Shown in pieces: positions 1 to 64,000 of a stretch of 64,000 bases of DNA (its first letter is position 1; each line of letters begins with the position of its first letter). Source of the DNA: Buchnera aphidicola (Cinara curtihirsuta). GTDB lineage: Bacteria; Pseudomonadota; Gammaproteobacteria; Enterobacterales; Enterobacteriaceae. Under the pieces are notes generated by a model that made no database searches, was not told the DNA's origin, and saw nothing but the letters and a program-made list of their open reading frames with translations. The stretch spans positions 248,001 through 312,000 of the forward strand of contig NZ_LR217700.1 in the NCBI RefSeq assembly GCF_900698895.1, in the 5' to 3' direction. The translations under genes and the position numbers were made by a program.

Positions 1-101
1 AATACATTTACACCTGATCTTATTATTTTTCTTAAAATATTTTCATTATCCGTTGAAGGGCCTAAAGTAGAAATAATTTTTGTTCTTCTAATAGAATTCA
101 T
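1..101 (-). CDS. pykA: Pyruvate kinase, N-terminal fragment (cut by window edge)
   Basis: The minus strand from position 101 reads an open frame starting MNSIRRTKIISTLGPSTDN, which is the conserved N-terminus of pyruvate kinase (RRTKI.TLGP). The enzyme makes pyruvate and ATP from phosphoenolpyruvate at the end of glycolysis. Only about 33 codons are visible, so no catalytic residue can be checked. It is divergent from zwf, a neighbour pair also seen for pykA and zwf in E. coli, so the pykA paralog is more likely than pykF. Confidence 0.85.
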   Translation of the reverse strand, partial: MNSIRRTKIISTLGPSTDNENILRKIIRSGVNV

Positions 102-462
102 TATATATTAATCCTGTTTATAGTTATATTTAATCTTTAAAAAAATAATTAACTTTACTTATTTCTTAATGTAAATATTATTATAATTAATATTAAAAAA
201 AATACTTTAATTATATTTAGTATAAATATAATAATTTATTATTTTTTTTATTTTATAAAATTTATTATATATAATTAGTTTTTTATTAAAAAATAAAATA
301 TAATTAATTATAAATGAAAAAAACAAAATATATATATTTATATTTAAAAATATTTTATTTTTAATATAATTTTTTTTATTAACAAAATATATTTTTTTGT
401 TTAAAAAAAAATTTATATAATAATTATATATATTCTTATGTATAATGTATCAGGGTTAAAAT
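102..462. other. Divergent intergenic region, pykA/zwf
   Basis: This 361 bp gap of almost pure A and T lies between two divergently transcribed genes and must hold both promoters. I see no open frame and no strong hairpin. A TATAAT hexamer lies at 441-446, but it sits too close to the zwf start to give a normal leader, so I do not call it a promoter. Confidence 0.5.
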
Positions 463-1929
463 ATGATATTAAAAATAATACCGCAAGATTTAATAATTTT
501 TGGAAAAAAAGGTGATTTAGCTCAAAAAAAATTATTTCCAGCTTTATATCGTTTAAAAAAAAAAAAAAAATTAACAACCAATATGCGAATTATTGGAATA
601 AGTCGATCTCAAAAAAAAAAAAAAGAATATAAAAACATTATATATAAATTTTTAAAAAAATTTTTAAATGAAAATATAAAATTGTCTATATGGAATAAGT
701 TTAAAAAACGTCTTTTTTTTTGTAAAATAGATGTTAATAAAATTTATGATTTTAAAAAATTAATGAATTTTTTTCAAAAAAAAAAACACTTTTTAATTAA
801 TTATTTTGCAGTATCCTCAAATATATTTATTAATATTTGTAAAGGATTAGCATCTATTCAATTAAATACAAAAATATCTAAAATTATTATAGAAAAACCT
901 ATTGGTAATTCTTTAAAAACATTTAATATTATTAATACATCTATTAAAAAACATTTTTCTGAAAAACAAATATTTCGTATTGATCATTATTTAGGGAAAG
1001 AAACTATACTTAATCTCATCTCATTAAAATTCGCTAATCCCTGGTTTAAAAATATGTTAAAAAACACAAATATTGATCATATTCAAATTACTATATCTGA
1101 AAGTTTAGGAATAGAAAAAAGATGGGATTATTTTAATAAAACTGGGCAGATAATAGATATGGTACAAAATCACATGTTACAAATTATTTCAATTTTTTCT
1201 ATGAATACTCCTAAATCATTAAATAAGAAACACATTCAAAAAGAAAAAATAAAAATTTTAAAATCTCTAAGTCATATTAATAATAAAAATATACATAATA
1301 ATATTTCATTAGGACAATATTCTAAAGGAAAAATCAATAATAATATTATTATGCCATATTCAAAAGAAAAGGGAGCAAGTAAAAACAGTTTAACTGAAAC
1401 ATTTGTTGCTATAAAATTATATATACATAATACACAATGGAAAAATATTCCATTTTATATACGCACAGGGAAGAGATTACCTAAAAAATGTTCAAAAATT
1501 GTTATTTTTTTTAAAGAAATAAAAAATAATATTTTCTATACAAAAGAACTAAATACTATTCCGAATAGTATAACGATAATTTTGCAGCCAGAATTTGGAA
1601 TAAAAATAAAATTTTTTAATAAAATACCAGAATTAAATTCAAATTTTAAATTACAACCCTGTGAAATGTTTTTAAATTACAAACAGATTTTTAAAAATTA
1701 TTCTATACCTGAAGAATATGATCGACTACTATTAGATTGTATACAAGGAAATCCATTTTTATTTGTTCATGAAAAAGAAATTATATATTCTTGGAAATGG
1801 ATAGATCCTATAATACAAGCATACAAAGAAAATCCATCATTATTAGAATTCTATCCATCTGGAACTTGGGGTCCAAAATCATCAAATGATTTACTATGGA
1901 ATGATAAAAGATCATGGGATAATGATTAA
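463..1929 (+). CDS. zwf: Glucose-6-phosphate 1-dehydrogenase
   Basis: First step of the oxidative pentose phosphate pathway: it oxidises glucose-6-phosphate to 6-phosphogluconolactone and gives NADPH. The protein has 488 residues against about 491 in E. coli. The N-terminal dinucleotide motif appears as FGKKGDLAQ (13-21), the substrate and catalytic signature RIDHYLGKE is at 172-180, and the conserved stretches GTWGP and FYIRTGKRLP are present. An AGGG sequence at 452-455 is a suitable ribosome binding site. The gene carries an A16 tract at 555-570 that stays in frame (Lys5), a useful contrast to genes broken at similar tracts elsewhere in the window. With rpiA at 58.6 kb it keeps part of the pentose phosphate route. 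Confidence 0.97.
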   Translation: MILKIIPQDLIIFGKKGDLAQKKLFPALYRLKKKKKLTTNMRIIGISRSQKKKKEYKNIIYKFLKKFLNENIKLSIWNKFKKRLFFCKIDVNKIYDFKKLMNFFQKKKHFLINYFAVSSNIFINICKGLASIQLNTKISKIIIEKPIGNSLKTFNIINTSIKKHFSEKQIFRIDHYLGKETILNLISLKFANPWFKNMLKNTNIDHIQITISESLGIEKRWDYFNKTGQIIDMVQNHMLQIISIFSMNTPKSLNKKHIQKEKIKILKSLSHINNKNIHNNISLGQYSKGKINNNIIMPYSKEKGASKNSLTETFVAIKLYIHNTQWKNIPFYIRTGKRLPKKCSKIVIFFKEIKNNIFYTKELNTIPNSITIILQPEFGIKIKFFNKIPELNSNFKLQPCEMFLNYKQIFKNYSIPEEYDRLLLDCIQGNPFLFVHEKEIIYSWKWIDPIIQAYKENPSLLEFYPSGTWGPKSSNDLLWNDKRSWDND

Positions 1930-2356
1930 TAATCATAAATAAAATTAAATATAGAGATATATTTTTTATAAAAGTTAAATTTATTTGAATAAGAATAATA
2001 AAAAATTATTTTTAATTTCTTTGAAATATTGTTAATTTTTATTTATTTTTAAAATAAAAAAACTATTTTTAAAATTAAGGAAAGTTTTATTAAAAAAAAT
2101 ATTTATTTATATTAAAAATAGTTTTTAAATAAATTTTAAAAAAATTGAAATTCAATTTTTATATAAAATACATATCTAAAATATTTAATATTAAATATAT
2201 ATTTATATTTTTGTAAATATAATTTTATTAGTAAAATTAATATTATATTGTAATTATTTTAAAATTAAATAATTCAATTAATTAATATATTAATTATAAG
2301 TTAAAATATTATATATATAATTTAATAAAATTGAATTTTTTTAGGAGTATTCTTTT
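1930..2356. repeat. Intergenic gap with a 15-bp inverted repeat
   Basis: This 427 bp gap between zwf and yoaE has no credible open frame. It holds one perfect inverted repeat: AAAAACTATTTTTAA at 2058-2072 and its complement at 2112-2126, separated by 39 nt. The arms are low-complexity A/T, so the pairing could be chance, but as RNA it would form a weak hairpin after zwf. Confidence 0.4.
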
Positions 2357-3931
2357 ATGTATTTTTTTTTAGATTCGTCTGCTTGGGGGGGTCTGTTTAC
2401 TTTAATATTTTTAGAGATAATTTTAAATATTTATAATACAATATTTATTACTTTTTCATCTAAAAAATTTCCTCTTGATCAATGTAATCAGACTAGAAAT
2501 ATAAGTTTAATACTAGCTTTATTTATACGGTTTATTTTTTTAATAAAAACATCATTTTTAATAAATTTAATAAAACCAATTTTAATAAGTAAAATTTTTA
2601 TCTTTTCTATAAAAGAAATAATTTTACTAATTAGCGGTATATATTTATGTATAAAAATAATTTTTGAATTATTTAATTATATAAACATTAAAGTTAAAAA
2701 GAAAAAACAAAAAAATAAAAAATCAAGATTTTGGTATATAATTGTTCAACTTATTATATTTAATATAATTTTATCAATTAATTTTATAATGACTGCTATA
2801 GAAATGACACAAAAATTATCAGTAATAAGGACAGAAATAATAATATCTACAATATTAATGATATTTTCATATAATTTATTTATTAAATTTATTAATTGGA
2901 AAAAAAAAATAATTATTCTATATTTAATTTTTTTATTAATAATTAGTTTAAATTTAATTTTAGAATCATTAAGATTTTATATTCCTAAAGAATATTTATA
3001 TATATCTATTGGGTTTTATTTATTTATTGAAATTATAAATCAGATAAGAAAAAAAAATATAATTCAACAAAAAGAAAAAAAACCAATAAGAAAAAAAATA
3101 TACAATAAAATATATAGTATTATTAACACTAAAAAAAAATATAAAATAAACAAAAAAAAATATTTATCTTTAATTCAAAAAAAAGATAAAACTCATAATT
3201 ATATAAATAATAAAAAAAATATAAAAAAAATAAAAAATAATGAAATAAAAATAATTATTAATATGTTAAAATTTAATAATAAAAAAATCAAAAATATTAT
3301 AATTCCAAAAGAAAAAATTGTATGGATAGATATTACAAAAGATTACAATAGTATTAAAAATAAATTACTAAAAATTTCACATAATATAATACCAGTATGT
3401 GAAAAAAAATTAAACGAAATTATAGGAGTTGTTCCAAAAAAAAAATTACTTCAAGTAATTAATAATAATAAAGATATATATAATTTATCTATTAAATATC
3501 CACCATTTATTATTCTAGAAACAATTACAACAATTAATTTATTAAATATTTTACGTTATTGTAAAAATAACAGCGTTATAATTAGTAATGAATTTGGTAT
3601 AATAAAAGGATTAATTAAACCTATAGATATATTTAATATTATAGCGGGGAAATTTTTAAATAAAAAAAATGTACCAAAAATAATTATTAACAACAATAAC
3701 TGGATAGTGCATGGTACTATATATTTAAATGATTTAAAAAAAATATTAAATATTAATATTTTTAAAAAATATCATGACTGCATTTCAATAGCTGATTTTT
3801 TAATAAAAAAAAATAAAAATATTCCAAAAACAGGAACTGTAATTTACAGTAAACCTTATAATTTTTTAATTGTAAAATCTAATTTGTATCAAATACATCT
3901 AGTAAGAATAACCAAAAACAAAAAAAAATAG
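2357..3931 (+). CDS. yoaE: YoaE-like inner membrane protein: TerC domain plus CBS and CorC/HlyC C-terminal domains
   Basis: An integral membrane protein of 524 residues (E. coli YoaE is 518). Residues 1-230 form the TerC-like membrane part with several hydrophobic segments. A Lys-rich linker follows, then CBS-type repeats around 305-435 (IIPVCEKKLNEIIGVV, NEFGIIKGLIKPIDIFNIIAG) and a C-terminal transporter-associated domain ending HLVRI. The role is inferred only as metal-ion handling or export. The acidic residues typical of TerC domains are gone: the LGIDN-type motif reads LNIYN (Tyr26) and the D..FSLD-type motif reads N136...SIN142. An AGGAG ribosome binding site at 2342-2346 supports the start. 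Confidence 0.88.
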   Translation: MYFFLDSSAWGGLFTLIFLEIILNIYNTIFITFSSKKFPLDQCNQTRNISLILALFIRFIFLIKTSFLINLIKPILISKIFIFSIKEIILLISGIYLCIKIIFELFNYINIKVKKKKQKNKKSRFWYIIVQLIIFNIILSINFIMTAIEMTQKLSVIRTEIIISTILMIFSYNLFIKFINWKKKIIILYLIFLLIISLNLILESLRFYIPKEYLYISIGFYLFIEIINQIRKKNIIQQKEKKPIRKKIYNKIYSIINTKKKYKINKKKYLSLIQKKDKTHNYINNKKNIKKIKNNEIKIIINMLKFNNKKIKNIIIPKEKIVWIDITKDYNSIKNKLLKISHNIIPVCEKKLNEIIGVVPKKKLLQVINNNKDIYNLSIKYPPFIILETITTINLLNILRYCKNNSVIISNEFGIIKGLIKPIDIFNIIAGKFLNKKNVPKIIINNNNWIVHGTIYLNDLKKILNINIFKKYHDCISIADFLIKKNKNIPKTGTVIYSKPYNFLIVKSNLYQIHLVRITKNKKK

Positions 3932-3969
3932 AATAATATATATTAAAGTATTAAGGAATTAAACCAAAT

Positions 3970-4644
3970 ATGAATTTTACTAAAACAATTTTAGCTTTAG
4001 ATACAACATTATATTCTTGTTCTGTGTCATTGCTACATAAAAAAAAAATATATAGTTTATTTAAAAGTAGCTTTAAAAACCATGAAATATATATACTTAA
4101 TATGATTAAAACAATTTTAAAAAAAGCTAATACTACTTTAAGAAAAATAGATTTTATTGCTTGTACCATAGGACCTGGAAGTTTTACTGGAATTAGAATC
4201 TCTATTGGAATATCACAAACAATATCAATTATTTATAAAATTCCAATTATTGGTTTTTCTACATTACAAATTTTATCAGAGCAAAGTTGGAATATTAACA
4301 AAATAAATCGTGTTTTAATTGCTGTTCAGATTTCTAAAAATCAAATTTTTTGGGCAAAATATTTAAAAAACAAAATAGGTTTATGGGTTGGTATACATAC
4401 AGAAAAATTATACAATAACATAAATAATATTAAAAAAATAACAAAAAATTACAAAGGAATTTGGTCTACTATTGGATTTAAAATAAAAATAAATTATTTT
4501 AAAAAATCTACTAAATTATTTAATACTCATATTACCACTCCTCACTCTAAAGATATTATTTCCTGTTCTATAAAACATTTACAACATAATAAAAAGTATA
4601 AAATAATGCAAATATATCCAAGATATTTATCCCCTATATATTAA
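3970..4644 (+). CDS. tsaB: tRNA threonylcarbamoyladenosine biosynthesis protein TsaB
   Basis: TsaB is the non-catalytic partner of TsaD in making N6-threonylcarbamoyl-adenosine at position 37 of ANN-decoding tRNAs. The protein has 224 residues against 231 in E. coli. It begins with the ASKHA-fold strand ILALDTTLYSCSVSLL and carries GPGSFTGIR at 68-76, the family hallmark. It follows yoaE by about 40 bp, the same neighbour relation as in other Buchnera. It is convergent with minE, 23 bp away, and I see no clear terminator between them. Confidence 0.93.
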   Translation: MNFTKTILALDTTLYSCSVSLLHKKKIYSLFKSSFKNHEIYILNMIKTILKKANTTLRKIDFIACTIGPGSFTGIRISIGISQTISIIYKIPIIGFSTLQILSEQSWNINKINRVLIAVQISKNQIFWAKYLKNKIGLWVGIHTEKLYNNINNIKKITKNYKGIWSTIGFKIKINYFKKSTKLFNTHITTPHSKDIISCSIKHLQHNKKYKIMQIYPRYLSPIY

Positions 4645-4667
4645 ATATATTTATAATTCTGTTTTTT

Positions 4668-4919
4668 TTATTTTAAATTTGGTATATTTACTTCCAATAT
4701 AAATATATCTTTATTATTTTTTTCTATTTGAATTGATATTTCATTTGGTTTAGTTTTTATGTACTTTGCAATTACTAGTAATAAATCATTTTTTAATTGT
4801 GGAAAATAATCTGGTTCTTTTGAATTTTTTTTCTGTTTTTTTATTATTATCTGTAATCTTTTTTTAGCTAAGTTAGCTGTATACTTTCTTTTTGATAAAA
4901 ATAAATCTAATAAAATCAT
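4668..4919 (-). CDS. minE: Cell division topological specificity factor MinE
   Basis: MinE stimulates the MinD ATPase and drives Min oscillation so that the division ring forms at mid-cell. The protein has 83 residues against 88 in E. coli. The N-terminal membrane-targeting start MILLDLFLSKRKYTAN and the MinD-contact helix (AKKRLQIII) are both recognisable. It is the last gene of minC-minD-minE on the minus strand, 2 bp after minD, so it is probably translationally coupled. Confidence 0.95.
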   Translation of the reverse strand: MILLDLFLSKRKYTANLAKKRLQIIIKKQKKNSKEPDYFPQLKNDLLLVIAKYIKTKPNEISIQIEKNNKDIFILEVNIPNLK

Positions 4920-4921
4920 AT

Positions 4922-5734
4922 TTATCTCCTAAACAACCATTGAAAAAAACTTTTTTTTTTCTCTGAAAAAAATCGTAATGGTATATTTATTCCTAATAAC
5001 CTTTGAACTGTATCTGAGTATGCTTTCCCAGCAATAGAAATTTTATCTAATATTACAGATAATCCTTGATTAGAAGATTTTAATACAGAAGGATCTTCTG
5101 GGATAACTCCAATTAAAGGTATTTGAAGTATATCTAAAACATCATCTACACTTAACATATCACCTTTTGTTACTTTTTTTAGATTATATCTAGTTAGTAA
5201 TAAATATTCTTTGACTGGTAAATCATTATTTTCAGCTCTTTTTGATTTAGAAGATATAATTCCCAAAATTCGATCAGCATCTCGTATAGAAGAAATTTCT
5301 GGGTTAGTTACAATTATTGCTTCATCTGCAAAATAAAGAGAAAGAATAGCTCCTGATTCAATACCAGCGGGGGAGTCACAAATAATAAAATCAAAATTCA
5401 TATCTAAAAGAATTTGTAAAATACGTTCTACTCCAGATTTTGTTAAAGAGTCTTTATCTCGTGTCTGAGAAGCTGGAAGTAAAAATAGATTTTTAGTACG
5501 CCTATCTCTAATTAATGCTTGATGAATAGAAGCTTCTTCTTTAATTACATTAATAAAATCATATACTACACGACGTTCACAACCCATAATTAAATCTAAA
5601 TTTCTTAATCCTATATCAAAATCAATAACTACAGTTTTTTTTCCATATAAAGCTAAACCAGTTGCAATAGAGGCGCTTGAAGTAGTTTTTCCTACACCCC
5701 CTTTACCTGAAGTAATAGTAATAATTTTAGACAT
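4922..5734 (-). CDS. minD: Septum site-determining ATPase MinD
   Basis: A ParA-family ATPase that binds membrane as an ATP dimer and recruits MinC. It has 270 residues, the same as E. coli. The deviant Walker A motif GKGGVGKTT is at 10-18 with both the signature and the P-loop lysine, Asp40 lies in the VVIDFD strand, and CDSPAG marks Walker B. The C-terminal amphipathic membrane-targeting helix KKKSFFQWLFRR closes the protein. It is the best conserved of the three Min proteins here and sits in the normal minC-minD-minE order. Confidence 0.97.
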   Translation of the reverse strand: MSKIITITSGKGGVGKTTSSASIATGLALYGKKTVVIDFDIGLRNLDLIMGCERRVVYDFINVIKEEASIHQALIRDRRTKNLFLLPASQTRDKDSLTKSGVERILQILLDMNFDFIICDSPAGIESGAILSLYFADEAIIVTNPEISSIRDADRILGIISSKSKRAENNDLPVKEYLLLTRYNLKKVTKGDMLSVDDVLDILQIPLIGVIPEDPSVLKSSNQGLSVILDKISIAGKAYSDTVQRLLGINIPLRFFSEKKKSFFQWLFRR

Positions 5735-5771
5735 ATAATTAACACCTCTATAATATCATATATAAGAATAT

Positions 5772-6497
5772 TTAAATTAAATTTTTTATACACAAAATAT
5801 GATTTATTAAACTAATTTCAACACTTTTCCCTAAAAATTTTAATGGTATTTGTTCTATTGTTAAATATTCTCCAGCAATAGATATTAATTCTGCGAATAG
5901 GTGTGTACAAAAAATTTTTCTAGTAATATCCCCGTTAGCTCCAGCTAACACTCTTCCTCTCATTACGCCATATATATGGACATGACCATCTGAAATTAAT
6001 TCAGCTCCTGAACTAACATTATTAGTAATTATTAAATCAGTATTAGGTAGATATATTCTTTGACCGGAACGTACTAATTTATTAAAAACATAATTTTTTT
6101 GATTATTTATATCATAATAAGATGAATTTATATGTTTATTTTGATTATTATTATTATAATTTTTATTTTTATAAATTTTTGATTTAATTTTTTTGTGTAG
6201 AGAAAAAACAGGCAATCCAGATTTTGAAATTATTTTTTCTATATTTTTATTTTTACAACCTGTTATACCAATTAAAAATAAACCAATAGATAAAATAAAA
6301 TTTTTAATATTAATCCAGTCAAACTTATATGATAATTTTTCTATATTTAGCATAATAGGTATATTTTTAAAAAAAGAAGGAGATTCTTGAATTTTTTCAA
6401 TTAAAAAATCTTTAAAATAACTAAATTTTATATTTTTTACATAAATTACTAAAATAGTAAAATTTTTTTTTTCAAAAGTAATTAACTGATGTTCCAT
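5772..6497 (-). CDS. minC: Septum site-determining protein MinC (FtsZ inhibitor)
   Basis: MinC inhibits FtsZ assembly near the poles when bound to MinD. The protein has 241 residues. The C-terminal beta-helix that binds MinD (about 142-241) is well conserved, with RSGQRIYLPNTDLI, SSGAELISDGHVHIYG, MRGRVLAGANGD and SIAGEYLTIEQIP. The N-terminal FtsZ-inhibitory half has drifted strongly from E. coli, and an Asn/Lys-rich linker (about 105-138) joins the two. MinD binding looks intact; whether FtsZ inhibition is kept cannot be read from sequence. Confidence 0.92.
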   Translation of the reverse strand: MEHQLITFEKKNFTILVIYVKNIKFSYFKDFLIEKIQESPSFFKNIPIMLNIEKLSYKFDWINIKNFILSIGLFLIGITGCKNKNIEKIISKSGLPVFSLHKKIKSKIYKNKNYNNNNQNKHINSSYYDINNQKNYVFNKLVRSGQRIYLPNTDLIITNNVSSGAELISDGHVHIYGVMRGRVLAGANGDITRKIFCTHLFAELISIAGEYLTIEQIPLKFLGKSVEISLINHILCIKNLI

Positions 6498-6759
6498 ATA
6501 TTTTAACCTGATATATAAATAATATTAATTATATAACAATAATTATTGTAAATAAAATAAATTTTAATATATAAATAAAATTAAATATTATATACTAAAT
6601 ATAGTTTCATATATTCCTCTATTATAAGATAAATATATTTATAGTAAATACACGTGATATTTTTTAAAAATATATATTTATTTAAAAAATAAAATTATAT
6701 ATATAATTATCAATAATTATCAATATTTTTACTATTATCTATTAAAGAAAACAAATACT

Positions 6760-7782
6760 ATGTACTCTCAATCATTATCTTTATCTAAAGAATATCAATT
6801 ATTAATAAAAAATATTCAATTATTTAAAAATAAATCTACAATTTTATCTGGAATAATACCATATCAATTATTTAATAAAAAATTTTTTAAAAATTTTATT
6901 ATATATATTCAATATTATGATTTATATAAAGTAAAAAATAAAAAAATAAATAAAAATATTATTTTAAATAATTTCTGTTATAAAAATAAACTCAATACAT
7001 ATAAACAACTAATTTATTTTTGGGTTAAAAATAAAAAAGAAGTTAAATTTCAACTAACATATTTATTATCATTTATTTCAAATAGTTGTCATATATATAT
7101 AATAGGTAAAAATAAAAGCGGGATTAATAGTATTAATAAAATATTTAATAATTATTTAATATTTAAAAAAATAGATTATGCACGTAATTGCTGTTTATAT
7201 AAAGGATACATTAAAAATAAACCAAAATTTTTACTAAAAATATTTATAAATATTTATACATGGAATAATATAATAATTAAAAGTTTACCTGGAGTGTTCG
7301 GATATAAAAAAATAGATGAAGGAACTAAATTATTAATATCAACTTTTAAAAATAATATTAAAGGAAAAGTATTAGACATAGGATGCGGAACAGGAATATT
7401 AAGTATAGCTTTAGCTAAAAAAAATCCTAAATTAGATTTAACATTAATAGACAATTATAATGCAGCTATTTGGTGTAGTAAAAATAATTTAATAAATAAT
7501 AAAATAAAAGGAAAAGTATTTTTTAGTGATATTTATTCTCAAATAAAAGAAAAATATAACTTAATTATATCTAATCCTCCTATACATAATAATTTAGATA
7601 TAAATTTAAGTGTAATAAAAAAAATAATAAAAAATGCAAAAAAATATTTAATAAAAAATGGAGAATTAAGAATTATAATACAATCTTTTATATCTCTAAA
7701 TATATTTTTAAAAAAAATATATTTAAATTATAAAATAATATTAAGAAAAAAAAATTATACAATATTTAAATTTACATTATAA
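6760..7782 (+). CDS. rsmC: 16S rRNA m2G1207 methyltransferase RsmC
   Basis: RsmC methylates the N2 of G1207 in 16S rRNA using S-adenosylmethionine. The protein has 340 residues against 343 in E. coli. The N-terminal non-catalytic domain (1-165) is highly diverged. The C-terminal methyltransferase domain keeps the LPGVFGYKKIDEGTKLL entry segment, motif I VLDIGCGTG at 204-212, and motif IV NPPIH at 272-276, typical of base-amino methyltransferases. It is divergent from minC; the 262 bp between them should hold both promoters. Confidence 0.9.
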   Translation: MYSQSLSLSKEYQLLIKNIQLFKNKSTILSGIIPYQLFNKKFFKNFIIYIQYYDLYKVKNKKINKNIILNNFCYKNKLNTYKQLIYFWVKNKKEVKFQLTYLLSFISNSCHIYIIGKNKSGINSINKIFNNYLIFKKIDYARNCCLYKGYIKNKPKFLLKIFINIYTWNNIIIKSLPGVFGYKKIDEGTKLLISTFKNNIKGKVLDIGCGTGILSIALAKKNPKLDLTLIDNYNAAIWCSKNNLINNKIKGKVFFSDIYSQIKEKYNLIISNPPIHNNLDINLSVIKKIIKNAKKYLIKNGELRIIIQSFISLNIFLKKIYLNYKIILRKKNYTIFKFTL

Positions 7783-7792
7783 ATTACGTTCA

Positions 7793-7877
7793 TACCCGGG
7801 GCGGGACTTGAACCCGCAAGGCCATAAAAGCCGAGGGATTTTAAGTCCCTTGTGTCTACCGATTTCACCACCCGGGC
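7793..7877 (-). tRNA. tRNA-Leu (anticodon UAA)
   Basis: The minus strand folds as a class II tRNA. The acceptor GCCCGGG (7871-7877) pairs with CCCGGGT (7794-7800), the discriminator is A73, the anticodon loop reads CTTAAAA with anticodon TAA, there is a long variable arm, and the T loop is TTCAAGT. It closely matches E. coli tRNA-Leu(UAA). CCA is not encoded. It is first in a three-tRNA cluster Leu-Cys-Ser. Confidence 0.97.
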
Positions 7878-7890
7878 ATATTTTTCTTTT

Positions 7891-7961
7891 AGGCGCGTTC
7901 TGGAATTGAACCAGATTCTTTGGATTTGCAATCCAATGCATTACCAATCTGCCAACGCGCC
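7891..7961 (-). tRNA. tRNA-Cys (anticodon GCA)
   Basis: The minus strand reads GGCGCGT... with a matching ACGCGCC acceptor strand and a T discriminator (U73), which is the cysteine identity base. The anticodon loop GATTGCAAA gives GCA. It lies between tRNA-Leu and tRNA-Ser with short AT spacers, so the cluster is probably one transcript. Confidence 0.97.
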
Positions 7962-7983
7962 TATAAATATATTATATTTTATA

Positions 7984-8068
7984 TGGAGGAAGAGGGATTC
8001 GAACTCTCGGATAATTTCTCATCGACGGTTTTCAAGACCGTTGCCTTAAACCACTCGGCCATTCCTCC
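7984..8068 (-). tRNA. tRNA-Ser (anticodon UGA), with unusual discriminator
   Basis: The minus strand has acceptor GGAGGAA (8062-8068) paired with TTCCTCC, D-arm TGGCCGAGTGG, anticodon loop CTTGAAA (TGA), a long variable arm and T loop TTCGAAT. Two oddities are visible. Position 73 is A (T at 7984 on plus) rather than the G normal in bacterial serine tRNAs. The T stem GAGAG/CCCTC contains an A-C mismatch. The other serine tRNA of the window (57156) has G73. The gene still has all arms. Confidence 0.93.
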
Positions 8069-8272
8069 TCATAAAAACTTAATAAATATATTATACTAAG
8101 AAATAAAAAAAGTAAAGCTTTTCAAAAAAAAACGTTTTTAATTAAACAATTTTAAAAATTTAAATATTTTATTAAAAAAATATAATCAAAAAAAAATAAT
8201 AATATATTTTTATTTAAAAGTATATATAAAATTATCTTAATTTGATTAATCTATTAATAAACAGAAAAATTA

Positions 8273-9286
8273 TTAATTAGTAATTTTTTTATTATATATA
8301 ACATGATTATCTGTATTAAATTTTTTATTTGTTAATGTATCAATTTTTGTAATAACAAAATTTTTTCTTAATAAATCCTTTTTCATTAAATATTTCTGTA
8401 TTATTAAAGCTCTTTTTAGAGATAATATTTTATTAATATTTTTTCTTCCTATTATTCCAATATGATCCGTAATTATTAAAATAACTTTATTTTGTTCTTC
8501 TTTATTTAGTGTTTTTTTAAAATTTTCCAAAATACGAAATGCTTCCGCAGATAATATAGGGTTATTAACATAACGTTCCATATGATCTTTTAAATCTTCA
8601 TTTTTTATAATATTTATATTTTTTTGTAAAAATATTTGTCCATTATATTTTTGGAAATTATTCAAATTAGGATATAATTTCCACGAAATACCAGCATCTA
8701 TATTATTTAATATTCTATTAAAATTATTAAAATTTATTTTTTTAAAACTATTATGTAAATTAATATTTAAATTACCTTGTAAATAATTATTAAATAAACA
8801 CTCTAAACCAATAGAAAAAATCGGAGACAATTGTTTATATTTCGATAAAACAAAAATATCTAATAATTTTTTACTATTAATTTCAGTTGTTAATTTAGCT
8901 CCTATATTTGTATATAGATTAATATTTTTTCTAATAGGATATATAAAATTAACAGCATATTCCATGCTAGAAAAATATATGTCAGTTGTATTTTTTTTGA
9001 AATCTTTAATTATACTTTCTAATATATTTGAATTTAATTGAAAATTAACATAAGGATTAAATTTATACTTTGTAAAAATATTTGGATTTAATGACATAAA
9101 TCCATTTATAATATGACGATAATTATTATAAGATAAATTTTTATATTTATAAAATATTTTTTTAGGATTAAATGAATTTAATTGAATTCCAAAATTCCAT
9201 TTTTTTACTCTAGAAACAGGTTTTGCATGTACAGTTGAAAAAAAACTAGATATTAATAACGTACAAATAATAAAAATTTTTTTCAT
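8273..9286 (-). CDS. ompA: OmpA-family outer membrane protein
   Basis: An outer-membrane beta-barrel with a periplasmic peptidoglycan-binding domain, 337 residues against 346 in E. coli OmpA. A signal peptide is clear, with likely cleavage after residue 21 (STVHA|KPVS). The barrel (about 22-190) is strongly diverged and Asn/Lys-rich. The C-terminal OmpA domain keeps the TDHIG...LSLKRA pattern, with Asp and Arg in place for binding diaminopimelate. The position next to murJ and the flagellar genes matches Buchnera order. Keeping a peptidoglycan-binding domain is notable if wall synthesis is reduced. Confidence 0.88.
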   Translation of the reverse strand: MKKIFIICTLLISSFFSTVHAKPVSRVKKWNFGIQLNSFNPKKIFYKYKNLSYNNYRHIINGFMSLNPNIFTKYKFNPYVNFQLNSNILESIIKDFKKNTTDIYFSSMEYAVNFIYPIRKNINLYTNIGAKLTTEINSKKLLDIFVLSKYKQLSPIFSIGLECLFNNYLQGNLNINLHNSFKKINFNNFNRILNNIDAGISWKLYPNLNNFQKYNGQIFLQKNINIIKNEDLKDHMERYVNNPILSAEAFRILENFKKTLNKEEQNKVILIITDHIGIIGRKNINKILSLKRALIIQKYLMKKDLLRKNFVITKIDTLTNKKFNTDNHVIYNKKITN

Positions 9287-9553
9287 GTATATTCCTTTAT
9301 TATTAAAATTAATAATCTCTATTTACTTTTTAAGAATATTATTTTTAAAAATAATTATTAGATAAAATTAATATAGTTCAATATTACTTACTATAAATTA
9401 TAACTATAATATTTTTAATTAATAAAAAACATAATATTTTATATTAAAATTATTTTTTAAATATATCAATTATATAGTATTTAAATTATATAAATTTTTA
9501 TTACTATATAATGTATTATATAAAAAAATATAAAATTAATTTTTATAAATTCT

Positions 9554-11107
9554 TTATATACCTTCATCTTCATAATAAAACTGTTTTATAGTAATATTAT
9601 TACACCACAATGATATTATATAAATAAAACTGCCAAAAACACAAACACTAAAAATACGTAAAATTCTAATAAATATATTACCTACATACCAAGTAGATAT
9701 AAAATAAGATAAAAAAAGTAAAGAAATTGACATAATTATAGTTGATAAAAATATTTTTTTAAAAAAAATAAACCACCCCGGCTGAGGAAAAAAAATTTTT
9801 TTTCTATATAAAATAAAAAATAATAATATAGCATTAACCCAAGCAGATATACTTCCAGATAAAGCTAAACTAGATTGATTTAAAAAAAAAACAAAAAATA
9901 AATTTAATATTTGTGTAATCAATAAAGTTAAAAAAGATATTTTCATAGGTATAATAACATCTTTTATTGCATAAAAAGCTGTTGATAAAATTTTTACTAT
10001 TATTAAAGCAATAATACCTAATGCATAATATAAAAGAATTTTTTGTGTAATTAAAGTATCTATATTTGTAAAATTACCATATTGAAATAAAGAAATAATA
10101 AATGGTTTTGATAAAAAAATTAATAATGAAGCACAAGGTAAAGATAAAAGCAATGAAATACGTAAACTCCAATCTAATAACTTAGAATAACTTTCAGTAT
10201 TTTTTAATGTATAATATTTAATTAATTTTGGAAAAATCAAAGTACTAATAGAGGAACCTAATATACCTACCGGCAATTCAGTAAGCCTATCAGCATAATA
10301 TAACCATGATATAGAACCAGAAGTAAATAAAGAAGCTATAATACTATTAATAATTAAAGATATTTGTCCTATAGATACTCCTAATAATGATGGTATAAGT
10401 TTGTATAATACCCTCTTCAAACCAATATTATTAAAATTAATGCTAGGTAATACTAATATTTTTTTTATACTTAAAAATGGTAACTGATATATTGTTTGTA
10501 AAAAACCTCCAAATATTACCCCCCAACCTAAAAACAAAATCTGCGGATATAAATAAATATCTTTAAAATAAATACTAAATACAGCAAATAAAATTATACA
10601 AATGTTCAATAAAATCGGCGCGAATAAAGGAACCAAAAAAACACCATATATATATAAAATAGATGAAAAAAAAGAAGATAAAGATGCAAAAATAATATAC
10701 GGGAAAACAATTTTAAAAAGTTTAATAGCTAAATTTAATTTAACAGTATTGTTTAAAAAACCAGGTGACATTGTAATAACAATTACATTAGGAAAAAGAA
10801 TAGCAATAAACATTATTATTGTTAACAAAATTATTAATAATCCAAATATACATGAAATAAAATCTTTTGTTAAAGAATGTTTATGATTTGTTTTATATTC
10901 TGACAATACTGGTATAAAAGCTTGAGAAACTATTCCTTCTGTAAAAATTCTACGTAATAAATTAGGTATCTTAAAAATTGAAAAAAAAACATCAGTTTCA
11001 AAAGATACGCCAAAAGTGTATGCGATTAAAAAATCTCGTACAAAACATAAAAAACGACCACTAGCAGTAACTAGACTCATTGATGCTAAAGATTTCAAAA
11101 GATTCAT
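9554..11107 (-). CDS. murJ: Lipid II flippase MurJ
   Basis: A MATE-like integral membrane protein that flips lipid II across the inner membrane for peptidoglycan synthesis. It has 517 residues against 511 in E. coli, with about 14 hydrophobic segments. It begins MNLLKSLASMSLVTASGRFLC, nearly as in E. coli. The functional arginines of the cavity are in place: the SGRFLCFVRD pair (18 and 24), NLLRRIFTEG near 52, and YYADRL near 270. The C-terminal PQPGW motif is also conserved. Partner wall genes glmM and murA are missing from their usual slots elsewhere in this window. Confidence 0.95.
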   Translation of the reverse strand: MNLLKSLASMSLVTASGRFLCFVRDFLIAYTFGVSFETDVFFSIFKIPNLLRRIFTEGIVSQAFIPVLSEYKTNHKHSLTKDFISCIFGLLIILLTIIMFIAILFPNVIVITMSPGFLNNTVKLNLAIKLFKIVFPYIIFASLSSFFSSILYIYGVFLVPLFAPILLNICIILFAVFSIYFKDIYLYPQILFLGWGVIFGGFLQTIYQLPFLSIKKILVLPSINFNNIGLKRVLYKLIPSLLGVSIGQISLIINSIIASLFTSGSISWLYYADRLTELPVGILGSSISTLIFPKLIKYYTLKNTESYSKLLDWSLRISLLLSLPCASLLIFLSKPFIISLFQYGNFTNIDTLITQKILLYYALGIIALIIVKILSTAFYAIKDVIIPMKISFLTLLITQILNLFFVFFLNQSSLALSGSISAWVNAILLFFILYRKKIFFPQPGWFIFFKKIFLSTIIMSISLLFLSYFISTWYVGNIFIRILRIFSVCVFGSFIYIISLWCNNITIKQFYYEDEGI

Positions 11108-11884
11108 TTTGTGTAACCTTAGCTCTTATATTTTATATAATGATTTTAATATTGATTGATACAATTTAATATTTTATTACATTTAATTAATTTTACTTTA
11201 TTAATGTATAAGTAATAAAAAGATAATTTTCATAAAAAATATTTTTTAATGTCTTAAATATAAAAAATTTAAAAATAAAATAAATAATTTATATTTATAT
11301 ATAAAAATATTTTTTAAAATATATAATTATAAATTATATTATACTGTTATTCATATGATTTAAATAAATATTTTATTAAAATAATAAAAAAAATATTAAT
11401 AAAAATTACTTTTCTTAATAAAAAAAAATTTATTCTTTGTAAATTTTTTTTATAAATATATCATTATAATAATAAATATAAAAACTATTTTTAAAAAATA
11501 AAATAATAAATACTTTATTATAAATTTTATTATTATATAATGTAATAAATATATTTTATAAATTATTTATTCAAAATAATATATTTTATATAATAAGTAA
11601 ATTACTTAATTTTATTAAGTATTAAATCTTTAAATAGATCAAATATAAATAATACCATAGTATATAAAAACATAAATTTAAAAAATAAAACTATTAAAAT
11701 AATAAATGATTAACTATATAAAAAAAGAGATTATGAATCTATATAAAAGTTTTTTTATTTTAAAATAAATACTTTTTTATTTTAATAAAAATATGATAAA
11801 ATAACTTTTTAAAATAATTTTTAAAAAAAATTTGAAAATATTAATAATAAAAAATATTTATATTTCTATAAAATGAGGTTATAT
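11108..11884. other. Long gap where flgN/A/B/C/D/E would be expected; no gene seen
   Basis: These 777 bp between murJ and flgF are almost entirely A and T, with no frame showing similarity to a known protein. In E. coli and Buchnera gene order, the early flagellar genes (flgN, flgA-E) sit here. The gap is probably what is left after their erosion, plus the promoter for flgF. A GAGG at 11875-11879 precedes the chosen flgF start. Confidence 0.5.
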
Positions 11885-12598
11885 ATGAACAATACAATAC
11901 ATCCAATTATTACATTTACTGATATACATCTACTTCCAGATAATACTGAAACAAAAAAAAAAACAGATTCTGTTAAAACAGACTTACAAATAAAAAATGT
12001 ATACAATATTAAAATAAATTCTGATAATAAAAAAATAATAAAAAAACAAGATATAGAATCAGATACTATTCATATTAAACCATTACAAGAAAATAAAAAT
12101 ATAAAAGAAAATGATAATTCAGAAATAGGTTTTTTTTCTATTTTAGATGATCAAGGATGTGAAGGATTTTTAATAGAAGGACGTATAAGAATAAATAAAA
12201 ATCGTGAAGTAACAATGAATGGTTATCCTTTATTAAATATTAAAGATACAGTCATTAAAGTTCCTGAAAATAAAAAAATACTTGTTAAATCTGAAGGTTT
12301 AATTGTAATAAAAGAAGATGATGATAAAAAAACAAATAAACCGACAGTGTTAGGACAATTAAAATTTATTTCATTAAATAAAAATGATGTTGTGGCACGT
12401 AAATATAATAAAGTATATGATTTAAATGATTTAGGTTTAGAAAAATATAAACAAAATGAATTAGATATTAAGTATCAATTTTTATCTAGTAAAGAAATTA
12501 TTGAAAATAATGAAAAAGCCACTAGGAGTTTAATTAAAAAAATAAATTTAATTAGATCTTATGAATTTAATTCATTGTCAAAATTAAAGAAAAATTAA
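11885..12598 (+). CDS. flgF: Divergent flagellar rod protein FlgF
   Basis: The protein of 237 residues matches FlgF in its middle and end: EGFLIEGRIRINKNREVTMN, then the GYPLL and VPENKKILVKSEGLIVI segments, and VLGQLKF, aligned with EGYTRNGSIQV, QGHPVI, VPEGAEITIAADGTI and PVGRLKL of E. coli. The start at 11885 has GAGG 6-10 bp upstream; an in-frame ATG at 11873 lacks one. The N-terminal rod (D0) helix with the ANLANA.TPGF signature is absent although total length is near normal, so this part has been rewritten. FlgG is the alternative identity, but the middle segments fit FlgF better. Its neighbours flgG and flgB-E are missing. Confidence 0.65.
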   Translation: MNNTIHPIITFTDIHLLPDNTETKKKTDSVKTDLQIKNVYNIKINSDNKKIIKKQDIESDTIHIKPLQENKNIKENDNSEIGFFSILDDQGCEGFLIEGRIRINKNREVTMNGYPLLNIKDTVIKVPENKKILVKSEGLIVIKEDDDKKTNKPTVLGQLKFISLNKNDVVARKYNKVYDLNDLGLEKYKQNELDIKYQFLSSKEIIENNEKATRSLIKKINLIRSYEFNSLSKLKKN

Positions 12599-12717
12599 AT
12601 AATATAAAAAAAATACTTATATTTTTTAAAGATAAAAAATTACATAATTTTTAATTATATTAAATTTATTAATTATCTTTCAATAAAACCTATATTTTAT
12701 TTTTTATAAAATAAATT

Positions 12718-12742
12718 AGAAACTAGTAATATACTAGTTTCT
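12718..12742. terminator. Perfect 11-bp hairpin after flgF
   Basis: AGAAACTAGTA (12718-12728) and its exact complement (12732-12742) are separated by an ATA loop. It is the only structured element in the 301 bp between flgF and flgH. There is no long T run after it, so it may be a processing or stability hairpin as easily as a terminator. Confidence 0.45.
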
Positions 12743-12899
12743 AGTAATTTTAGATATATAAAATATATTACATATTTATTGTATGAAATATAAATTTAAT
12801 TATAAAAAATAATCATTTTCATTTCTAAAAATAGAAAAAATAAAAAAAATTTTTTTCTAAAGTAAAAATATATTTATGTTATTAAAGGTAACATAATTA

Positions 12900-13546
12900 A
12901 TGATCAAATCATTTTATAAGATACTTAAAAATATTATACTTATAATACTAATTATTTTTACTATAAATAATAGTATTTTTTCATGTAAGAAAATAATAAA
13001 TAAAAAAATTTTTTTAAAACCCATTCAAATAATTAAAAAAAATAAAAAAAAAAAAAAAATAATTATTCATCTTGGTTTACAAATTATAAAAATTATAAAA
13101 TCGGAGATAATATTACTGTTTTATTTAATGAAAAGAATAATATTAATTATAGTATAAAAAAATATATAATTAAACAATCATATTATATATATAATTTTAA
13201 ATTATTTATTGTTAAAAAAATAAATACATACATTGGAAATATAGAAAAAATAAAGAAATTAATTAATAAAAAAAATTTTTATATAAAAAAAAATATAAAT
13301 TTAAAATTATCAGTTAGAGTGGTAGCAATATTAAAAAATAAATATTTAAAAATTTTAGGTGAAAAAAAATTTTTTAATAATAATCATATAGAAAAAATAA
13401 AATTCTATGGAATAATTAATCCTAAAAAAATCAATTTAAACAATTCTATAAACTCTTCTAAAATTTCTAATTTTAAAATTGAGTATTCAAATCAAAATTT
13501 CAAAAAAAACATTTTTTTTTACTTAAAAAAATATTTTATTTTTTAA
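12900..13546 (+). CDS. flgH: Flagellar L-ring protein FlgH, frameshifted at an A16 tract
   Basis: Two frames together give a FlgH of about 215 residues (232 in E. coli). Frame 1 (12900-13157) has a lipoprotein signal ending SIFSC, followed by a Lys-rich stretch. After the A16 tract at 13044-13059 the homology continues one frame over (NYKIGDNITVLFNE matches RNIGDTLTIVLQE, and LGEKKFFNN...IKFYGIINPKKI matches VGEKQIAIN...IRFSGVVNPRTI) to a stop at 13546. One extra base would join the frames. FlgH forms the outer-membrane L ring of the basal body. It is either a pseudogene or rescued by slippage at the tract. Confidence 0.8.
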
Positions 13547-13554
13547 AATTAAAA

Positions 13555-13582
13555 ATATATACTATTTAATTATAGTATATAT
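13555..13582. repeat. 11-bp inverted repeat between flgH and flgI
   Basis: ATATATACTAT (13555-13565) is followed by a 6-nt spacer and ATAGTATATAT (13572-13582). It sits in the 60 bp gap after flgH. Similar TATACTA/TAGTATA hairpins lie in other gaps of the window. Confidence 0.4.
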
Positions 13583-13606
13583 ATTACTATATATAATTAA
13601 AATTAT

Positions 13607-14404
13607 ATGAAAATTATATCAAAATTTAAATATATAATTATTATTCTGTATATTTTATTAAATAACAAATCTTTAATATCTGCAAAAAAAATTCATAATC
13701 TAATAAATATTGTAGGAATTCAAGATACTCAACTTATCGGATACGGTCTAGTAGTTGGTTTAAATGGTACAGGTGATACAACCGCTCAAATTCCCTTTAC
13801 ATATCAATCATTAAATAATATGTTAACAAAATTTGGAATTTATACTAATAATAGTCAAAATATACAAACAAAAAACACAGCCGCCGTTATAGTAACCGCT
13901 ACTATATCACCATTAAATTATATCGGACAAAAGATTGATATTACAGTTTCTTCTATTGGAAATGCTAGCAATTTAAATGGAGGAACATTAATAATGACTC
14001 CATTAATGGGTGTAGATAAAAAAACTTATGCTATTGCTCAAGGTAATATATCAACAAATTTTCAAGAAAAAAAAATATACTTTAAAAAATATAATAAAGA
14101 TTTATTAAATAGAAAAAAAATAATTCGCGGAGCAATTATTAAAAAATCTACTTCTAATAAATTTGATAAATATCATCACGGAATTATAATTTTAAAATCT
14201 ATAAGAAATAATTGGTCTTTATTAAAAAAAATATGTAACACTATTAATATGCAATATTATAATATTGCAACTATTATTGATTTTAACACTATACAATTAA
14301 ATATACCAAAAAATAAAATTTTACAAAATAAAATTTTATTTCATATATTTAATATAGATATACCATCTAAAAAAAATATACATAAAAAAAAATATAATAT
14401 ATAA
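13607..14404 (+). CDS. flgI: Flagellar P-ring protein FlgI, C-terminally truncated
   Basis: The protein has 265 residues against about 365 in E. coli. A signal peptide (SLISA|KKIHN) leads into well conserved FlgI sequence: LIGYGLVVGLNGTGD, SLNNMLTKFGI, KNTAAVIVTA, GQKIDITVSSIGNA and GGTLIMTPLMGVD. Conservation fades near residue 240 and the frame then stops. The roughly 100 C-terminal residues are absent, and only 42 bp remain before rluC, so they were deleted rather than frameshifted. FlgI builds the P ring of the basal body in the periplasm. Whether the shortened protein still assembles cannot be judged here. Confidence 0.88.
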   Translation: MKIISKFKYIIIILYILLNNKSLISAKKIHNLINIVGIQDTQLIGYGLVVGLNGTGDTTAQIPFTYQSLNNMLTKFGIYTNNSQNIQTKNTAAVIVTATISPLNYIGQKIDITVSSIGNASNLNGGTLIMTPLMGVDKKTYAIAQGNISTNFQEKKIYFKKYNKDLLNRKKIIRGAIIKKSTSNKFDKYHHGIIILKSIRNNWSLLKKICNTINMQYYNIATIIDFNTIQLNIPKNKILQNKILFHIFNIDIPSKKNIHKKKYNI

Positions 14405-14446
14405 TTATATATATTTATTAATATATTTTATATATAAGAAAACTAT

Positions 14447-15393
14447 ATGAATAATAAAGAATTATTAAAAAAATCAATTATAATACAAAAAAATATGTCA
14501 GGTCAAAGAATTGATAATTTTTTATTTAAACATTTTAAAAAATTACCAAAAAGTATGATATATCGTAGTATAAGAATAGGAAAAATAAAAATAAATAAAA
14601 AAAAAATAAAACCGTTTTATAAACTTAAAATCAATGATTGCGTTACAACACACTCTATTATAATAGATATAAAAAAAAAAAAATTTATTTAAAAAAATCA
14701 ATAATTAATTTATTTTTAAAAAATATATTATTTGAAGATAAATATTTAATCGTTTTTAACAAACCGCATGGATTTGCAGTACACGGAGGTAGCGGGATTA
14801 ATTATGGAGTAATAGAAATATTTAGAGAAATTCGAAAGAAATTGACATTTTTAGAGCTCGTACATCGTATCGATAGAGATACTTCTGGCATACTAATTCT
14901 TGCAAAAAAACGTTCTATTTTAAAAAAAATGCATGAAAATTTACGTAAAAAAAAAATATATAAAGAATATTTAGCATTAACACACGGTTATTGGTCTCAT
15001 AAAAACAAAATAATTTGTTTGCCTTTATCAAAAAGAAAAGATGTTAAAAAAAAAAAAAAAGTGTATGTTCATGAAAATGGAAAACCTTCAAAAACAAAAT
15101 TTAAAGTAAAAAAATATTTTAATAATACTACTTTAATATCAGCTGTACCTATTACCGGAAGAACTCATCAAATTCGAGTACATACTTCACAATTTGGACA
15201 TCCTATTATTTTTGATAAAAAATATGGAAATACAGAACAAGAAAAAAAATATATTTTAAAAAAAAATAATAGATTATTATTACATTCATATAAAATTTCT
15301 TTTATCCATCCAAAAGAAAAAACAAAAATTTGTATAATAGCTCCATTAGATGAAAAATTTAAATATTGCTTAAAATATTTTTCAAAAAAATAA
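14447..15393 (+). CDS. rluC: 23S rRNA pseudouridine synthase RluC, frameshifted at an A13 tract
   Basis: RluC makes pseudouridines 955, 2504 and 2580 in 23S rRNA. Frame 1 (14447-14692) holds the S4 RNA-binding domain (GQRIDNFLFKHFKKLPKSMI). After the A13 tract at 14671-14683 the protein continues in another frame with the catalytic domain (FNKPHGFAVHGGSG, the HRIDRDTSGILILAKK motif with the catalytic Asp, and ITGRTHQIRVHT) to a stop at 15393. One added base at the tract would give a full-length RluC of about 315 residues (319 in E. coli). No other lesion is visible, which argues for slippage rescue over a dead gene. Confidence 0.87.
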
Positions 15394-15419
15394 TTTTTTT
15401 AAAGAAATAAGGAAAAAAA

Positions 15420-15620
15420 ATGGCAGTACAAAAAAGTAAACCAAGTAGATCAAAAAGAGGAATGAGAAGATCTCATGATCTTATATCAGAAAATCAGTTA
15501 TCTATAGATAAAACATCAAAGGAAATACACATTCGTCATCATATAACGCACAGTGGATATTATAAAGGAAAAAAAACATTTTTATTTAATAAAAGATCTG
15601 AAAAAACATTAAATCAATAA
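15420..15620 (+). CDS. rpmF: 50S ribosomal protein L32
   Basis: A 66-residue protein starting [20 protein letters not shown], an almost exact L32 N-terminus. It is followed by [22 protein letters not shown]. coli L32 has 57 residues, so this copy carries about nine extra C-terminal residues, mostly polar or charged. AGGAAA lies just before the ATG. The place upstream of fatty acid synthesis genes is the E. coli arrangement, but plsX and fabH, which normally come between rpmF and fabD, are absent. Confidence 0.97.
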
Positions 15621-15754
15621 TAAAAATTTTATAAATATTAATAATTATATTAAAAATATACTTTTTAAATAAAAAATATTTTTTTTAAAATATTTTTATA
15701 ACTATAAATATTTAAAATCATTAAATTAAAATTATCTATATAATAAAAATATTT

Positions 15755-15787
15755 TTCTATATACTATATAAGTAGTAGTATATAGAA
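15755..15787. repeat. 12-bp inverted repeat upstream of fabD
   Basis: TTCTATATACTA (15755-15766) and TAGTATATAGAA (15776-15787) are exact complements with a 9-nt loop, ending 23 bp before the fabD ATG. In RNA it would sit just upstream of the AAAGGT ribosome binding site. It could end rpmF transcripts or modulate fabD, but there is no T run. Confidence 0.45.
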
Positions 15788-15810
15788 TAAAAAAGGTTAA
15801 GTTATAATTT

Positions 15811-16751
15811 ATGAAAAAATTTTCAGTAATCTTCCCCGGATATGGATTATATAATATAGAATTTTTAAAATCATTTTTAAAAAAATATCATATAGTTCGA
15901 AAAACATTTAAAAAAGCATCTGATATATTAAATTATAATATATATAACAACTTTTTTAAAAAAAAGAATAATTTTATTTTTCATAATAAAAATATATATT
16001 TACTAACATTTATTTCTTCAGTAGCTATATATAGAGTTTTAGAAAAAGAAATAAATATTAAACCAAATATAATATCTGGACATAGTATAGGTCAATATTC
16101 TGCTTTAGTCTGTAATAAAAATATATTATTTGAAGAAGCAATTAATATTATTAAAATACGTAATAAAATTATGTTAGAAGCAGTAAAAAATACTCGAGTT
16201 TTAACATTAGTAGTTATTGGATTAAATTATAATCTTATTAAAAAAACTTGTTTATTACTTTCTACTAAAAAAAAAAAGTATTTATTTCTATTATTAACTC
16301 AAAAAAACAAATAGTTATTACTGGAAATTATTCTGTAGTATATTCTGTCGGTTTAATATTTAAAAAAAAATTTTATGCTAAAGTAATTCGATTACCAATG
16401 TCAATTGCATCTCACTGCTTATTAATGAAAAATTATAAAGAAAAATTTTCTTATTATTTAAAAAAAATAAAAATATTTAAAGGAAAATATCCTATAATTA
16501 GTAATCATAATGCAAATATTATTTTATCTAAAAAAGAAATATATTCTTCATTAATAAAACAAATATATAAAACAGTACAATGGAATAAAAGTATAAAAAA
16601 AATTATCTCTATGGGAGTAAATATTTTTATCGAAGTAGGACTTGGTAATATATTAACTAATTTAAATAAAGAAAATAAAAATATATTTTCTTACTCAACA
16701 AATGAGTATAAAAAATTATTATTAGTTATGGATATAATAAAAAAATTATGA
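15811..16751 (+). CDS. fabD: Malonyl-CoA:ACP transacylase FabD, frameshifted at an A11 tract
   Basis: FabD loads malonyl groups on acyl carrier protein for fatty acid synthesis. Frame 1 (15811-16314) holds the nucleophile motif SGHSIGQYSALVC and the carboxylate-binding Arg (KIRNKIMLEA). After the A11 tract at 16267-16277 homology continues in a second frame (SIINSKKQIVITGNYS, the catalytic His in IASHCLLMK, and YKTVQWNKSI) to the stop at 16751. One added base restores about 313 residues (309 in E. coli). The oxyanion-hole motif FPGQGSQ reads FPGYGLY, so the usual Gln is Tyr. The stop overlaps the fabG start (ATGA), suggesting coupling. Confidence 0.87.
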
Positions 16752-17485
16752 AAAAAAAAATAGCTTTAGTAACCGGAGCCAATAAAGGAATCGGGAAAAA
16801 AATTTCAACAGAATTGATATCTTTAAATATATTTGTGATTGGTACTTCTACTACAAAAAAAGGCGTAGAAATAATTAAAAAAAATTTACAAAATAATGGA
16901 ACTGGAATATTAATAAACTTTTTAAAAATTTCAACAATTAAAATAAAAATTAAAAAATTAATTAATAAGTTTAAAAAAATTGATATATTTATACACAATT
17001 CAGGAATTATAAATGATAAATTATTAATTACTATGAAAAATTCAGAATGGAATAATGTAATTAATATTAATTTGTCTTCTATATTTTATATAACAAAAAT
17101 AATTTTAATACCAATGATCAAACAAAAATATGGAAGAATAATTATAATTAGTTCACTGGTTAGTCACACGGGACAAATAGGACAAACAAATTATGCAGCA
17201 TCAAAAGCTGGTTTAATTGGTTTCTCAAAATCTTTGGCTTTGGAAGTAGCATCAAAAGGAGTTACAGTTAACTTGGTTTCTCCAGGATATATAATTACAG
17301 ATATGACAAAAAAAATTTTATCTTTTAATAAAAAAAAAATATTAAAAAAAATACCAATGGGGGTTTTTGGAAAAACAAAAGATATTGCTTATGTTGTATC
17401 TTTTTTATCATCAGAAAAATCTTCATATATTACAGGTCAAAATATTCATGTAAATGGAGGAATGTATGTTGACCTTGCTACATAA
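16748..17485 (+). CDS. fabG: 3-oxoacyl-ACP reductase FabG
   Basis: An NADPH-dependent short-chain dehydrogenase that reduces 3-oxoacyl-ACP in each elongation cycle. It has 245 residues against 244 in E. coli. The cofactor motif TGANKGIGKKI is at 9-19, and the catalytic Ser (near 136), Tyr149 and Lys153 are present in the ISSLVSH and NYAASKAG segments. The usual NNAG motif reads HNSG at 83-86, a mild change. It overlaps fabD by 4 nt and is followed by acpP 52 bp later. Confidence 0.96.
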   Translation: MKKKIALVTGANKGIGKKISTELISLNIFVIGTSTTKKGVEIIKKNLQNNGTGILINFLKISTIKIKIKKLINKFKKIDIFIHNSGIINDKLLITMKNSEWNNVININLSSIFYITKIILIPMIKQKYGRIIIISSLVSHTGQIGQTNYAASKAGLIGFSKSLALEVASKGVTVNLVSPGYIITDMTKKILSFNKKKILKKIPMGVFGKTKDIAYVVSFLSSEKSSYITGQNIHVNGGMYVDLAT

Positions 17486-17537
17486 AAAATATTTATAAAA
17501 AATTTTTACTATTCAAAATAATCATCGAGATATACAC

Positions 17538-17777
17538 ATGAATAATATTATTGAACGTATAAAGAAAATAATTAAAAAACAATTTCAAATAAAAGAAAAA
17601 AATATTTCATTAGATAATGAATTAAAAAAAGATTTTAATATGGATTCATTAGATTTTATAGAATTAATCATGTTACTGGAAGAAGAATTTAAAGTTGAAT
17701 TATTTGACATAGAAATAGAAAAAATTAAAACAATAAAAGATATTAAAAAGTACATCATAAAAAAAATCAAAAAATAA
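17538..17777 (+). CDS. acpP: Acyl carrier protein
   Basis: A 79-residue acidic helical protein with the DSL phosphopantetheine site: Ser37 in [11 protein letters not shown], where E. coli has GADSLDTVEL. The carrier shuttles growing acyl chains between the Fab enzymes. The helix-II region ([13 protein letters not shown]) is conserved. In E. coli acpP is followed by fabF, pabC, mltG and tmk before holB; here holB comes directly, 17 bp after the stop. Confidence 0.96.
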
Positions 17778-17794
17778 AAATAGAAAATTTGCCC

Positions 17795-18790
17795 ATGAAA
17801 AATTACCCCTGGTTAGTTAGCGAATATAAAAAAATAGTAAAAAAATATTATAATAATAAACTACATCCTATAATTTTAATTCAATCACGTATTGGTTTTG
17901 GAGTTTCACGATTAATTTTTAATATTTCTCAATGGATTCTGTGTTCAAATAAAAAAAAAGAAAAAAGCTGTGAAAGATGTTTATCTTGTATCTTAATAAA
18001 TCAAAAAAAACATCCTGATTTTTATAATTCTAATTATGATTCAAAAAATAAATATATCGGAATAAATATTATTCGTACTATTATAGATGACATTTATCAA
18101 ACCTCACAGCAAGGAGGAGCTAAGATTATTTGGTTTTCATCTATTAATAGACTTACTATAGAAGCACAAAACTCTTTATTAAAAATTTTAGAAGAACCCC
18201 CAGAAAATACTATATTTTTTTTAAATACAAATAATATAAAAACAGTTCTTAGTACTATTACAAGCAGATCCACTATTTACTATATAAATTTACCTAGAGA
18301 AAAAGACACCTTAAATTGGCTAAAAGAAAAAAACAAAATTTATACTTCTATTCAACTATTAACAGCTTTACGAATAAATAATAATGCTCCTATAATCACA
18401 CACAAATTCTTAAATAATAAAAAATTAAATGAAAGAAACATATTTATGATAGCAATATATAAATACATGATTAATAAAAAATATATTAATTTATTAAAAA
18501 TAATATTAAATTATAGAAAAAAAAAAATAATTATATGGGTTTGTTATCTAATTCTAGATGTTATAAAATATATTATATGTAAAAAATATAAAGTTCAAAA
18601 TTTAGATCAAATTAAATTAATAAAAAAAATAGCAAAAAAAAATAATTTTAACATATTAATCCAACATTTAAGATCTTGGATTCAATGTAAAAAAATATTA
18701 TCTAGTTCATATCATATTGATAAAAAATTAATATTTACAGAACAAATTCTATTGTTAACTAATGATATATTAAATAATACTAATATATAA
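17795..18790 (+). CDS. holB: DNA polymerase III subunit delta'
   Basis: A clamp-loader subunit that works with DnaX and HolA to load the sliding clamp. With the ATG at 17795 the protein begins MKNYPWLVSEY, matching MRWYPWL of E. coli; an earlier in-frame TTG at 17789 is less likely. It has 331 residues against 334. The zinc cysteines are at 50, 59, 62 and 65, GGAKIIWFSSINRLT and NSLLKILEEPPENT follow, and the degenerate P-loop lacks a normal Walker A, as is usual for delta'. tmk, its usual upstream neighbour, is missing. Confidence 0.93.
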   Translation: MKNYPWLVSEYKKIVKKYYNNKLHPIILIQSRIGFGVSRLIFNISQWILCSNKKKEKSCERCLSCILINQKKHPDFYNSNYDSKNKYIGINIIRTIIDDIYQTSQQGGAKIIWFSSINRLTIEAQNSLLKILEEPPENTIFFLNTNNIKTVLSTITSRSTIYYINLPREKDTLNWLKEKNKIYTSIQLLTALRINNNAPIITHKFLNNKKLNERNIFMIAIYKYMINKKYINLLKIILNYRKKKIIIWVCYLILDVIKYIICKKYKVQNLDQIKLIKKIAKKNNFNILIQHLRSWIQCKKILSSSYHIDKKLIFTEQILLLTNDILNNTNI

Positions 18791-18817
18791 TTTAAATAAT
18801 ATATAAGGATAAAAAAA

Positions 18818-19609
18818 ATGTTTTTAATTGATACTCACTGTCACATTAATAATATAGATAATAGTAAAAAAAACTGCAATATAGATAATATTTTAAAAAA
18901 AGCTTATAAAAAAAATGTCAGATTATTTTTATCCGTTTCAACTTCTATTCAAGATTTTTATCATATGTTTCAACATACTTTTTTTTATAAAAATATTTTT
19001 TTATCTTGTGGTTTACATCCAAATTATAATCATCATAAAAACGATTTAAAAAATATAGAATTAATATCTAAATATAATAAAGTGATTGCTATTGGTGAAA
19101 CTGGGTTAGATTTTTATAGATCAAAAAAAAAAAAAAGACAGATTGAACTTTTTCAACATCATATTTATATATCTAAAAAAACTAAAAAACCTATTATTAT
19201 TCATAATAGAAATGCAGATAAAGAAATAATAAGTATTTTAAATACTCATAAAAACCAACTATATTCAGGAATAATACATTCATTTACAGGAACAATAGAT
19301 TTTGCAAGACAATTATTAGATATTGGATTTTATATTTCATTTTCTGGAATAATTACATTTAAAAAATCACATAATTTAAGATCCATTTTAAAATTTATAC
19401 CTTTAAACAGATTATTTATAGAAACAGATTCGCCCTATTTATCTCCTGAACCATATAGAGGCAAAATAAACCAACCATATTTATTATGGTATACTGCTAA
19501 ATTAATTCAAAAATGTTTAAAAATAGATTTTTTAACATTTTCTAAAATATTAAAAAAAAATTTCTATACATTATTTAAAATAAAAAATAATATATACATA
19601 AAAACATAA
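18818..19609 (+). CDS. ycfH: TatD-family metal-dependent hydrolase YcfH
   Basis: A TIM-barrel nuclease-like metalloenzyme of 263 residues (265 in E. coli YcfH). Metal ligands are visible: DTHCH (His7, His9), GETGLDFYR, HSFTGT, and the ETDSPYLSPEPYRGK segment near the end. The physiological substrate in this group is uncertain; TatD proteins are reported to have DNase or phosphodiesterase activity. The place directly after holB is the conserved E. coli order. AAGGAT precedes the ATG. Confidence 0.92.
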   Translation: MFLIDTHCHINNIDNSKKNCNIDNILKKAYKKNVRLFLSVSTSIQDFYHMFQHTFFYKNIFLSCGLHPNYNHHKNDLKNIELISKYNKVIAIGETGLDFYRSKKKKRQIELFQHHIYISKKTKKPIIIHNRNADKEIISILNTHKNQLYSGIIHSFTGTIDFARQLLDIGFYISFSGIITFKKSHNLRSILKFIPLNRLFIETDSPYLSPEPYRGKINQPYLLWYTAKLIQKCLKIDFLTFSKILKKNFYTLFKIKNNIYIKT

Positions 19610-19726
19610 TAAAAAAAAACATTAAAAAATGATTTTTATATACTTTTAACAAATAAAAAAAAATTTTATTTACATAAATTTATATTTTACTATTTATAGT
19701 TTTTTATTATAAAATATAAAAAATAT

Positions 19727-21124
19727 TTAAAAATCTGCATGTCCTATAGTTCTAGGAAATGGAATTGATTCTCGAATATTTTTAATTCCAGTAATAAATA
19801 ATATTAATCGCTCTAAACCTAAACCAAAACCAGAATGAGGAACTGTACCATACTTTCTTAAATCTTTATACCAATTATAATTTTCTTTATTTAATCCCAT
19901 CTCTATCATTCTATTCTCTAAATAATCTATTCTATCTTCTCTCTCTGAACCACCTATAATTTCACCAACTTGAGGAATTAATATATCAAATGCAGATACT
20001 GTTTTTTTATCTTTATTCATGCGCATATAAAAAGCTTTTAATAATTTCGGGTAATTTCTTATAATTACCGGAGATTTAAAATAATTATTTACTAAATATT
20101 TTTCATGATGAGAAGATAAATCTTCACCCCATAAGATTTTCTCGTTAATAATATGATTATTTTTTAATAAAATATTAATAGCTTCATTATATTCAATATT
20201 AACAAAATTAATATTTAAAAAATTATTTAAACGAAAAATAATATTTTTATCAACTTTTTTTTGCAAAAATAATAATTCAGAAACACAGTTATCTAAAACA
20301 AAGTTAATTGAATTTTTTAATAATTTTTCTGCAAAAATAGATATATCATTAATATCTGAAAAAGCTTTTTCTACTTCTAACATCCAAAATTCTGTTAAAT
20401 GTTTTTTAGTATTAGAATTTTCCGCTCTAAAAGTAGGTCCTAAAGAGTAAACTTTAGATAAAGCGCAAGCATAGGCTTCTAAAGTTAATTGACCAGAGAC
20501 AGTTAAAAATACTTTTTTTCCAAAAAAATAATTTTCTTTATTAGTGTTCTTTTTAATATTAACTTGATTATTAATATCTAACATAGATACTTGAAACATT
20601 GATCCAGAACCCTCTGTATCAATACTAGTAATAATAGGAGTTGATACCCATAAATAACCATTTTTAACTAAAAATTCATTTAAAGATTGAAAAACTGCAT
20701 TTCTAATTCTTGCAATAACGCCAATTAAACTAGTGCGAGGACGCAAATGACAAAAATATCTAATATATTCAATTGTATGTTTTTTAGCTGACATAGGATA
20801 TAAATCAGGACGATCTATCCACCCTATTATTTCAACATGATTAGCTTTAATTTCATAAGTTTGTAAATCACTAGGAGATAAAATTAAATTACCAGATACT
20901 ATTACTGAACAACCGATAGTTAATTTAATAATCTCGGTAGAATAATTAAATAAAGATTTTTTAGCAATTACTTGAATAGATCGTGTAGATGAACCATCAT
21001 ATATAGTTAAAAAAGATATTCCTATTTTTGATATTCTTTTACTTCTTACCCATCCACCAATAGTAATTTGTTTATTTAAATAATTATTTTTTGTATAAAT
21101 TTCTAATATAGAAATTTTTTTCAT
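19727..21124 (-). CDS. asnS: Asparaginyl-tRNA synthetase
   Basis: A class IIb aminoacyl-tRNA synthetase that charges tRNA-Asn. It has 465 residues against 466 in E. coli. The N-terminal OB-fold anticodon-binding domain (about 1-110, with VRSKRISKIGISFLTIYDGS) precedes the catalytic core. Motif 2 is FRAENSNTKKHLTEFWMLEV and motif 3 is GFGLGLERLILFITG, followed by IRESIPFPRT. It is convergent with ycfH. Confidence 0.97.
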   Translation of the reverse strand: MKKISILEIYTKNNYLNKQITIGGWVRSKRISKIGISFLTIYDGSSTRSIQVIAKKSLFNYSTEIIKLTIGCSVIVSGNLILSPSDLQTYEIKANHVEIIGWIDRPDLYPMSAKKHTIEYIRYFCHLRPRTSLIGVIARIRNAVFQSLNEFLVKNGYLWVSTPIITSIDTEGSGSMFQVSMLDINNQVNIKKNTNKENYFFGKKVFLTVSGQLTLEAYACALSKVYSLGPTFRAENSNTKKHLTEFWMLEVEKAFSDINDISIFAEKLLKNSINFVLDNCVSELLFLQKKVDKNIIFRLNNFLNINFVNIEYNEAINILLKNNHIINEKILWGEDLSSHHEKYLVNNYFKSPVIIRNYPKLLKAFYMRMNKDKKTVSAFDILIPQVGEIIGGSEREDRIDYLENRMIEMGLNKENYNWYKDLRKYGTVPHSGFGLGLERLILFITGIKNIRESIPFPRTIGHADF

Positions 21125-21346
21125 AACTATTTCCTAATATATAAAATATAAATATTTAAAATTTAATATTATAAAAAAAAAACAACTTATATTCTTGAAA
21201 ATAAATTTATCTAAATAAAAAGTTTTGTTTATATAAAAACATAAATTCCTTATATATAAACATATCTAAAAATAAATTTACTAATAAGTAATTTCTATTA
21301 CTGTATATAAACACAATTAATTTTTTTTATTAAAAAAATATCATAT

Positions 21347-22288
21347 TTATAATTTATTTTTACAATTTAAACAACAGCATGAATTTAATTTTATAGAACA
21401 TACTCTACATTGAATAAACAAACGGTTACAAAAATCATTTAAACAATTTATATGTATACGATCTGTATATTTTTTACAATTAATACACTGAGAAAATATA
21501 TCATTAGTAATTTTTTCTGATAAACGATTATCAAAAACAAAAATTTTTCCTCGAAAATAATTAGGAAGATTATATTTTTTTACTTGTTTAATATAACTCA
21601 AAATTCCACCATAAATATGATATATTTTAGAAAAACCATTATTCTTTAATAAAGCAGTAGCTTTTTCACAACGCACTCCTCCCGTACAATACAAAACAAT
21701 TTTTTTATTTTTATAAAATTCTAAAAATTTAGGTAATTTTTCTAATTGTTCTCGAAATGTTCGAGATGGAACAGTTATTGAATTATAAAAATGTCCAATT
21801 TCATATTCATAACTATTTCGCATATCAACAAAAATAAAATTTTTATTAAAAAAATATTTATTTACTAGAAAAGCATTCAAATAAATTCCAATTTTTTTAC
21901 GTGAAAAACAAAAATTTTTAATTTTACTAGAAACAATTTGTTTTTTAATTTTTATTTTTAAATTCCAAAAAGCCATTCTTTTATTTTCAATAGTATAATT
22001 AATATACATTCTTCTCGTTTTAGAATGAATGCTTTTAAATAAATGTTTAATATACTTATATTTATCAAAAGGAATACTAACTGTACCATTAATTCCTTCT
22101 TTTGAAATATAAATACGACCTAAAATATTTTTATTTTCTAAATTTAACTGAAGAAAAAAAAGTAATTTTTTAGGATTTAAAATAAAAAAATATTTATAAA
22201 AAGATAAAATAAACCTTTTATTATATAAATAATGTGAATAAATATTTTTTAAATTATTATTTGAAACTATTTTTTTTATTTTATACAT
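21347..22288 (-). CDS. trhO: tRNA uridine(34) hydroxylase TrhO (rhodanese-like)
   Basis: Formerly yceA. TrhO catalyses prephenate-independent hydroxylation of uridine 34 in some tRNAs, the first step towards 5-methoxyuridine type modifications. It has 313 residues, shorter than the 350 of E. coli. The N-terminal part keeps GRIYISKEGINGTVSIP. The rhodanese domain (about 145-240) has the catalytic Cys201 in VLYCTGGVRCEKA. A Cys-rich tail (about 262-311, roughly ten cysteines) is typical of the family and may bind metal. Note the tract at 22270-22279 near the start is T-rich but in frame. Confidence 0.9.
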   Translation of the reverse strand: MYKIKKIVSNNNLKNIYSHYLYNKRFILSFYKYFFILNPKKLLFFLQLNLENKNILGRIYISKEGINGTVSIPFDKYKYIKHLFKSIHSKTRRMYINYTIENKRMAFWNLKIKIKKQIVSSKIKNFCFSRKKIGIYLNAFLVNKYFFNKNFIFVDMRNSYEYEIGHFYNSITVPSRTFREQLEKLPKFLEFYKNKKIVLYCTGGVRCEKATALLKNNGFSKIYHIYGGILSYIKQVKKYNLPNYFRGKIFVFDNRLSEKITNDIFSQCINCKKYTDRIHINCLNDFCNRLFIQCRVCSIKLNSCCCLNCKNKL

Positions 22289-22403
22289 ATATAATATATT
22301 CTGTTAGTAAAAAAATAATAACTATAAAATAGATAACTCTAATTTAACAAATAAATTAAATATTATTTAATAAAAATAATTTATAGATAAACAATTTTTC
22401 TAT

Positions 22404-25265
22404 TTAAATTAATATTTTTTTTAATAAGATTTTTTTTTGATTATTAATTTTTTTTAAAACGTCAAAATTACTTTTTAATAAAGATTTTTTTTCTAAAATA
22501 AAACATGAAGGTGCATTCATTAAAATTTTTTTATTTAATAAAAAATAATTTATTTTATGAATTTCCTTTTTAAGTAAAAGAATTTTTTTATCTAAACGCT
22601 GTAATTCAATTTTAATATCAAAACATGAATCAATAGAAACAAATATTTGTACACCATCAATAATACGCATTATTACAGAAGATAAATTTAATGATGATTG
22701 AATCTCAACTATACATTTTAAATAAGCAATTTTTTTTAAAATTACGTTATTTTCCTGTAAAAAAATTTTCTTGCGTAAAGAAATATTCTTATAATAAACT
22801 TTTAATAATCTTGTATATTCTACTTTAGAATCTACTCTAATTGAACGTAAAACAGAAACAACTTTTTGAAACCAATTTATAAATTTAGTAATATATAAAT
22901 TTTTTAAATTTTTATTATATTGAGGTATAGAATTTAAAATTATTATAGGGTGAAATACTGTGTTTATTTTCTGTAAAATACTCCAAATATATACAGTGAT
23001 AAATGGCATTATAGGATGTACTAACAAAAGAATTTTACTTAAAATAAAAAACAAAGATACTTTAATAGAATTAATTTCATATAATGAACCATACTGTAAT
23101 ATTGGTTTTATCATTTCTAAATATTGATCACAAAATTTATTCCATATAAATTTATATAATAAAATTGATAGTTGATCAAATCGAAATAATTTTAAAAAAT
23201 AATGATATTTTTTAATAACTTTATTTAATTCAATATAAATCCATTGATTTAATAATAATGAAGAAATATTTTTTTTTTGAAGTATATTTTTAGAAATATT
23301 TTTTATTACAAAACGACTAGCATGCCAAATTTTATTACAAAAATTTTGATATCCTTTTAAACGATTCATATCCCAGTTAATACTTCTACTTGTAGATGCT
23401 ATAGATAAAAAAGTAAACCTTAAAGAATCGGCACTGTGAGCCAAAATTCCTTTTGGAAAACTATTTATAGTATTTTTTTTAACTATATTTATCTGTTTAG
23501 AATTTATTAAATTTTTTGTTCTTTTTTCTATTAATTTTTTCAAACTAATTCCATCAATCATATCCAATGGATCTAAAATATTACCATGAGATTTTGACAT
23601 TTTTTGACCCTGTTCATCTCGTATTAAACCAGTAATATATATATATTTAAAAGGAATTTGTGAATTACCTAATTTATCCTTTAAAATATACATAGTCATC
23701 ATAATCATACGAGCAATCCAAAAAAAAATAATATCAAAACCACAGACCAAAATATTTGTGGGATGAAACATATTTATTTTTTTCATATCTACAGGCCAAC
23801 CTAAACCAGCAAATGTCCATAAGCTAGAAGAAAACCAAGTATCTAATACATCAGAATCTTGTGTAAGAAGAATATTTTTTTTCAAAGAATATTCTTTTCG
23901 AATCGATTCCTCGTTTTCACCTACATAAATATTATTAAATGAATCATACCAAACTGGAATTCTATGTCCCCATAATAATTGACGAGATATACACCAATCT
24001 TGAATATTATTCATCCAAGATAAATACATATTTTTATATTGCTTGGGAATAAAAATAATTTTATCTTCTTTAACAGCCTTAATTGCTTCTATAGATAATA
24101 TTTTAGTACTTAAATACCACTGATTAGTCAGCATAGGCTCTAAAATTACACCACTTCTATCCCCATATGGAACATTCATTTTATAAGAAATAACTCGACT
24201 TAAAAAACCCTCTTCTTTTAATAAAAATAAAATATTCTTTCGGGCAATAAATCGATCTAAGTTATGTAAATTCTTAGGAATAAAATCATTAAATATTTTT
24301 TCTTTCTTTCCTTTATAATTAAAAATATTTAATTTTTTTAATATTTTACCATCTTTTGTAAAAATATTAATCATAGGTAATTTATTACATTGACCAATAT
24401 TATAATCATTAAAATCATGTGCCGGGGTTACTTTCATACATCCAGTTCCCTTAGATATATCAATAGATCTATCACTAATAATAGGAATAGACCTATTTAA
24501 TATAGGAACTTTAACAAAATAACCAATATATTTTTTATATCTTTTATCATCAGGGTGCACAGCTAATGCTGTATCTCCTAATAATGTTTCAGGTCTAGTA
24601 GTAGCTACTGTAAGATATTTTTTATTATTAAAAATATCACAATTTTCTGTGAAAAAATATTTAATATACCACATTTTATTTTTATATACTTTATTTTCCA
24701 CTTCTAAATCAGAAATTACTGTCTGAAATTTTGGATCCCAATATACTAATTTTTTACGTCTATAAATTAATCCATCTTTATATAAAGTAATAAAAACACT
24801 TTTTACTGCTTTTGAAAAATTAGAGTCTAATGTAAATCGAACATTTTTCCAATCAATTAAATGACCTAAACGTTTAATTTGATTAAACATAACTAATTCA
24901 GACTTTTTTTTCCAATTAAAAATTTTTTTTATAAATTCTTTTCGAGTATATGAATTTTTATCTTTACCTTCTTTCATTAATAAATAACGTTCAACTACCA
25001 TTTGTGTAGCAATACCAGCATGATCTGTACCCATTTGTAATAATGTATTTTTTCCAGACATACGATGATATCGTATTAATGTATCCATTATAGTCTGTTG
25101 AAAAGCATGACCCATATGTAAATAACCAGTTATATTTGGCGGTGGAACCATAATACAAAAATTATCATTTTTTAAAAAATTATTATTATGAAAAAAAAAC
25201 TTATTTTTTTTACAATATTTTTGTATCTTTTTTTCTATTAAATGAAAATTATAATTTTTATCCAT
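22404..25265 (-). CDS. valS: Valyl-tRNA synthetase
   Basis: A class I synthetase of 953 residues (951 in E. coli). The HIGH motif appears as HMGH at 50-53 within PPPNITGYLHMGHAF, and the KMSKS loop as GQKMSKSHGN. The editing domain (GTGCMKVTPAHDFNDY) and a C-terminal coiled coil (LQRLDKKILLLKKEIHK) are present. The start MDKNYNFHLIE aligns with MEKTYNPQDIE. In E. coli holC lies just upstream; here there is only AT-rich spacer. Confidence 0.98.
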   Translation of the reverse strand: MDKNYNFHLIEKKIQKYCKKNKFFFHNNNFLKNDNFCIMVPPPNITGYLHMGHAFQQTIMDTLIRYHRMSGKNTLLQMGTDHAGIATQMVVERYLLMKEGKDKNSYTRKEFIKKIFNWKKKSELVMFNQIKRLGHLIDWKNVRFTLDSNFSKAVKSVFITLYKDGLIYRRKKLVYWDPKFQTVISDLEVENKVYKNKMWYIKYFFTENCDIFNNKKYLTVATTRPETLLGDTALAVHPDDKRYKKYIGYFVKVPILNRSIPIISDRSIDISKGTGCMKVTPAHDFNDYNIGQCNKLPMINIFTKDGKILKKLNIFNYKGKKEKIFNDFIPKNLHNLDRFIARKNILFLLKEEGFLSRVISYKMNVPYGDRSGVILEPMLTNQWYLSTKILSIEAIKAVKEDKIIFIPKQYKNMYLSWMNNIQDWCISRQLLWGHRIPVWYDSFNNIYVGENEESIRKEYSLKKNILLTQDSDVLDTWFSSSLWTFAGLGWPVDMKKINMFHPTNILVCGFDIIFFWIARMIMMTMYILKDKLGNSQIPFKYIYITGLIRDEQGQKMSKSHGNILDPLDMIDGISLKKLIEKRTKNLINSKQINIVKKNTINSFPKGILAHSADSLRFTFLSIASTSRSINWDMNRLKGYQNFCNKIWHASRFVIKNISKNILQKKNISSLLLNQWIYIELNKVIKKYHYFLKLFRFDQLSILLYKFIWNKFCDQYLEMIKPILQYGSLYEINSIKVSLFFILSKILLLVHPIMPFITVYIWSILQKINTVFHPIIILNSIPQYNKNLKNLYITKFINWFQKVVSVLRSIRVDSKVEYTRLLKVYYKNISLRKKIFLQENNVILKKIAYLKCIVEIQSSLNLSSVIMRIIDGVQIFVSIDSCFDIKIELQRLDKKILLLKKEIHKINYFLLNKKILMNAPSCFILEKKSLLKSNFDVLKKINNQKKILLKKILI

Positions 25266-25672
25266 AGTTTTCTACAATTGTGTGTATATTTTTATTTAAA
25301 ATAAAATAATAAAAATTATACTGTAAATTTAAAATAATAATTGAAATATATTTATTAAAAAAAATATATATATAAAATATAATTATATATATAATTAAAA
25401 TTAATATAAATAAAATAATAAAACAAATTATTTTTAATATAAAAATTGAATTATTTTTCAATAAAATTTTCATTTATATACATATATAAATATATATTGT
25501 AAAATAAAATTTTATTATTATCAATTAAATAAAAAAATTTTTAATAAAATATATTATATATAATCTATATTATAAATATAAAAAAATATTTTATAATAAT
25601 TAAAAATTTTTCACATAAAAATTAAATTTCATTAATAAAAGATTTAAATTTCTAATATATAAGAAAAATATC
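25266..25672. other. Divergent intergenic region, valS/argI
   Basis: A 407 bp AT-rich gap between divergent genes, where both promoters must lie. An open frame of about 70 codons on minus here (25258-25473) is low-complexity Ile/Asn/Tyr and not credible. I looked for an ArgR operator (ARG box palindrome) upstream of argI and see none, so arginine repression is probably lost. Confidence 0.5.
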
Positions 25673-26686
25673 ATGAAAACATTATATAAAAAAAGCCTAT
25701 TAAGCTTATCTGACTATACAAATAAAGAAATTATTTATTTAATAAAATTATCAAAATTTTTAAAACAACAAAAATACAATAAAAAAGAAAATAAATATAT
25801 AAAAGGAAAAAATATAGTATTAATTTTTGAAAAAGAATCAACAAGAACTCGATGTGCATTTGAAATAGCAGCTTATGATCAAGGAGCAAATATTACATAT
25901 TTAGGACCTAATGACACGCATATCGGGTATAAAGAATCTATTCAAGATTCAGCAAAAGTATTAGGAAAAATGTATGATGCAATACAATACAGAGGTCATA
26001 ATGATAAAATTATCAAAGATTTTAAGAAATATTCTAAAATACCTGTTTGGAATGGTTTAACTGATACATTTCATCCCACTCAAATTTTAGCTGATTTACT
26101 TACTATTCAAGAAATCAAACCTAAAAAATCATTAAAAGAAATTAAATGTGCATATGTAGGAGATGCTCAAAATAATATAGCAAATACATTATTAGAAGCA
26201 GCTAATATTGTAGGATTAAAAATTAACATCGTAGCTCCAAAAATATACTGGCCTAAAAAAAAATTCCTATTTAAAAAAATAAAATATATAAAAAAAAATA
26301 AAAACATAATATGTACAGAAAATATAAAAGAAGGGGTTAAAAACGTTGATTTTATCTATACAGATGTATGGGTATCAATGGGAGAAAAAAAAAATATATG
26401 GGAAAAAAAAATAAAAGAATTATATCCATATCAAATTAATAAAAACATGCTAAAAATGACAAATAATAAAAATATAAAAATACTACACTGTTTACCGGCA
26501 CTTCATGATAAAAAATCTATGTTAGGATATGAAATACATAATAAATTTCATATTAATAATGGATTAGAAATTACTAATGATATATTTAATTCTAATATAA
26601 ATCTTAGTTTTAAACAATCAGAAAATAAGTTACATACTATTAAGGCTTTACTTGTGTCTTGTTTATCAAAAAAATCTTTTTTTTAA
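25673..26686 (+). CDS. argI: Ornithine carbamoyltransferase
   Basis: Converts ornithine and carbamoyl phosphate to citrulline in arginine synthesis, a nutrient the host cannot make. It has 337 residues against 334 in E. coli. The carbamoyl-phosphate loop STRTR is at 56-60, QYRGH and [12 protein letters not shown] follow, and the ornithine-binding and catalytic HCLPALHD motif is near 271-278. E. coli has two near-identical paralogs (argF, argI); synteny with ridA and valS supports argI. The TAATATATAAG leader shows only a weak ribosome binding site. Confidence 0.97.
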
Positions 26687-26725
26687 AAATTATTAAAAAA
26701 TATAAATATAATTTATGGGATTGTT

Positions 26726-27103
26726 ATGTTAAAAGAAAAAAATATGTCAAATAAAATATTTGGACCATATTCACCTATTTTTCAAATAAATAATTTATTT
26801 TTTATTTCCGGGCAAATTCCAATAGATAAAAATACAGGAATAATACCAAAAAAAATAAGTGAACAAACAGATTTAATATTAATGAATATTTATTTTTTAT
26901 TAAAAAATTATAAATTGAAAATAAAAAATATTATTAAAACAACTATATTTACAACAACAATGGATAAATTAAAAGAAATTAATTTATCCTATAAAAATTT
27001 TTTTGACAAATATACAGATAAGTATCCTGCTAGATCGTGTATAGGTGTATCAGAATTACCTAAAAAGGTAAATATAGAAATTGAAGCAATAGCATCAATA
27101 TAA
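26726..27103 (+). CDS. ridA: RidA family enamine/imine deaminase
   Basis: RidA hydrolyses reactive 2-aminoacrylate formed by PLP enzymes, protecting them. The 125-residue protein keeps FGPYSP, FISGQIP, KTTIFTT, and the signature PARSCIGVSELPKKV...IEIEAIA with the substrate-binding Arg and Glu. GGGA 6 bp before the ATG at 26726 supports this start over the internal ATG at 26744. It lies 39 bp after argI and is probably cotranscribed. A strong hairpin follows its stop. Confidence 0.94.
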   Translation: MLKEKNMSNKIFGPYSPIFQINNLFFISGQIPIDKNTGIIPKKISEQTDLILMNIYFLLKNYKLKIKNIIKTTIFTTTMDKLKEINLSYKNFFDKYTDKYPARSCIGVSELPKKVNIEIEAIASI

Positions 27104-27107
27104 TATA

Positions 27108-27130
27108 TTTATGCCACTTAGTGGCATAAA
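27108..27130 (+). terminator. Hairpin between ridA and deaD
   Basis: TTTATGCCAC (27108-27117), a TTA loop and GTGGCATAAA (27121-27130) make a perfect 10-bp stem 5 bp after the ridA stop, followed by ATTTAATAAT. The genes on each side converge, so it could end transcripts from both directions. Its G+C content stands out strongly against the surroundings. Confidence 0.75.
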
Positions 27131-27219
27131 ATTTAATAATAAAAAATATTGTATATCTTACATTACAATTATTTATATTAAATTTTATTATTTTTTATAA
27201 TAAATATTATTTATTAATA

Positions 27220-28923
27220 TTATGTCTTTTTTTTTGAAGATACATTAGAAAAAAGTACAGGTTTAATTTTAATTGGTTTATTTAAAATACGAGTATGTAA
27301 CAAACGTACTAGTAAACTTTTAGAATATTGTCTAGGTAATTCAATAGTAGAATAATTTGAAAATAATCTAATATTTCCAATTAAACGACTATTAATATTC
27401 CCTTCATTAGCAATAGCTCCTACTATATGGCGTACTTCTATTTTGTCGTTACGACCTACTTCTAAACGATATATAATCATATCTTCTAATTTTTTATTAT
27501 TTTTAATAAATCGATTATTTATAGATTTTTTATTATAACTAAATCTACCTTTATTATAAGGTGATAAAAGATTATTTTTTCTAAAAGATAAAAAAGAATG
27601 CTGTTTTTCAGGTGGGATAATTAATGGACGATCGCCTTGAGCTAATTTTAATAAAGCAGCTGATAATTCTTCAAAATTCCAGCCTTTTTTTAAATTTAAC
27701 TGTAATAATAATTTTTTATATAAATCTAAATCATTACTATTTAATTGGTTTTGTACTTTTTCTGAAATAATTTTTAGTCTATGTTTTACTAATAATTCAG
27801 ATTTAGGTAATTCTACTTCTGAAATAGAATGTTTTATTATTCTTTCAATATTATAAAGTAATCTTCGTTCACGATATTCTACAAATAACAATGCTCGACC
27901 TGTTCTGCCTGCTCTACCAGTTCGACCAATACGATGAATATATGATTCAGCATCCATAGGGATATCATAATTAATAACAAAACTAATTCTATCAACATCT
28001 AATCCTCGAGCTGCAACATCAGTAGCAATTAATATATCTAATTTTCCTGTTTTTAAACGTTCTAATGTCTGCTCTCTTAATAATTGATTCATATCACCAT
28101 TTAATGCTGCACTATTATATCCATTTTTTTCTAAAGCTTCAGATACTTCTACTGTAGCATTTTTTGTACGAACAAAGATAATAGCAGCAGAAAAATCTTC
28201 TACTTCTAAAAAACGAATTAAAGCTTCAGTTTTTTTACCACGTACTATCCAATAACTTTGCTGTATATCAGGGCGAGTAATTCCTGTAGACTGTATTTTA
28301 ACTTCTTGTGGAGAATCCATAAAACGCCTAGATATCCTACGAATAATATTAGGCATTGTTGCTGAAAATAAAGCAGTTTGATGTTTCTTAGGAATTTTTG
28401 ACATAATAGTTTCTACATCTTCTATAAAACCCATGCGTAACATTTCATCTGCTTCATCTAAAACCAGGCTACTTAAATTAATTAAATTTAATGTTCCTCT
28501 TTTTAAGTGATCTAATAAACGACCTGGTGTTCCAACAATAATTTGAGGACCTTTTCTTAAAGCTTGTAATTGAATTTCATACCTCTGACCTCCATATAAG
28601 GCCAGTACTTGTATTCCCATAATATATCTAGAAAAATCAGAAAAAGCTTTAGCTACTTGAATTGCTAATTCTCGAGTAGGAACTAAAATTAAAATTTGTG
28701 GAGATCTTAAAGAAATTTTTATATTATTTAACAATGGTAATGCAAATGCTGCTGTTTTTCCACTACCAGTTTGTGCCATTCCTAATACATCTTTTCCTGA
28801 TAATAAGTAAGGAATACAAATAGATTGAATGGGAGACGGTTTAATGTATCCTAATGATTCAAGAGATTTTAATAAAAAAGAATTAAGTCCAAAAACGGAA
28901 AAAGAATGATGAATTTGAGTCAT
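27220..28923 (-). CDS. deaD: DEAD-box RNA helicase DeaD (CsdA)
   Basis: An ATP-dependent RNA helicase for ribosome assembly and mRNA decay, especially in the cold. It starts [13 protein letters not shown] at 28923, matching E. coli; an upstream in-frame ATG at 28977 adds 18 unrelated residues. It has 567 residues against 629. Motifs: [29 protein letters not shown], and [14 protein letters not shown]. The C-terminal RNA-binding domain ([23 protein letters not shown], reading MQLYRIEVGRDD in E. coli) is present, but the Arg/Gly-rich tail is gone. It is one of the few helicases expected in so reduced a genome. Confidence 0.96.
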
Positions 28924-29202
28924 GTAAAGTATAAGCCTCTTATATTTCGAAAATGGCCAGTATACTACATAACTCATTATGAAAATTTCTATCTATTTTC
29001 ATTAAAGAGTATGAACCGGCTAAATTGAATATATATAATTTTTTTAAAAAAAATAATAAATAATTTTAATAAAAAAAAACTATAAATTAAAATACTTAAT
29101 ATTTTTAAATGAACTAATAAAATATTTATTATACAATAAAAATATATAATAATATAGTATACACTATATAAAATATTAATTGTGTATATATTATAAATTA
29201 TT

Positions 29203-31293
29203 TTATTTTTCATTAATATTTTTCATACTTAATCTAATACGACCTTGTCGATCTACTTCTAATACTTTTACGGAAATAATTTGATCGATTTTTAAATAAT
29301 TAATTACTTTATCTACTCTTTTATTTGAAATTTGAGAAATATGTATTAAACCTTCCTTTCCTAGACCAATAGATACAAAAGCACCAAAATCAAGAATACG
29401 AGTTACTTTTCCCGAATAAACTTTTCCAATTTTAATGTCTTCAGTAATTTCCTTAATTCTACGAATAGCATTTTTAGCTTTTTTTCCAATAGTTGCTGAT
29501 ATTTTTACTACTCCATCATCTTTAATTTCAATAATAGTTCCAGTTTCTTCTGTCAACATTCTAATTATAGAACCGCCTTTACCAATTACATCTTTTATTT
29601 TTTCAGGATTAATTTTTATTGTATAAATTCTAGGAGCAAATTTTGAAATATCACTTCTAGGAATTTGTAAAGTTGTTTCCATAATATCTAAAATTTTTAA
29701 TCTTGCTACCCTCGCTTTATACAAAGAGTCCCTAATAATATTAATTGTAATGCCAGAAATTTTTATATCCATTTGTAAGGCAGTAATACCCACTCTACTA
29801 CCTGAAACTTTAAAATCCATATCACCTAAATAATCTTCATCTCCTAAAATATCTGATAAAATCACATAAGAATCATTTTCTTTTATTAAACCCATAGCAA
29901 TTCCTGCAATTGCTGATTTAATAGGTACTCCAGCATCCATTAAAGCTAAAGATGCACCACATACAGAAGCCATTGAAGAAGAACCATTTGATTCTGTAAT
30001 TTCAGAAACTAAACGAATTGTATAAGGAAATTCTTCAATATTAGGCATTACAGCTAAAAAACTACGTTTAGCTAACTTTCCATGACCTATTTCTCTTCTT
30101 TTGGGTGATCCAACAATTCCAATTTCACCTACAGAATATGGCGGAAAATTATAATGAAATAAAAAATTATCAGTCCTGTCTCCCAAAAGATCATCTAAAT
30201 TTTGTGCATCTCTAGATGTTCCTAAAGTAGCAGATACTAAAGCTTGTGTTTCACCTCTAGTAAATAAAGCAGATCCATGAACTCTAGGAAGCACGCCCGT
30301 TCTTACATCAATATACCTAATTACATCATTTTCTCTACCATCAATTCTTAATTTTCCTTTTAAAATACGTTTTCGTACAATATTACGTTCTAATAAATAT
30401 ATATTTTCTTCAATTTTAGCTGCTGTTAAAGTATTATCATTATTTAATAAATCTATAATTAATTTTTGTTTAATATCACTTAATTTTTTTAATCTCTCTT
30501 TTTTTGTAAAAATATGATATGCTTGATCAATATCTTTTTTAATTTTTTTAGAAATTAAATTATATAATGTTTTATCTGGTCTATATATATTAGAATTAAT
30601 ATTTGGAATTTTATTTGCTTTTTTAGAAAATAAATAAATATTATCAATTAATAATTTTTGATTTTCGTGTCCAAATAAAATAGCATTTAAAATCTCTTCT
30701 TCAGCTAATATATTAGCTTCAGCTTCAACCATAAAAATAGTATCTTCAGTACCTGAAACAACTAAATCTAAAAAACTCTTTTTAATTTCCTCTGTAGAAG
30801 GATTTAATATATATTTATTATTTATCAATCCAACACGCGCTACACCTATTGGACCCAGAAAAGGTAAACCTGATAAACATAAAACTGCAGAAGAACCTAT
30901 AATAGAAATTATATCTGGACTTATTTGAGGATTTACTGAAATAACTGTTACAATAATTTGCACTTCATTTAAAAAATCCTTAGGAAACAAAGGACGTATA
31001 GGTCTATCAATTAATCTAGAAATTAAAATCTCATTTTCACTAGGTCTACCTTCACGACGAAAAAAACCTCCTGGAATTCTACCAGCAGCATAAGTACGTT
31101 CTTGATAGTTTACAATTAAAGGAAAAAATTTTTGTCCTATTGGAACTGAAGTATCACTAACTATAGTAACTAAAACGGTCGTATCATCCATACTAGCTAA
31201 AACTGCAGCAGTAGCTTGCCGAGCTATCACTCCAGTTTCTAAAACAATAGAATGATTACCATATTTAAATTTATGTGTAATTGGTTTTAACAA
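29203..31293 (-). CDS. pnp: Polynucleotide phosphorylase
   Basis: A 3'-5' phosphorolytic exoribonuclease. I place the start at a TTG (31293): the protein then begins MLKPITHKF like E. coli MLNPIVRKF, and AAGG at 31303-31306 lies 9 nt upstream. The ATG at 31302 would touch that AAGG. The result is 696 residues (711 in E. coli). Order: RNase PH domain 1, helical domain, RNase PH domain 2 ([18 protein letters not shown]), KH ([12 protein letters not shown]) and S1 ([17 protein letters not shown]). It follows rpsO with a terminator-like hairpin between. Confidence 0.97.
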
Positions 31294-31403
31294 AATCAAC
31301 ATCCTTAAAAATGATTTAAAAAAATATTTATATTTTATTAAAAATAACTCTTTACATTAAGAATTCAAAAAAATATTTTTATCTCTTACAAATATAAAGA
31401 TAT

Positions 31404-31430
31404 AAAAAAAGAGCCGTGAAAGCTCTTTTC
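31404..31430 (-). terminator. Rho-independent terminator between rpsO and pnp
   Basis: Read on minus, AAAAGAGC (31422-31429 complement), a 7-nt loop and GCTCTTTT make an 8-bp stem that runs into TTTTTTT (31404-31410). It lies 69 bp after the rpsO stop. E. coli also has an intercistronic rpsO terminator with partial read-through into pnp, so the arrangement looks conserved. Confidence 0.8.
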
Positions 31431-31497
31431 TATATATATAATTATACTCTATTTACTATTATATTTTAATGTTATATAATAACAATTATTTAATATT

Positions 31498-31767
31498 TTA
31501 ATAACGTAAACCTAAATCTTTAATTAAATATAGATAATGTTTATGTTTTTTAGATTTTATATAATCTAATAATTTTCTACGGCGAGCAACCATATTCAAT
31601 AATCCTTTACGACCACAATGATCATCTTTATTAATAGAAAAATGTTTTTGTAAATGGTTTATTTTTTTAGTTAATAATGCAACTTGAACTGAAGAATTTC
31701 CACTATTGCTATATAATTTTCCATATTTTATAATTAAATGTTTTATTGCTAATTTATCTTTTAACAT
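31498..31767 (-). CDS. rpsO: 30S ribosomal protein S15
   Basis: An 89-residue primary 16S rRNA-binding protein, the same length as in E. coli. Conserved features are GNSSVQVALLTKKINHLQKHF, KDDHCGRKGLLNMVARRRKLLDYI and the C-terminal YLYLIKDLGLRY. It sits in the usual truB-rpsO-pnp order. Confidence 0.98.
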   Translation of the reverse strand: MLKDKLAIKHLIIKYGKLYSNSGNSSVQVALLTKKINHLQKHFSINKDDHCGRKGLLNMVARRRKLLDYIKSKKHKHYLYLIKDLGLRY

Positions 31768-31832
31768 AAATATACCTTATATACTTTTTTATTAAATAGA
31801 ATAATATTATAATTTTTTATAAAAAATTATAA

Positions 31833-32768
31833 TTAATTATGAAAAATACATTCTGGTTTTAATAAACCTGATGTATTTACTCTCCCAATTCCTAAAAATA
31901 TATTATTTAATTTTTTAAAAACCCGAACTAAACCAGTATTAAAAGGTAAAATTAAAAAAATACATTTATTTTTCTGAAAATCTTTAGCATCTTTTTCAAG
32001 TAGTTTTGTTTTAGGATATTTTAAAAATACTGAACTAACAGGCAATAAAAACGTATTTAATGTATTAAAAATACATAATTTATTTTCTTTTTGTATATAT
32101 TTTTTATTAATAAAAAATAAATCAGATAATGTAATTAATTGTGATGAATTATAAGGACCTACTCTTAAACGGCGTAAAAAAATTACATGTGCTCCACAAT
32201 GTAATTTTCTTCCAATATCATATACTAAACTACGAATATATGTTCCCTTAGAACATACAACTGTAAATTCTAAAAAACAATTAATAAATTTAATAAATTT
32301 TAATTGATAAATTATTAATTTTCTTTTATGACGAGGAATTGTAATACCTATCCGAGCATATTTATATAATGGTATTCCATTATGTTTAATAGCTGAAAAC
32401 ATAGGTGGAATCTGGTGAATTTCTCCAATAAAATTTTTTAGAATTTCAGTTATATCATTAATATTAACACATACTGATTGAGTCTCTAATACTTCTCCAG
32501 ATAAATCTCCAGTAACAGTACTTTCTCCTAATTTGGCTATTACATGATATTTTTTTACTGAATCAGTTAAATATTTTGAAAATTTTGTTGCCTTACCAAA
32601 TAAAACAGGTAGCATACCAGTAGCTAGAGGATCCAATGAACCTGAATAACCTACTTTTTTAGCAAAAAAAATTCTTTTAATCTGCTGTAATACACAATTA
32701 GAAGAAACTCCTTTTGGTTTATCTAGCAATAATATTCCAGTATAATTCATACTGTTTCTATAATCCAT
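31833..32768 (-). CDS. truB: tRNA pseudouridine(55) synthase TruB
   Basis: Makes pseudouridine 55 in the T loop of elongator tRNAs. It has 311 residues against 314 in E. coli. GILLLDKPKGVSSN begins the fold and the catalytic Asp46 lies in GSLDPLATGMLP. CSKGTYIRSLVYDIG and GAHVIFLRRLRVGPY are conserved, followed by a PUA-like C-terminal domain. AGG 6 nt before the ATG at 32768 supports the start; a later Met at codon 7 is possible. It lies between rbfA and rpsO as in E. coli. Confidence 0.96.
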   Translation of the reverse strand: MDYRNSMNYTGILLLDKPKGVSSNCVLQQIKRIFFAKKVGYSGSLDPLATGMLPVLFGKATKFSKYLTDSVKKYHVIAKLGESTVTGDLSGEVLETQSVCVNINDITEILKNFIGEIHQIPPMFSAIKHNGIPLYKYARIGITIPRHKRKLIIYQLKFIKFINCFLEFTVVCSKGTYIRSLVYDIGRKLHCGAHVIFLRRLRVGPYNSSQLITLSDLFFINKKYIQKENKLCIFNTLNTFLLPVSSVFLKYPKTKLLEKDAKDFQKNKCIFLILPFNTGLVRVFKKLNNIFLGIGRVNTSGLLKPECIFHN

Positions 32769-32809
32769 TTTAAACCTATATTTATATTACTTTAATACTA
32801 AATTATTAA

Positions 32810-33169
32810 TTAGTTCAATATACGATTACTAATTAATTTTGAAATAAAAATACCATTAATGAAAGAAACATCATGAATAAAACATAATCTTGGAACAATA
32901 CGTAAGTATATATTCTTATTGAGACATGAACGAATAAATCCCTCCGCTCCTTTTAATATATTTAATATTAATTCAATATATTTTTTATTTTTATACTGTA
33001 AAAAAGTAATAAATACTTTAGCATAACTTAAATCTAATGATAACTTTACTTCCGAAATTGTTATTAATAAATTAATTCTTGGATCTTTTAAACGAAATTG
33101 AATAATTGTAGCAATTTCTTTATGTAAACTACGTTCTAATCGCATAGATCGACTAAAATCTTTTAACAT
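32810..33169 (-). CDS. rbfA: 30S ribosome-binding factor RbfA
   Basis: A late 16S rRNA maturation and cold-adaptation factor. The start at 33169 (MLKDFSRSMRLERSLHKEIA) has AGGA 7-10 nt upstream; an in-frame TTG at 33193 adds eight residues without homology. It has 119 residues against 133 in E. coli. The KH-like core keeps FRLKDPRINLL, SLDLSYAKVFITF and GFIRSCLNKNIYLRIVP. The disordered C-terminal tail of E. coli is missing. Confidence 0.94.
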   Translation of the reverse strand: MLKDFSRSMRLERSLHKEIATIIQFRLKDPRINLLITISEVKLSLDLSYAKVFITFLQYKNKKYIELILNILKGAEGFIRSCLNKNIYLRIVPRLCFIHDVSFINGIFISKLISNRILN

Positions 33170-33222
33170 ATTATTTCCTACTAATAATAACAATATTTTT
33201 ATGTATAAAATTATTAAATTAT

Positions 33223-35460
33223 TTATTTAATTACTTGAAAAACCTCAATAATATCACCGATATGAATATCATTATAATTTTTTACTCCAACACCACATTC
33301 AATTCCACTATATACTTCTACAACATCTTCCTTAAAACGACGTAATGATTCTAACTCTCCTTCATAAATAACAATATTATTTCTCAAGATTCTTATTGGA
33401 TTCGTCTTTTTAATAACACCCTCTATAACTATACAACCAGAAACTAATCCAAATTTAGGAGATTTAAATATACTTCTTACTTCTGCTAAACCAATAATTT
33501 TTTGTTTATGTATAGGAATTAACAAACCAGACATAATCTTTTTAATATCATCAATTAAATCATATATTATCGAATAATATCGAATATCCAAACGTTCTGA
33601 TTCTATAATTTTTTTTGCAGAAATATTAGCTCTTATATTAAAACCTATTAGAATAGATGAAGTAGTAATACTTAAATATACATCAGTTTCTGTAATAGCT
33701 CCTACACCAGACATTATAATATTAATTTTAATAGTCTTATCAGATAATAATCTTAATGAATCTAATATTGCTTCCAAAGAACCTTGAACATCTGCTTTTA
33801 AAATAATATTTAAATCTGATATTTTATTCGTATTAATTTTAGTAAATAAATTATCTATATCGGTTTTTTTTTGATTAAAAAATTTTTTTTCTTTAATTTT
33901 TACTTTTCGATAAATAGAAACTGCTTTTGCTTTTTTTTCATTATGAACAACTGTTAATATATCTCCTATATTCGGAACTCCAGATAATCCTAATATCTCT
34001 ACTGGTATAGAAGGACTAGCCGATAAAATATTTTTATGAAATTCATCTCTAAGTAATTTTATTTTTCCATATTCTGTACCACATATGATAATATCATTTA
34101 AATGTAAAGTTCCTTCTTTTATTAATACTGTAGCTACAGGTCCACATTTTATATCTAAAAAAGATTCAATTACTACACCGGAAGCCATTCCATTATATAC
34201 TGATTTTAATTCTAACATTTCAGACTGAAGTAAAATTACAGATAATAACTCATCAATTCCAAAACCTGTTTTTGCTGAAACTAATACAAATATATTTTCT
34301 CCACCAAGTTCTTCAGAAATAACAGAATATTTAACTAAATCTTTTTTAATTTTTTCTACATAAACGTTAGTTTTATCAATTTTATTAATAGCTACTATAA
34401 TTGGAACATTTGCATTTTTTGCGTGCTGAATTGCTTCTATAGTTTGAGGCATTACACCATCATCTACAGCAACTACTAAAACAACTATATCGGTAATTTT
34501 AGTTCCTCGTGCTCTCATAGCAGTAAAGGCAGAATGACCTGGGGTATCTAAAAAAGTAATAATTCCATGTGGTGTATTTACATGATAAGCACCAATATGC
34601 TGAGTAATACCACCTAATTCTTTTGAAACTACTTTAGTAGATCGAATATAATCTAATAAAGATGTTTTTCCGTGATCTACATGTCCCATTATAGTAACAA
34701 CAGGAGGTCTTGTTTTTTTTATTAAATTATCTAAATTACGATTTTTCATTAAAGATATTTCTAATTCATCATCATGACGAATAAGAACTTTATGACCCAT
34801 TTCCTCCGCTACTAATTGAGCTGTATCTTTATCTAGTATTTGATTAATAGTAGCTGAAATACCTAAGCTTAATAATTTTTTAATAACTTTAATACTTTTA
34901 ACTGACATTTTATTAGATAATTCTAATACAGAAATATCATTAAAAATGATAATTGGCTTATTAAAATTCTTGGAAGGTTTATTAAACTTTTGATGTAATA
35001 TAGAATTTTTTATTCTATATTCTTTATTTTTTTTTTTATAATTTAAAAAACGTTTATCAGATGCTTTTGAAGAAAAAATAACATTTTTTTTATTATTTTT
35101 ATTATTACCAGATAATCTATTTAATTTATTATCAATATAATTTTTTTTTATTTTTTTAGAATCCTGGTTATTTTGTATATTTTTTTTATTTTCATTTATT
35201 AAAATATCAGAATCTGATTTTTTATTTTTTAAAATATTTTTTTTATTTAATGGGTTGTAAATAGATATTTTCTTCTTTATTTTTTTTTTAAATATAGTAC
35301 TAGTATTTTTTTTATTTATATTTTGAAAAGGAAGATCTGATTCAATAAACTTAGAACGCACTAAATTTGTTGATTTTTTTTTATTAATTGATAATTTTTT
35401 TTTCTTATCTTTCTGTAATAATTGATCGTTATTTTTGTATCTTGTTTTTTTAAATTTCAC
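33223..35460 (-). CDS. infB: Translation initiation factor IF-2
   Basis: The GTPase that brings initiator fMet-tRNA to the 30S subunit. The longest frame starts with GTG at 35460 and gives 745 residues against 890 in E. coli. The G domain has GHVDHGKT at 259-266, DTPGHSAF, and NKID. Domains C1 and C2 are complete, ending [19 protein letters not shown]. The segment 1-165 is Lys/Asn low-complexity, and the usual N-terminal helix bundle is not recognisable. A weak GAGA is 12 nt before the GTG, so the true start is less certain. A T9 tract at 35279-35289 area stays in frame. Confidence 0.95.
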
Positions 35461-35795
35461 TGGTAAAATTATCTCTTTTATTTTAAGTGTAAATTCAATT
35501 AAAGATTAATATTATAAAAATTTTATTAAAATAATATATCAAAAAATATATTTAATAAATACTATTTTTTATTCAATTATTTAATATATATAAAAAACAT
35601 ATTTATTTAAATATATTTAAATTACTATTTTTTTAAAAAATTATTTGATATAATCTACATTTTATAATTCTTAATAAAAAAAATTATTTTATTAAAAATT
35701 TATATATTTTTATTTAAAAAAATATTACCAAATTTTTTAAAAATGATTTTATTTTTTTAAAAAATTTGTTATTATAATTACTATTATATTTTATT
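35461..35795. other. Gap between nusA and infB, no gene seen
   Basis: In E. coli nusA and infB lie about 25 bp apart; here 335 bp of A/T-rich sequence separate them. No frame resembles the missing IF-2 N-terminal domain. A short in-frame extension upstream of the infB GTG ends at a TAA about 45 bp further up. It may now hold a separate infB promoter, though none stands out. Confidence 0.5.
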
Positions 35796-37283
35796 TTATT
35801 TATTTTCATTAAACCAACAAATATTACGTGCTTCCATTATTAATTGACCTGCTTGTATAGCTGTTAATATAGAAATATCATTTAAATCATCAATACTTTT
35901 TTCAGCTAAATGTTCTAAAGTATATATTTTTTTTTCTATTAATTTTTGAATTACAACTTCATTAATATTTTTTAAGCAAGATAGTTCTGAATTTGAATAA
36001 TGCTTACAAAATATTTTTACTAGTTTTTCTTGATCATTTTTTAAAATTAGTTTTGCTTTTCTTTTTATTTTTAAAATAATATTATTTTTAATGCCTTTAA
36101 TTGATAATAATTGATGTATAGATGCATCAGCAATGGATTGTATAGAAGAAAATCCTGAATGAAATAATAATGAAATATCATTTTCTGTAAGTTGAAGTTG
36201 ATTTTTAAAAATATAAAAAAAATCTTTTTTTTCTAATTTATTGTCTTTTATTAGAGTATCTGGAGTCATAATATTTAATTCCCATCCGGTTAACTGAGAT
36301 GCTAAACGAACATTTTGTCCATTTCTTCCAATTGCTTGAGCTAAATTATATTCTTCAACAGACACGTTAATAGTATGATTATAATCATCTAAAATAATTG
36401 ATGATACATCAGCAGGAGCCATAGAATTAATAACAAATTTTTCTGGATTATGATCCCATAAAATTATATCAATCCTTTCTCCTCCTAGTTCACTAGAAAC
36501 TGCTTGAACTCTGGCTCCTCGAATTCCAACACAAGCACCTACAGGATCAATTCTACTATCATATGTCATAACAGCTATTTTTGATCTTGAACCAGGATCT
36601 CGAGCAATAGCCTTTATTTCTACTACTTTTTCTCCTATTTCAGGAACTTCAATACGAAACAATTCAATTAACATATCTGATCTTGATCTACTAATAAATA
36701 GTTGTACACCTCTAGATTCACAAGAAATATTATATAATACACCTCGTACTCTATCATTAATTCTAAAATTTTCTCTTGGTAACATATCTTCACGCATAAT
36801 TATACCTTCAATATTATTACCAATATCCAAGATAATATAATCTCGATTAATTTTTTTAACAATTCCTATAATAATTCGACCTTTTTTTTCATAAAACTGA
36901 CTAATAATAATTTCTCTTTCTGCTTCTTTTACTTTTTGTATAATAACTTGTTTAGCTATTTGAGTTGCAATACGATCAAAAGTTACAGAATTAATACAGT
37001 CCTCTACATAATCATTTAATTTTATAGTATTATTTTCAAATCGAGCAGCTTCTAATGTAATTTCTTTTGTTGGATTAGATACAGTCTTTACTACTAACCA
37101 TCTTCGATATGTATTAAAGCTACCATTATTACGATTTATGCATACTCTAACATTTATATCTTGATTATATTTTTTTTTTGTAGCAATTGATAAGGCGCTT
37201 TCTAAAGCTTCAAAAATTTTCTCTCTGGGAATAGATTTTTCATGCGAAACAACATCTACTACAGATAATATTTTTTTATTCAT
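35796..37283 (-). CDS. nusA: Transcription termination/antitermination factor NusA
   Basis: An RNA polymerase-binding factor for pausing, termination and antitermination. It has 495 residues, the same as E. coli. Domains in order: N-terminal polymerase-binding domain (1-130), S1 (about 135-200, [20 protein letters not shown]), KH1 and KH2 ([40 protein letters not shown]), and two C-terminal acidic repeats (about 365-490). In E. coli rimP precedes nusA; here a tRNA-Leu gene and terminator do. Confidence 0.97.
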
Positions 37284-37464
37284 ATCAATTATCCTTAAAT
37301 TTAAATGGATATATTCAACTAAATAAATAATTCAAAGAAAAAGAAATTCTGTTAATCAAAATAAAAAAAATGATTTTTTATACACAAAATTATTTTTAAA
37401 TATGCTAAATTTTTACAATAGATATTTTCTAATGAAAAATTTTTATTTATTAAATAGTTGTAAT

Positions 37465-37489
37465 AAAAAACCCCGAAAATTTCGGGGTT
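37465..37489 (-). terminator. Rho-independent terminator after tRNA-Leu(GAG)
   Basis: The minus strand has a 9-bp stem AACCCCGAA/TTCGGGGTT with a 3-nt loop, running into TTTTTT (37465-37470 complement). It lies about 85 bp downstream of tRNA-Leu(GAG) and upstream of nusA. It is one of the most G+C-rich non-RNA elements here. It should separate tRNA transcription from nusA. Confidence 0.8.
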
Positions 37490-37571
37490 AAAATATTAAA
37501 TTTCCATTTTAATAAAAAATATATTTAATATAAAAAATTAAAAAAAAGAAAGAAAAAAGAAACATAATTTA

Positions 37572-37661
37572 TACCGAAGACGGGAATTGAACCCGTATAC
37601 TTATTTAAAATTAAGTACTATCCCCTCAAGATAGCGTGTCTACCAATTTCACCACTTCGGT
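37572..37661 (-). tRNA. tRNA-Leu (anticodon GAG)
   Basis: The minus strand folds with acceptor ACCGAAG (37655-37661) and CTTCGGT (37573-37579), discriminator A73, and anticodon loop CTTGAGG, so anticodon GAG. It has a long variable arm and T loop TTCAATT. It corresponds to E. coli leuU, which also lies between secG and nusA. The first pair is A1-U72 where E. coli has G1. Confidence 0.96.
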
Positions 37662-37743
37662 TAAGATCTTTATATTATTATTATAGTATAAATATTTTAA
37701 TAAATAAGCATAATTATAAAAATAAAATGATTTATATAAATAA

Positions 37744-37992
37744 TTATATATTTAAACTATATTGAGTCCAATAATTAAATTTACATAAAATTAAACTTAT
37801 TACAAAAAATAAAATTAATAATACTATTATTGTATATGTCATTACATAACTTTTCGAATGTTCAGTAAATAATTGAGAGGAATAATCACTGACATTAGAA
37901 GATAAATTACTTCCAGAACTAAATTGAAATATAATAAGAGAAATTAATATAAAAGAAATAAAAACAAAAATTATTAATAAAAACAAATGCAT
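37744..37992 (-). CDS. secG: Protein translocase subunit SecG
   Basis: A small inner-membrane partner of SecYE. Starting at 37992 (MHLFLLIIFVFISFILI) the protein aligns column by column with E. coli MYEALLVVFL; an ATG four codons earlier at 38004 is possible. It has 82 residues against 110. Two membrane segments (about 2-22 and 47-68) flank a polar loop with the shortened FSSGSNLSS segment. The long polar tail of E. coli is gone. Its place next to tRNA-Leu(GAG) matches E. coli. Confidence 0.87.
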   Translation of the reverse strand: MHLFLLIIFVFISFILISLIIFQFSSGSNLSSNVSDYSSQLFTEHSKSYVMTYTIIVLLILFFVISLILCKFNYWTQYSLNI

Positions 37993-38534
37993 ATAAAGCA
38001 CCATATATTATTTTAATACTTAAAATATAATTTATATAAAATATTTATATAATTAATTATTATTAATTTAAATTTATAAAAATTTTATATATTAAAAAAT
38101 AGTATATACTAATTAAAATAGTATATAAATAATTTTTATTTACTTTTAAAGTATTAAAATAATTTCTTATAAAAATATATATGTAAGTAAATATTTATAA
38201 AAAATACAAGTATTTAATAAAATATGTATAAATTTTATTTTTTAGTAATTATTAAACAGTTTTATCTAATAAAATACATGAAATTATTTTTTTAAAATAA
38301 AAAAATATATATTTTTTATAAATAGTTAATTTATTAATGATATCTATTATAAAAATAGATATCATTAAATTATAATAATAATATTTTTAATAATTATAAA
38401 TTTTATATAAATTATTTTTAAAAATAATTATAAGTAATAATATTTATATTTTTATAAAAAAAAATAACTATCACTATATAAAATAAATTAATTTTTTAAT
38501 AAAATAAAAAAATTTCTTTCTATAAAAATAATTT
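37993..38534. other. Gap where folP and glmM would lie; no gene seen
   Basis: In E. coli, folP and glmM lie between ftsH and secG. Here that slot is about 540 bp of A/T-rich sequence with no credible frame. It holds a 15-bp perfect palindrome at 38334-38368 (listed separately) and a smaller TATACTA/TAGTATA repeat at 38100-38127. Confidence 0.6.
38334..38368. repeat. 15-bp perfect inverted repeat downstream of ftsH
   Basis: TTAATGATATCTATT (38334-38348), a 5-nt loop, and the exact complement (38354-38368). It is the longest short-loop perfect stem I found outside RNA genes. It lies about 165 bp after the ftsH stop. No T run follows on minus. It may protect the ftsH mRNA end or be a relic. Confidence 0.6.
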
Positions 38535-40370
38535 TTAACGTAAATACCACCCATCTGGTACACGAACTGGTTTTCTAGACATTAAATCATCGATTTGAAA
38601 AGAATCTAATGTTTCATATTTCATTAAAGCATCTTTCATTGCATGTAAAATATCTATATTTTTACTTAAAATTTTCTTTGCTCTTTTATAATTGATTTTA
38701 ATTAGTAACTTTATTTCCTCATCAATAATTTGAGCTGTTTTATCTGAAATATATTTATTTTTTTCTATAGTCTGACCTAAAAAAACTTCTTTTTCTTCTT
38801 CTACATATGATAAAGGTCCTAATTTTTCTGAAAAACCCCATCGTGTAACCATATTTCTTGCTAAACTAGTAGCTAATTTTATATCACCATAAGAACCAGT
38901 TGAAACTTTATTGAAACCATAAATAATTTCTTCAGCTAAACGTCCGCCATATAAAGTAGATATTTTACTTTCTAATTTTTGACGACTTAAAATACGTGTG
39001 TCAGATAAAGGTAAAAATAATGTTAAACCTAAAGCATTTCCTCTAGGAATAATTGTAACTTTATGTACAGGATCATGATTAGGAACTAATCTACCAATGA
39101 TTACATGCCCAGATTCATGATATGCAGTAGATTCTCTTTGGAATTCTGTTGTTATAATAGATTTTTTTTCAGAACCCATTATGATTTTATCTCTAGATTT
39201 TTCAAAATCTAACATACTAACTACAGATTTATTAAATCTAGCAGCTAATAAAGCTGCCTCATTAACTAAATTAGCTAGATCTGCCCCTGAAAAACCAGGA
39301 GTACTTCGAGCTATAATAATAGGAATTACATCATTGGAAACAAGAATTTTTCGTATATGAATTTTCAATATTTCTTCTCTTCCCCTAATATCCGGCAAAG
39401 AAACTGTAACTTGTCGATCAAATCTACCAGGCCTTAAGAGAGCGGGATCAAGAACATCGGGACGATTAGTAGCTGCAATTAATATAATACCCTCATTACC
39501 TCCAAAACCATCCATTTCTACTAATATTTGATTTAATGTTTGGTCTCTTTCACTATGACTATTATTTGCATGTATACTTCTTTTTCTTCCAACCGCATCA
39601 ATTTCATCAATAAAAATTATACAAGGCGCACATTTTCTTGCATTTTCAAACATATCTCTAACTCTAGAAGCGCCAACACCTACAAACATTTCCACAAAAT
39701 CAGAACCTGATATTGCGAAAAAAGGAACATTAGCTTCACCAGCAATTGCCTTAGCTAATAATGTTTTTCCGGTTCCAGGAGGGCCAGACATTAATATCCC
39801 TCTAGGAATTTTTCCGCCAAGTCTTTTAAATCTATTTGGTTCTTTCAAATACTCAACTAATTCAGATACATCTTCTTTTGCTTCTTCGCATCCAGCAACA
39901 TCCGAAAAAGTAGTTTTAACTTTATTTTTCAATGATGTTTTAGCTCTACTTTTTCCAAATAAAAATGCTCCTTTACTTCCATTAACCTGTATATAATTTA
40001 TAAAAAAAATTAATATACCTACTAAAAAAAAAGAAGGAAACCAAGAAATAAAAATAGATAAAAAAATACCTCGACCTTTATTAGGATAATCACCTATAAT
40101 ATTAATCTTATGACTTAATAATACATCTAATAGTCTAAAATCATGAATAGGGATATATGTAATATAATGTGACATATCTTTTCTAATAACTGAAATTTTA
40201 TTTCCATTAATTCGAACTTCACGAATTTTATTTCTATTAACTTCTACTAAAAAAGTAGAATAATTAACTTCATAATTATTTAAATAATAATTATTTATTT
40301 TTTGAAATAAAGATATTCCTATAATTAAAATTAAAGACCATATAATGAAATTTTTAACTGTATTAGTCAA
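38535..40370 (-). CDS. ftsH: ATP-dependent zinc metalloprotease FtsH
   Basis: A membrane AAA+ protease for quality control of membrane proteins. The start is placed at TTG 40370 ([15 protein letters not shown]), with GGGG 7 nt upstream; a GTG at 40430 overlaps rlmE and has no ribosome binding site. It has 611 residues. Two membrane segments enclose a periplasmic domain ([18 protein letters not shown]). The AAA domain has [20 protein letters not shown] and [20 protein letters not shown]. The protease site HESGH keeps both zinc His and the Glu, and a distal Asp lies in the [12 protein letters not shown] segment. The C-terminal disordered tail is gone. Confidence 0.97.
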
Positions 40371-40413
40371 AAGATAACCCCACTTTATGTTTATATTAAA
40401 ATAAAATAAAAAA

Positions 40414-41043
40414 TTATATTTTAAGTCCACGAGCTATAATAAAAACTTCACGAGAATTAAAACGTGAAGAACGTGGTTTATAAACTTTTACCATTATAAA
40501 TTTACTAAAAATTTTTTGTATATATTCATTAAAACCATAACCTTGAAATAATTTTATTATTAAATACCCCGATTTCGATAATACATGTATAGCAATTCTT
40601 AATGCAATATTACTTAATTTAAATGTATTAACATTATCAACAATAGAACAACCACTAATATTAGGAGACATATCAGACATAACAACATTCCAGGAATATT
40701 TTTTTAAAAAAAACAACATTTTTTTTTGTACATCTATATTTGTGACATCTCTATGAAAAAAAGTAACATTTTTTAAAGGGCGCATTGGTAAAATATCATA
40801 TGCAAAAATAACTCCTGAACAACCAATCTTCTGACTAGCATATTCTGACCAACCCCCTGGATTTGATCCTAAATCTATAATATTCATACCTTTTTTAAAA
40901 ATTTTTTCAGACTCATTAATTTCTTTTAATTTAAACCATGATCTAGATCTCAAACTTCTTCTATTTCTTTCTTTAACATAAGGATCACTGTAATGTTTTT
41001 TAAACCAATCTTTAGAACTTCTTGAATTTTTTCTAAAAATCAT
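40414..41043 (-). CDS. rlmE: 23S rRNA Um2552 2'-O-methyltransferase RlmE
   Basis: Methylates U2552 in the A loop of 23S rRNA (formerly ftsJ/rrmJ). It has 209 residues, the same as E. coli. The K-D-K-E tetrad is intact at Lys38, Asp124, Lys164 and Glu199. The cofactor site [11 protein letters not shown] is at 56-66 and MSDMSPN at 122-128. It lies just upstream of ftsH, the conserved rlmE-ftsH pair. Confidence 0.97.
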
Positions 41044-41216
41044 AGTATATTAATACCGATAAATATAAAAGACACAGAAATTTAATAAAAATCTATTATA
41101 CATAGAAATATTTATTTTTTTTAAATTACTTAGATTTTTATGTATAAAAACAATTAATATATTATAAAAAACTATTTAATTAAAAATTAATAGATATAAT
41201 CTGTATATTATATATT

Positions 41217-41696
41217 TTAAATATATTCAATTTTTTTAATTAAATATTTTACTGATCCAGAAGGGGTTTTTACTAAAATAATATCATTTTTTTTTCTTCC
41301 AATTAAAGCTCTAGACATAGGTGAATAAATAGAAATTGAATATTCTTTATAATTAGCTTCATCATCACCTACAATCGTATATACAAAGATATCATTTGTA
41401 TATATTTGTAATACTGTTACAGTACATCCAAAAATAACAATACCTTTATAAGGTATTTTGGTTATGTCAATAATTTGAGCACAAAACAATTTATTTTCAA
41501 TTTCACATATTCTATTTTCACAAAAACTTTGTTCTTCTCTTGCTGAATGATATTCCGCATTTTCTTTTAAATCACCTAATTGTCGAGCATCTGCAATTGC
41601 CTTTACAATACAAGGTCTTATAGTATATTTTAATTTTTTTAATTCAGATTTTAATTTATTAAAACCCCGTAATGTCATTGGAACTTTATTAAACAA
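41217..41696 (-). CDS. greA: Transcript cleavage factor GreA
   Basis: Binds the RNA polymerase secondary channel and rescues backtracked complexes. It has 159 residues against 158 in E. coli. The N-terminal coiled coil has the tip acidic residues in [19 protein letters not shown], and the C-terminal FKBP-like domain keeps [14 protein letters not shown]. It is next in line with rlmE on minus. Transcript cleavage activity matters here because poly(A) tracts favour slipped or arrested polymerase. Confidence 0.97.
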
Positions 41697-42028
41697 GCTC
41701 TTAACTCCTTTACGTTAAAATATAAAAAATAAAATTTAATTTATTAAAATTATTAATTTTATATCTCTATAAAAAAAAGAATATTACATAAATAATATTG
41801 AATATTTTAATATTATGTTAAAATATATTATAAGTATATAATAATATATATGTATATATTAAAAATATATAATTAATAAAATTATCAAAAAATATTAAAA
41901 TTACTAAAAATAATATAAAATATATATATTTACATATAAAAGTATTTCTTATATATCATACAAAATAAAAATATTTATATTAATTAAATTTAATAATTAA
42001 TTAATACATCAGATGTAGAGAAATTAAT
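41697..42028. other. Divergent intergenic region, greA/ibaG
   Basis: A 332 bp A/T-rich gap between divergent genes. It must hold both promoters. I see no open frame with homology and no strong hairpin. Confidence 0.45.
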
Positions 42029-42277
42029 ATGAAATCTAATAAAATTAGTGTTTTAATTAAAGAAAAATTAAAATTAAAAAAAGTAATAATAAATAAACAA
42101 TATAATAATATTATTATTACAGCTATAGGAGATTTTTTTATAGGTATGAATTCTTTAGAAAAACAAAAAAATATATATAAAATATTAATGCCTTATTTTT
42201 TAAAAAAAAAAATTCATGCTGTTACTATAAATACATATACTATATCTGAATGGAATAAAAAAAATTTTATTAAATAA
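42029..42277 (+). CDS. ibaG: BolA-family protein IbaG
   Basis: A small BolA-fold protein (formerly yrbA) of 82 residues, against 84 in E. coli. Conserved features: the GDFFIGMNSLEKQKNIY helix-turn and the IHAVTINTYT segment with the invariant His of BolA proteins. The family works with monothiol glutaredoxins in iron-sulfur handling; the exact role here is inferred. In E. coli murA follows ibaG directly; here a 241 bp gap and then rplU follow. Confidence 0.85.
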   Translation: MKSNKISVLIKEKLKLKKVIINKQYNNIIITAIGDFFIGMNSLEKQKNIYKILMPYFLKKKIHAVTINTYTISEWNKKNFIK

Positions 42278-42518
42278 CAAAAATAAATAATTACATAAAA
42301 AAATATTTTTCAAAATGTATAAAACTAATAATATAAATATATCATAATTATAAAAAAAACATATGATATAATATTTAATATAATAATTTTATTTTTTGTA
42401 AAAATGTTTTATCTTAAAATTAAATCAAAAATTTAATTTATAAAAAGTATTTTTAAATAAAATAAATATTATATTAAAAATTTTTATCTTTAACTGATTA
42501 ATATATAGAGAAAAAATT

Positions 42519-42833
42519 ATGTATGCGATATTTTTAGATCGTAATAAACAATACAAAGCAAAATGCGGGCAAATTATTAGATTAGATAAATTAAATGCAA
42601 AAATAGGAGAAAAAATACTTTTTAAAAAAATAATACTATTATCCAATCAAGAAAAAATATTAATTGGAAAACCAATATTAAAAAATATTTATATAGAGGG
42701 TTCTATATATAAACACGGAAGAAATAAGAAAATAAAAATTATAAAATTTAATCGTAGAAAACATTATAAAAAAAATCAAGGACATAGACAATATTATACA
42801 GATATTAAAATAAAAAATATAATGTATTTATAA
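42519..42833 (+). CDS. rplU: 50S ribosomal protein L21
   Basis: A 23S rRNA-binding protein of 104 residues (103 in E. coli). It begins [20 protein letters not shown] and keeps [20 protein letters not shown] and the [11 protein letters not shown] end. It is first in the conserved rplU-rpmA-obgE cluster, with GAGA 9 nt before the ATG. Confidence 0.97.
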
Positions 42834-42853
42834 AATAAATTAAGGAAAAAAAA

Positions 42854-43114
42854 ATGGCACAAAAAAAAGCAGGTGGTTCTTCTCGAAATGGAAGAGATTC
42901 ACGTTCAAAAAGATTAGGTATTAAAAAATACGGGGGAGAATATGTTTATCCCGGGAATATTTTAGTTCGACAAAGAGGAACAAAATTTCATCCAGGTAAA
43001 AATGTTAAATGTGGAAAAGATCATACGTTATTTTCTATTACTACAGGGAAAGTAAAATTTAAAAAAAGAGGTTTATTAAAAAAAACATATATCAGTGTTA
43101 TTTGTACAATATAA
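42854..43114 (+). CDS. rpmA: 50S ribosomal protein L27
   Basis: A protein near the peptidyl transferase centre, 86 residues (85 in E. coli). The N-terminus [20 protein letters not shown] reaches the P-site tRNA in known structures and is conserved. [20 protein letters not shown] follows. AAGGAAA lies 4-10 bp before the ATG; the gene follows rplU by 20 bp. Confidence 0.98.
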
Positions 43115-43174
43115 AAATATTAAATTATATAAATAAATAAAAATTATTTAATTTTATAAAAATATTTTCAATAA

Positions 43175-44188
<1,014 letters not shown>

Positions 44189-44358
44189 AATATTTAAAAA
44201 ATATTTTTAACAAAAAATAAAATACTATATTTAATTAACCAAATATAAAAAATAAAAAATATTTTACATTTAATTAAATTTAAAAAATAATTTTATTTAT
44301 TTATATAAAATAAAAATATGTTTCTATTTTTATTTCAAAAATAAAATTTATTTTTATT

Positions 44359-44389
44359 AAAAACCCGGATTAAAATATACCGGGTTTTT
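44359..44389 (-). terminator. Rho-independent terminator of rpsI (possibly bidirectional)
   Basis: A 10-bp stem AAAAACCCGG/CCGGGTTTTT (44359-44368 and 44380-44389) has an 11-nt loop. On minus it starts 10 bp after the rpsI stop and ends in TTTTT. The stem ends in T5 in both directions and lies between convergent obgE and rpsI, so it may serve both. Confidence 0.8.
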
Positions 44390-44398
44390 ATAAAAAAA

Positions 44399-44791
44399 TT
44401 ATCTTTTTGAAAACTGCGGTTTTTTTCTGGATTTACGAAAACCACATTTTTTACGTTCTACTTGTCTTGAATCACGAGTAACAAATCCTTCTTTTCTTAA
44501 AATATCTCTTAATGTACTATCATATTTTATCAATGCACGAGTAATTCCTTGACGGATTGCTCCAGCTTGACCTGAAACTCCACCACCTTTAACAGTAATA
44601 TAAAAATTAAATTTATTTAACATATTAACTATGTCTAAAGGTTGCTGAACAACCATGCATGATGTTTCTCTTCCAAAATATTTTTTTAAAGAACGTTTGT
44701 TAATAACAATTTTACCTTCTCCTTTACATAAAAAAACACGAGCTGAAGAACTTTTACGACGACCTGTACCATAATTTATATATTTTGACAT
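44399..44791 (-). CDS. rpsI: 30S ribosomal protein S9
   Basis: 130 residues, as in E. coli. It begins [21 protein letters not shown], keeps [21 protein letters not shown], and ends with the basic KKPQFSKR tail whose last residues touch P-site tRNA. Downstream of rplM in the usual two-gene operon. Confidence 0.98.
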
Positions 44792-44821
44792 AAATATATC
44801 TCTCTCCTATTACTTAAATAA

Positions 44822-45250
44822 TTAAATATCCAAAAAAATGGGTTTTTGAGAAATTAAATTATGTTCATTAAATGAAAATACTTTTAATTTTTTAAAAACA
44901 TCTCTACCTAAAGAACCTTTAGGTAACATTCCTTTTATTGCTTTTTCAATTATACGTTTAGGATGATGTAACAACATATATTGCAAAGTATATTTTTTTA
45001 TACCTCCAACATATCCTGTATGATGATAATAAATCTTATTAATTTCTTTTTTTCCTGTAACAATTATTTTTGATGCATTTATAACTATGATATAATCACC
45101 AGTATCTATGTGGGGGGTGTATTCTGGTTTATGTTTTCCTCGTAAATATATAGATATTTTACTTGCAAGACGACCTAATATTTTATTAGTTCCATCAACA
45201 TAATACCAAGATTGTATAATTTTATTTGAATTAGCTGAAAAACTTTTCAT
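44822..45250 (-). CDS. rplM: 50S ribosomal protein L13
   Basis: 142 residues, as in E. coli. [37 protein letters not shown], and [15 protein letters not shown] are all typical. It leads the rplM-rpsI operon on minus. Confidence 0.98.
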
Positions 45251-45395
45251 AATAAATTACCTATATAGTTATTAAAATTAAAATATATTTATTTATTTTT
45301 TCTAAAAAAAAATAATTTTATTTATATATATAAAACATATTTATAAAAATTTATACATAATAAAAATATAAAAATAATTAAATTGGAAAATAAAA

Positions 45396-46538
45396 ATGAA
45401 TAAAAAAACAAAATTATATTTATTAAGAAATAAAATAAATTTTATTGATAACAAAATAATAAAACTATTAAAATGTAGAGAATCTTTATCAATAGATATT
45501 TTAAAAAATAAAATATATAATAAATTTAATATTCATGATAAAAATAGAGAAATAGAATTATTTAAAAACTTAAATAAAATAAGTAAAGAAAATGAAATTA
45601 ATCCTATATTTATAGAAAAAATGTTCAAAATGATTGTAGAAAATTCTATTTTAATTCAAAAAAAATGGAAAAATAAAATATTAAATTCTAAAAAAGAATT
45701 TCGTTGTGCATATTTAGGACCCACAGGTTCATATTCATCTACCGTTTTTAATATTATAGCTAAAAAAAATAAAAATATTTTACTAGAAGATGAACATATT
45801 AATTTTCAATCTATAATAGATTCTTTTAATAAAAAAAAATGTCAATTAGCATTGTTTCCTATTGAAAATAGAATATCAGGAATTATTCCTGAAGTATATG
45901 ATATATTGAGAAAACAAGAAGAAGTAAATATAGTTAAAGAAATAAATATATCTATTCATCATCATTTATTTACTTTAAAGAATTGTTTTTTCTATGATAT
46001 AAAACGTGTATATAGTCATATACAACCCTTTATACAATGTAGTCTTTTTTTAAAAAGATTTCCAGAATGGAAAAAATACTATTTTAATAGTACATCTGCA
46101 GCTATGAATCAAATTTCTATAGAAAACAAAAAAACATCTGCTGTATTAGGAAATTCAATAGGAGGTTCTTATTATAATTTACAAAAAATAGCTACAAATA
46201 TATCTAATATAAAAAACAATATAACTCGATTTATACTAATTTCAAACAAATCAAAAAAAATATCTAATATAATTCCATCTAAAATAACTATATTAATAAC
46301 ATTAAAAAATAATAAAATTAATAAACATAAAATATTAAAAATATTAAAAGAAAAAAATATTTTAATTATAAAAATAATTTTAGCAAGTAAAGAAGAAAAA
46401 ACATATCTACTAGAAATAAAATCTAATATAAACTCAGACATTACAAAAGATGTATTATACCATATAAAAAAATATACTAAATATATAAAAATACTAGGTT
46501 GTTATCCTATCTCAAATAAAATAATAAAAATATATTAA
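45396..46538 (+). CDS. pheA: Bifunctional chorismate mutase / prephenate dehydratase
   Basis: Makes phenylpyruvate from chorismate, the committed route to phenylalanine. It has 380 residues against 386. The mutase domain (1-95) keeps the active-site Arg11, Arg28 region, Lys39 region, Arg51 region and the Gln near 88. The dehydratase domain (about 104-285) keeps CAYLGPTGSYS and the catalytic Thr in NITRFIL. The C-terminal ACT regulatory domain is present by length, and ends LGCYP, but the GALV and ESRP motifs that bind phenylalanine in E. coli read unlike them (NKHK and ILAS). Feedback inhibition is probably weakened. Confidence 0.96.
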   Translation: MNKKTKLYLLRNKINFIDNKIIKLLKCRESLSIDILKNKIYNKFNIHDKNREIELFKNLNKISKENEINPIFIEKMFKMIVENSILIQKKWKNKILNSKKEFRCAYLGPTGSYSSTVFNIIAKKNKNILLEDEHINFQSIIDSFNKKKCQLALFPIENRISGIIPEVYDILRKQEEVNIVKEINISIHHHLFTLKNCFFYDIKRVYSHIQPFIQCSLFLKRFPEWKKYYFNSTSAAMNQISIENKKTSAVLGNSIGGSYYNLQKIATNISNIKNNITRFILISNKSKKISNIIPSKITILITLKNNKINKHKILKILKEKNILIIKIILASKEEKTYLLEIKSNINSDITKDVLYHIKKYTKYIKILGCYPISNKIIKIY

Positions 46539-46628
46539 TTAATTTAAAAAATTTATTTAATATAAATAAAATTATTATTATAATAATAATAATTTATATT
46601 ACTAATATAAGGATATTTATCCAACGTT

Positions 46629-47975
46629 ATGTTTAATAACTTAACAAAAAAAATAACAGATATTTTTGACAAAATTTCATATAAAAGTCAACTAAAAGAA
46701 AAAAAAATAAAAAAAACGCTTAAGAAAATAAAAATAGCATTAATAGATGCTGATGTATCATTAGAAGTGATAAAAATATTTTTAAAAAATATAAAAAAAA
46801 AAATATCAGAAATTTATATAAATAAAAATTTTAGTCCTAGTCAGAATTTAATACAAATTGTATTAAAAGAATTAATTAAAATAATGGGAAATAATTGTTA
46901 TCTATTTAATTTTTTATTAAATAGTTTAACTATTTGTACTGTTATAGGTCAACCAGGTTCTGGTAAAACAACTAGTATAGCTAAACTAGCTTATTTATTA
47001 TCTAAGCAATATAAAAAAAAAGTACTTGTAGTGTCTATTGATATATATAGACCAGCTGCAATTTTACAATTAAAGAGATTAATAAAACAAACAAAAGCTA
47101 ATTTTTTTCCATCTAATCTTGATCAGAAAATAAATGAAATTATAAAATTGGCAATAAAAGCAGCAAAAAAAGAACAATATGATGTATTATTAATTGATAC
47201 AGCAGGAAGAATGCATACGGATCAAAAAAAAATTAATGAACTAAAAAAAATACAAAATTATATTAAACCTCATGAAACATTATTTGTTGTTGATTCAATG
47301 ACTGGTCAAGATTCTATTTATTCAATTAATAAATTTAATAAACATTTTAAATTATCTGGAATTATTTTAACGAAACTAGATAGTGATACAAGAGGAGGAA
47401 TTGCTTTATCTATTCGAATATTAACAAAAAAACCAATAAAATATATTGGTATCGGAGAAAAAATTTATGATCTACAAATTTTTCATCCCGAAAGAATTGC
47501 TAAAAGAATTTTAGGAATGGGTGATATATTATCTTTAATAGATGAAATTCAAAATAAAATAAAACACAAAGAATTAAAATTACTTAAAAAAACCACTAAA
47601 AAAGGAGATACATTTAATTTAAATGATTTCTTAATACAAATTAAACAAATAAATAAAATAGGAGGAATTAATTCATTAATAAATAAATTACCAATTAATA
47701 TATTTTCTTCAAATTCAATTTTAGAAAAAATTGATGAAAAATCTCTTATAAAAATTAAAGCAATGATTAATTCAATGACAGAAAAAGAAAGAAAATTTCC
47801 ATCTATTATAAAATATTCAAGAAAAAAAAGAATATCACAAGGATCTGGAAACACAATACAAGAAATAAATATTTATTTAAAAAAATTCGATAATATTAAA
47901 CGTATTATGAAAAAAATTAAAAATAGCAAAAAAAATAAAATATTTGAAAAAATTAAAAATTATCTGATAAAATAA
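46629..47975 (+). CDS. ffh: Signal recognition particle protein Ffh
   Basis: The SRP GTPase that targets membrane proteins with 4.5S RNA and FtsY. It has 448 residues against 453. N domain 1-95, then the G domain with GQPGSGKTT at 107-115, DTAGRM and TKLD. The M domain (about 300-448) aligns with E. coli including INSMTEKERKFP and SRKKRISQGSG for RNA binding. But the methionine bristles that line the signal-peptide groove are almost all gone: about four Met remain where E. coli has about twenty, mostly replaced by Ile, Asn and Lys. A TAAGGAT precedes the ATG. Confidence 0.97.
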   Translation: MFNNLTKKITDIFDKISYKSQLKEKKIKKTLKKIKIALIDADVSLEVIKIFLKNIKKKISEIYINKNFSPSQNLIQIVLKELIKIMGNNCYLFNFLLNSLTICTVIGQPGSGKTTSIAKLAYLLSKQYKKKVLVVSIDIYRPAAILQLKRLIKQTKANFFPSNLDQKINEIIKLAIKAAKKEQYDVLLIDTAGRMHTDQKKINELKKIQNYIKPHETLFVVDSMTGQDSIYSINKFNKHFKLSGIILTKLDSDTRGGIALSIRILTKKPIKYIGIGEKIYDLQIFHPERIAKRILGMGDILSLIDEIQNKIKHKELKLLKKTTKKGDTFNLNDFLIQIKQINKIGGINSLINKLPINIFSSNSILEKIDEKSLIKIKAMINSMTEKERKFPSIIKYSRKKRISQGSGNTIQEINIYLKKFDNIKRIMKKIKNSKKNKIFEKIKNYLIK

Positions 47976-48038
47976 TATATATGATCAATATTTTATATAA
48001 AAAAATAAAATAAATAAAAAAAATAAAAAGGATTTCAA

Positions 48039-48296
48039 ATGATTAAAATAAGACTTGCTCGATATGGAGTAAAAAAAAAACCATTTTATAAAATAATAGT
48101 TGCAGATATTAGATCTGCTCGTAATGGAAAATTTATTGAAAATATTGGATATTTTAATCCTTTTGCTGGAAAAAATGAAGAAAAAGTATTTTTTTATACT
48201 AAAAAAGTTCAATATTGGTTACAAAAAGGAGCAAAAAAATCAGATAGAATAAAAAAATTATTAAATCAATACAACAAAAAAAACCATTCTTATTAA
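48039..48296 (+). CDS. rpsP: 30S ribosomal protein S16
   Basis: 85 residues (82 in E. coli), beginning MIKIRLARYGVKKKPFYKIIVAD and keeping IENIGYFNPFAG. It leads the conserved rpsP-rimM-trmD-rplS operon. AAAAGGAT lies 7 bp before the ATG. Confidence 0.98.
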   Translation: MIKIRLARYGVKKKPFYKIIVADIRSARNGKFIENIGYFNPFAGKNEEKVFFYTKKVQYWLQKGAKKSDRIKKLLNQYNKKNHSY

Positions 48297-48326
48297 TATT
48301 ACTAATATTATTATTCTTAATTAATT

Positions 48327-48830
48327 ATGATTATTATTGGAAAAATAGGAAAACCATATGGAATTTTAGGATGGATACATTTAATTTCATTTACAGAAAT
48401 CAAAAAAAATATTTTTTATTATTTTCCTTGGAGATTAAGTAAAAATAATTTAATTATTAATAAAAATGATATAATTATATATAAAAAATATATAAATAAT
48501 TTCATTATAAAGTTAAAAAAAATTGATAATAGAAATCAAGCTTTTAACATATCTCAACAAAAAATTTTAATTAAAAATACACAATTACCTAAATTAAAAA
48601 ATAAAGAATATTATTGGCATGATATTTTATTTTGTAATGTTTTTAATACAAAAGGAAAAAAAATAGGACTAGTAATTAGTATACTAGATAATAAAATCTA
48701 TAATATATTATTAGTTTTATGTAAAAAAAAAAATAAAACTATATATATTCCGTTTATAAAAAAAAAAATTATTAAAAAAATAAATATTAAAAAAAAAATT
48801 ATTATTGTTGAATGGTTTAATTATAAATAA
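48327..48830 (+). CDS. rimM: 16S rRNA processing factor RimM
   Basis: Assists maturation of the 30S head and binds S19. It has 167 residues against 182. The N-terminal domain starts MIIIGKIGKPYGILGWIHL. A middle AFNISQQKILIKNTQLPK and the PRC-barrel segment with EYYWHDILFCNVFN and IPFIKKKIIKKI follow. Diverged but clear, and in operon position 30 bp after rpsP. Confidence 0.9.
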   Translation: MIIIGKIGKPYGILGWIHLISFTEIKKNIFYYFPWRLSKNNLIINKNDIIIYKKYINNFIIKLKKIDNRNQAFNISQQKILIKNTQLPKLKNKEYYWHDILFCNVFNTKGKKIGLVISILDNKIYNILLVLCKKKNKTIYIPFIKKKIIKKINIKKKIIIVEWFNYK

Positions 48831-48860
48831 ATATATTTTTTATAAAAAAAGATAAACAAA

Positions 48861-49547
48861 ATGATACAATTTAGTATTATAACAATTTTTCCAAATATGT
48901 TTAATAATATCTTTAAATATGGGGTAATAAAAAAAGCAATTCAAAAAAAAATAATTAATATCAAAATATTAAATCTACGAAATTTCAGTATAAATAAAAG
49001 AAAAAAAGTGGATGATAAAATATACGGAGGAGGTTCAGGTATGTTAATTATGTTTTTACCCCTATTTAGAGCTGTTATAGAAGCAAAAAAAAAACAAAAA
49101 AAGAAAAGTATAGTGATATATTTATCACCACAAGGAAAAATATTAAATCATAATAATATAAAATATTTTATTAAAAAAAAAAATTTAATATTTATTTGTG
49201 GACGTTACAAAGGAATTGATGAAAGATTTATAAAAACACAAGTAGATGAAGAATGGTCAATTGGTGACTATATATTAACTGGAGGAGAATTACCAGCTAT
49301 GATATTTATAGATGCTATTACACGATCTATACCAGGGGTGTTAAATAACCAAAATTCTTTAAGAGAAGAGTCATTTAATAATAATTTATTAGATTGTCCA
49401 AATTATACCAGACCAAAAAATATAAATAATAATATAGTACCTTCTGTTTTATTATCGGGAAATCATAAAAAAATAAAAAAATGGAGATTAAAATATGCAT
49501 TAAAAAATACTTTATTGAAAAGACCTGATTTATTAAATAAAAAATAA
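48861..49547 (+). CDS. trmD: tRNA (guanine-37 N1)-methyltransferase TrmD
   Basis: Makes m1G37, which prevents +1 frameshifting at proline codons. It has 228 residues against 255; the C-terminal helical domain is shortened. The trefoil knot keeps YGGGSGMLI, SPQGKIL, CGRYKGIDERFI and the YILTGGELPAMIFIDAITR loop. In a genome with many homopolymers, keeping this modification enzyme is reasonable. It follows rimM by 30 bp. Confidence 0.97.
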   Translation: MIQFSIITIFPNMFNNIFKYGVIKKAIQKKIINIKILNLRNFSINKRKKVDDKIYGGGSGMLIMFLPLFRAVIEAKKKQKKKSIVIYLSPQGKILNHNNIKYFIKKKNLIFICGRYKGIDERFIKTQVDEEWSIGDYILTGGELPAMIFIDAITRSIPGVLNNQNSLREESFNNNLLDCPNYTRPKNINNNIVPSVLLSGNHKKIKKWRLKYALKNTLLKRPDLLNKK

Positions 49548-49632
49548 AAAATAATTATTAAAATAATAAAAAACATAAAAATTATAAAATAATAATATAT
49601 ATTTTAGAATTAACTATATGAGAAATAAAAAT

Positions 49633-49980
49633 ATGAGTAATATTATCCAAATAATTGAAAATGAATATAAAAAAAAAAATATTCCTAATTTTAAAACAGG
49701 AGATTCTCTTATAGTAAAAATATGGATATTAGAAGGAAATAAAAAACGTATACAATCTTTTGAAGGAATAGTAATTTCCAAAAGAAACAGAAATCTTAAT
49801 TCATCATTTACTATACGTAAAATATCAAACGGAGAAGGGGTAGAGAGAACTTTTCTAACTCATTCACCGAATATAAATGAAATAGAAATTATAAAAAATG
49901 GATTGGTTAGAAAAGCTAAACTATATTATTTGCGTAAATGTAAAGGAAAATCTGCACGCATAAAAGAAAATTCAAAATAA
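49633..49980 (+). CDS. rplS: 50S ribosomal protein L19
   Basis: 115 residues, exactly as in E. coli, if started at the ATG at 49633 ([12 protein letters not shown]). An in-frame ATG at 49618 adds five residues; the GAGA between them is a suitable ribosome binding site for the later start. [17 protein letters not shown] and RKAKLYYLR are typical. Last gene of the rpsP operon. Confidence 0.96.
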
Positions 49981-50063
49981 ATAATACAAAAATATATATA
50001 CTTATATTATATAAATCATAAAAAATTTAAATAATTAATAATTTAATTGATTTATATTAATTA

Positions 50064-50093
50064 TGCAGTCATAATACTATTAAATTGACTGCA
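50064..50093. terminator. Hairpin between rplS and tldD
   Basis: TGCAGTCA (50064-50071) and TGACTGCA (50086-50093) are exact complements with a 14-nt loop. They sit 84 bp after the rplS stop and 19 bp from the tldD stop, between convergent genes. No long T run; a weak terminator in either direction. Confidence 0.5.
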
Positions 50094-50111
50094 CAAAATA
50101 TATTAATATTT

Positions 50112-51548
50112 TTAAGAAACACCACCTATTGTTAATTTATTTATTTTAATAGTAGGCTGACCAACACCAACTGATATATTTTGACCACTTTTACTGCAAG
50201 TACCTAAACCACTATCTATACTTAAATTATCTCCTATCATAGATATTGATTGCATTACTTGTATACCTGATCCAATTAAAGTAGCTTCTTTTATAGGATA
50301 AAGAATTTTACCATTTTTAATAATATATGCTTCTGAAGTAGAAAAAACAAAATTTCCTGAAGTAATATCTACTTCCCCTCCACTGAAATTTACTGCATAT
50401 ATACCATATTCTACACTTTCAATAATATTTATATGTTTATCTGTACCAGATAATAAATATGTATTTGTCATACGAGGTAAAGGAAGATATGCATATGATT
50501 CTCTTCTTCCATTACCGGTACTTTTACTATCCATAATATGTGCATTCAATTTGTCTTGTAAAAAAGATTTTAAAATTCCTTTTTCAACTAATATATTATA
50601 TTGACCAGGTACTCCTTCATCATCAATATTTATTGAACCTCTACAGCCTATTAGGGTAGAATCATCAACAATGGTACACAAAGAAGAAGCAACTTGTTTT
50701 CCGATTTTTTTATAAAAAATAGATGTTTTCTTTCGAATAAAATCTCCTTCTAATCCATGACCAACCGCTTCATGAAATAAAATTCCAGGCCAACCAGGAC
50801 CTAATACAACAGGAAAATATCCAGAAGGAGAAGATTTTGCAGACAAAGTAACAAGAGCAATACGGACAGCTTCTTTTGTCCAAAAATCTATTAATGTTTC
50901 ATTATTATTTTTTTTTTTAAAAAAATCACTAAATTTTAGTCTACCTCCTCCTCCACTATAACCTTTCTCACGATTATTATTTTGTTCAACAGTAACTCGG
51001 ATGGAAATATTAACTAAAGGACGAATATCATGAGATATAAAATTATTGTCTGTTGAACCAATCACAATTTCTTCATATTCACACGTTAATATTGAATAAA
51101 CGTCAATAACACGAAAATCTTGTTTTCTTGCCAATGAATCAATAGATCTTAATAAATAAATCTTTTTTTTAATGGAAAAATTTTTTATTGAATTACATTG
51201 AGTATATAAGTAATTCATATTTAAATATGATTCTTTTTTAAAAATATTTCTATCCATTGTAGACAAAAATGAACAAACTTTATTAGTAGCATTAACTAAG
51301 TTATTTAATGTAATTGAATTAGTGTAAGAAAAACTAGAAGAAATATTTTTTACCACTCTAATTCCTACTCCTTCATCAAAAAAATAAGTACCTTTTTTAA
51401 TAATTTTGTTTTCTAAAACCCATACTTCTTTTTCCTTTAATTGAAAATAAATATCACCAAAATCAACTTTTTTATCTAACATATCATTTAATAATAAATA
51501 AATATTATTTTTAGTAATATTATATTTTTTTAAAAAAATATCTATCAT
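50112..51548 (-). CDS. tldD: Metalloprotease TldD
   Basis: TldD pairs with TldE (PmbA) as a heterodimeric zinc protease acting on unfolded peptides and some modified peptides. It has 478 residues against 481. The zinc motif FHEAVGHGLEGDF keeps HExxxH, and the C-terminal ICKSG-like region reads TCSKSGQNISVGVGQPTIKI. The partner gene is not in this window. It runs convergent to rplS. Confidence 0.95.
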   Translation of the reverse strand: MIDIFLKKYNITKNNIYLLLNDMLDKKVDFGDIYFQLKEKEVWVLENKIIKKGTYFFDEGVGIRVVKNISSSFSYTNSITLNNLVNATNKVCSFLSTMDRNIFKKESYLNMNYLYTQCNSIKNFSIKKKIYLLRSIDSLARKQDFRVIDVYSILTCEYEEIVIGSTDNNFISHDIRPLVNISIRVTVEQNNNREKGYSGGGGRLKFSDFFKKKNNNETLIDFWTKEAVRIALVTLSAKSSPSGYFPVVLGPGWPGILFHEAVGHGLEGDFIRKKTSIFYKKIGKQVASSLCTIVDDSTLIGCRGSINIDDEGVPGQYNILVEKGILKSFLQDKLNAHIMDSKSTGNGRRESYAYLPLPRMTNTYLLSGTDKHINIIESVEYGIYAVNFSGGEVDITSGNFVFSTSEAYIIKNGKILYPIKEATLIGSGIQVMQSISMIGDNLSIDSGLGTCSKSGQNISVGVGQPTIKINKLTIGGVS

Positions 51549-51798
51549 AATTCAGTATCTCTTAAAATAACCATAAATTTAAATATATTATTTAAAATAA
51601 AAAATATTTATCTTATAATAAAAAATTAAAAATAAAAATTTTTAAAAATATTTTTAAAAATAATATACATTACTATAAAATTAATTTTAATTAAATAATT
51701 ACTATAAAAACTATATAATTATTTTATAAAATGTTAATATGTACAATAAATAATAAATATTATTCTTAATTAGAATATATATAAAAATAGGAAATATT

Positions 51799-52251
51799 AT
51801 GAAAAATAAATTTAAAATAATGATAATTAATGGACCAAATTTAAATTTATTAGGTACTAGAGAAACAAAAATATATGGAAAAAAAACATTATCTGAAATA
51901 ATTAATAAAACAAAAAAAATAGCAAATAAACTAAAAGTAAAATTATATGATTTTCAATCTAATGCAGAACATGAAATAGTAGAAAAAATACATGAATGCA
52001 AAAGCATAAAAATAAAATTTATTTTAATTAACCCAGGAGCGTTTGCTCATACTAGTATATCAATAAGAGATGCTCTTCTAGCTATAGAAATTCCATTTTT
52101 CGAAATTCATATTTCTAATATATTTTCTAGAGAAAATTTTCGTTCACACTCCTGGATATCTGATATATCAAATGGTATTATATCTGGATTTGGTTCTGAT
52201 GGATATATTTGGGCTCTTCATACAGCCGTAAATCTTTTATTAGAAAAATAA
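51799..52251 (+). CDS. aroQ: 3-dehydroquinate dehydratase, type II
   Basis: Third step of the shikimate pathway, dehydrating 3-dehydroquinate. It has 150 residues, typical for the type II dodecameric enzyme, unlike the type I AroD of E. coli. NGPNLNLLGTRETKIYG carries the catalytic Tyr (REPxIYG in most family members), and NPGAFAHTSISIRDAL and FRSHSWISD hold the active-site His and Arg. Together with pheA it serves aromatic amino acid supply. Its stop is only 4 bp from the convergent fis stop. Confidence 0.96.
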   Translation: MKNKFKIMIINGPNLNLLGTRETKIYGKKTLSEIINKTKKIANKLKVKLYDFQSNAEHEIVEKIHECKSIKIKFILINPGAFAHTSISIRDALLAIEIPFFEIHISNIFSRENFRSHSWISDISNGIISGFGSDGYIWALHTAVNLLLEK

Positions 52252-52255
52252 TATA

Positions 52256-52567
52256 CTACTTATTAAATCGTTTACTATTTTGATAATAAATATTTAATTT
52301 TCTTCTTAATGTTCCTCTATTAATACCCAAAATTAAAGCTGCTTTTGTTTGATTACCTCTAGTATATTGCATTACTATATCAAATAGAGGTTTTTCAATT
52401 TCAGATAAAAACATTGAATATAAATTATTTTCTTTTTTTTCAACTACTATTAAAAAGTAATTTTTTAAAGCAATTTTAATATAATGAATTAAAGGAGCAT
52501 AAAAAACTTTTTTATTAACAGTATTAGATACTATAAATTTACTAGAATTTTTTTTATTATTTAACAT
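52256..52567 (-). CDS. fis: DNA-binding protein Fis
   Basis: A nucleoid protein and regulator of 103 residues (98 in E. coli). The C-terminal helix-turn-helix is strongly conserved (QYTRGNQTKAALILGINRGT), as is the dimer helix PLIHYIKIALKNYF. It is one of very few transcription factors in the window. In E. coli dusB precedes fis in an operon; here upstream is only spacer before rluD. Confidence 0.96.
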   Translation of the reverse strand: MLNNKKNSSKFIVSNTVNKKVFYAPLIHYIKIALKNYFLIVVEKKENNLYSMFLSEIEKPLFDIVMQYTRGNQTKAALILGINRGTLRRKLNIYYQNSKRFNK

Positions 52568-52729
52568 ATATTTACTTAATTGATTTTACATTATCAGTTC
52601 TTAATATAAAAATATATAGAATTTTAATATTTTTAACAAAAAAAATTAATTTAATAATTATTAATTATATGGTATATAAAAAATATATTTTGTATAATTA
52701 AATTACATAAAAATAATATTTTATAAAAA

Positions 52730-53694
52730 CTATTTCATGTCTTCCAAATATAAAAAATTAATTAATTGTATCATATCTATTGGAGGAGCAACTAACCAGA
52801 TTTTTTTTTTATTAAAAATAGGATGAATAAAACTTAACATTCTAGAGTGCAGTGCAGGTCTAGAAAATTTTAAAAAAAATTTATGCATTTCTTTAGAAAT
52901 ACCTAAAAAATTTAATTTTATACCCCTATAATATATTTTATCGCCGAATACAGGATGTAAAATAGAAGATAAATGTACTCTAATTTGATGCATTCTACCT
53001 GTTTTTAATTGTATACGAAGATATGTATAATTCCTAAAAATTGTCATAACCTTATAATAAGTTAAAGCTGACTTTCCGCCAATACCTACAGTCATCATAG
53101 TTCTACGATAAATATTTCTTTTAATAGGATAGTCAATAAAGCCATCTTGTTCAATTCTACCGATAACAATAACATCATATTCTTTTATTACTTCTCTTTT
53201 TTTAAATAAAGAAATTAGATAATTATATGAAAATATTGTTTTTGCTACAACTAATAAACCAGAAGTATTTCGATCTAATCGATGCACAATACCAGCTCTA
53301 GGTAAAGTTAAATTATTTTTATAATGATAAATTAAAGCATTAAATAATGTACCTGAAGTATTTCCATAACCTAAATGTATAACAAAATTAAATGGTTTAT
53401 TAATAATTAATAATTCGGAATCTTCAAAAATAATATTTAAAAATATATTTTCTTTTTTTATTTTAATAAAATTAAATTCTTTTTTTATATTAATAGAAAT
53501 TTTGTCTTGAAAAAAAATTTTTTTTTTGGTTTAGTAATAATATTATTATTTACTGCAACATATCCTAATAAAATCCATTTTTTTATACAAGAACGAGAAA
53601 CAGAAGAAATTAATTCTACTAAAATTTTATCCAGTCTATAAGATTGTAATTTTAAATTTGAGATTACAAAATTGAATTTTTCTTTTTTATTCAT
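52730..53694 (-). CDS. rluD: 23S rRNA pseudouridine synthase RluD, frameshifted at an A10T8 tract
   Basis: RluD makes pseudouridines 1911, 1915 and 1917 in helix 69. Frame 1 (53694-53485) holds the S4 domain (YRLDKILVELISSVSRSCI). After the minus-strand A10-T8 run (53510-53527) homology continues in another frame: FEDSELLIINKPFNFVIHLG, then VPRAGIVHRLDRNTSG-type catalytic motif (read PRAGIVHRLDRNTSG) and TGRMHQIRVHL, ending at 52730. One added base joins them into about 320 residues (326 in E. coli). An ATG at 53287 lies inside the catalytic motif, so it is not a real start. Confidence 0.87.
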
Positions 53695-53973
53695 AAATAC
53701 TCATTAGAATTATATTTTTTTAAAAAAATTCACATATATAATATAAATTATATGTTAAATAATTTTGTCTATATTTTAAACATTTTAACAGATATAAAAA
53801 ATTTTATATATAAAAAATATTATTTTAATTAATCAAAATAAAAAAAATAATATATTTATATATAAAATTTTTATATATAAAATAAAAAAATATTTTTTTT
53901 AAAATACATATTTTTTATATTTATATAATAATTTTTTTATCTTATTTTAATAATATTTATGGATATCATTTTT

Positions 53974-56622
53974 ATGAAAACAGAAAAAATTCGCTCTTTA
54001 TTTTTACAATTTTTTAAAGAAAAAAAACATACTATTGTTCAAAGTAGTTCATTAATTCCCAAAAATGATGATAGTTTATTATTTACAAATGCCGGAATGA
54101 ATCAATTTAAAGATATTTACTTAGGATATAAAAAAATAAATCCATCATCTTTTGCTAGTTCTCAATATTGTATTCGAACAGGCGGAAAACATGATGATTT
54201 TAAAAAAGTTGGTTATAAACCTTATCATCATACACTGTTTGAAATGTTAGGAAATTTTAGCTTTGGGGAATATTTTAAAGAAAAAGCTATTATATATGCT
54301 TGGGAATTTTTAACACATAAAAAATGGTTACAATTATCAAAAAAAAAAATATGGATTACATATTATTATCAAGACTACGAAACAAAAGATATTTGGCTAA
54401 ATGTTATTAAATTACCATCTGATCATTTAATTGCAATAAACGATAAAAATAATATAAAATATAATTCTGATAATTTCTGGAAAATGGGAGATTCAGGTCC
54501 ATGCGGACCATGTACTGAAATTTTTTATGATCAAAGAAAAAAAAATATCAATATTAAAAATATAAAAAACAGTAATGATCTAAAAAAAAATTGCTTAGAA
54601 ATTTGGAATTTAGTATTTATGCAATTTAATCAAATTAATCCAAACAAAATGATTAAATTACCAATTCCATCAGTAGATACAGGGATGGGTTTAGAAAGAA
54701 TTTCTTCAATTTTGCAAAATGTATCTTCAAGTTATAAAACAGATAATTTTATTAAATTAATTCAATCTATAAAAAAAAAAATAAAAAACAAAAAAAAAAG
54801 TAATATTTCTTTAAGAATTATTGCGGATCATATCCGAACATCTACTTGTTTAATTGCTGAAAATATTGTGCCGGGCAATGAAGGAAGAAGTTATGTATTG
54901 AGAAGAATTATTAGACGCGCGTTAAGTCATGGATATTTTATAGGTTTAAAAAAACCATTTTTTTATAAATTATCTAAATTAATTATATATAGCTTTAAAA
55001 ATATTAATTCTAATTTTAGTATTTATAACAAAATTAACATAATAAGAAATATTTTATTTACTGAAGAAAAACAATTCCATTTCGTACTAAAAAGCGCAAT
55101 GAATAAGTTAAAAAAAGAAATCAAAATACAAAAAAATAATACATTATGTGAAAAAAAAATATTTTATTTATATGATACTTTTGGTCTGCCTATTGAAATA
55201 ACACAAGATATTTGCAAAGAAAAAAAAATAATAATTAATATAAATAAATTAAATAAAATTATTTATTTAAATAAAAACAAACAAAAGAAAAATAAAAATA
55301 AAAAAACAAAAGAAAATTCATATTTAATGTTAATTTCAAAAAAATCTATTTTTGATGGTTATAATGAACATATAAAGATAACTAAAGTAATACAAATTAT
55401 TTATAACAATAATATTGTATCTTGTTTAAAAAACAAATGTATAGGAATTCTAGTATTAGAAGTAACACCATTTTATGGTGAATCCAGCGGACAAATAGGA
55501 GATTCTGGTGAAATCATTAGTAAAAATGGAATATTTATAGTAGAAAATACAAAAAAAAATGGTGATTTTATAGCCCATATAGGATTTATAAAAAATGGAT
55601 TCATAAATATAAATGATATTGTATATGCTAAAATTAACATTAAAAAAAGAAAAATAATACAATCTAATCATACCGCTACACATTTATTACATTCTGCATT
55701 AAATAAAATATTTAAATCAAAAATAAATCAAAAAGGGTCACTTGTTAATAATAAATATCTAAGATTTGATTTTCAATATAATGAAGATATTAAAGAAAAA
55801 AATATTAATCAATTAGAAATTATAGTAAATAAAAAAATTCAAAAAAACATACCAATAAATACTATTATTACTTCATTTAAAAAAGCAAAAAAAAATAAAG
55901 TTATATATTTACAATCAAAAAAATATAAAAAAATAGTACGTATAATCGATATTGAAAATTTTTCTAGTGAATTATGTAATGGAACACACCATCAAAATAC
56001 TGGTAAAATTGGATTTTTTAAAATTATTTCATATAAAAAAATCGGAAACCAAATAAAACGTATTACAGCAATAACAGGAATAAAAGTAATTAAATATTTT
56101 CATAAAAAAATAAAAGAAGAAAAAAAAATAAAAAATCTATTTATAAATAAAAAAAATAATATTTATCAATCAATAAAAAAAATTATTAATAATATTAATG
56201 ATATAAAAAAAGAAAATCAAAAATTAATAAACCAAAATATTTTACAAGTTTCTAAAAAATTAATATCAAAAGCATATTTTATTAATAAAATATTTTTTAT
56301 CATAAAAACTATATCTTATAAAAAACATCAAATTATTAGAAAAATATCTGATATTATTAAAGAAAAATTAGAAAAAGCAATTATTATATTAATCAATGAA
56401 AATAATCTCATAACAACATTTTTAATTAATATAACACAAAATATAATAAAAAATATCAATGCTTTAAAAATAAAAAATATTATATTTTCTATATCTCCAG
56501 GTAAAGGAGGAGGGAAAAAAAACATCGTGGAAGGAAGACTAACAGATAAAAAAATAAATTCTAAAAAAATAAAAAAAATAAAAACAAAAGTTATAGAATA
56601 TATAAAAAAAATAATGAATTAA
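53974..56622 (+). CDS. alaS: Alanyl-tRNA synthetase
   Basis: A class II synthetase that charges and edits Ala-tRNA. It starts MKTEKIRSLFLQFF at 53974, with GGA 10 nt upstream; an ATG at 53959 has no such site. It has 882 residues against 876. Catalytic core: SSSLIPKNDDSLLFTNAGMN, motif 2 CIRTGGKHDDF, motif 3 near DTGMGLER. The editing domain has HTATHLLH and CNGTHHQNTG zinc ligands. The C-Ala domain keeps SPGKGGGKKN. The middle is highly Lys/Asn-rich. Confidence 0.97.
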   Translation: MKTEKIRSLFLQFFKEKKHTIVQSSSLIPKNDDSLLFTNAGMNQFKDIYLGYKKINPSSFASSQYCIRTGGKHDDFKKVGYKPYHHTLFEMLGNFSFGEYFKEKAIIYAWEFLTHKKWLQLSKKKIWITYYYQDYETKDIWLNVIKLPSDHLIAINDKNNIKYNSDNFWKMGDSGPCGPCTEIFYDQRKKNINIKNIKNSNDLKKNCLEIWNLVFMQFNQINPNKMIKLPIPSVDTGMGLERISSILQNVSSSYKTDNFIKLIQSIKKKIKNKKKSNISLRIIADHIRTSTCLIAENIVPGNEGRSYVLRRIIRRALSHGYFIGLKKPFFYKLSKLIIYSFKNINSNFSIYNKINIIRNILFTEEKQFHFVLKSAMNKLKKEIKIQKNNTLCEKKIFYLYDTFGLPIEITQDICKEKKIIININKLNKIIYLNKNKQKKNKNKKTKENSYLMLISKKSIFDGYNEHIKITKVIQIIYNNNIVSCLKNKCIGILVLEVTPFYGESSGQIGDSGEIISKNGIFIVENTKKNGDFIAHIGFIKNGFININDIVYAKINIKKRKIIQSNHTATHLLHSALNKIFKSKINQKGSLVNNKYLRFDFQYNEDIKEKNINQLEIIVNKKIQKNIPINTIITSFKKAKKNKVIYLQSKKYKKIVRIIDIENFSSELCNGTHHQNTGKIGFFKIISYKKIGNQIKRITAITGIKVIKYFHKKIKEEKKIKNLFINKKNNIYQSIKKIINNINDIKKENQKLINQNILQVSKKLISKAYFINKIFFIIKTISYKKHQIIRKISDIIKEKLEKAIIILINENNLITTFLINITQNIIKNINALKIKNIIFSISPGKGGGKKNIVEGRLTDKKINSKKIKKIKTKVIEYIKKIMN

Positions 56623-56750
56623 AAAATAAAATTTATTAATAATTTCAAATAAAATTTATAAATAATTTGTATAAATATATAATTATAAATAATATAAATT
56701 TTTTAAAAAATCATAAATATATATCTCATTTTTTCAAAAGGAATAAAGGA

Positions 56751-56936
56751 ATGCTTATTTTAACTCGTCGAATTGGCGAAACATTAATAATCGGCGATGA
56801 AATAATGATAACAATTTTAGGAATAAAAGGAAATCAAATTCGAGTTGGTATTAATGCTCCTAAAGAAATACCAGTACACAGGGAAGAAATATATAAAAGA
56901 ATTCAGTTAGAAAAAAAATTATTACATAAAATATAA
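56751..56936 (+). CDS. csrA: Carbon storage regulator CsrA
   Basis: An RNA-binding regulator that blocks ribosome binding or stabilises mRNAs at GGA sites. 61 residues, as in E. coli, starting [17 protein letters not shown] at 56751, with AAGGA just upstream. An ATG at 56667 extends it by 28 unrelated residues. The RNA-binding Arg44 region [16 protein letters not shown] is conserved. It lies between alaS and tRNA-Ser as in E. coli. Confidence 0.97.
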
Positions 56937-56949
56937 AAAAATAATACTA

Positions 56950-56981
56950 TACTGTATTTTGTTAACATTCAAAATACAGTA
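56950..56981 (+). terminator. 12-bp hairpin after csrA
   Basis: TACTGTATTTTG (56950-56961) and its exact complement (56970-56981), 8-nt loop, begin 13 bp after the csrA stop. AAATAACTTT follows without a clean T run. It probably marks the 3' end of csrA mRNA before the tRNA pair. Confidence 0.6.
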
Positions 56982-57155
56982 AAATAACTTTATTAAAAAT
57001 GTTTACTAAAAAAAATATTCTATAAAAAAATTATTAAAATTAAATTAATAATATATTATATAATATTTATTTAAAATCAAATATAAAAATAAAATTTTAT
57101 TTGACTTATTTTATAAAAAAAAGTAATATAATTCTTATTATTTGTTATAAATATT

Positions 57156-57242
57156 GGTGAGATGGCCGAGCGGTTTAAGGCGCTCCCCTGCTAAAGGAGT
57201 ATGCATTAAAATGCATCGAGGGTTCAAATCCCTCTCTCACCG
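57156..57242 (+). tRNA. tRNA-Ser (anticodon GCU)
   Basis: Acceptor GGTGAGA with TCTCACC, discriminator G73 at 57242, D arm TGGCCGAGCGG, anticodon loop CTGCTAA (GCT), a long variable arm (TATGCATTAAAATGCATCGA) and T loop TTCAAAT. Normal serine identity. Equivalent to E. coli serV, which also follows csrA. Confidence 0.97.
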
Positions 57243-57261
57243 AAATAATAATATTATTTAT

Positions 57262-57335
57262 GCATCCGTAGCTTAGTTGGATAGAGCACTCGGCTACGAA
57301 CCGAGAGGTTGGAGGTTCAAATCCTCCCGGATGCA
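57262..57335 (+). tRNA. tRNA-Arg (anticodon ACG)
   Basis: Acceptor GCATCCG with CGGATGC, discriminator A, anticodon loop CTACGAA (ACG, A34 to be inosine by TadA), T loop TTCAAAT. It follows tRNA-Ser by 19 bp as in E. coli serV-argV. Confidence 0.97.
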
Positions 57336-57427
57336 AAAACAATATTATTGTTATAACATAAATATTTAATAAATCGTATATTTTATATATAAATAAAATT
57401 TTTTTAAATAAAATTGGATATAATATT

Positions 57428-58156
57428 TTGTATATTCCTAGAATCTATTTTGATAAAACTATAAAACTTAATACTATAATAGAATTAAAAAAAAATAATG
57501 CACATTATTGTTTAAATGTAATAAGATTAAAAATAAAAAACACTATTCATATATTTAATAATACAAATTATATTTTTATATCTGAAATAATAAATATAAA
57601 AAAAAATAAAATTTTTGCTAAAGTAATAGAAAAAAAAAAAGATAATAGAGAATCACCAATAAATATTCATTTAGGTCAAATTTTTTCTAAAAAAATGAAT
57701 ATTACTATTGAAAAATCAGTAGAATTAGGTGTAAAAACGATTACTCCTATTATACCCAAACAAAAAAATTATAATAAAAAAATAAAAAATATTATTTCAA
57801 AAAAAAACTATCATTGGAATAAAATAATAATTTCTGCATGTTCTCAATCAAAAAGAAATATAATACCTATTTTAAAAAAACCACATTCAATATGTGAATG
57901 GTGTAATTTAATACCTCATACATCTACTAAGATTATTTTTTCTTTAAATTCTGTTGATAAAATTAATAATATTCCTTACAAATACAAAGATATTTATATA
58001 TTAATAGGATCAGAAAAAGGGTTCAGTGAAAAAGAAAAAAAATATGCAAAAAAAAAAGATTTTTTAAATATTTCTTTAGGACCTAGAGTTTTAAGAACAG
58101 AAACAGCTAGTATTGTTGCAATAACAGCATTGCAAATATATTTTGGAGATATATAA
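57428..58156 (+). CDS. rsmE: 16S rRNA m3U1498 methyltransferase RsmE
   Basis: Methylates N3 of U1498 in 16S rRNA. The start is TTG at 57428 (MYIPRIYF, like MRIPRIYH in E. coli), with GGAT 8 nt upstream. It has 242 residues against 243. The C-terminal SPOUT knot keeps ESPINIHLGQIFSKK, KSVELGVKTITP, LIGSEKGFSEKE (usually GPEGG, changed here), and LGPRVLRTETASI. Diverged N-terminal PUA-like domain. Confidence 0.93.
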   Translation: MYIPRIYFDKTIKLNTIIELKKNNAHYCLNVIRLKIKNTIHIFNNTNYIFISEIINIKKNKIFAKVIEKKKDNRESPINIHLGQIFSKKMNITIEKSVELGVKTITPIIPKQKNYNKKIKNIISKKNYHWNKIIISACSQSKRNIIPILKKPHSICEWCNLIPHTSTKIIFSLNSVDKINNIPYKYKDIYILIGSEKGFSEKEKKYAKKKDFLNISLGPRVLRTETASIVAITALQIYFGDI

Positions 58157-58207
58157 ATAAAAGCATTAATTTATTTTAAAAATTAAGAAAAAATAATATT
58201 AAAAATA

Positions 58208-58501
58208 TTATTCTTTCATTAAAGCTGTATCCATCATTTTATTTAATGTCAACATTCTAGACTTTAAATGTTTTACACAGTGAACTGATTTTTCTTTTTC
58301 TAATTCTAGTTCATAACAAATATTTAAAGCAGTAATAAAAATCAGTTGTTCTATATTTGAAACACCTGTTTTTTCTTTTAAATCTTCTAATCGTTTACTT
58401 AAAATATCTGCTATATAATACAGATCAGAAGAATTACCATCCGGGCAATTAACTCGTATAAATCGTCCACAAACTTCTATATCAATAGATTTTAATGACA
58501 T
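58208..58501 (-). CDS. zapA: Cell division protein ZapA
   Basis: A cytosolic FtsZ-associated protein that stabilises the Z ring. It has 97 residues against 109. IDIEVCGRFIRVNCPDGN, KRLEDLKEKTGVSNIEQLIFITALNICYELE and the C-terminal coiled coil match E. coli. In E. coli the 6S RNA gene follows zapA directly; here only about 50 bp remain before rsmE, so it is not in that place. Together with minCDE it makes up the division genes seen here. Confidence 0.92.
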   Translation of the reverse strand: MSLKSIDIEVCGRFIRVNCPDGNSSDLYYIADILSKRLEDLKEKTGVSNIEQLIFITALNICYELELEKEKSVHCVKHLKSRMLTLNKMMDTALMKE

Positions 58502-58587
58502 AAATGATTTCTCTATAAAAATAAATTAAAAAAAATATTAATAATTATATTATAAAATTTTTAAAATATATTTTTATATTTTTGTTA

Positions 58588-59241
58588 TCAATATATTTCT
58601 TTTATTTTATCTGCATAACTAACTAATAATAAATCAGCTTTTCTTATACAAAATAAACCCACTGAAACTACACCTGATATATTATTAATAGTTTTTTCTA
58701 AATTAACAGAATTTTCTATATATAAATTATGTATATCAATAATACAATTTCTATTATCTGTAATAAAATTTTCTCTATATTTAGGCATTCCTCCTAATTT
58801 AATTATTTCTTCAGAAACTTTCCTTAAAGCCATAGGAATAACTTCAACGGGGATAACACAACAGTCAAAATGTTTTATATATTTTGATTTATCTATTATG
58901 CATATAAATTTTTTTGCAACAGAAGATATAATTTTTTCACGAGTTAGAGCTCCTCCACGACCCTTTATCATCTCCATGGATTTATTTACTTTATCAGCGC
59001 TATCAATATAAATATCTAAATTTTCTAAAGAATTCAGATCTACTATAGGTATATTATATTTTCTTATCTTTTTTTCTGAAGCTATAGAGCCCGGCACTAC
59101 ACCACGAATAGAAGATGAAATATTTGATAATTCTTCAATGAAATAATTTACTGTTGAACCAGATCCAATTCCAATAATGGAATTTTTAGGAACATACTTT
59201 AAAGCAAATTTTGCTACAGATTTTTTTAACGTATTAAACAT
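58588..59241 (-). CDS. rpiA: Ribose-5-phosphate isomerase A
   Basis: Interconverts ribose-5-phosphate and ribulose-5-phosphate. It starts MFNTLKKSVAKFAL at 59241, with GGAGA 6 nt upstream; an ATG at 59268 is less likely. It has 217 residues against 219. IGIGSGSTVN binds phosphate, YIDSADKVNK keeps both aspartates of the D..D motif (GADE elsewhere), and KGRGGALTREK keeps the catalytic Glu and Lys. Confidence 0.96.
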   Translation of the reverse strand: MFNTLKKSVAKFALKYVPKNSIIGIGSGSTVNYFIEELSNISSSIRGVVPGSIASEKKIRKYNIPIVDLNSLENLDIYIDSADKVNKSMEMIKGRGGALTREKIISSVAKKFICIIDKSKYIKHFDCCVIPVEVIPMALRKVSEEIIKLGGMPKYRENFITDNRNCIIDIHNLYIENSVNLEKTINNISGVVSVGLFCIRKADLLLVSYADKIKEIY

Positions 59242-59355
59242 ATATTCTCCAAAATACATTAAAAACAATATTGTTAATAATATAAAATAAGATTATTTCT
59301 ATAAATAAAGAAATAATAAAAAAATAATTAAAATAAATATATAAAAAAATATTAT

Positions 59356-59427
59356 CTGGGGTACCTGGATTCGAACCAGGGATGCCGGTATCAAAAACCG
59401 GTGCCGTAACCTCTTGGCTATACCCCA
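59356..59427 (-). tRNA. tRNA-Gln (anticodon UUG)
   Basis: Minus strand: acceptor TGGGGTA with TACCCCA, discriminator G73, anticodon loop TTTTTGA (TTG), T loop TTCGAAT. Near-identical in layout to E. coli tRNA-Gln. It lies in a Met-Leu-Gln cluster as in the E. coli metT operon. Confidence 0.96.
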
Positions 59428-59475
59428 AAAAATAATATTTTTATAAAAATATTATTGAAAAATATAAAATTATTA

Positions 59476-59557
59476 TACGGAAGGCGAGATTTGAACTCGC
59501 AAACTTTGCAGTGCCAGAACCTAAATCTGGTGCGTCTACCATTTTCGCCACTCCCGT
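59476..59557 (-). tRNA. tRNA-Leu (anticodon UAG)
   Basis: Minus strand: acceptor ACGGGAG pairs with CTTCCGT (one G-U), discriminator A73, anticodon loop ATTTAGG (TAG), long variable arm, T loop TTCAAAT. Corresponds to E. coli leuW. As with tRNA-Leu(GAG) the first pair is A1-U72. Confidence 0.96.
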
Positions 59558-59587
59558 CCAATTAAACTTAAAAATTATATAATTTAA

Positions 59588-59661
59588 TGGCTATAACGAG
59601 AATCGAACTCGTGACCTCAGCGTTATGAGTGCTGCGCTCTAACCGTCTGAGCTACATAGCC
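59588..59661 (-). tRNA. tRNA-Met, elongator (anticodon CAU)
   Basis: Minus strand: acceptor GGCTATG with TATAGCC (one G-U), discriminator A, anticodon loop CTCATAA (CAT), T loop TTCGATT. A paired first base and the E. coli metT-like sequence identify it as elongator Met, not initiator and not tRNA-Ile2 (lysidine). First of the Met-Leu-Gln cluster. Confidence 0.93.
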
Positions 59662-59916
59662 GTATTTTTATTAAAAATAATATTTAAATGATAATTTTAC
59701 ACAAATAAAATCATTTTTACAATCAAAATTTTCAAATAAAATATTTTTTTTTATTTTAAAAAATAATTTAAATTTTTTATATTAAAATATAATTTAGTAA
59801 GAAAAATTTTCATTATTTCTATATACTTTATAAAGTAATAAAATTTCTATATTTAATAAATATAATTTATATCTTATAGTATAAACTTTATCAAAAAAAT
59901 TTAAAACGGTTATAAT

Positions 59917-61545
59917 ATGAATAATAACTTCATTAATAAAATAATAAAAAAATCAATATTAAAAAATCCTCATGATAAAATAAAAACACGCTTTCCACCA
60001 GAACCTAATGGTTATTTACATATTGGACATGCAAAATCTATCTGTTTAAATTTTGATATTGCAAATAAATACAATGGTATTTGTAATCTTAGATTTGATG
60101 ACACTAACCCAAAAAAAGAAAAAATTAAATATATTGATTCAATAAAAAAAGATATACAATGGTTAGGTTTTAAATGGCATAAAAAACCTAAATATACTTC
60201 AAATTATTTTAACAAATTATATAAATATGCAGTTCAATTAATTAAAAATAATTTAGCATATGTAGAAGAATTAAATAAAAACGAAATAAAAGAATATAGA
60301 GGAACGTTAACAAAAACAGGAAAAGATAGCCCGTTTAGAAATCGAACGATTGAAGAAAATTTAATTTTATTCAAAAATATGAAACTCGGAATGTTTCCAG
60401 AAGGATCTATGTGTTTAAGAGCAAAAATAAACATGAAATCTCCATATATTATTTTACGTGATCCTGTTTTATATAGGATAATATTCTCCGAACACCATCA
60501 AACAAAAAATAAATGGTGTATATATCCTATGTATGATTTTGCTCATTGTATTGCTGATGCTTTAGAAGGAATTACACATTCTTTATGTACACTTGAATTT
60601 CAAGATAATAGACAATTATACAAATGGATATTAAAAAAATTACACTTTATAAACAAACCCCCTAAACAATATGAATTCTCTAAATTAAATTTAGAACATA
60701 CAATTTTATCTAAAAGAAAATTAAAAAAATTAATAAATTCTAAACTTGTCAATGGATGGGGGGATCCAAGATTACATACAATATCTGGTTTAAGAAACAA
60801 AGGATACACAAAAAACTCTATTCAAATGTTTTGTCAAAAAATAGGAATTACAAAACAACAAAGTATAGTAGAATTATCCTTACTAGAAGCATGTATAAGA
60901 AAAGACCTTAATATGTCTTCTCCTAGAAGAATGGCTGTAATTAACCCGATTAAAATTATAATTACTAATCTACCTGAAAATCATATAGAATATTTTAATG
61001 TTTTTAATCATCCTCAAGTAAAAGAAATGGGTACTAGAAAGATTTTATTCACTAAAGAGATATATATTGAAAAAGAAGATTTTTCTCAAAAAGATAAAGA
61101 AAGTTATAGAGGATTAGTATTAGGAAAAAAAGTTCGACTAAAATATGCCTATATAATAAAAGCAAAGAAAATTTTAAAAGATAAAAAAAATAAAATAAAT
61201 TGTATTTTATGTAAATATTATCCTAAAAAAATAAAAAAAAATATAGGAATAATTCACTGGATATCTATAAAAAATTCTATTCCAGCGCAATTTCAATTAT
61301 TTGATATTTTATTTATTTCTAAAAATCCTGAAAAACAAGATGATTTTATGCAATCATATAATCCTAACTCATATATTCTTAAAAAAGGATATATAGAGTA
61401 CATTGTATATCAAGAAAAAGTTAATCAAACTTACCAATTTGAAAGAATTGGATATTTTTTAAAAAAAACAAAGAAAAATAAAAAAAAAATTATATCCTTT
61501 AATAGGATAGTATCATTAAAAAATAAACATAGAAGTTTTATTTAA
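59917..61545 (+). CDS. glnS: Glutaminyl-tRNA synthetase
   Basis: A class I synthetase of 542 residues (554 in E. coli). HIGH is HIGH in PEPNGYLHIGHAKSIC, and the KMSKS loop is ILSKRKL. The specificity loop RFDDTNPKKE and the anticodon barrel (SRRMAVINPIKI and following) are present. It lies next to its cognate tRNA-Gln gene, as in E. coli. Confidence 0.97.
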   Translation: MNNNFINKIIKKSILKNPHDKIKTRFPPEPNGYLHIGHAKSICLNFDIANKYNGICNLRFDDTNPKKEKIKYIDSIKKDIQWLGFKWHKKPKYTSNYFNKLYKYAVQLIKNNLAYVEELNKNEIKEYRGTLTKTGKDSPFRNRTIEENLILFKNMKLGMFPEGSMCLRAKINMKSPYIILRDPVLYRIIFSEHHQTKNKWCIYPMYDFAHCIADALEGITHSLCTLEFQDNRQLYKWILKKLHFINKPPKQYEFSKLNLEHTILSKRKLKKLINSKLVNGWGDPRLHTISGLRNKGYTKNSIQMFCQKIGITKQQSIVELSLLEACIRKDLNMSSPRRMAVINPIKIIITNLPENHIEYFNVFNHPQVKEMGTRKILFTKEIYIEKEDFSQKDKESYRGLVLGKKVRLKYAYIIKAKKILKDKKNKINCILCKYYPKKIKKNIGIIHWISIKNSIPAQFQLFDILFISKNPEKQDDFMQSYNPNSYILKKGYIEYIVYQEKVNQTYQFERIGYFLKKTKKNKKKIISFNRIVSLKNKHRSFI

Positions 61546-61813
61546 TAAAATTGTTTATTTTTAAAAAATAATATTTTTAAAAAAACACAAATATACTTTA
61601 CTATTTTAATAGTATAATGAATATTATATTCATAATATATAAAAAAATTAAATTTATATAAATATTAGTAATAAATTTTGTTATTAATATATATTAAAAA
61701 TAGTTATGGTTTTATTATATAAAAATATTTTATTAAAAATATTTCATTTTATAAAAATAAATTACTATATTAATTTATAAAATATTTTTAAATAAAAAAA
61801 GGATAAGTTAAAA

Positions 61814-63121
61814 ATGTCAAAAATAAAAAAAATATTTGCTAGAGAAATATTAGATTCACGTGGATTTCCTACGATTGAAACAGAAGTTCATTTAGAAAAT
61901 GGTCATTTTGGTTGTTCAGCTGCTCCTTCTGGAGCATCAACAGGATCTAAAGAAGCTTTAGAATTAAGAGATTTTGATAAAAATCGATTCCTAGGAAAAG
62001 GAGTACAAAAAGCAATAAACTATGTTAATACAGATATAAATAAAGCATTAATAAATAAACAATCAGAAAATCAAAAAGAAATCGATTATTTAATGATTGA
62101 GTTAGATGGTACAAATAATAAATCAAAATTTGGTGCTAATGCAATTTTATCTGTATCACTATCTTTAGCAAAAGCAACCGCTTCCGAAAAACAAATACCA
62201 TTTTATTCTTATATATCTCAAATTAACAATACAAAAAACAAATTCTCCATCCCTCTTCCAATGATTAATATTATTAACGGAGGAATGCATGCTAATAACA
62301 ATATTGATATTCAAGAATTTATGATCCAACCTATAGGAGCAAAAAATATAAGACAAGCTATTCAAATGGGTTCAGAAGTTTTTCATACATTAGGTATAAT
62401 TCTTAAAGAAAAAGGATATTCAACCTGTATTGGAGATGAAGGAGGATATGCTCCTAATTTAAAATCTAATGAAGAAGCATTATCCATAATTAGTTTAGCA
62501 GTAGAAAAAACTAATTATAGACTGGGAGAAGATATTACTTTTGCAATAGATTGCGCTGCGTCAGAATTATTTGATAAAAATACCCAAAAATATAGATTAA
62601 AAAATGAAAAAAAAGAATTTACTTCACAAGAATTTACACATTACTTAGAAAAATTAATAAATAAATATCCAATTATATCTATAGAAGATGGACAAAATGA
62701 AGATGATTGGGAAGGTTTTATATATCAAACAAAAATTTTAGGAAATAAAATTCAATTAGTTGGAGATGATCTATTTGTTACAAATAAGAAAATACTAAAA
62801 AAGGGAATAAAAAATAAAGTTGTTAATGCTATTTTAATTAAATTTAATCAAATAGGAACTTTAACAGAAACATTAGAAACCATTTATTTAGCTAAAAAAA
62901 ATAATTATTCCGTTATAATATCACATAGATCTGGAGAAACAGAAGACACAAGTATAGCAGATCTTTCTGTTGGAACATCTGCAGGACAAATAAAAACTGG
63001 TTCAATGTGTAGATCAGATAGAACAGCTAAATACAATAGATTAATTAAAATAGAAGAATCACTAAAAAAACAAAAAAAAACATTTAAAGAAAAATTAAAT
63101 ATATTTGAATTTAAAAAATAA
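61814..63121 (+). CDS. eno: Enolase
   Basis: Converts 2-phosphoglycerate to phosphoenolpyruvate; in E. coli also a degradosome component. It has 435 residues against 432. Motifs: [15 protein letters not shown], the catalytic Glu/Lys sites in [13 protein letters not shown] and [14 protein letters not shown], and [25 protein letters not shown] precedes the ATG. In E. coli pyrG lies directly upstream; here 268 bp of spacer separate eno from glnS. Confidence 0.98.
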
Positions 63122-63177
63122 AATTATGTATACTCCAATTATATAGATAATTAGAAGATAATATAAAAAACAAAGAA

Positions 63178-63196
63178 ACCCCTATATAATAGGGGT
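63178..63196 (+). terminator. Hairpin after eno
   Basis: ACCCCTAT, a 3-nt ATA loop and ATAGGGGT form a perfect 8-bp stem 57 bp after the eno stop. A clear T run is lacking, but the G+C content against the background supports a transcript-end role. Confidence 0.65.
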
Positions 63197-63326
63197 AATA
63201 GAACTATTAAATAGTATATATATAAATAATATATATTAAATATATAAAATTATAAATAATAAAAAGTATTTATTTTTTTTAAAATTTCAATAAATTTAAT
63301 AACTAAATTACTAAATAGGAATTTTT

Positions 63327-64000
63327 ATGAAAAAAAAAACTATTGTATTAATAGATGGAAATTATTGTTTATATCAAACATATTTTTCTTTTTTAAAACT
63401 TAAAAATCATTATGGACATTTTACAGGTATTTTATATGGATATATAAAAATATTTAATAAAATAGTAAAAAAATTCTATCCTGACAATATAGTAGTTGTT
63501 TTTGATACTCCTACAAAAACTTTTCGACATCAATTATATTCAAAATACAAAAAAAATAGATCTTCTATGCCTGAAAATTTAAAAAAACAAATTAATCCTT
63601 TAAAAGAAATTATCCAAAACTTAGGAATACCTATTATTAGTATAAATAATATAGAAGCTGATGATATTATAGGAACTTTGTCTAAAAAATTTATAAAAAA
63701 AAAATATTATATTTTTATATATAGTGCTGATAAAGATATGTTACAATTAATAAATAAAAAAATTAAAGTTATTCCAGGAAAAAATATAGAAAATACCTTA
63801 AATGAAAAAGAAGTATATAAAAAATACGGAATACAACCATATTCTATAGCAGATTTTTTAGGATTAACAGGCGATACTTCAGATAATATACCCGGAATAC
63901 CTGGAATAGGAAAAAAAACTGCTTCAATTCTTTTAAAAAATTTTTTATCTATAGATAACATATATAAAAATATAGAAAATATTTCTTTATTACCTATAAA
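63327..64000 (+). CDS. polA: PolA-type 5'-3' exonuclease, 5' part (runs off window)
   Basis: An open frame continues to the window edge, about 225 residues visible. It matches the 5'-3' exonuclease domain of DNA polymerase I: LIDGNYCLYQTYF, VVFDTPTKTFRHQLYSKYK, EADDIIGTL, SADKDMLQL and GDTSDNIPGIPGIGKKTA, with the metal-binding acidic residues in place. AGGA lies 7 nt before the ATG. Whether polymerase domains follow cannot be seen; reduced relatives often keep only this domain. An A10 tract lies right after the start codon. Confidence 0.88.
   Translation, partial: MKKKTIVLIDGNYCLYQTYFSFLKLKNHYGHFTGILYGYIKIFNKIVKKFYPDNIVVVFDTPTKTFRHQLYSKYKKNRSSMPENLKKQINPLKEIIQNLGIPIISINNIEADDIIGTLSKKFIKKKYYIFIYSADKDMLQLINKKIKVIPGKNIENTLNEKEVYKKYGIQPYSIADFLGLTGDTSDNIPGIPGIGKKTASILLKNFLSIDNIYKNIENISLLPI

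Follow-up and report, generated by a model that had tools for sequence, protein, structure and literature searches.

Genes split at long A or T runs in Buchnera aphidicola of Cinara curtihirsuta all carry the same net frame offset in this genome. Several are split in other species too, and their halves are under purifying selection. The sequence comparisons suggest, with a probability of roughly 60%, that these are working genes whose full-length protein is made through insertional slippage of RNA polymerase, with net −1 splits persisting and net +1 splits being lost or decaying. We infer the rescue step itself, and RNA polymerase rather than the ribosome as its agent.

The window, the whole 64,000-nucleotide stretch of DNA that was analysed, carries four of these genes, flgH, rluC, fabD and rluD. 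Comparisons drew on a genus panel of 16 Buchnera genomes, in which G000 is the window genome and G007 its nearest relative and sister. The features are:

12900..13059, plus strand: upstream half of flgH, in an open reading frame that continues to a stop at 13157
13044-13059, plus strand: A16 tract of flgH, read from the sequence
13046..13546, plus strand: downstream half of flgH, an open frame offset by net −1 from the upstream half, matching residues 66-225 of G006 FlgH at 76%
14447..14692, plus strand: upstream half of rluC, 74% identity to residues 1-70 of the intact G009 RluC
14671-14683, plus strand: A13 tract of rluC, read from the sequence
14671..15393, plus strand: downstream half of rluC, frame open from 14638, 70% identity to residues 89-317 of the intact G009 RluC
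15811..16314, plus strand: upstream half of fabD, from three-frame translation and the split-gene screen
16267-16277, plus strand: A11 tract of fabD, an in-frame A9 in G007 and G005
16269..16751, plus strand: downstream half of fabD, 93% match to residues 164-320 of G007 FabD
53485..53694, minus strand: upstream half of rluD, from translation and genus comparison
53510-53527, minus strand: A10T8 tract of rluD on the coding strand (the plus strand reads A8T10)
52730..53530, minus strand: downstream half of rluD, from three-frame translation

Tract reading and three-frame translation place one split in each gene, at the tract listed, and find no second lesion in any of the four; each has a single frame offset at an A/T run of at least 9 bases and is otherwise open. 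The upstream half of flgH has 67% identity to residues 1-49 of G006 FlgH, with a weak E-value of 0.012. All four downstream halves lie in the −1 frame, a net −1 modulo 3 (−1 or +2). The initial annotation had described four genes broken once each at these tracts, with a common polarity (+1 or −2 needed) and no further lesion, and is borne out on each of these points.

Five further genes are split in G000: flhB, lipB, tusC, dut and dapF. Eight of its nine split genes came from a genome-wide screen and flgH from a separate protein comparison; at tracts of at least 9 bases, all nine are net −1 (two-sided sign test, P = 0.004). The screen covered five chromosomes plus 200 kb of G003, six genomes in all, with G010 counted separately, and its rows, each a gene in a genome, are non-independent. 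Long tracts of at least 9 bases gave 39 net −1 and 4 net +1 rows, against 21 and 18 at shorter tracts or none (Fisher, P = 0.0003). The screen is unbiased by sign: of 80 losses and 80 gains introduced artificially into intact genes, it recovered 78 and 79, respectively. Removal of rows judged to be artefacts, three net −1 and two net +1, leaves a long-tract count of 36 to 2. For the net +1 row at G000 334093 the query was a split G007 recC with an out-of-frame tail, and recC of G000 is a single open frame; the row at G009 387286 spans two families, MutY and YggX. The net −1 rows G007 62629, G006 324809 and G005 440967 were excluded for ORFs that are short, antisense or unsupported.

Splits of the opposite sign do occur and weigh against a one-way rule. 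The flgH split of G007 is net +1, which excludes flgH as a common net −1 site. Further net +1 cases are flhB in G012 (where the upstream match is weak) and in G010, and, from the screen, fabZ in G006 and ruvX in G005. At long tracts all six rows of G010, which we take to be a 454 genome, are net +1 and none is net −1.

Across the genus, rluD is split with net −1 in 14 of 16 genomes, with an A10 tract in 13 of these and A9 in the remaining one, and rluC in 11 of 16. Frame arithmetic by hand on match coordinates gives net −1 splits of dapF in 10 of 16 genomes (G008 and G013 are without a frame call), tusC in 7, lipB in 6, flhB in 3 and fabD in 2, namely G000 and G012. Of the 55 splits with a frame call in these seven genes, 53 are net −1. 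The frameshift is thus kept across species in rluD and rluC and not in flgH, while dut is found split in G000 alone among the compared chromosomes. All nine members of the clade containing G000 (support 93/91) have rluC, rluD and dapF split; going by their number alone, these may be the nine Erwinia-associated Cinara species of PMC6908640. Conserved tract length was dropped as evidence, since noncoding tracts are often conserved in length too: between G000 and G007, 14 of 32 noncoding tracts of at least 9 bases are unchanged, as are all six of at least 10.

With an intact root, net −1 states on the genus tree total 19 changes, at least five of them in lipB; parsimony gains range from 13 to 19, the lower count applying if restorations are permitted. 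Set against two net +1 gains, this gives P of 0.004 to 0.0001 at even odds. The result depends on the mutational odds: at an assumed loss to gain ratio of 2:1, 13 of 15 gains is not unusual (P = 0.08) and 19 of 21 is (P = 0.014), and at 3:1 neither is unusual.

Downstream halves are under purifying selection, as in intact genes. Between G000 and G007 their dN/dS is 0.138 for rluC, 0.159 for rluD, 0.112 for dapF, 0.173 for tusC, 0.219 for flhB and 0.183 for lipB (intact in G007), around a 274-gene median of 0.145. Purifying selection is seen on both halves of these six genes, with noisy values for the upstream halves (31-137 codons).

Assembly error, which the initial annotation had itself raised, is largely removed because the splits are common to several species, those of rluD and rluC above all. 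PCR stutter that undercalls long tracts by one base is a very improbable source of the pattern. Parts of PMC6908640 describe PCR-amplified Illumina libraries for nine Cinara Buchnera genomes, G000 belonging to them by inference only; against this, 460 conserved ORFs of G000 hold 101 A10, 61 A11, 15 A12, 16 A13, 14 A14-A16 and 11 T10 tracts in frame, compared with 9 split genes. Moreover, rluD is affected in most of the genus while genes with equal tracts are unaffected, and the G010 rows run in the opposite direction. Young pseudogenes with decay not yet visible are only slightly less improbable. According to sections of PMC3164680, homopolymer frameshifts are a common way for Buchnera genes to be inactivated, and the narrow distributions of the fabD and dut splits would suit recent loss. 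However, rluC, rluD and dapF are split throughout the nine-member clade with ordinary dN/dS, and the transaldolase gene of G000, which is decaying, has stops in all frames. Of the hallmarks of pseudogenes, extra lesions are absent from the four window genes and relaxed selection from rluC and rluD. Gene fission, with halves produced and functional separately, is likewise a poor candidate: the rluC and rluD breaks fall between what we take to be the S4 and catalytic domains, but family models place those of lipB, dapF, tusC and fabD inside single enzymes. A downstream start is not kept across genomes, as ATG, GTG and TTG are absent from the first 75 codons of the rluD downstream half in 3 of 14 split genomes (G000, G007 and G015) and a canonical start from those of rluC in 1 of 11 (G001); the others have at least one.

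For the common polarity, the initial annotation had offered either a one-base deletion bias in replication or selection favouring tracts at which slippage puts transcripts back in frame; the second fits best and the first less well. If single-base losses outnumbered gains when long tracts are replicated, the polarity would be mutational and rescue could still occur, a reading we regard as unlikely, though less so than any other alternative. Several sites are exact one-base losses relative to an in-frame relative (rluC, A14 in G004 and G009; lipB, A13 to A12; tusC and dut, both T11 to T10), and the gain count is only 13 at its lower bound. Yet in short noncoding tracts single-base losses and gains are about equally frequent, with 13 losses, 15 one-base gains and 2 two-base gains in tracts ancestrally of 5-8 bases. 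The corresponding counts from an earlier pairwise approach with stricter rules were 6, 3 and 3; in the first trio of the main comparison 10 changed tracts were ambiguous, and two G003-G005 trios, tallied separately, gave one loss and one gain, and one gain. Tracts of at least 9 bases may behave differently, and a deletion bias could be confined to them, because the direction of change could not be assigned for any ancestral noncoding tract this long. Deletion bias alone is nevertheless insufficient, because fabD reached the net −1 class through a +2 change, from the in-frame A9 of G007 and G005 to A11. Ribosomal frameshifting by −1 on the A/U run, yielding full protein from an mRNA identical to the DNA, is less probable again. 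It requires the same polarity, and any A or U run of 10 includes a slippery heptamer whatever the phase, as in dnaX-type sites; however, the 60 nt 3′ of the four window tracts show no unusual structure (z of −0.17, −0.54, −1.14 and +1.45) that could act as the downstream stimulator of dnaX-type frameshifting.

The best reading is that retained splits would mainly be those rescuable by a one-base insertional polymerase slip or by a −1 ribosomal slip. Under slippage by RNA polymerase, the genes would be functional although their DNA shifts by one frame at a long A/T run. A polymerase slipping on such a run would tend to insert one base, so that part of the mRNA would be in frame and full protein would be made. 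Net −1 splits, whether from one base lost or two gained, would be rescuable and persist; net +1 splits would be rescued less often and be lost or decay. The passages of PMC5574713 on Buchnera RNA place 151 of 157 insertions and 16 of 57 deletions in homopolymer runs, the insertions within runs being all A or T. The same passages also count against this reading, as no frame-restoring transcription error was observed in pea aphid Buchnera and deletions were, by mean per-base rate, no rarer than insertions. In a test gene transcribed by E. coli RNA polymerase, insertions and deletions were almost equally frequent overall, with a three-fold excess of insertions at active runs only (PMC6260861).

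Genes that depend on slippage include dnaX of Thermus and mxiE of Shigella, in which the slip gives a second useful product or regulates. As in these, a slip on an A/T run here would give a product in another frame, but the short product has no known use. Part of PMC5009743 deals with slippage at A or T runs of 9, Shigella cases included, and also cites Tamas et al. 2008 for correction of 12-50% of transcripts at poly(A) frameshifts in Buchnera and Blochmannia. The rescue by poly(A) slippage that the initial annotation took as known in Buchnera agrees with what these sources contain (PMC5009743, PMC3164680, PMC3017870). Our cases resemble those of Tamas et al. 2008 in coming from an obligate insect symbiont, with one frameshift at a long A run in an otherwise intact gene, and differ in that one site is common to many species and the offset sign is near-uniform over many gains. 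Wernegreen, Kauppinen and Degnan 2010 described ancient homopolymer frameshifts kept by selection (via PMC3017870, in part); there too the frameshift is common to species and the gene undecayed, whereas the present work concerns Buchnera, gains that recur on a tree of 16 genomes, and polarity tested against noncoding tracts. Poly(A) frameshift rescue is already known, and the one-way sign rule looks less explored.

A broader proposal, which we advance tentatively as somewhat less than an even bet, is that insertion-biased transcription slippage may act as a one-way filter, in which genes of this Buchnera genus shift between in-frame and net −1 states at the same long tracts, net +1 states are rarely kept, and polymerase errors set which mutations are neutral. 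It makes a prediction testable with reads: homopolymer frameshifts that persist should take their sign from that of transcription slippage. If that holds, many annotated pseudogenes of reduced genomes would be live genes, here including dapF (lysine supply), lipB (lipoate transfer), fabD (fatty-acid synthesis), and rluC and rluD (ribosome modification). Transcription error bias would then steer genome evolution.

The four window genes flgH, rluC, fabD and rluD of Buchnera aphidicola (Cinara curtihirsuta; G000, chromosome of 433,209 bases, G+C 21%, the window at 248001-312000) had been described as broken once each at a homopolymer tract, and three-frame translation bears this out. All four tracts lie where claimed:

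flgH, A16 at window 13044-13059
rluC (window 14447-15393), A13 at 14671-14683
fabD, A11 at 16267-16277
rluD (window 52730-53694), A10T8 on the coding strand (A8T10 on the plus strand) at 53510-53527

The upstream and downstream halves are both open, the downstream half lies one frame back in 4/4, and no second lesion is visible in any of them. This offset is net -1 modulo 3, with an origin of either -1 or +2. The gene names also hold. FlgH and FabD are the top family matches of the relatives G006 and G007, though under the curated cut-offs, and RluC and RluD those of intact relatives, under the equivalog cut-offs and over that of the RluA subfamily. The break falls at about the same point, residues 50-90, in three pseudouridine synthases, rluC, rluD and rluB (G009 chromosome 202930), presumably the linker from the S4 domain to the catalytic domain. 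In the nearest relative, G007, flgH is net +1 (locus L002, matching window 12900-13546) vs net -1 in G000, and the A-run lengths differ.

If the splits reflected systematic undercalling of tract length, most of the 218 in-frame tracts in 460 conserved ORFs of G000 would be disrupted too. These tracts, with five longer ones besides, stand open beside nine split genes.

In-frame tracts of G000 by length: A10, 101; A11, 61; A12, 15; A13, 16; A14, 8; A15, 4; A16, 2; T10, 11

All-frame comparisons were made among the ORF translations of seven whole or partial chromosomes. At A/T runs of at least 9, eight net -1 splits were found in G000 (flhB, lipB, rluC, fabD, rluD, tusC, dut and dapF), with flgH a ninth net -1 gene; the sole net +1 row that G000 shows at a long tract arises artefactually from a query that is itself split. 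With G010 left out, the six genomes gave 39 net -1 vs 4 net +1 gene-by-genome rows, which are not independent, at tracts of at least 9, and 21 vs 18 at tracts of 6-8 or without a tract. The scan recovered artificial losses (78/80) and gains (79/80) alike. G010 gave 0 vs 6 rows at long tracts and 14 vs 7 at tracts of 6-8; the method therefore has no preference for net -1. Split-gene rows are commoner in G010 than elsewhere; their signs are mixed, most fall at runs of 6-8, and those at long runs are all net +1. The G010 sequence may contain errors. Counted per gene at long tracts, with artefact rows removed and flgH left out, the tally is 16 net -1 vs 2 net +1 (fabZ in G006, ruvX in G005), giving p values of 0.0007, 0.035 and 0.14 for odds of one, two and three to one.

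The scan also met net -1 splits in dnaA (A21 in G005, chromosome 6345; A13 in G006, chromosome 6811) and polA (A19 in G006, A11 in G007). A single open frame holds both MutY and YggX in G000 (chromosome 403309-404598), G007, G005 and, judged by length, G006; in G009 they are two frames with long A runs in between. The transaldolase gene of G000 (chromosome 65191-66330, outside the window) is decayed, with stops in all frames; ORFs of intact length occur in G007, G005, G009 and G010.

Across the 16 genomes of the genus, rluD is net -1 in 14 (A10 in 13, A9 in one; G010 and G013 intact) and rluC in 11 (A11 to A15; G004, G009, G010, G013 and G014 intact). Hand frame arithmetic on match coordinates gave net -1 for dapF in 10/16 (no frame call for G008 and G013), tusC in 7/16, lipB in 6/16 and fabD in 2/16. 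For flhB the split is net -1 in three genomes (G000, G006, G007) and net +1 in G010 and, with a weak upstream match, in G012. The seven genes total 53 net -1 and 2 net +1; as they were picked for a net -1 split in G000, the weight rests on the tally outside that genome. In an rluD family search, most of the 119 genomes listed have one uninterrupted frame as their top match; in G032, outside the genus, upstream and downstream matches have coordinates that are likewise net -1. The frameshifts are real rather than noise, and broader than the initial annotation saw.

For the five splits common to G000 and G007 (rluC, rluD, tusC, dapF and flhB), comparing these two genomes gave dN/dS values of 0.11-0.22 in the downstream halves, where the median for 274 genes is 0.145; upstream halves gave 0.12 (rluC) and 0.22 (rluD). 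Higher values were obtained for tusC (0.87 over 46 codons, G000 vs G006), upstream rluD (0.63 over 48 codons, G000 vs G005) and flhB (0.57-0.66, G000 vs G005, where flhB is intact). By most values in these five genes both halves are constrained though mutually out of frame. No ATG, GTG or TTG occurs in the first 75 codons of the rluD downstream half in G000, G007 and G015, or of the rluC downstream half in G001, making separate translation unlikely there.

The shared polarity had been taken to suggest either a one-base deletion bias in replication or selection for tracts whose slipped transcripts restore the frame. The splits of rluC, lipB, tusC and dut do resemble one-base losses, as a deletion bias would have it. 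Against it, fabD has A11 in G000 vs an in-frame A9 in G007 and G005 (+2, or +3 then -1), and noncoding tracts lose and gain about equally: 13 one-base losses, 15 one-base gains and 2 two-base gains (G000 vs G007, outgroup G006; 199 mapped), or 6, 3 and 3 by a stricter pairwise method. A tree built on 456 columns of RluC and RluD (both among the genes studied; for each, the 25 retained columns closest to the tract were left out; low support at one fork), with the root taken as intact, requires 19 changes (rluD 2, rluC 3, dapF 2, tusC 4, lipB 5, fabD 2, flhB 1), of which 13 (restorations preferred) to 19 (none allowed) are gains. The net -1 class makes up 15/30 noncoding changes vs 13 to 19 gains against 2 net +1 (Fisher 0.023 to 0.003), a comparison whose weak point is that the noncoding polarity covers tracts below 9 only, none of at least 9 being polarisable. 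From these sequence comparisons, what recurs appears to be the frame class, not a single mutational direction.

If slippage at long runs favours insertions, a net -1 split would be rescued more readily than a net +1 split. For pea aphid Buchnera, the available text of PMC5574713 places 151/157 transcription insertions in runs of A or T and 16/57 deletions in runs, with insertions more frequent in longer runs, at mean per-base rates of 1.30 (insertions) and 1.75 (deletions) in 100,000; it reports no case of a frame restored by transcription error. On the test gene of PMC6260861, E. coli RNA polymerase has about equal overall insertion and deletion frequencies, and insertions exceed deletions three-fold only at active runs. 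A ribosomal -1 slip would show the same preference for net -1 splits, but RNA structure in the 60 bases 3' of the four window tracts is nothing unusual.

The available text of PMC5009743, PMC3017870, PMC4389277 and PMC3164680 already describes how slippage rescues genes frameshifted at poly(A) tracts in Buchnera and Blochmannia, and how frameshifts are retained across species. Neither these genes nor a polarity rule in Cinara Buchnera is named in the titles or abstract openings of the literature found, and frameshift, slippage, rluC, rluD and dapF do not occur in the main text of PMC6908640. The rluC, rluD and dapF splits are common to all nine genomes of the G000 clade; if this is the Erwinia-associated Cinara clade, whose age the available part of PMC6908640 cites as roughly 20-30 million years, they are probably as old. 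The frameshifts form a set that is being maintained and belongs to a known kind, with a polarity that runs strongly one way; the evidence supports, without proving, a rule by which this polarity tracks the slippage bias.
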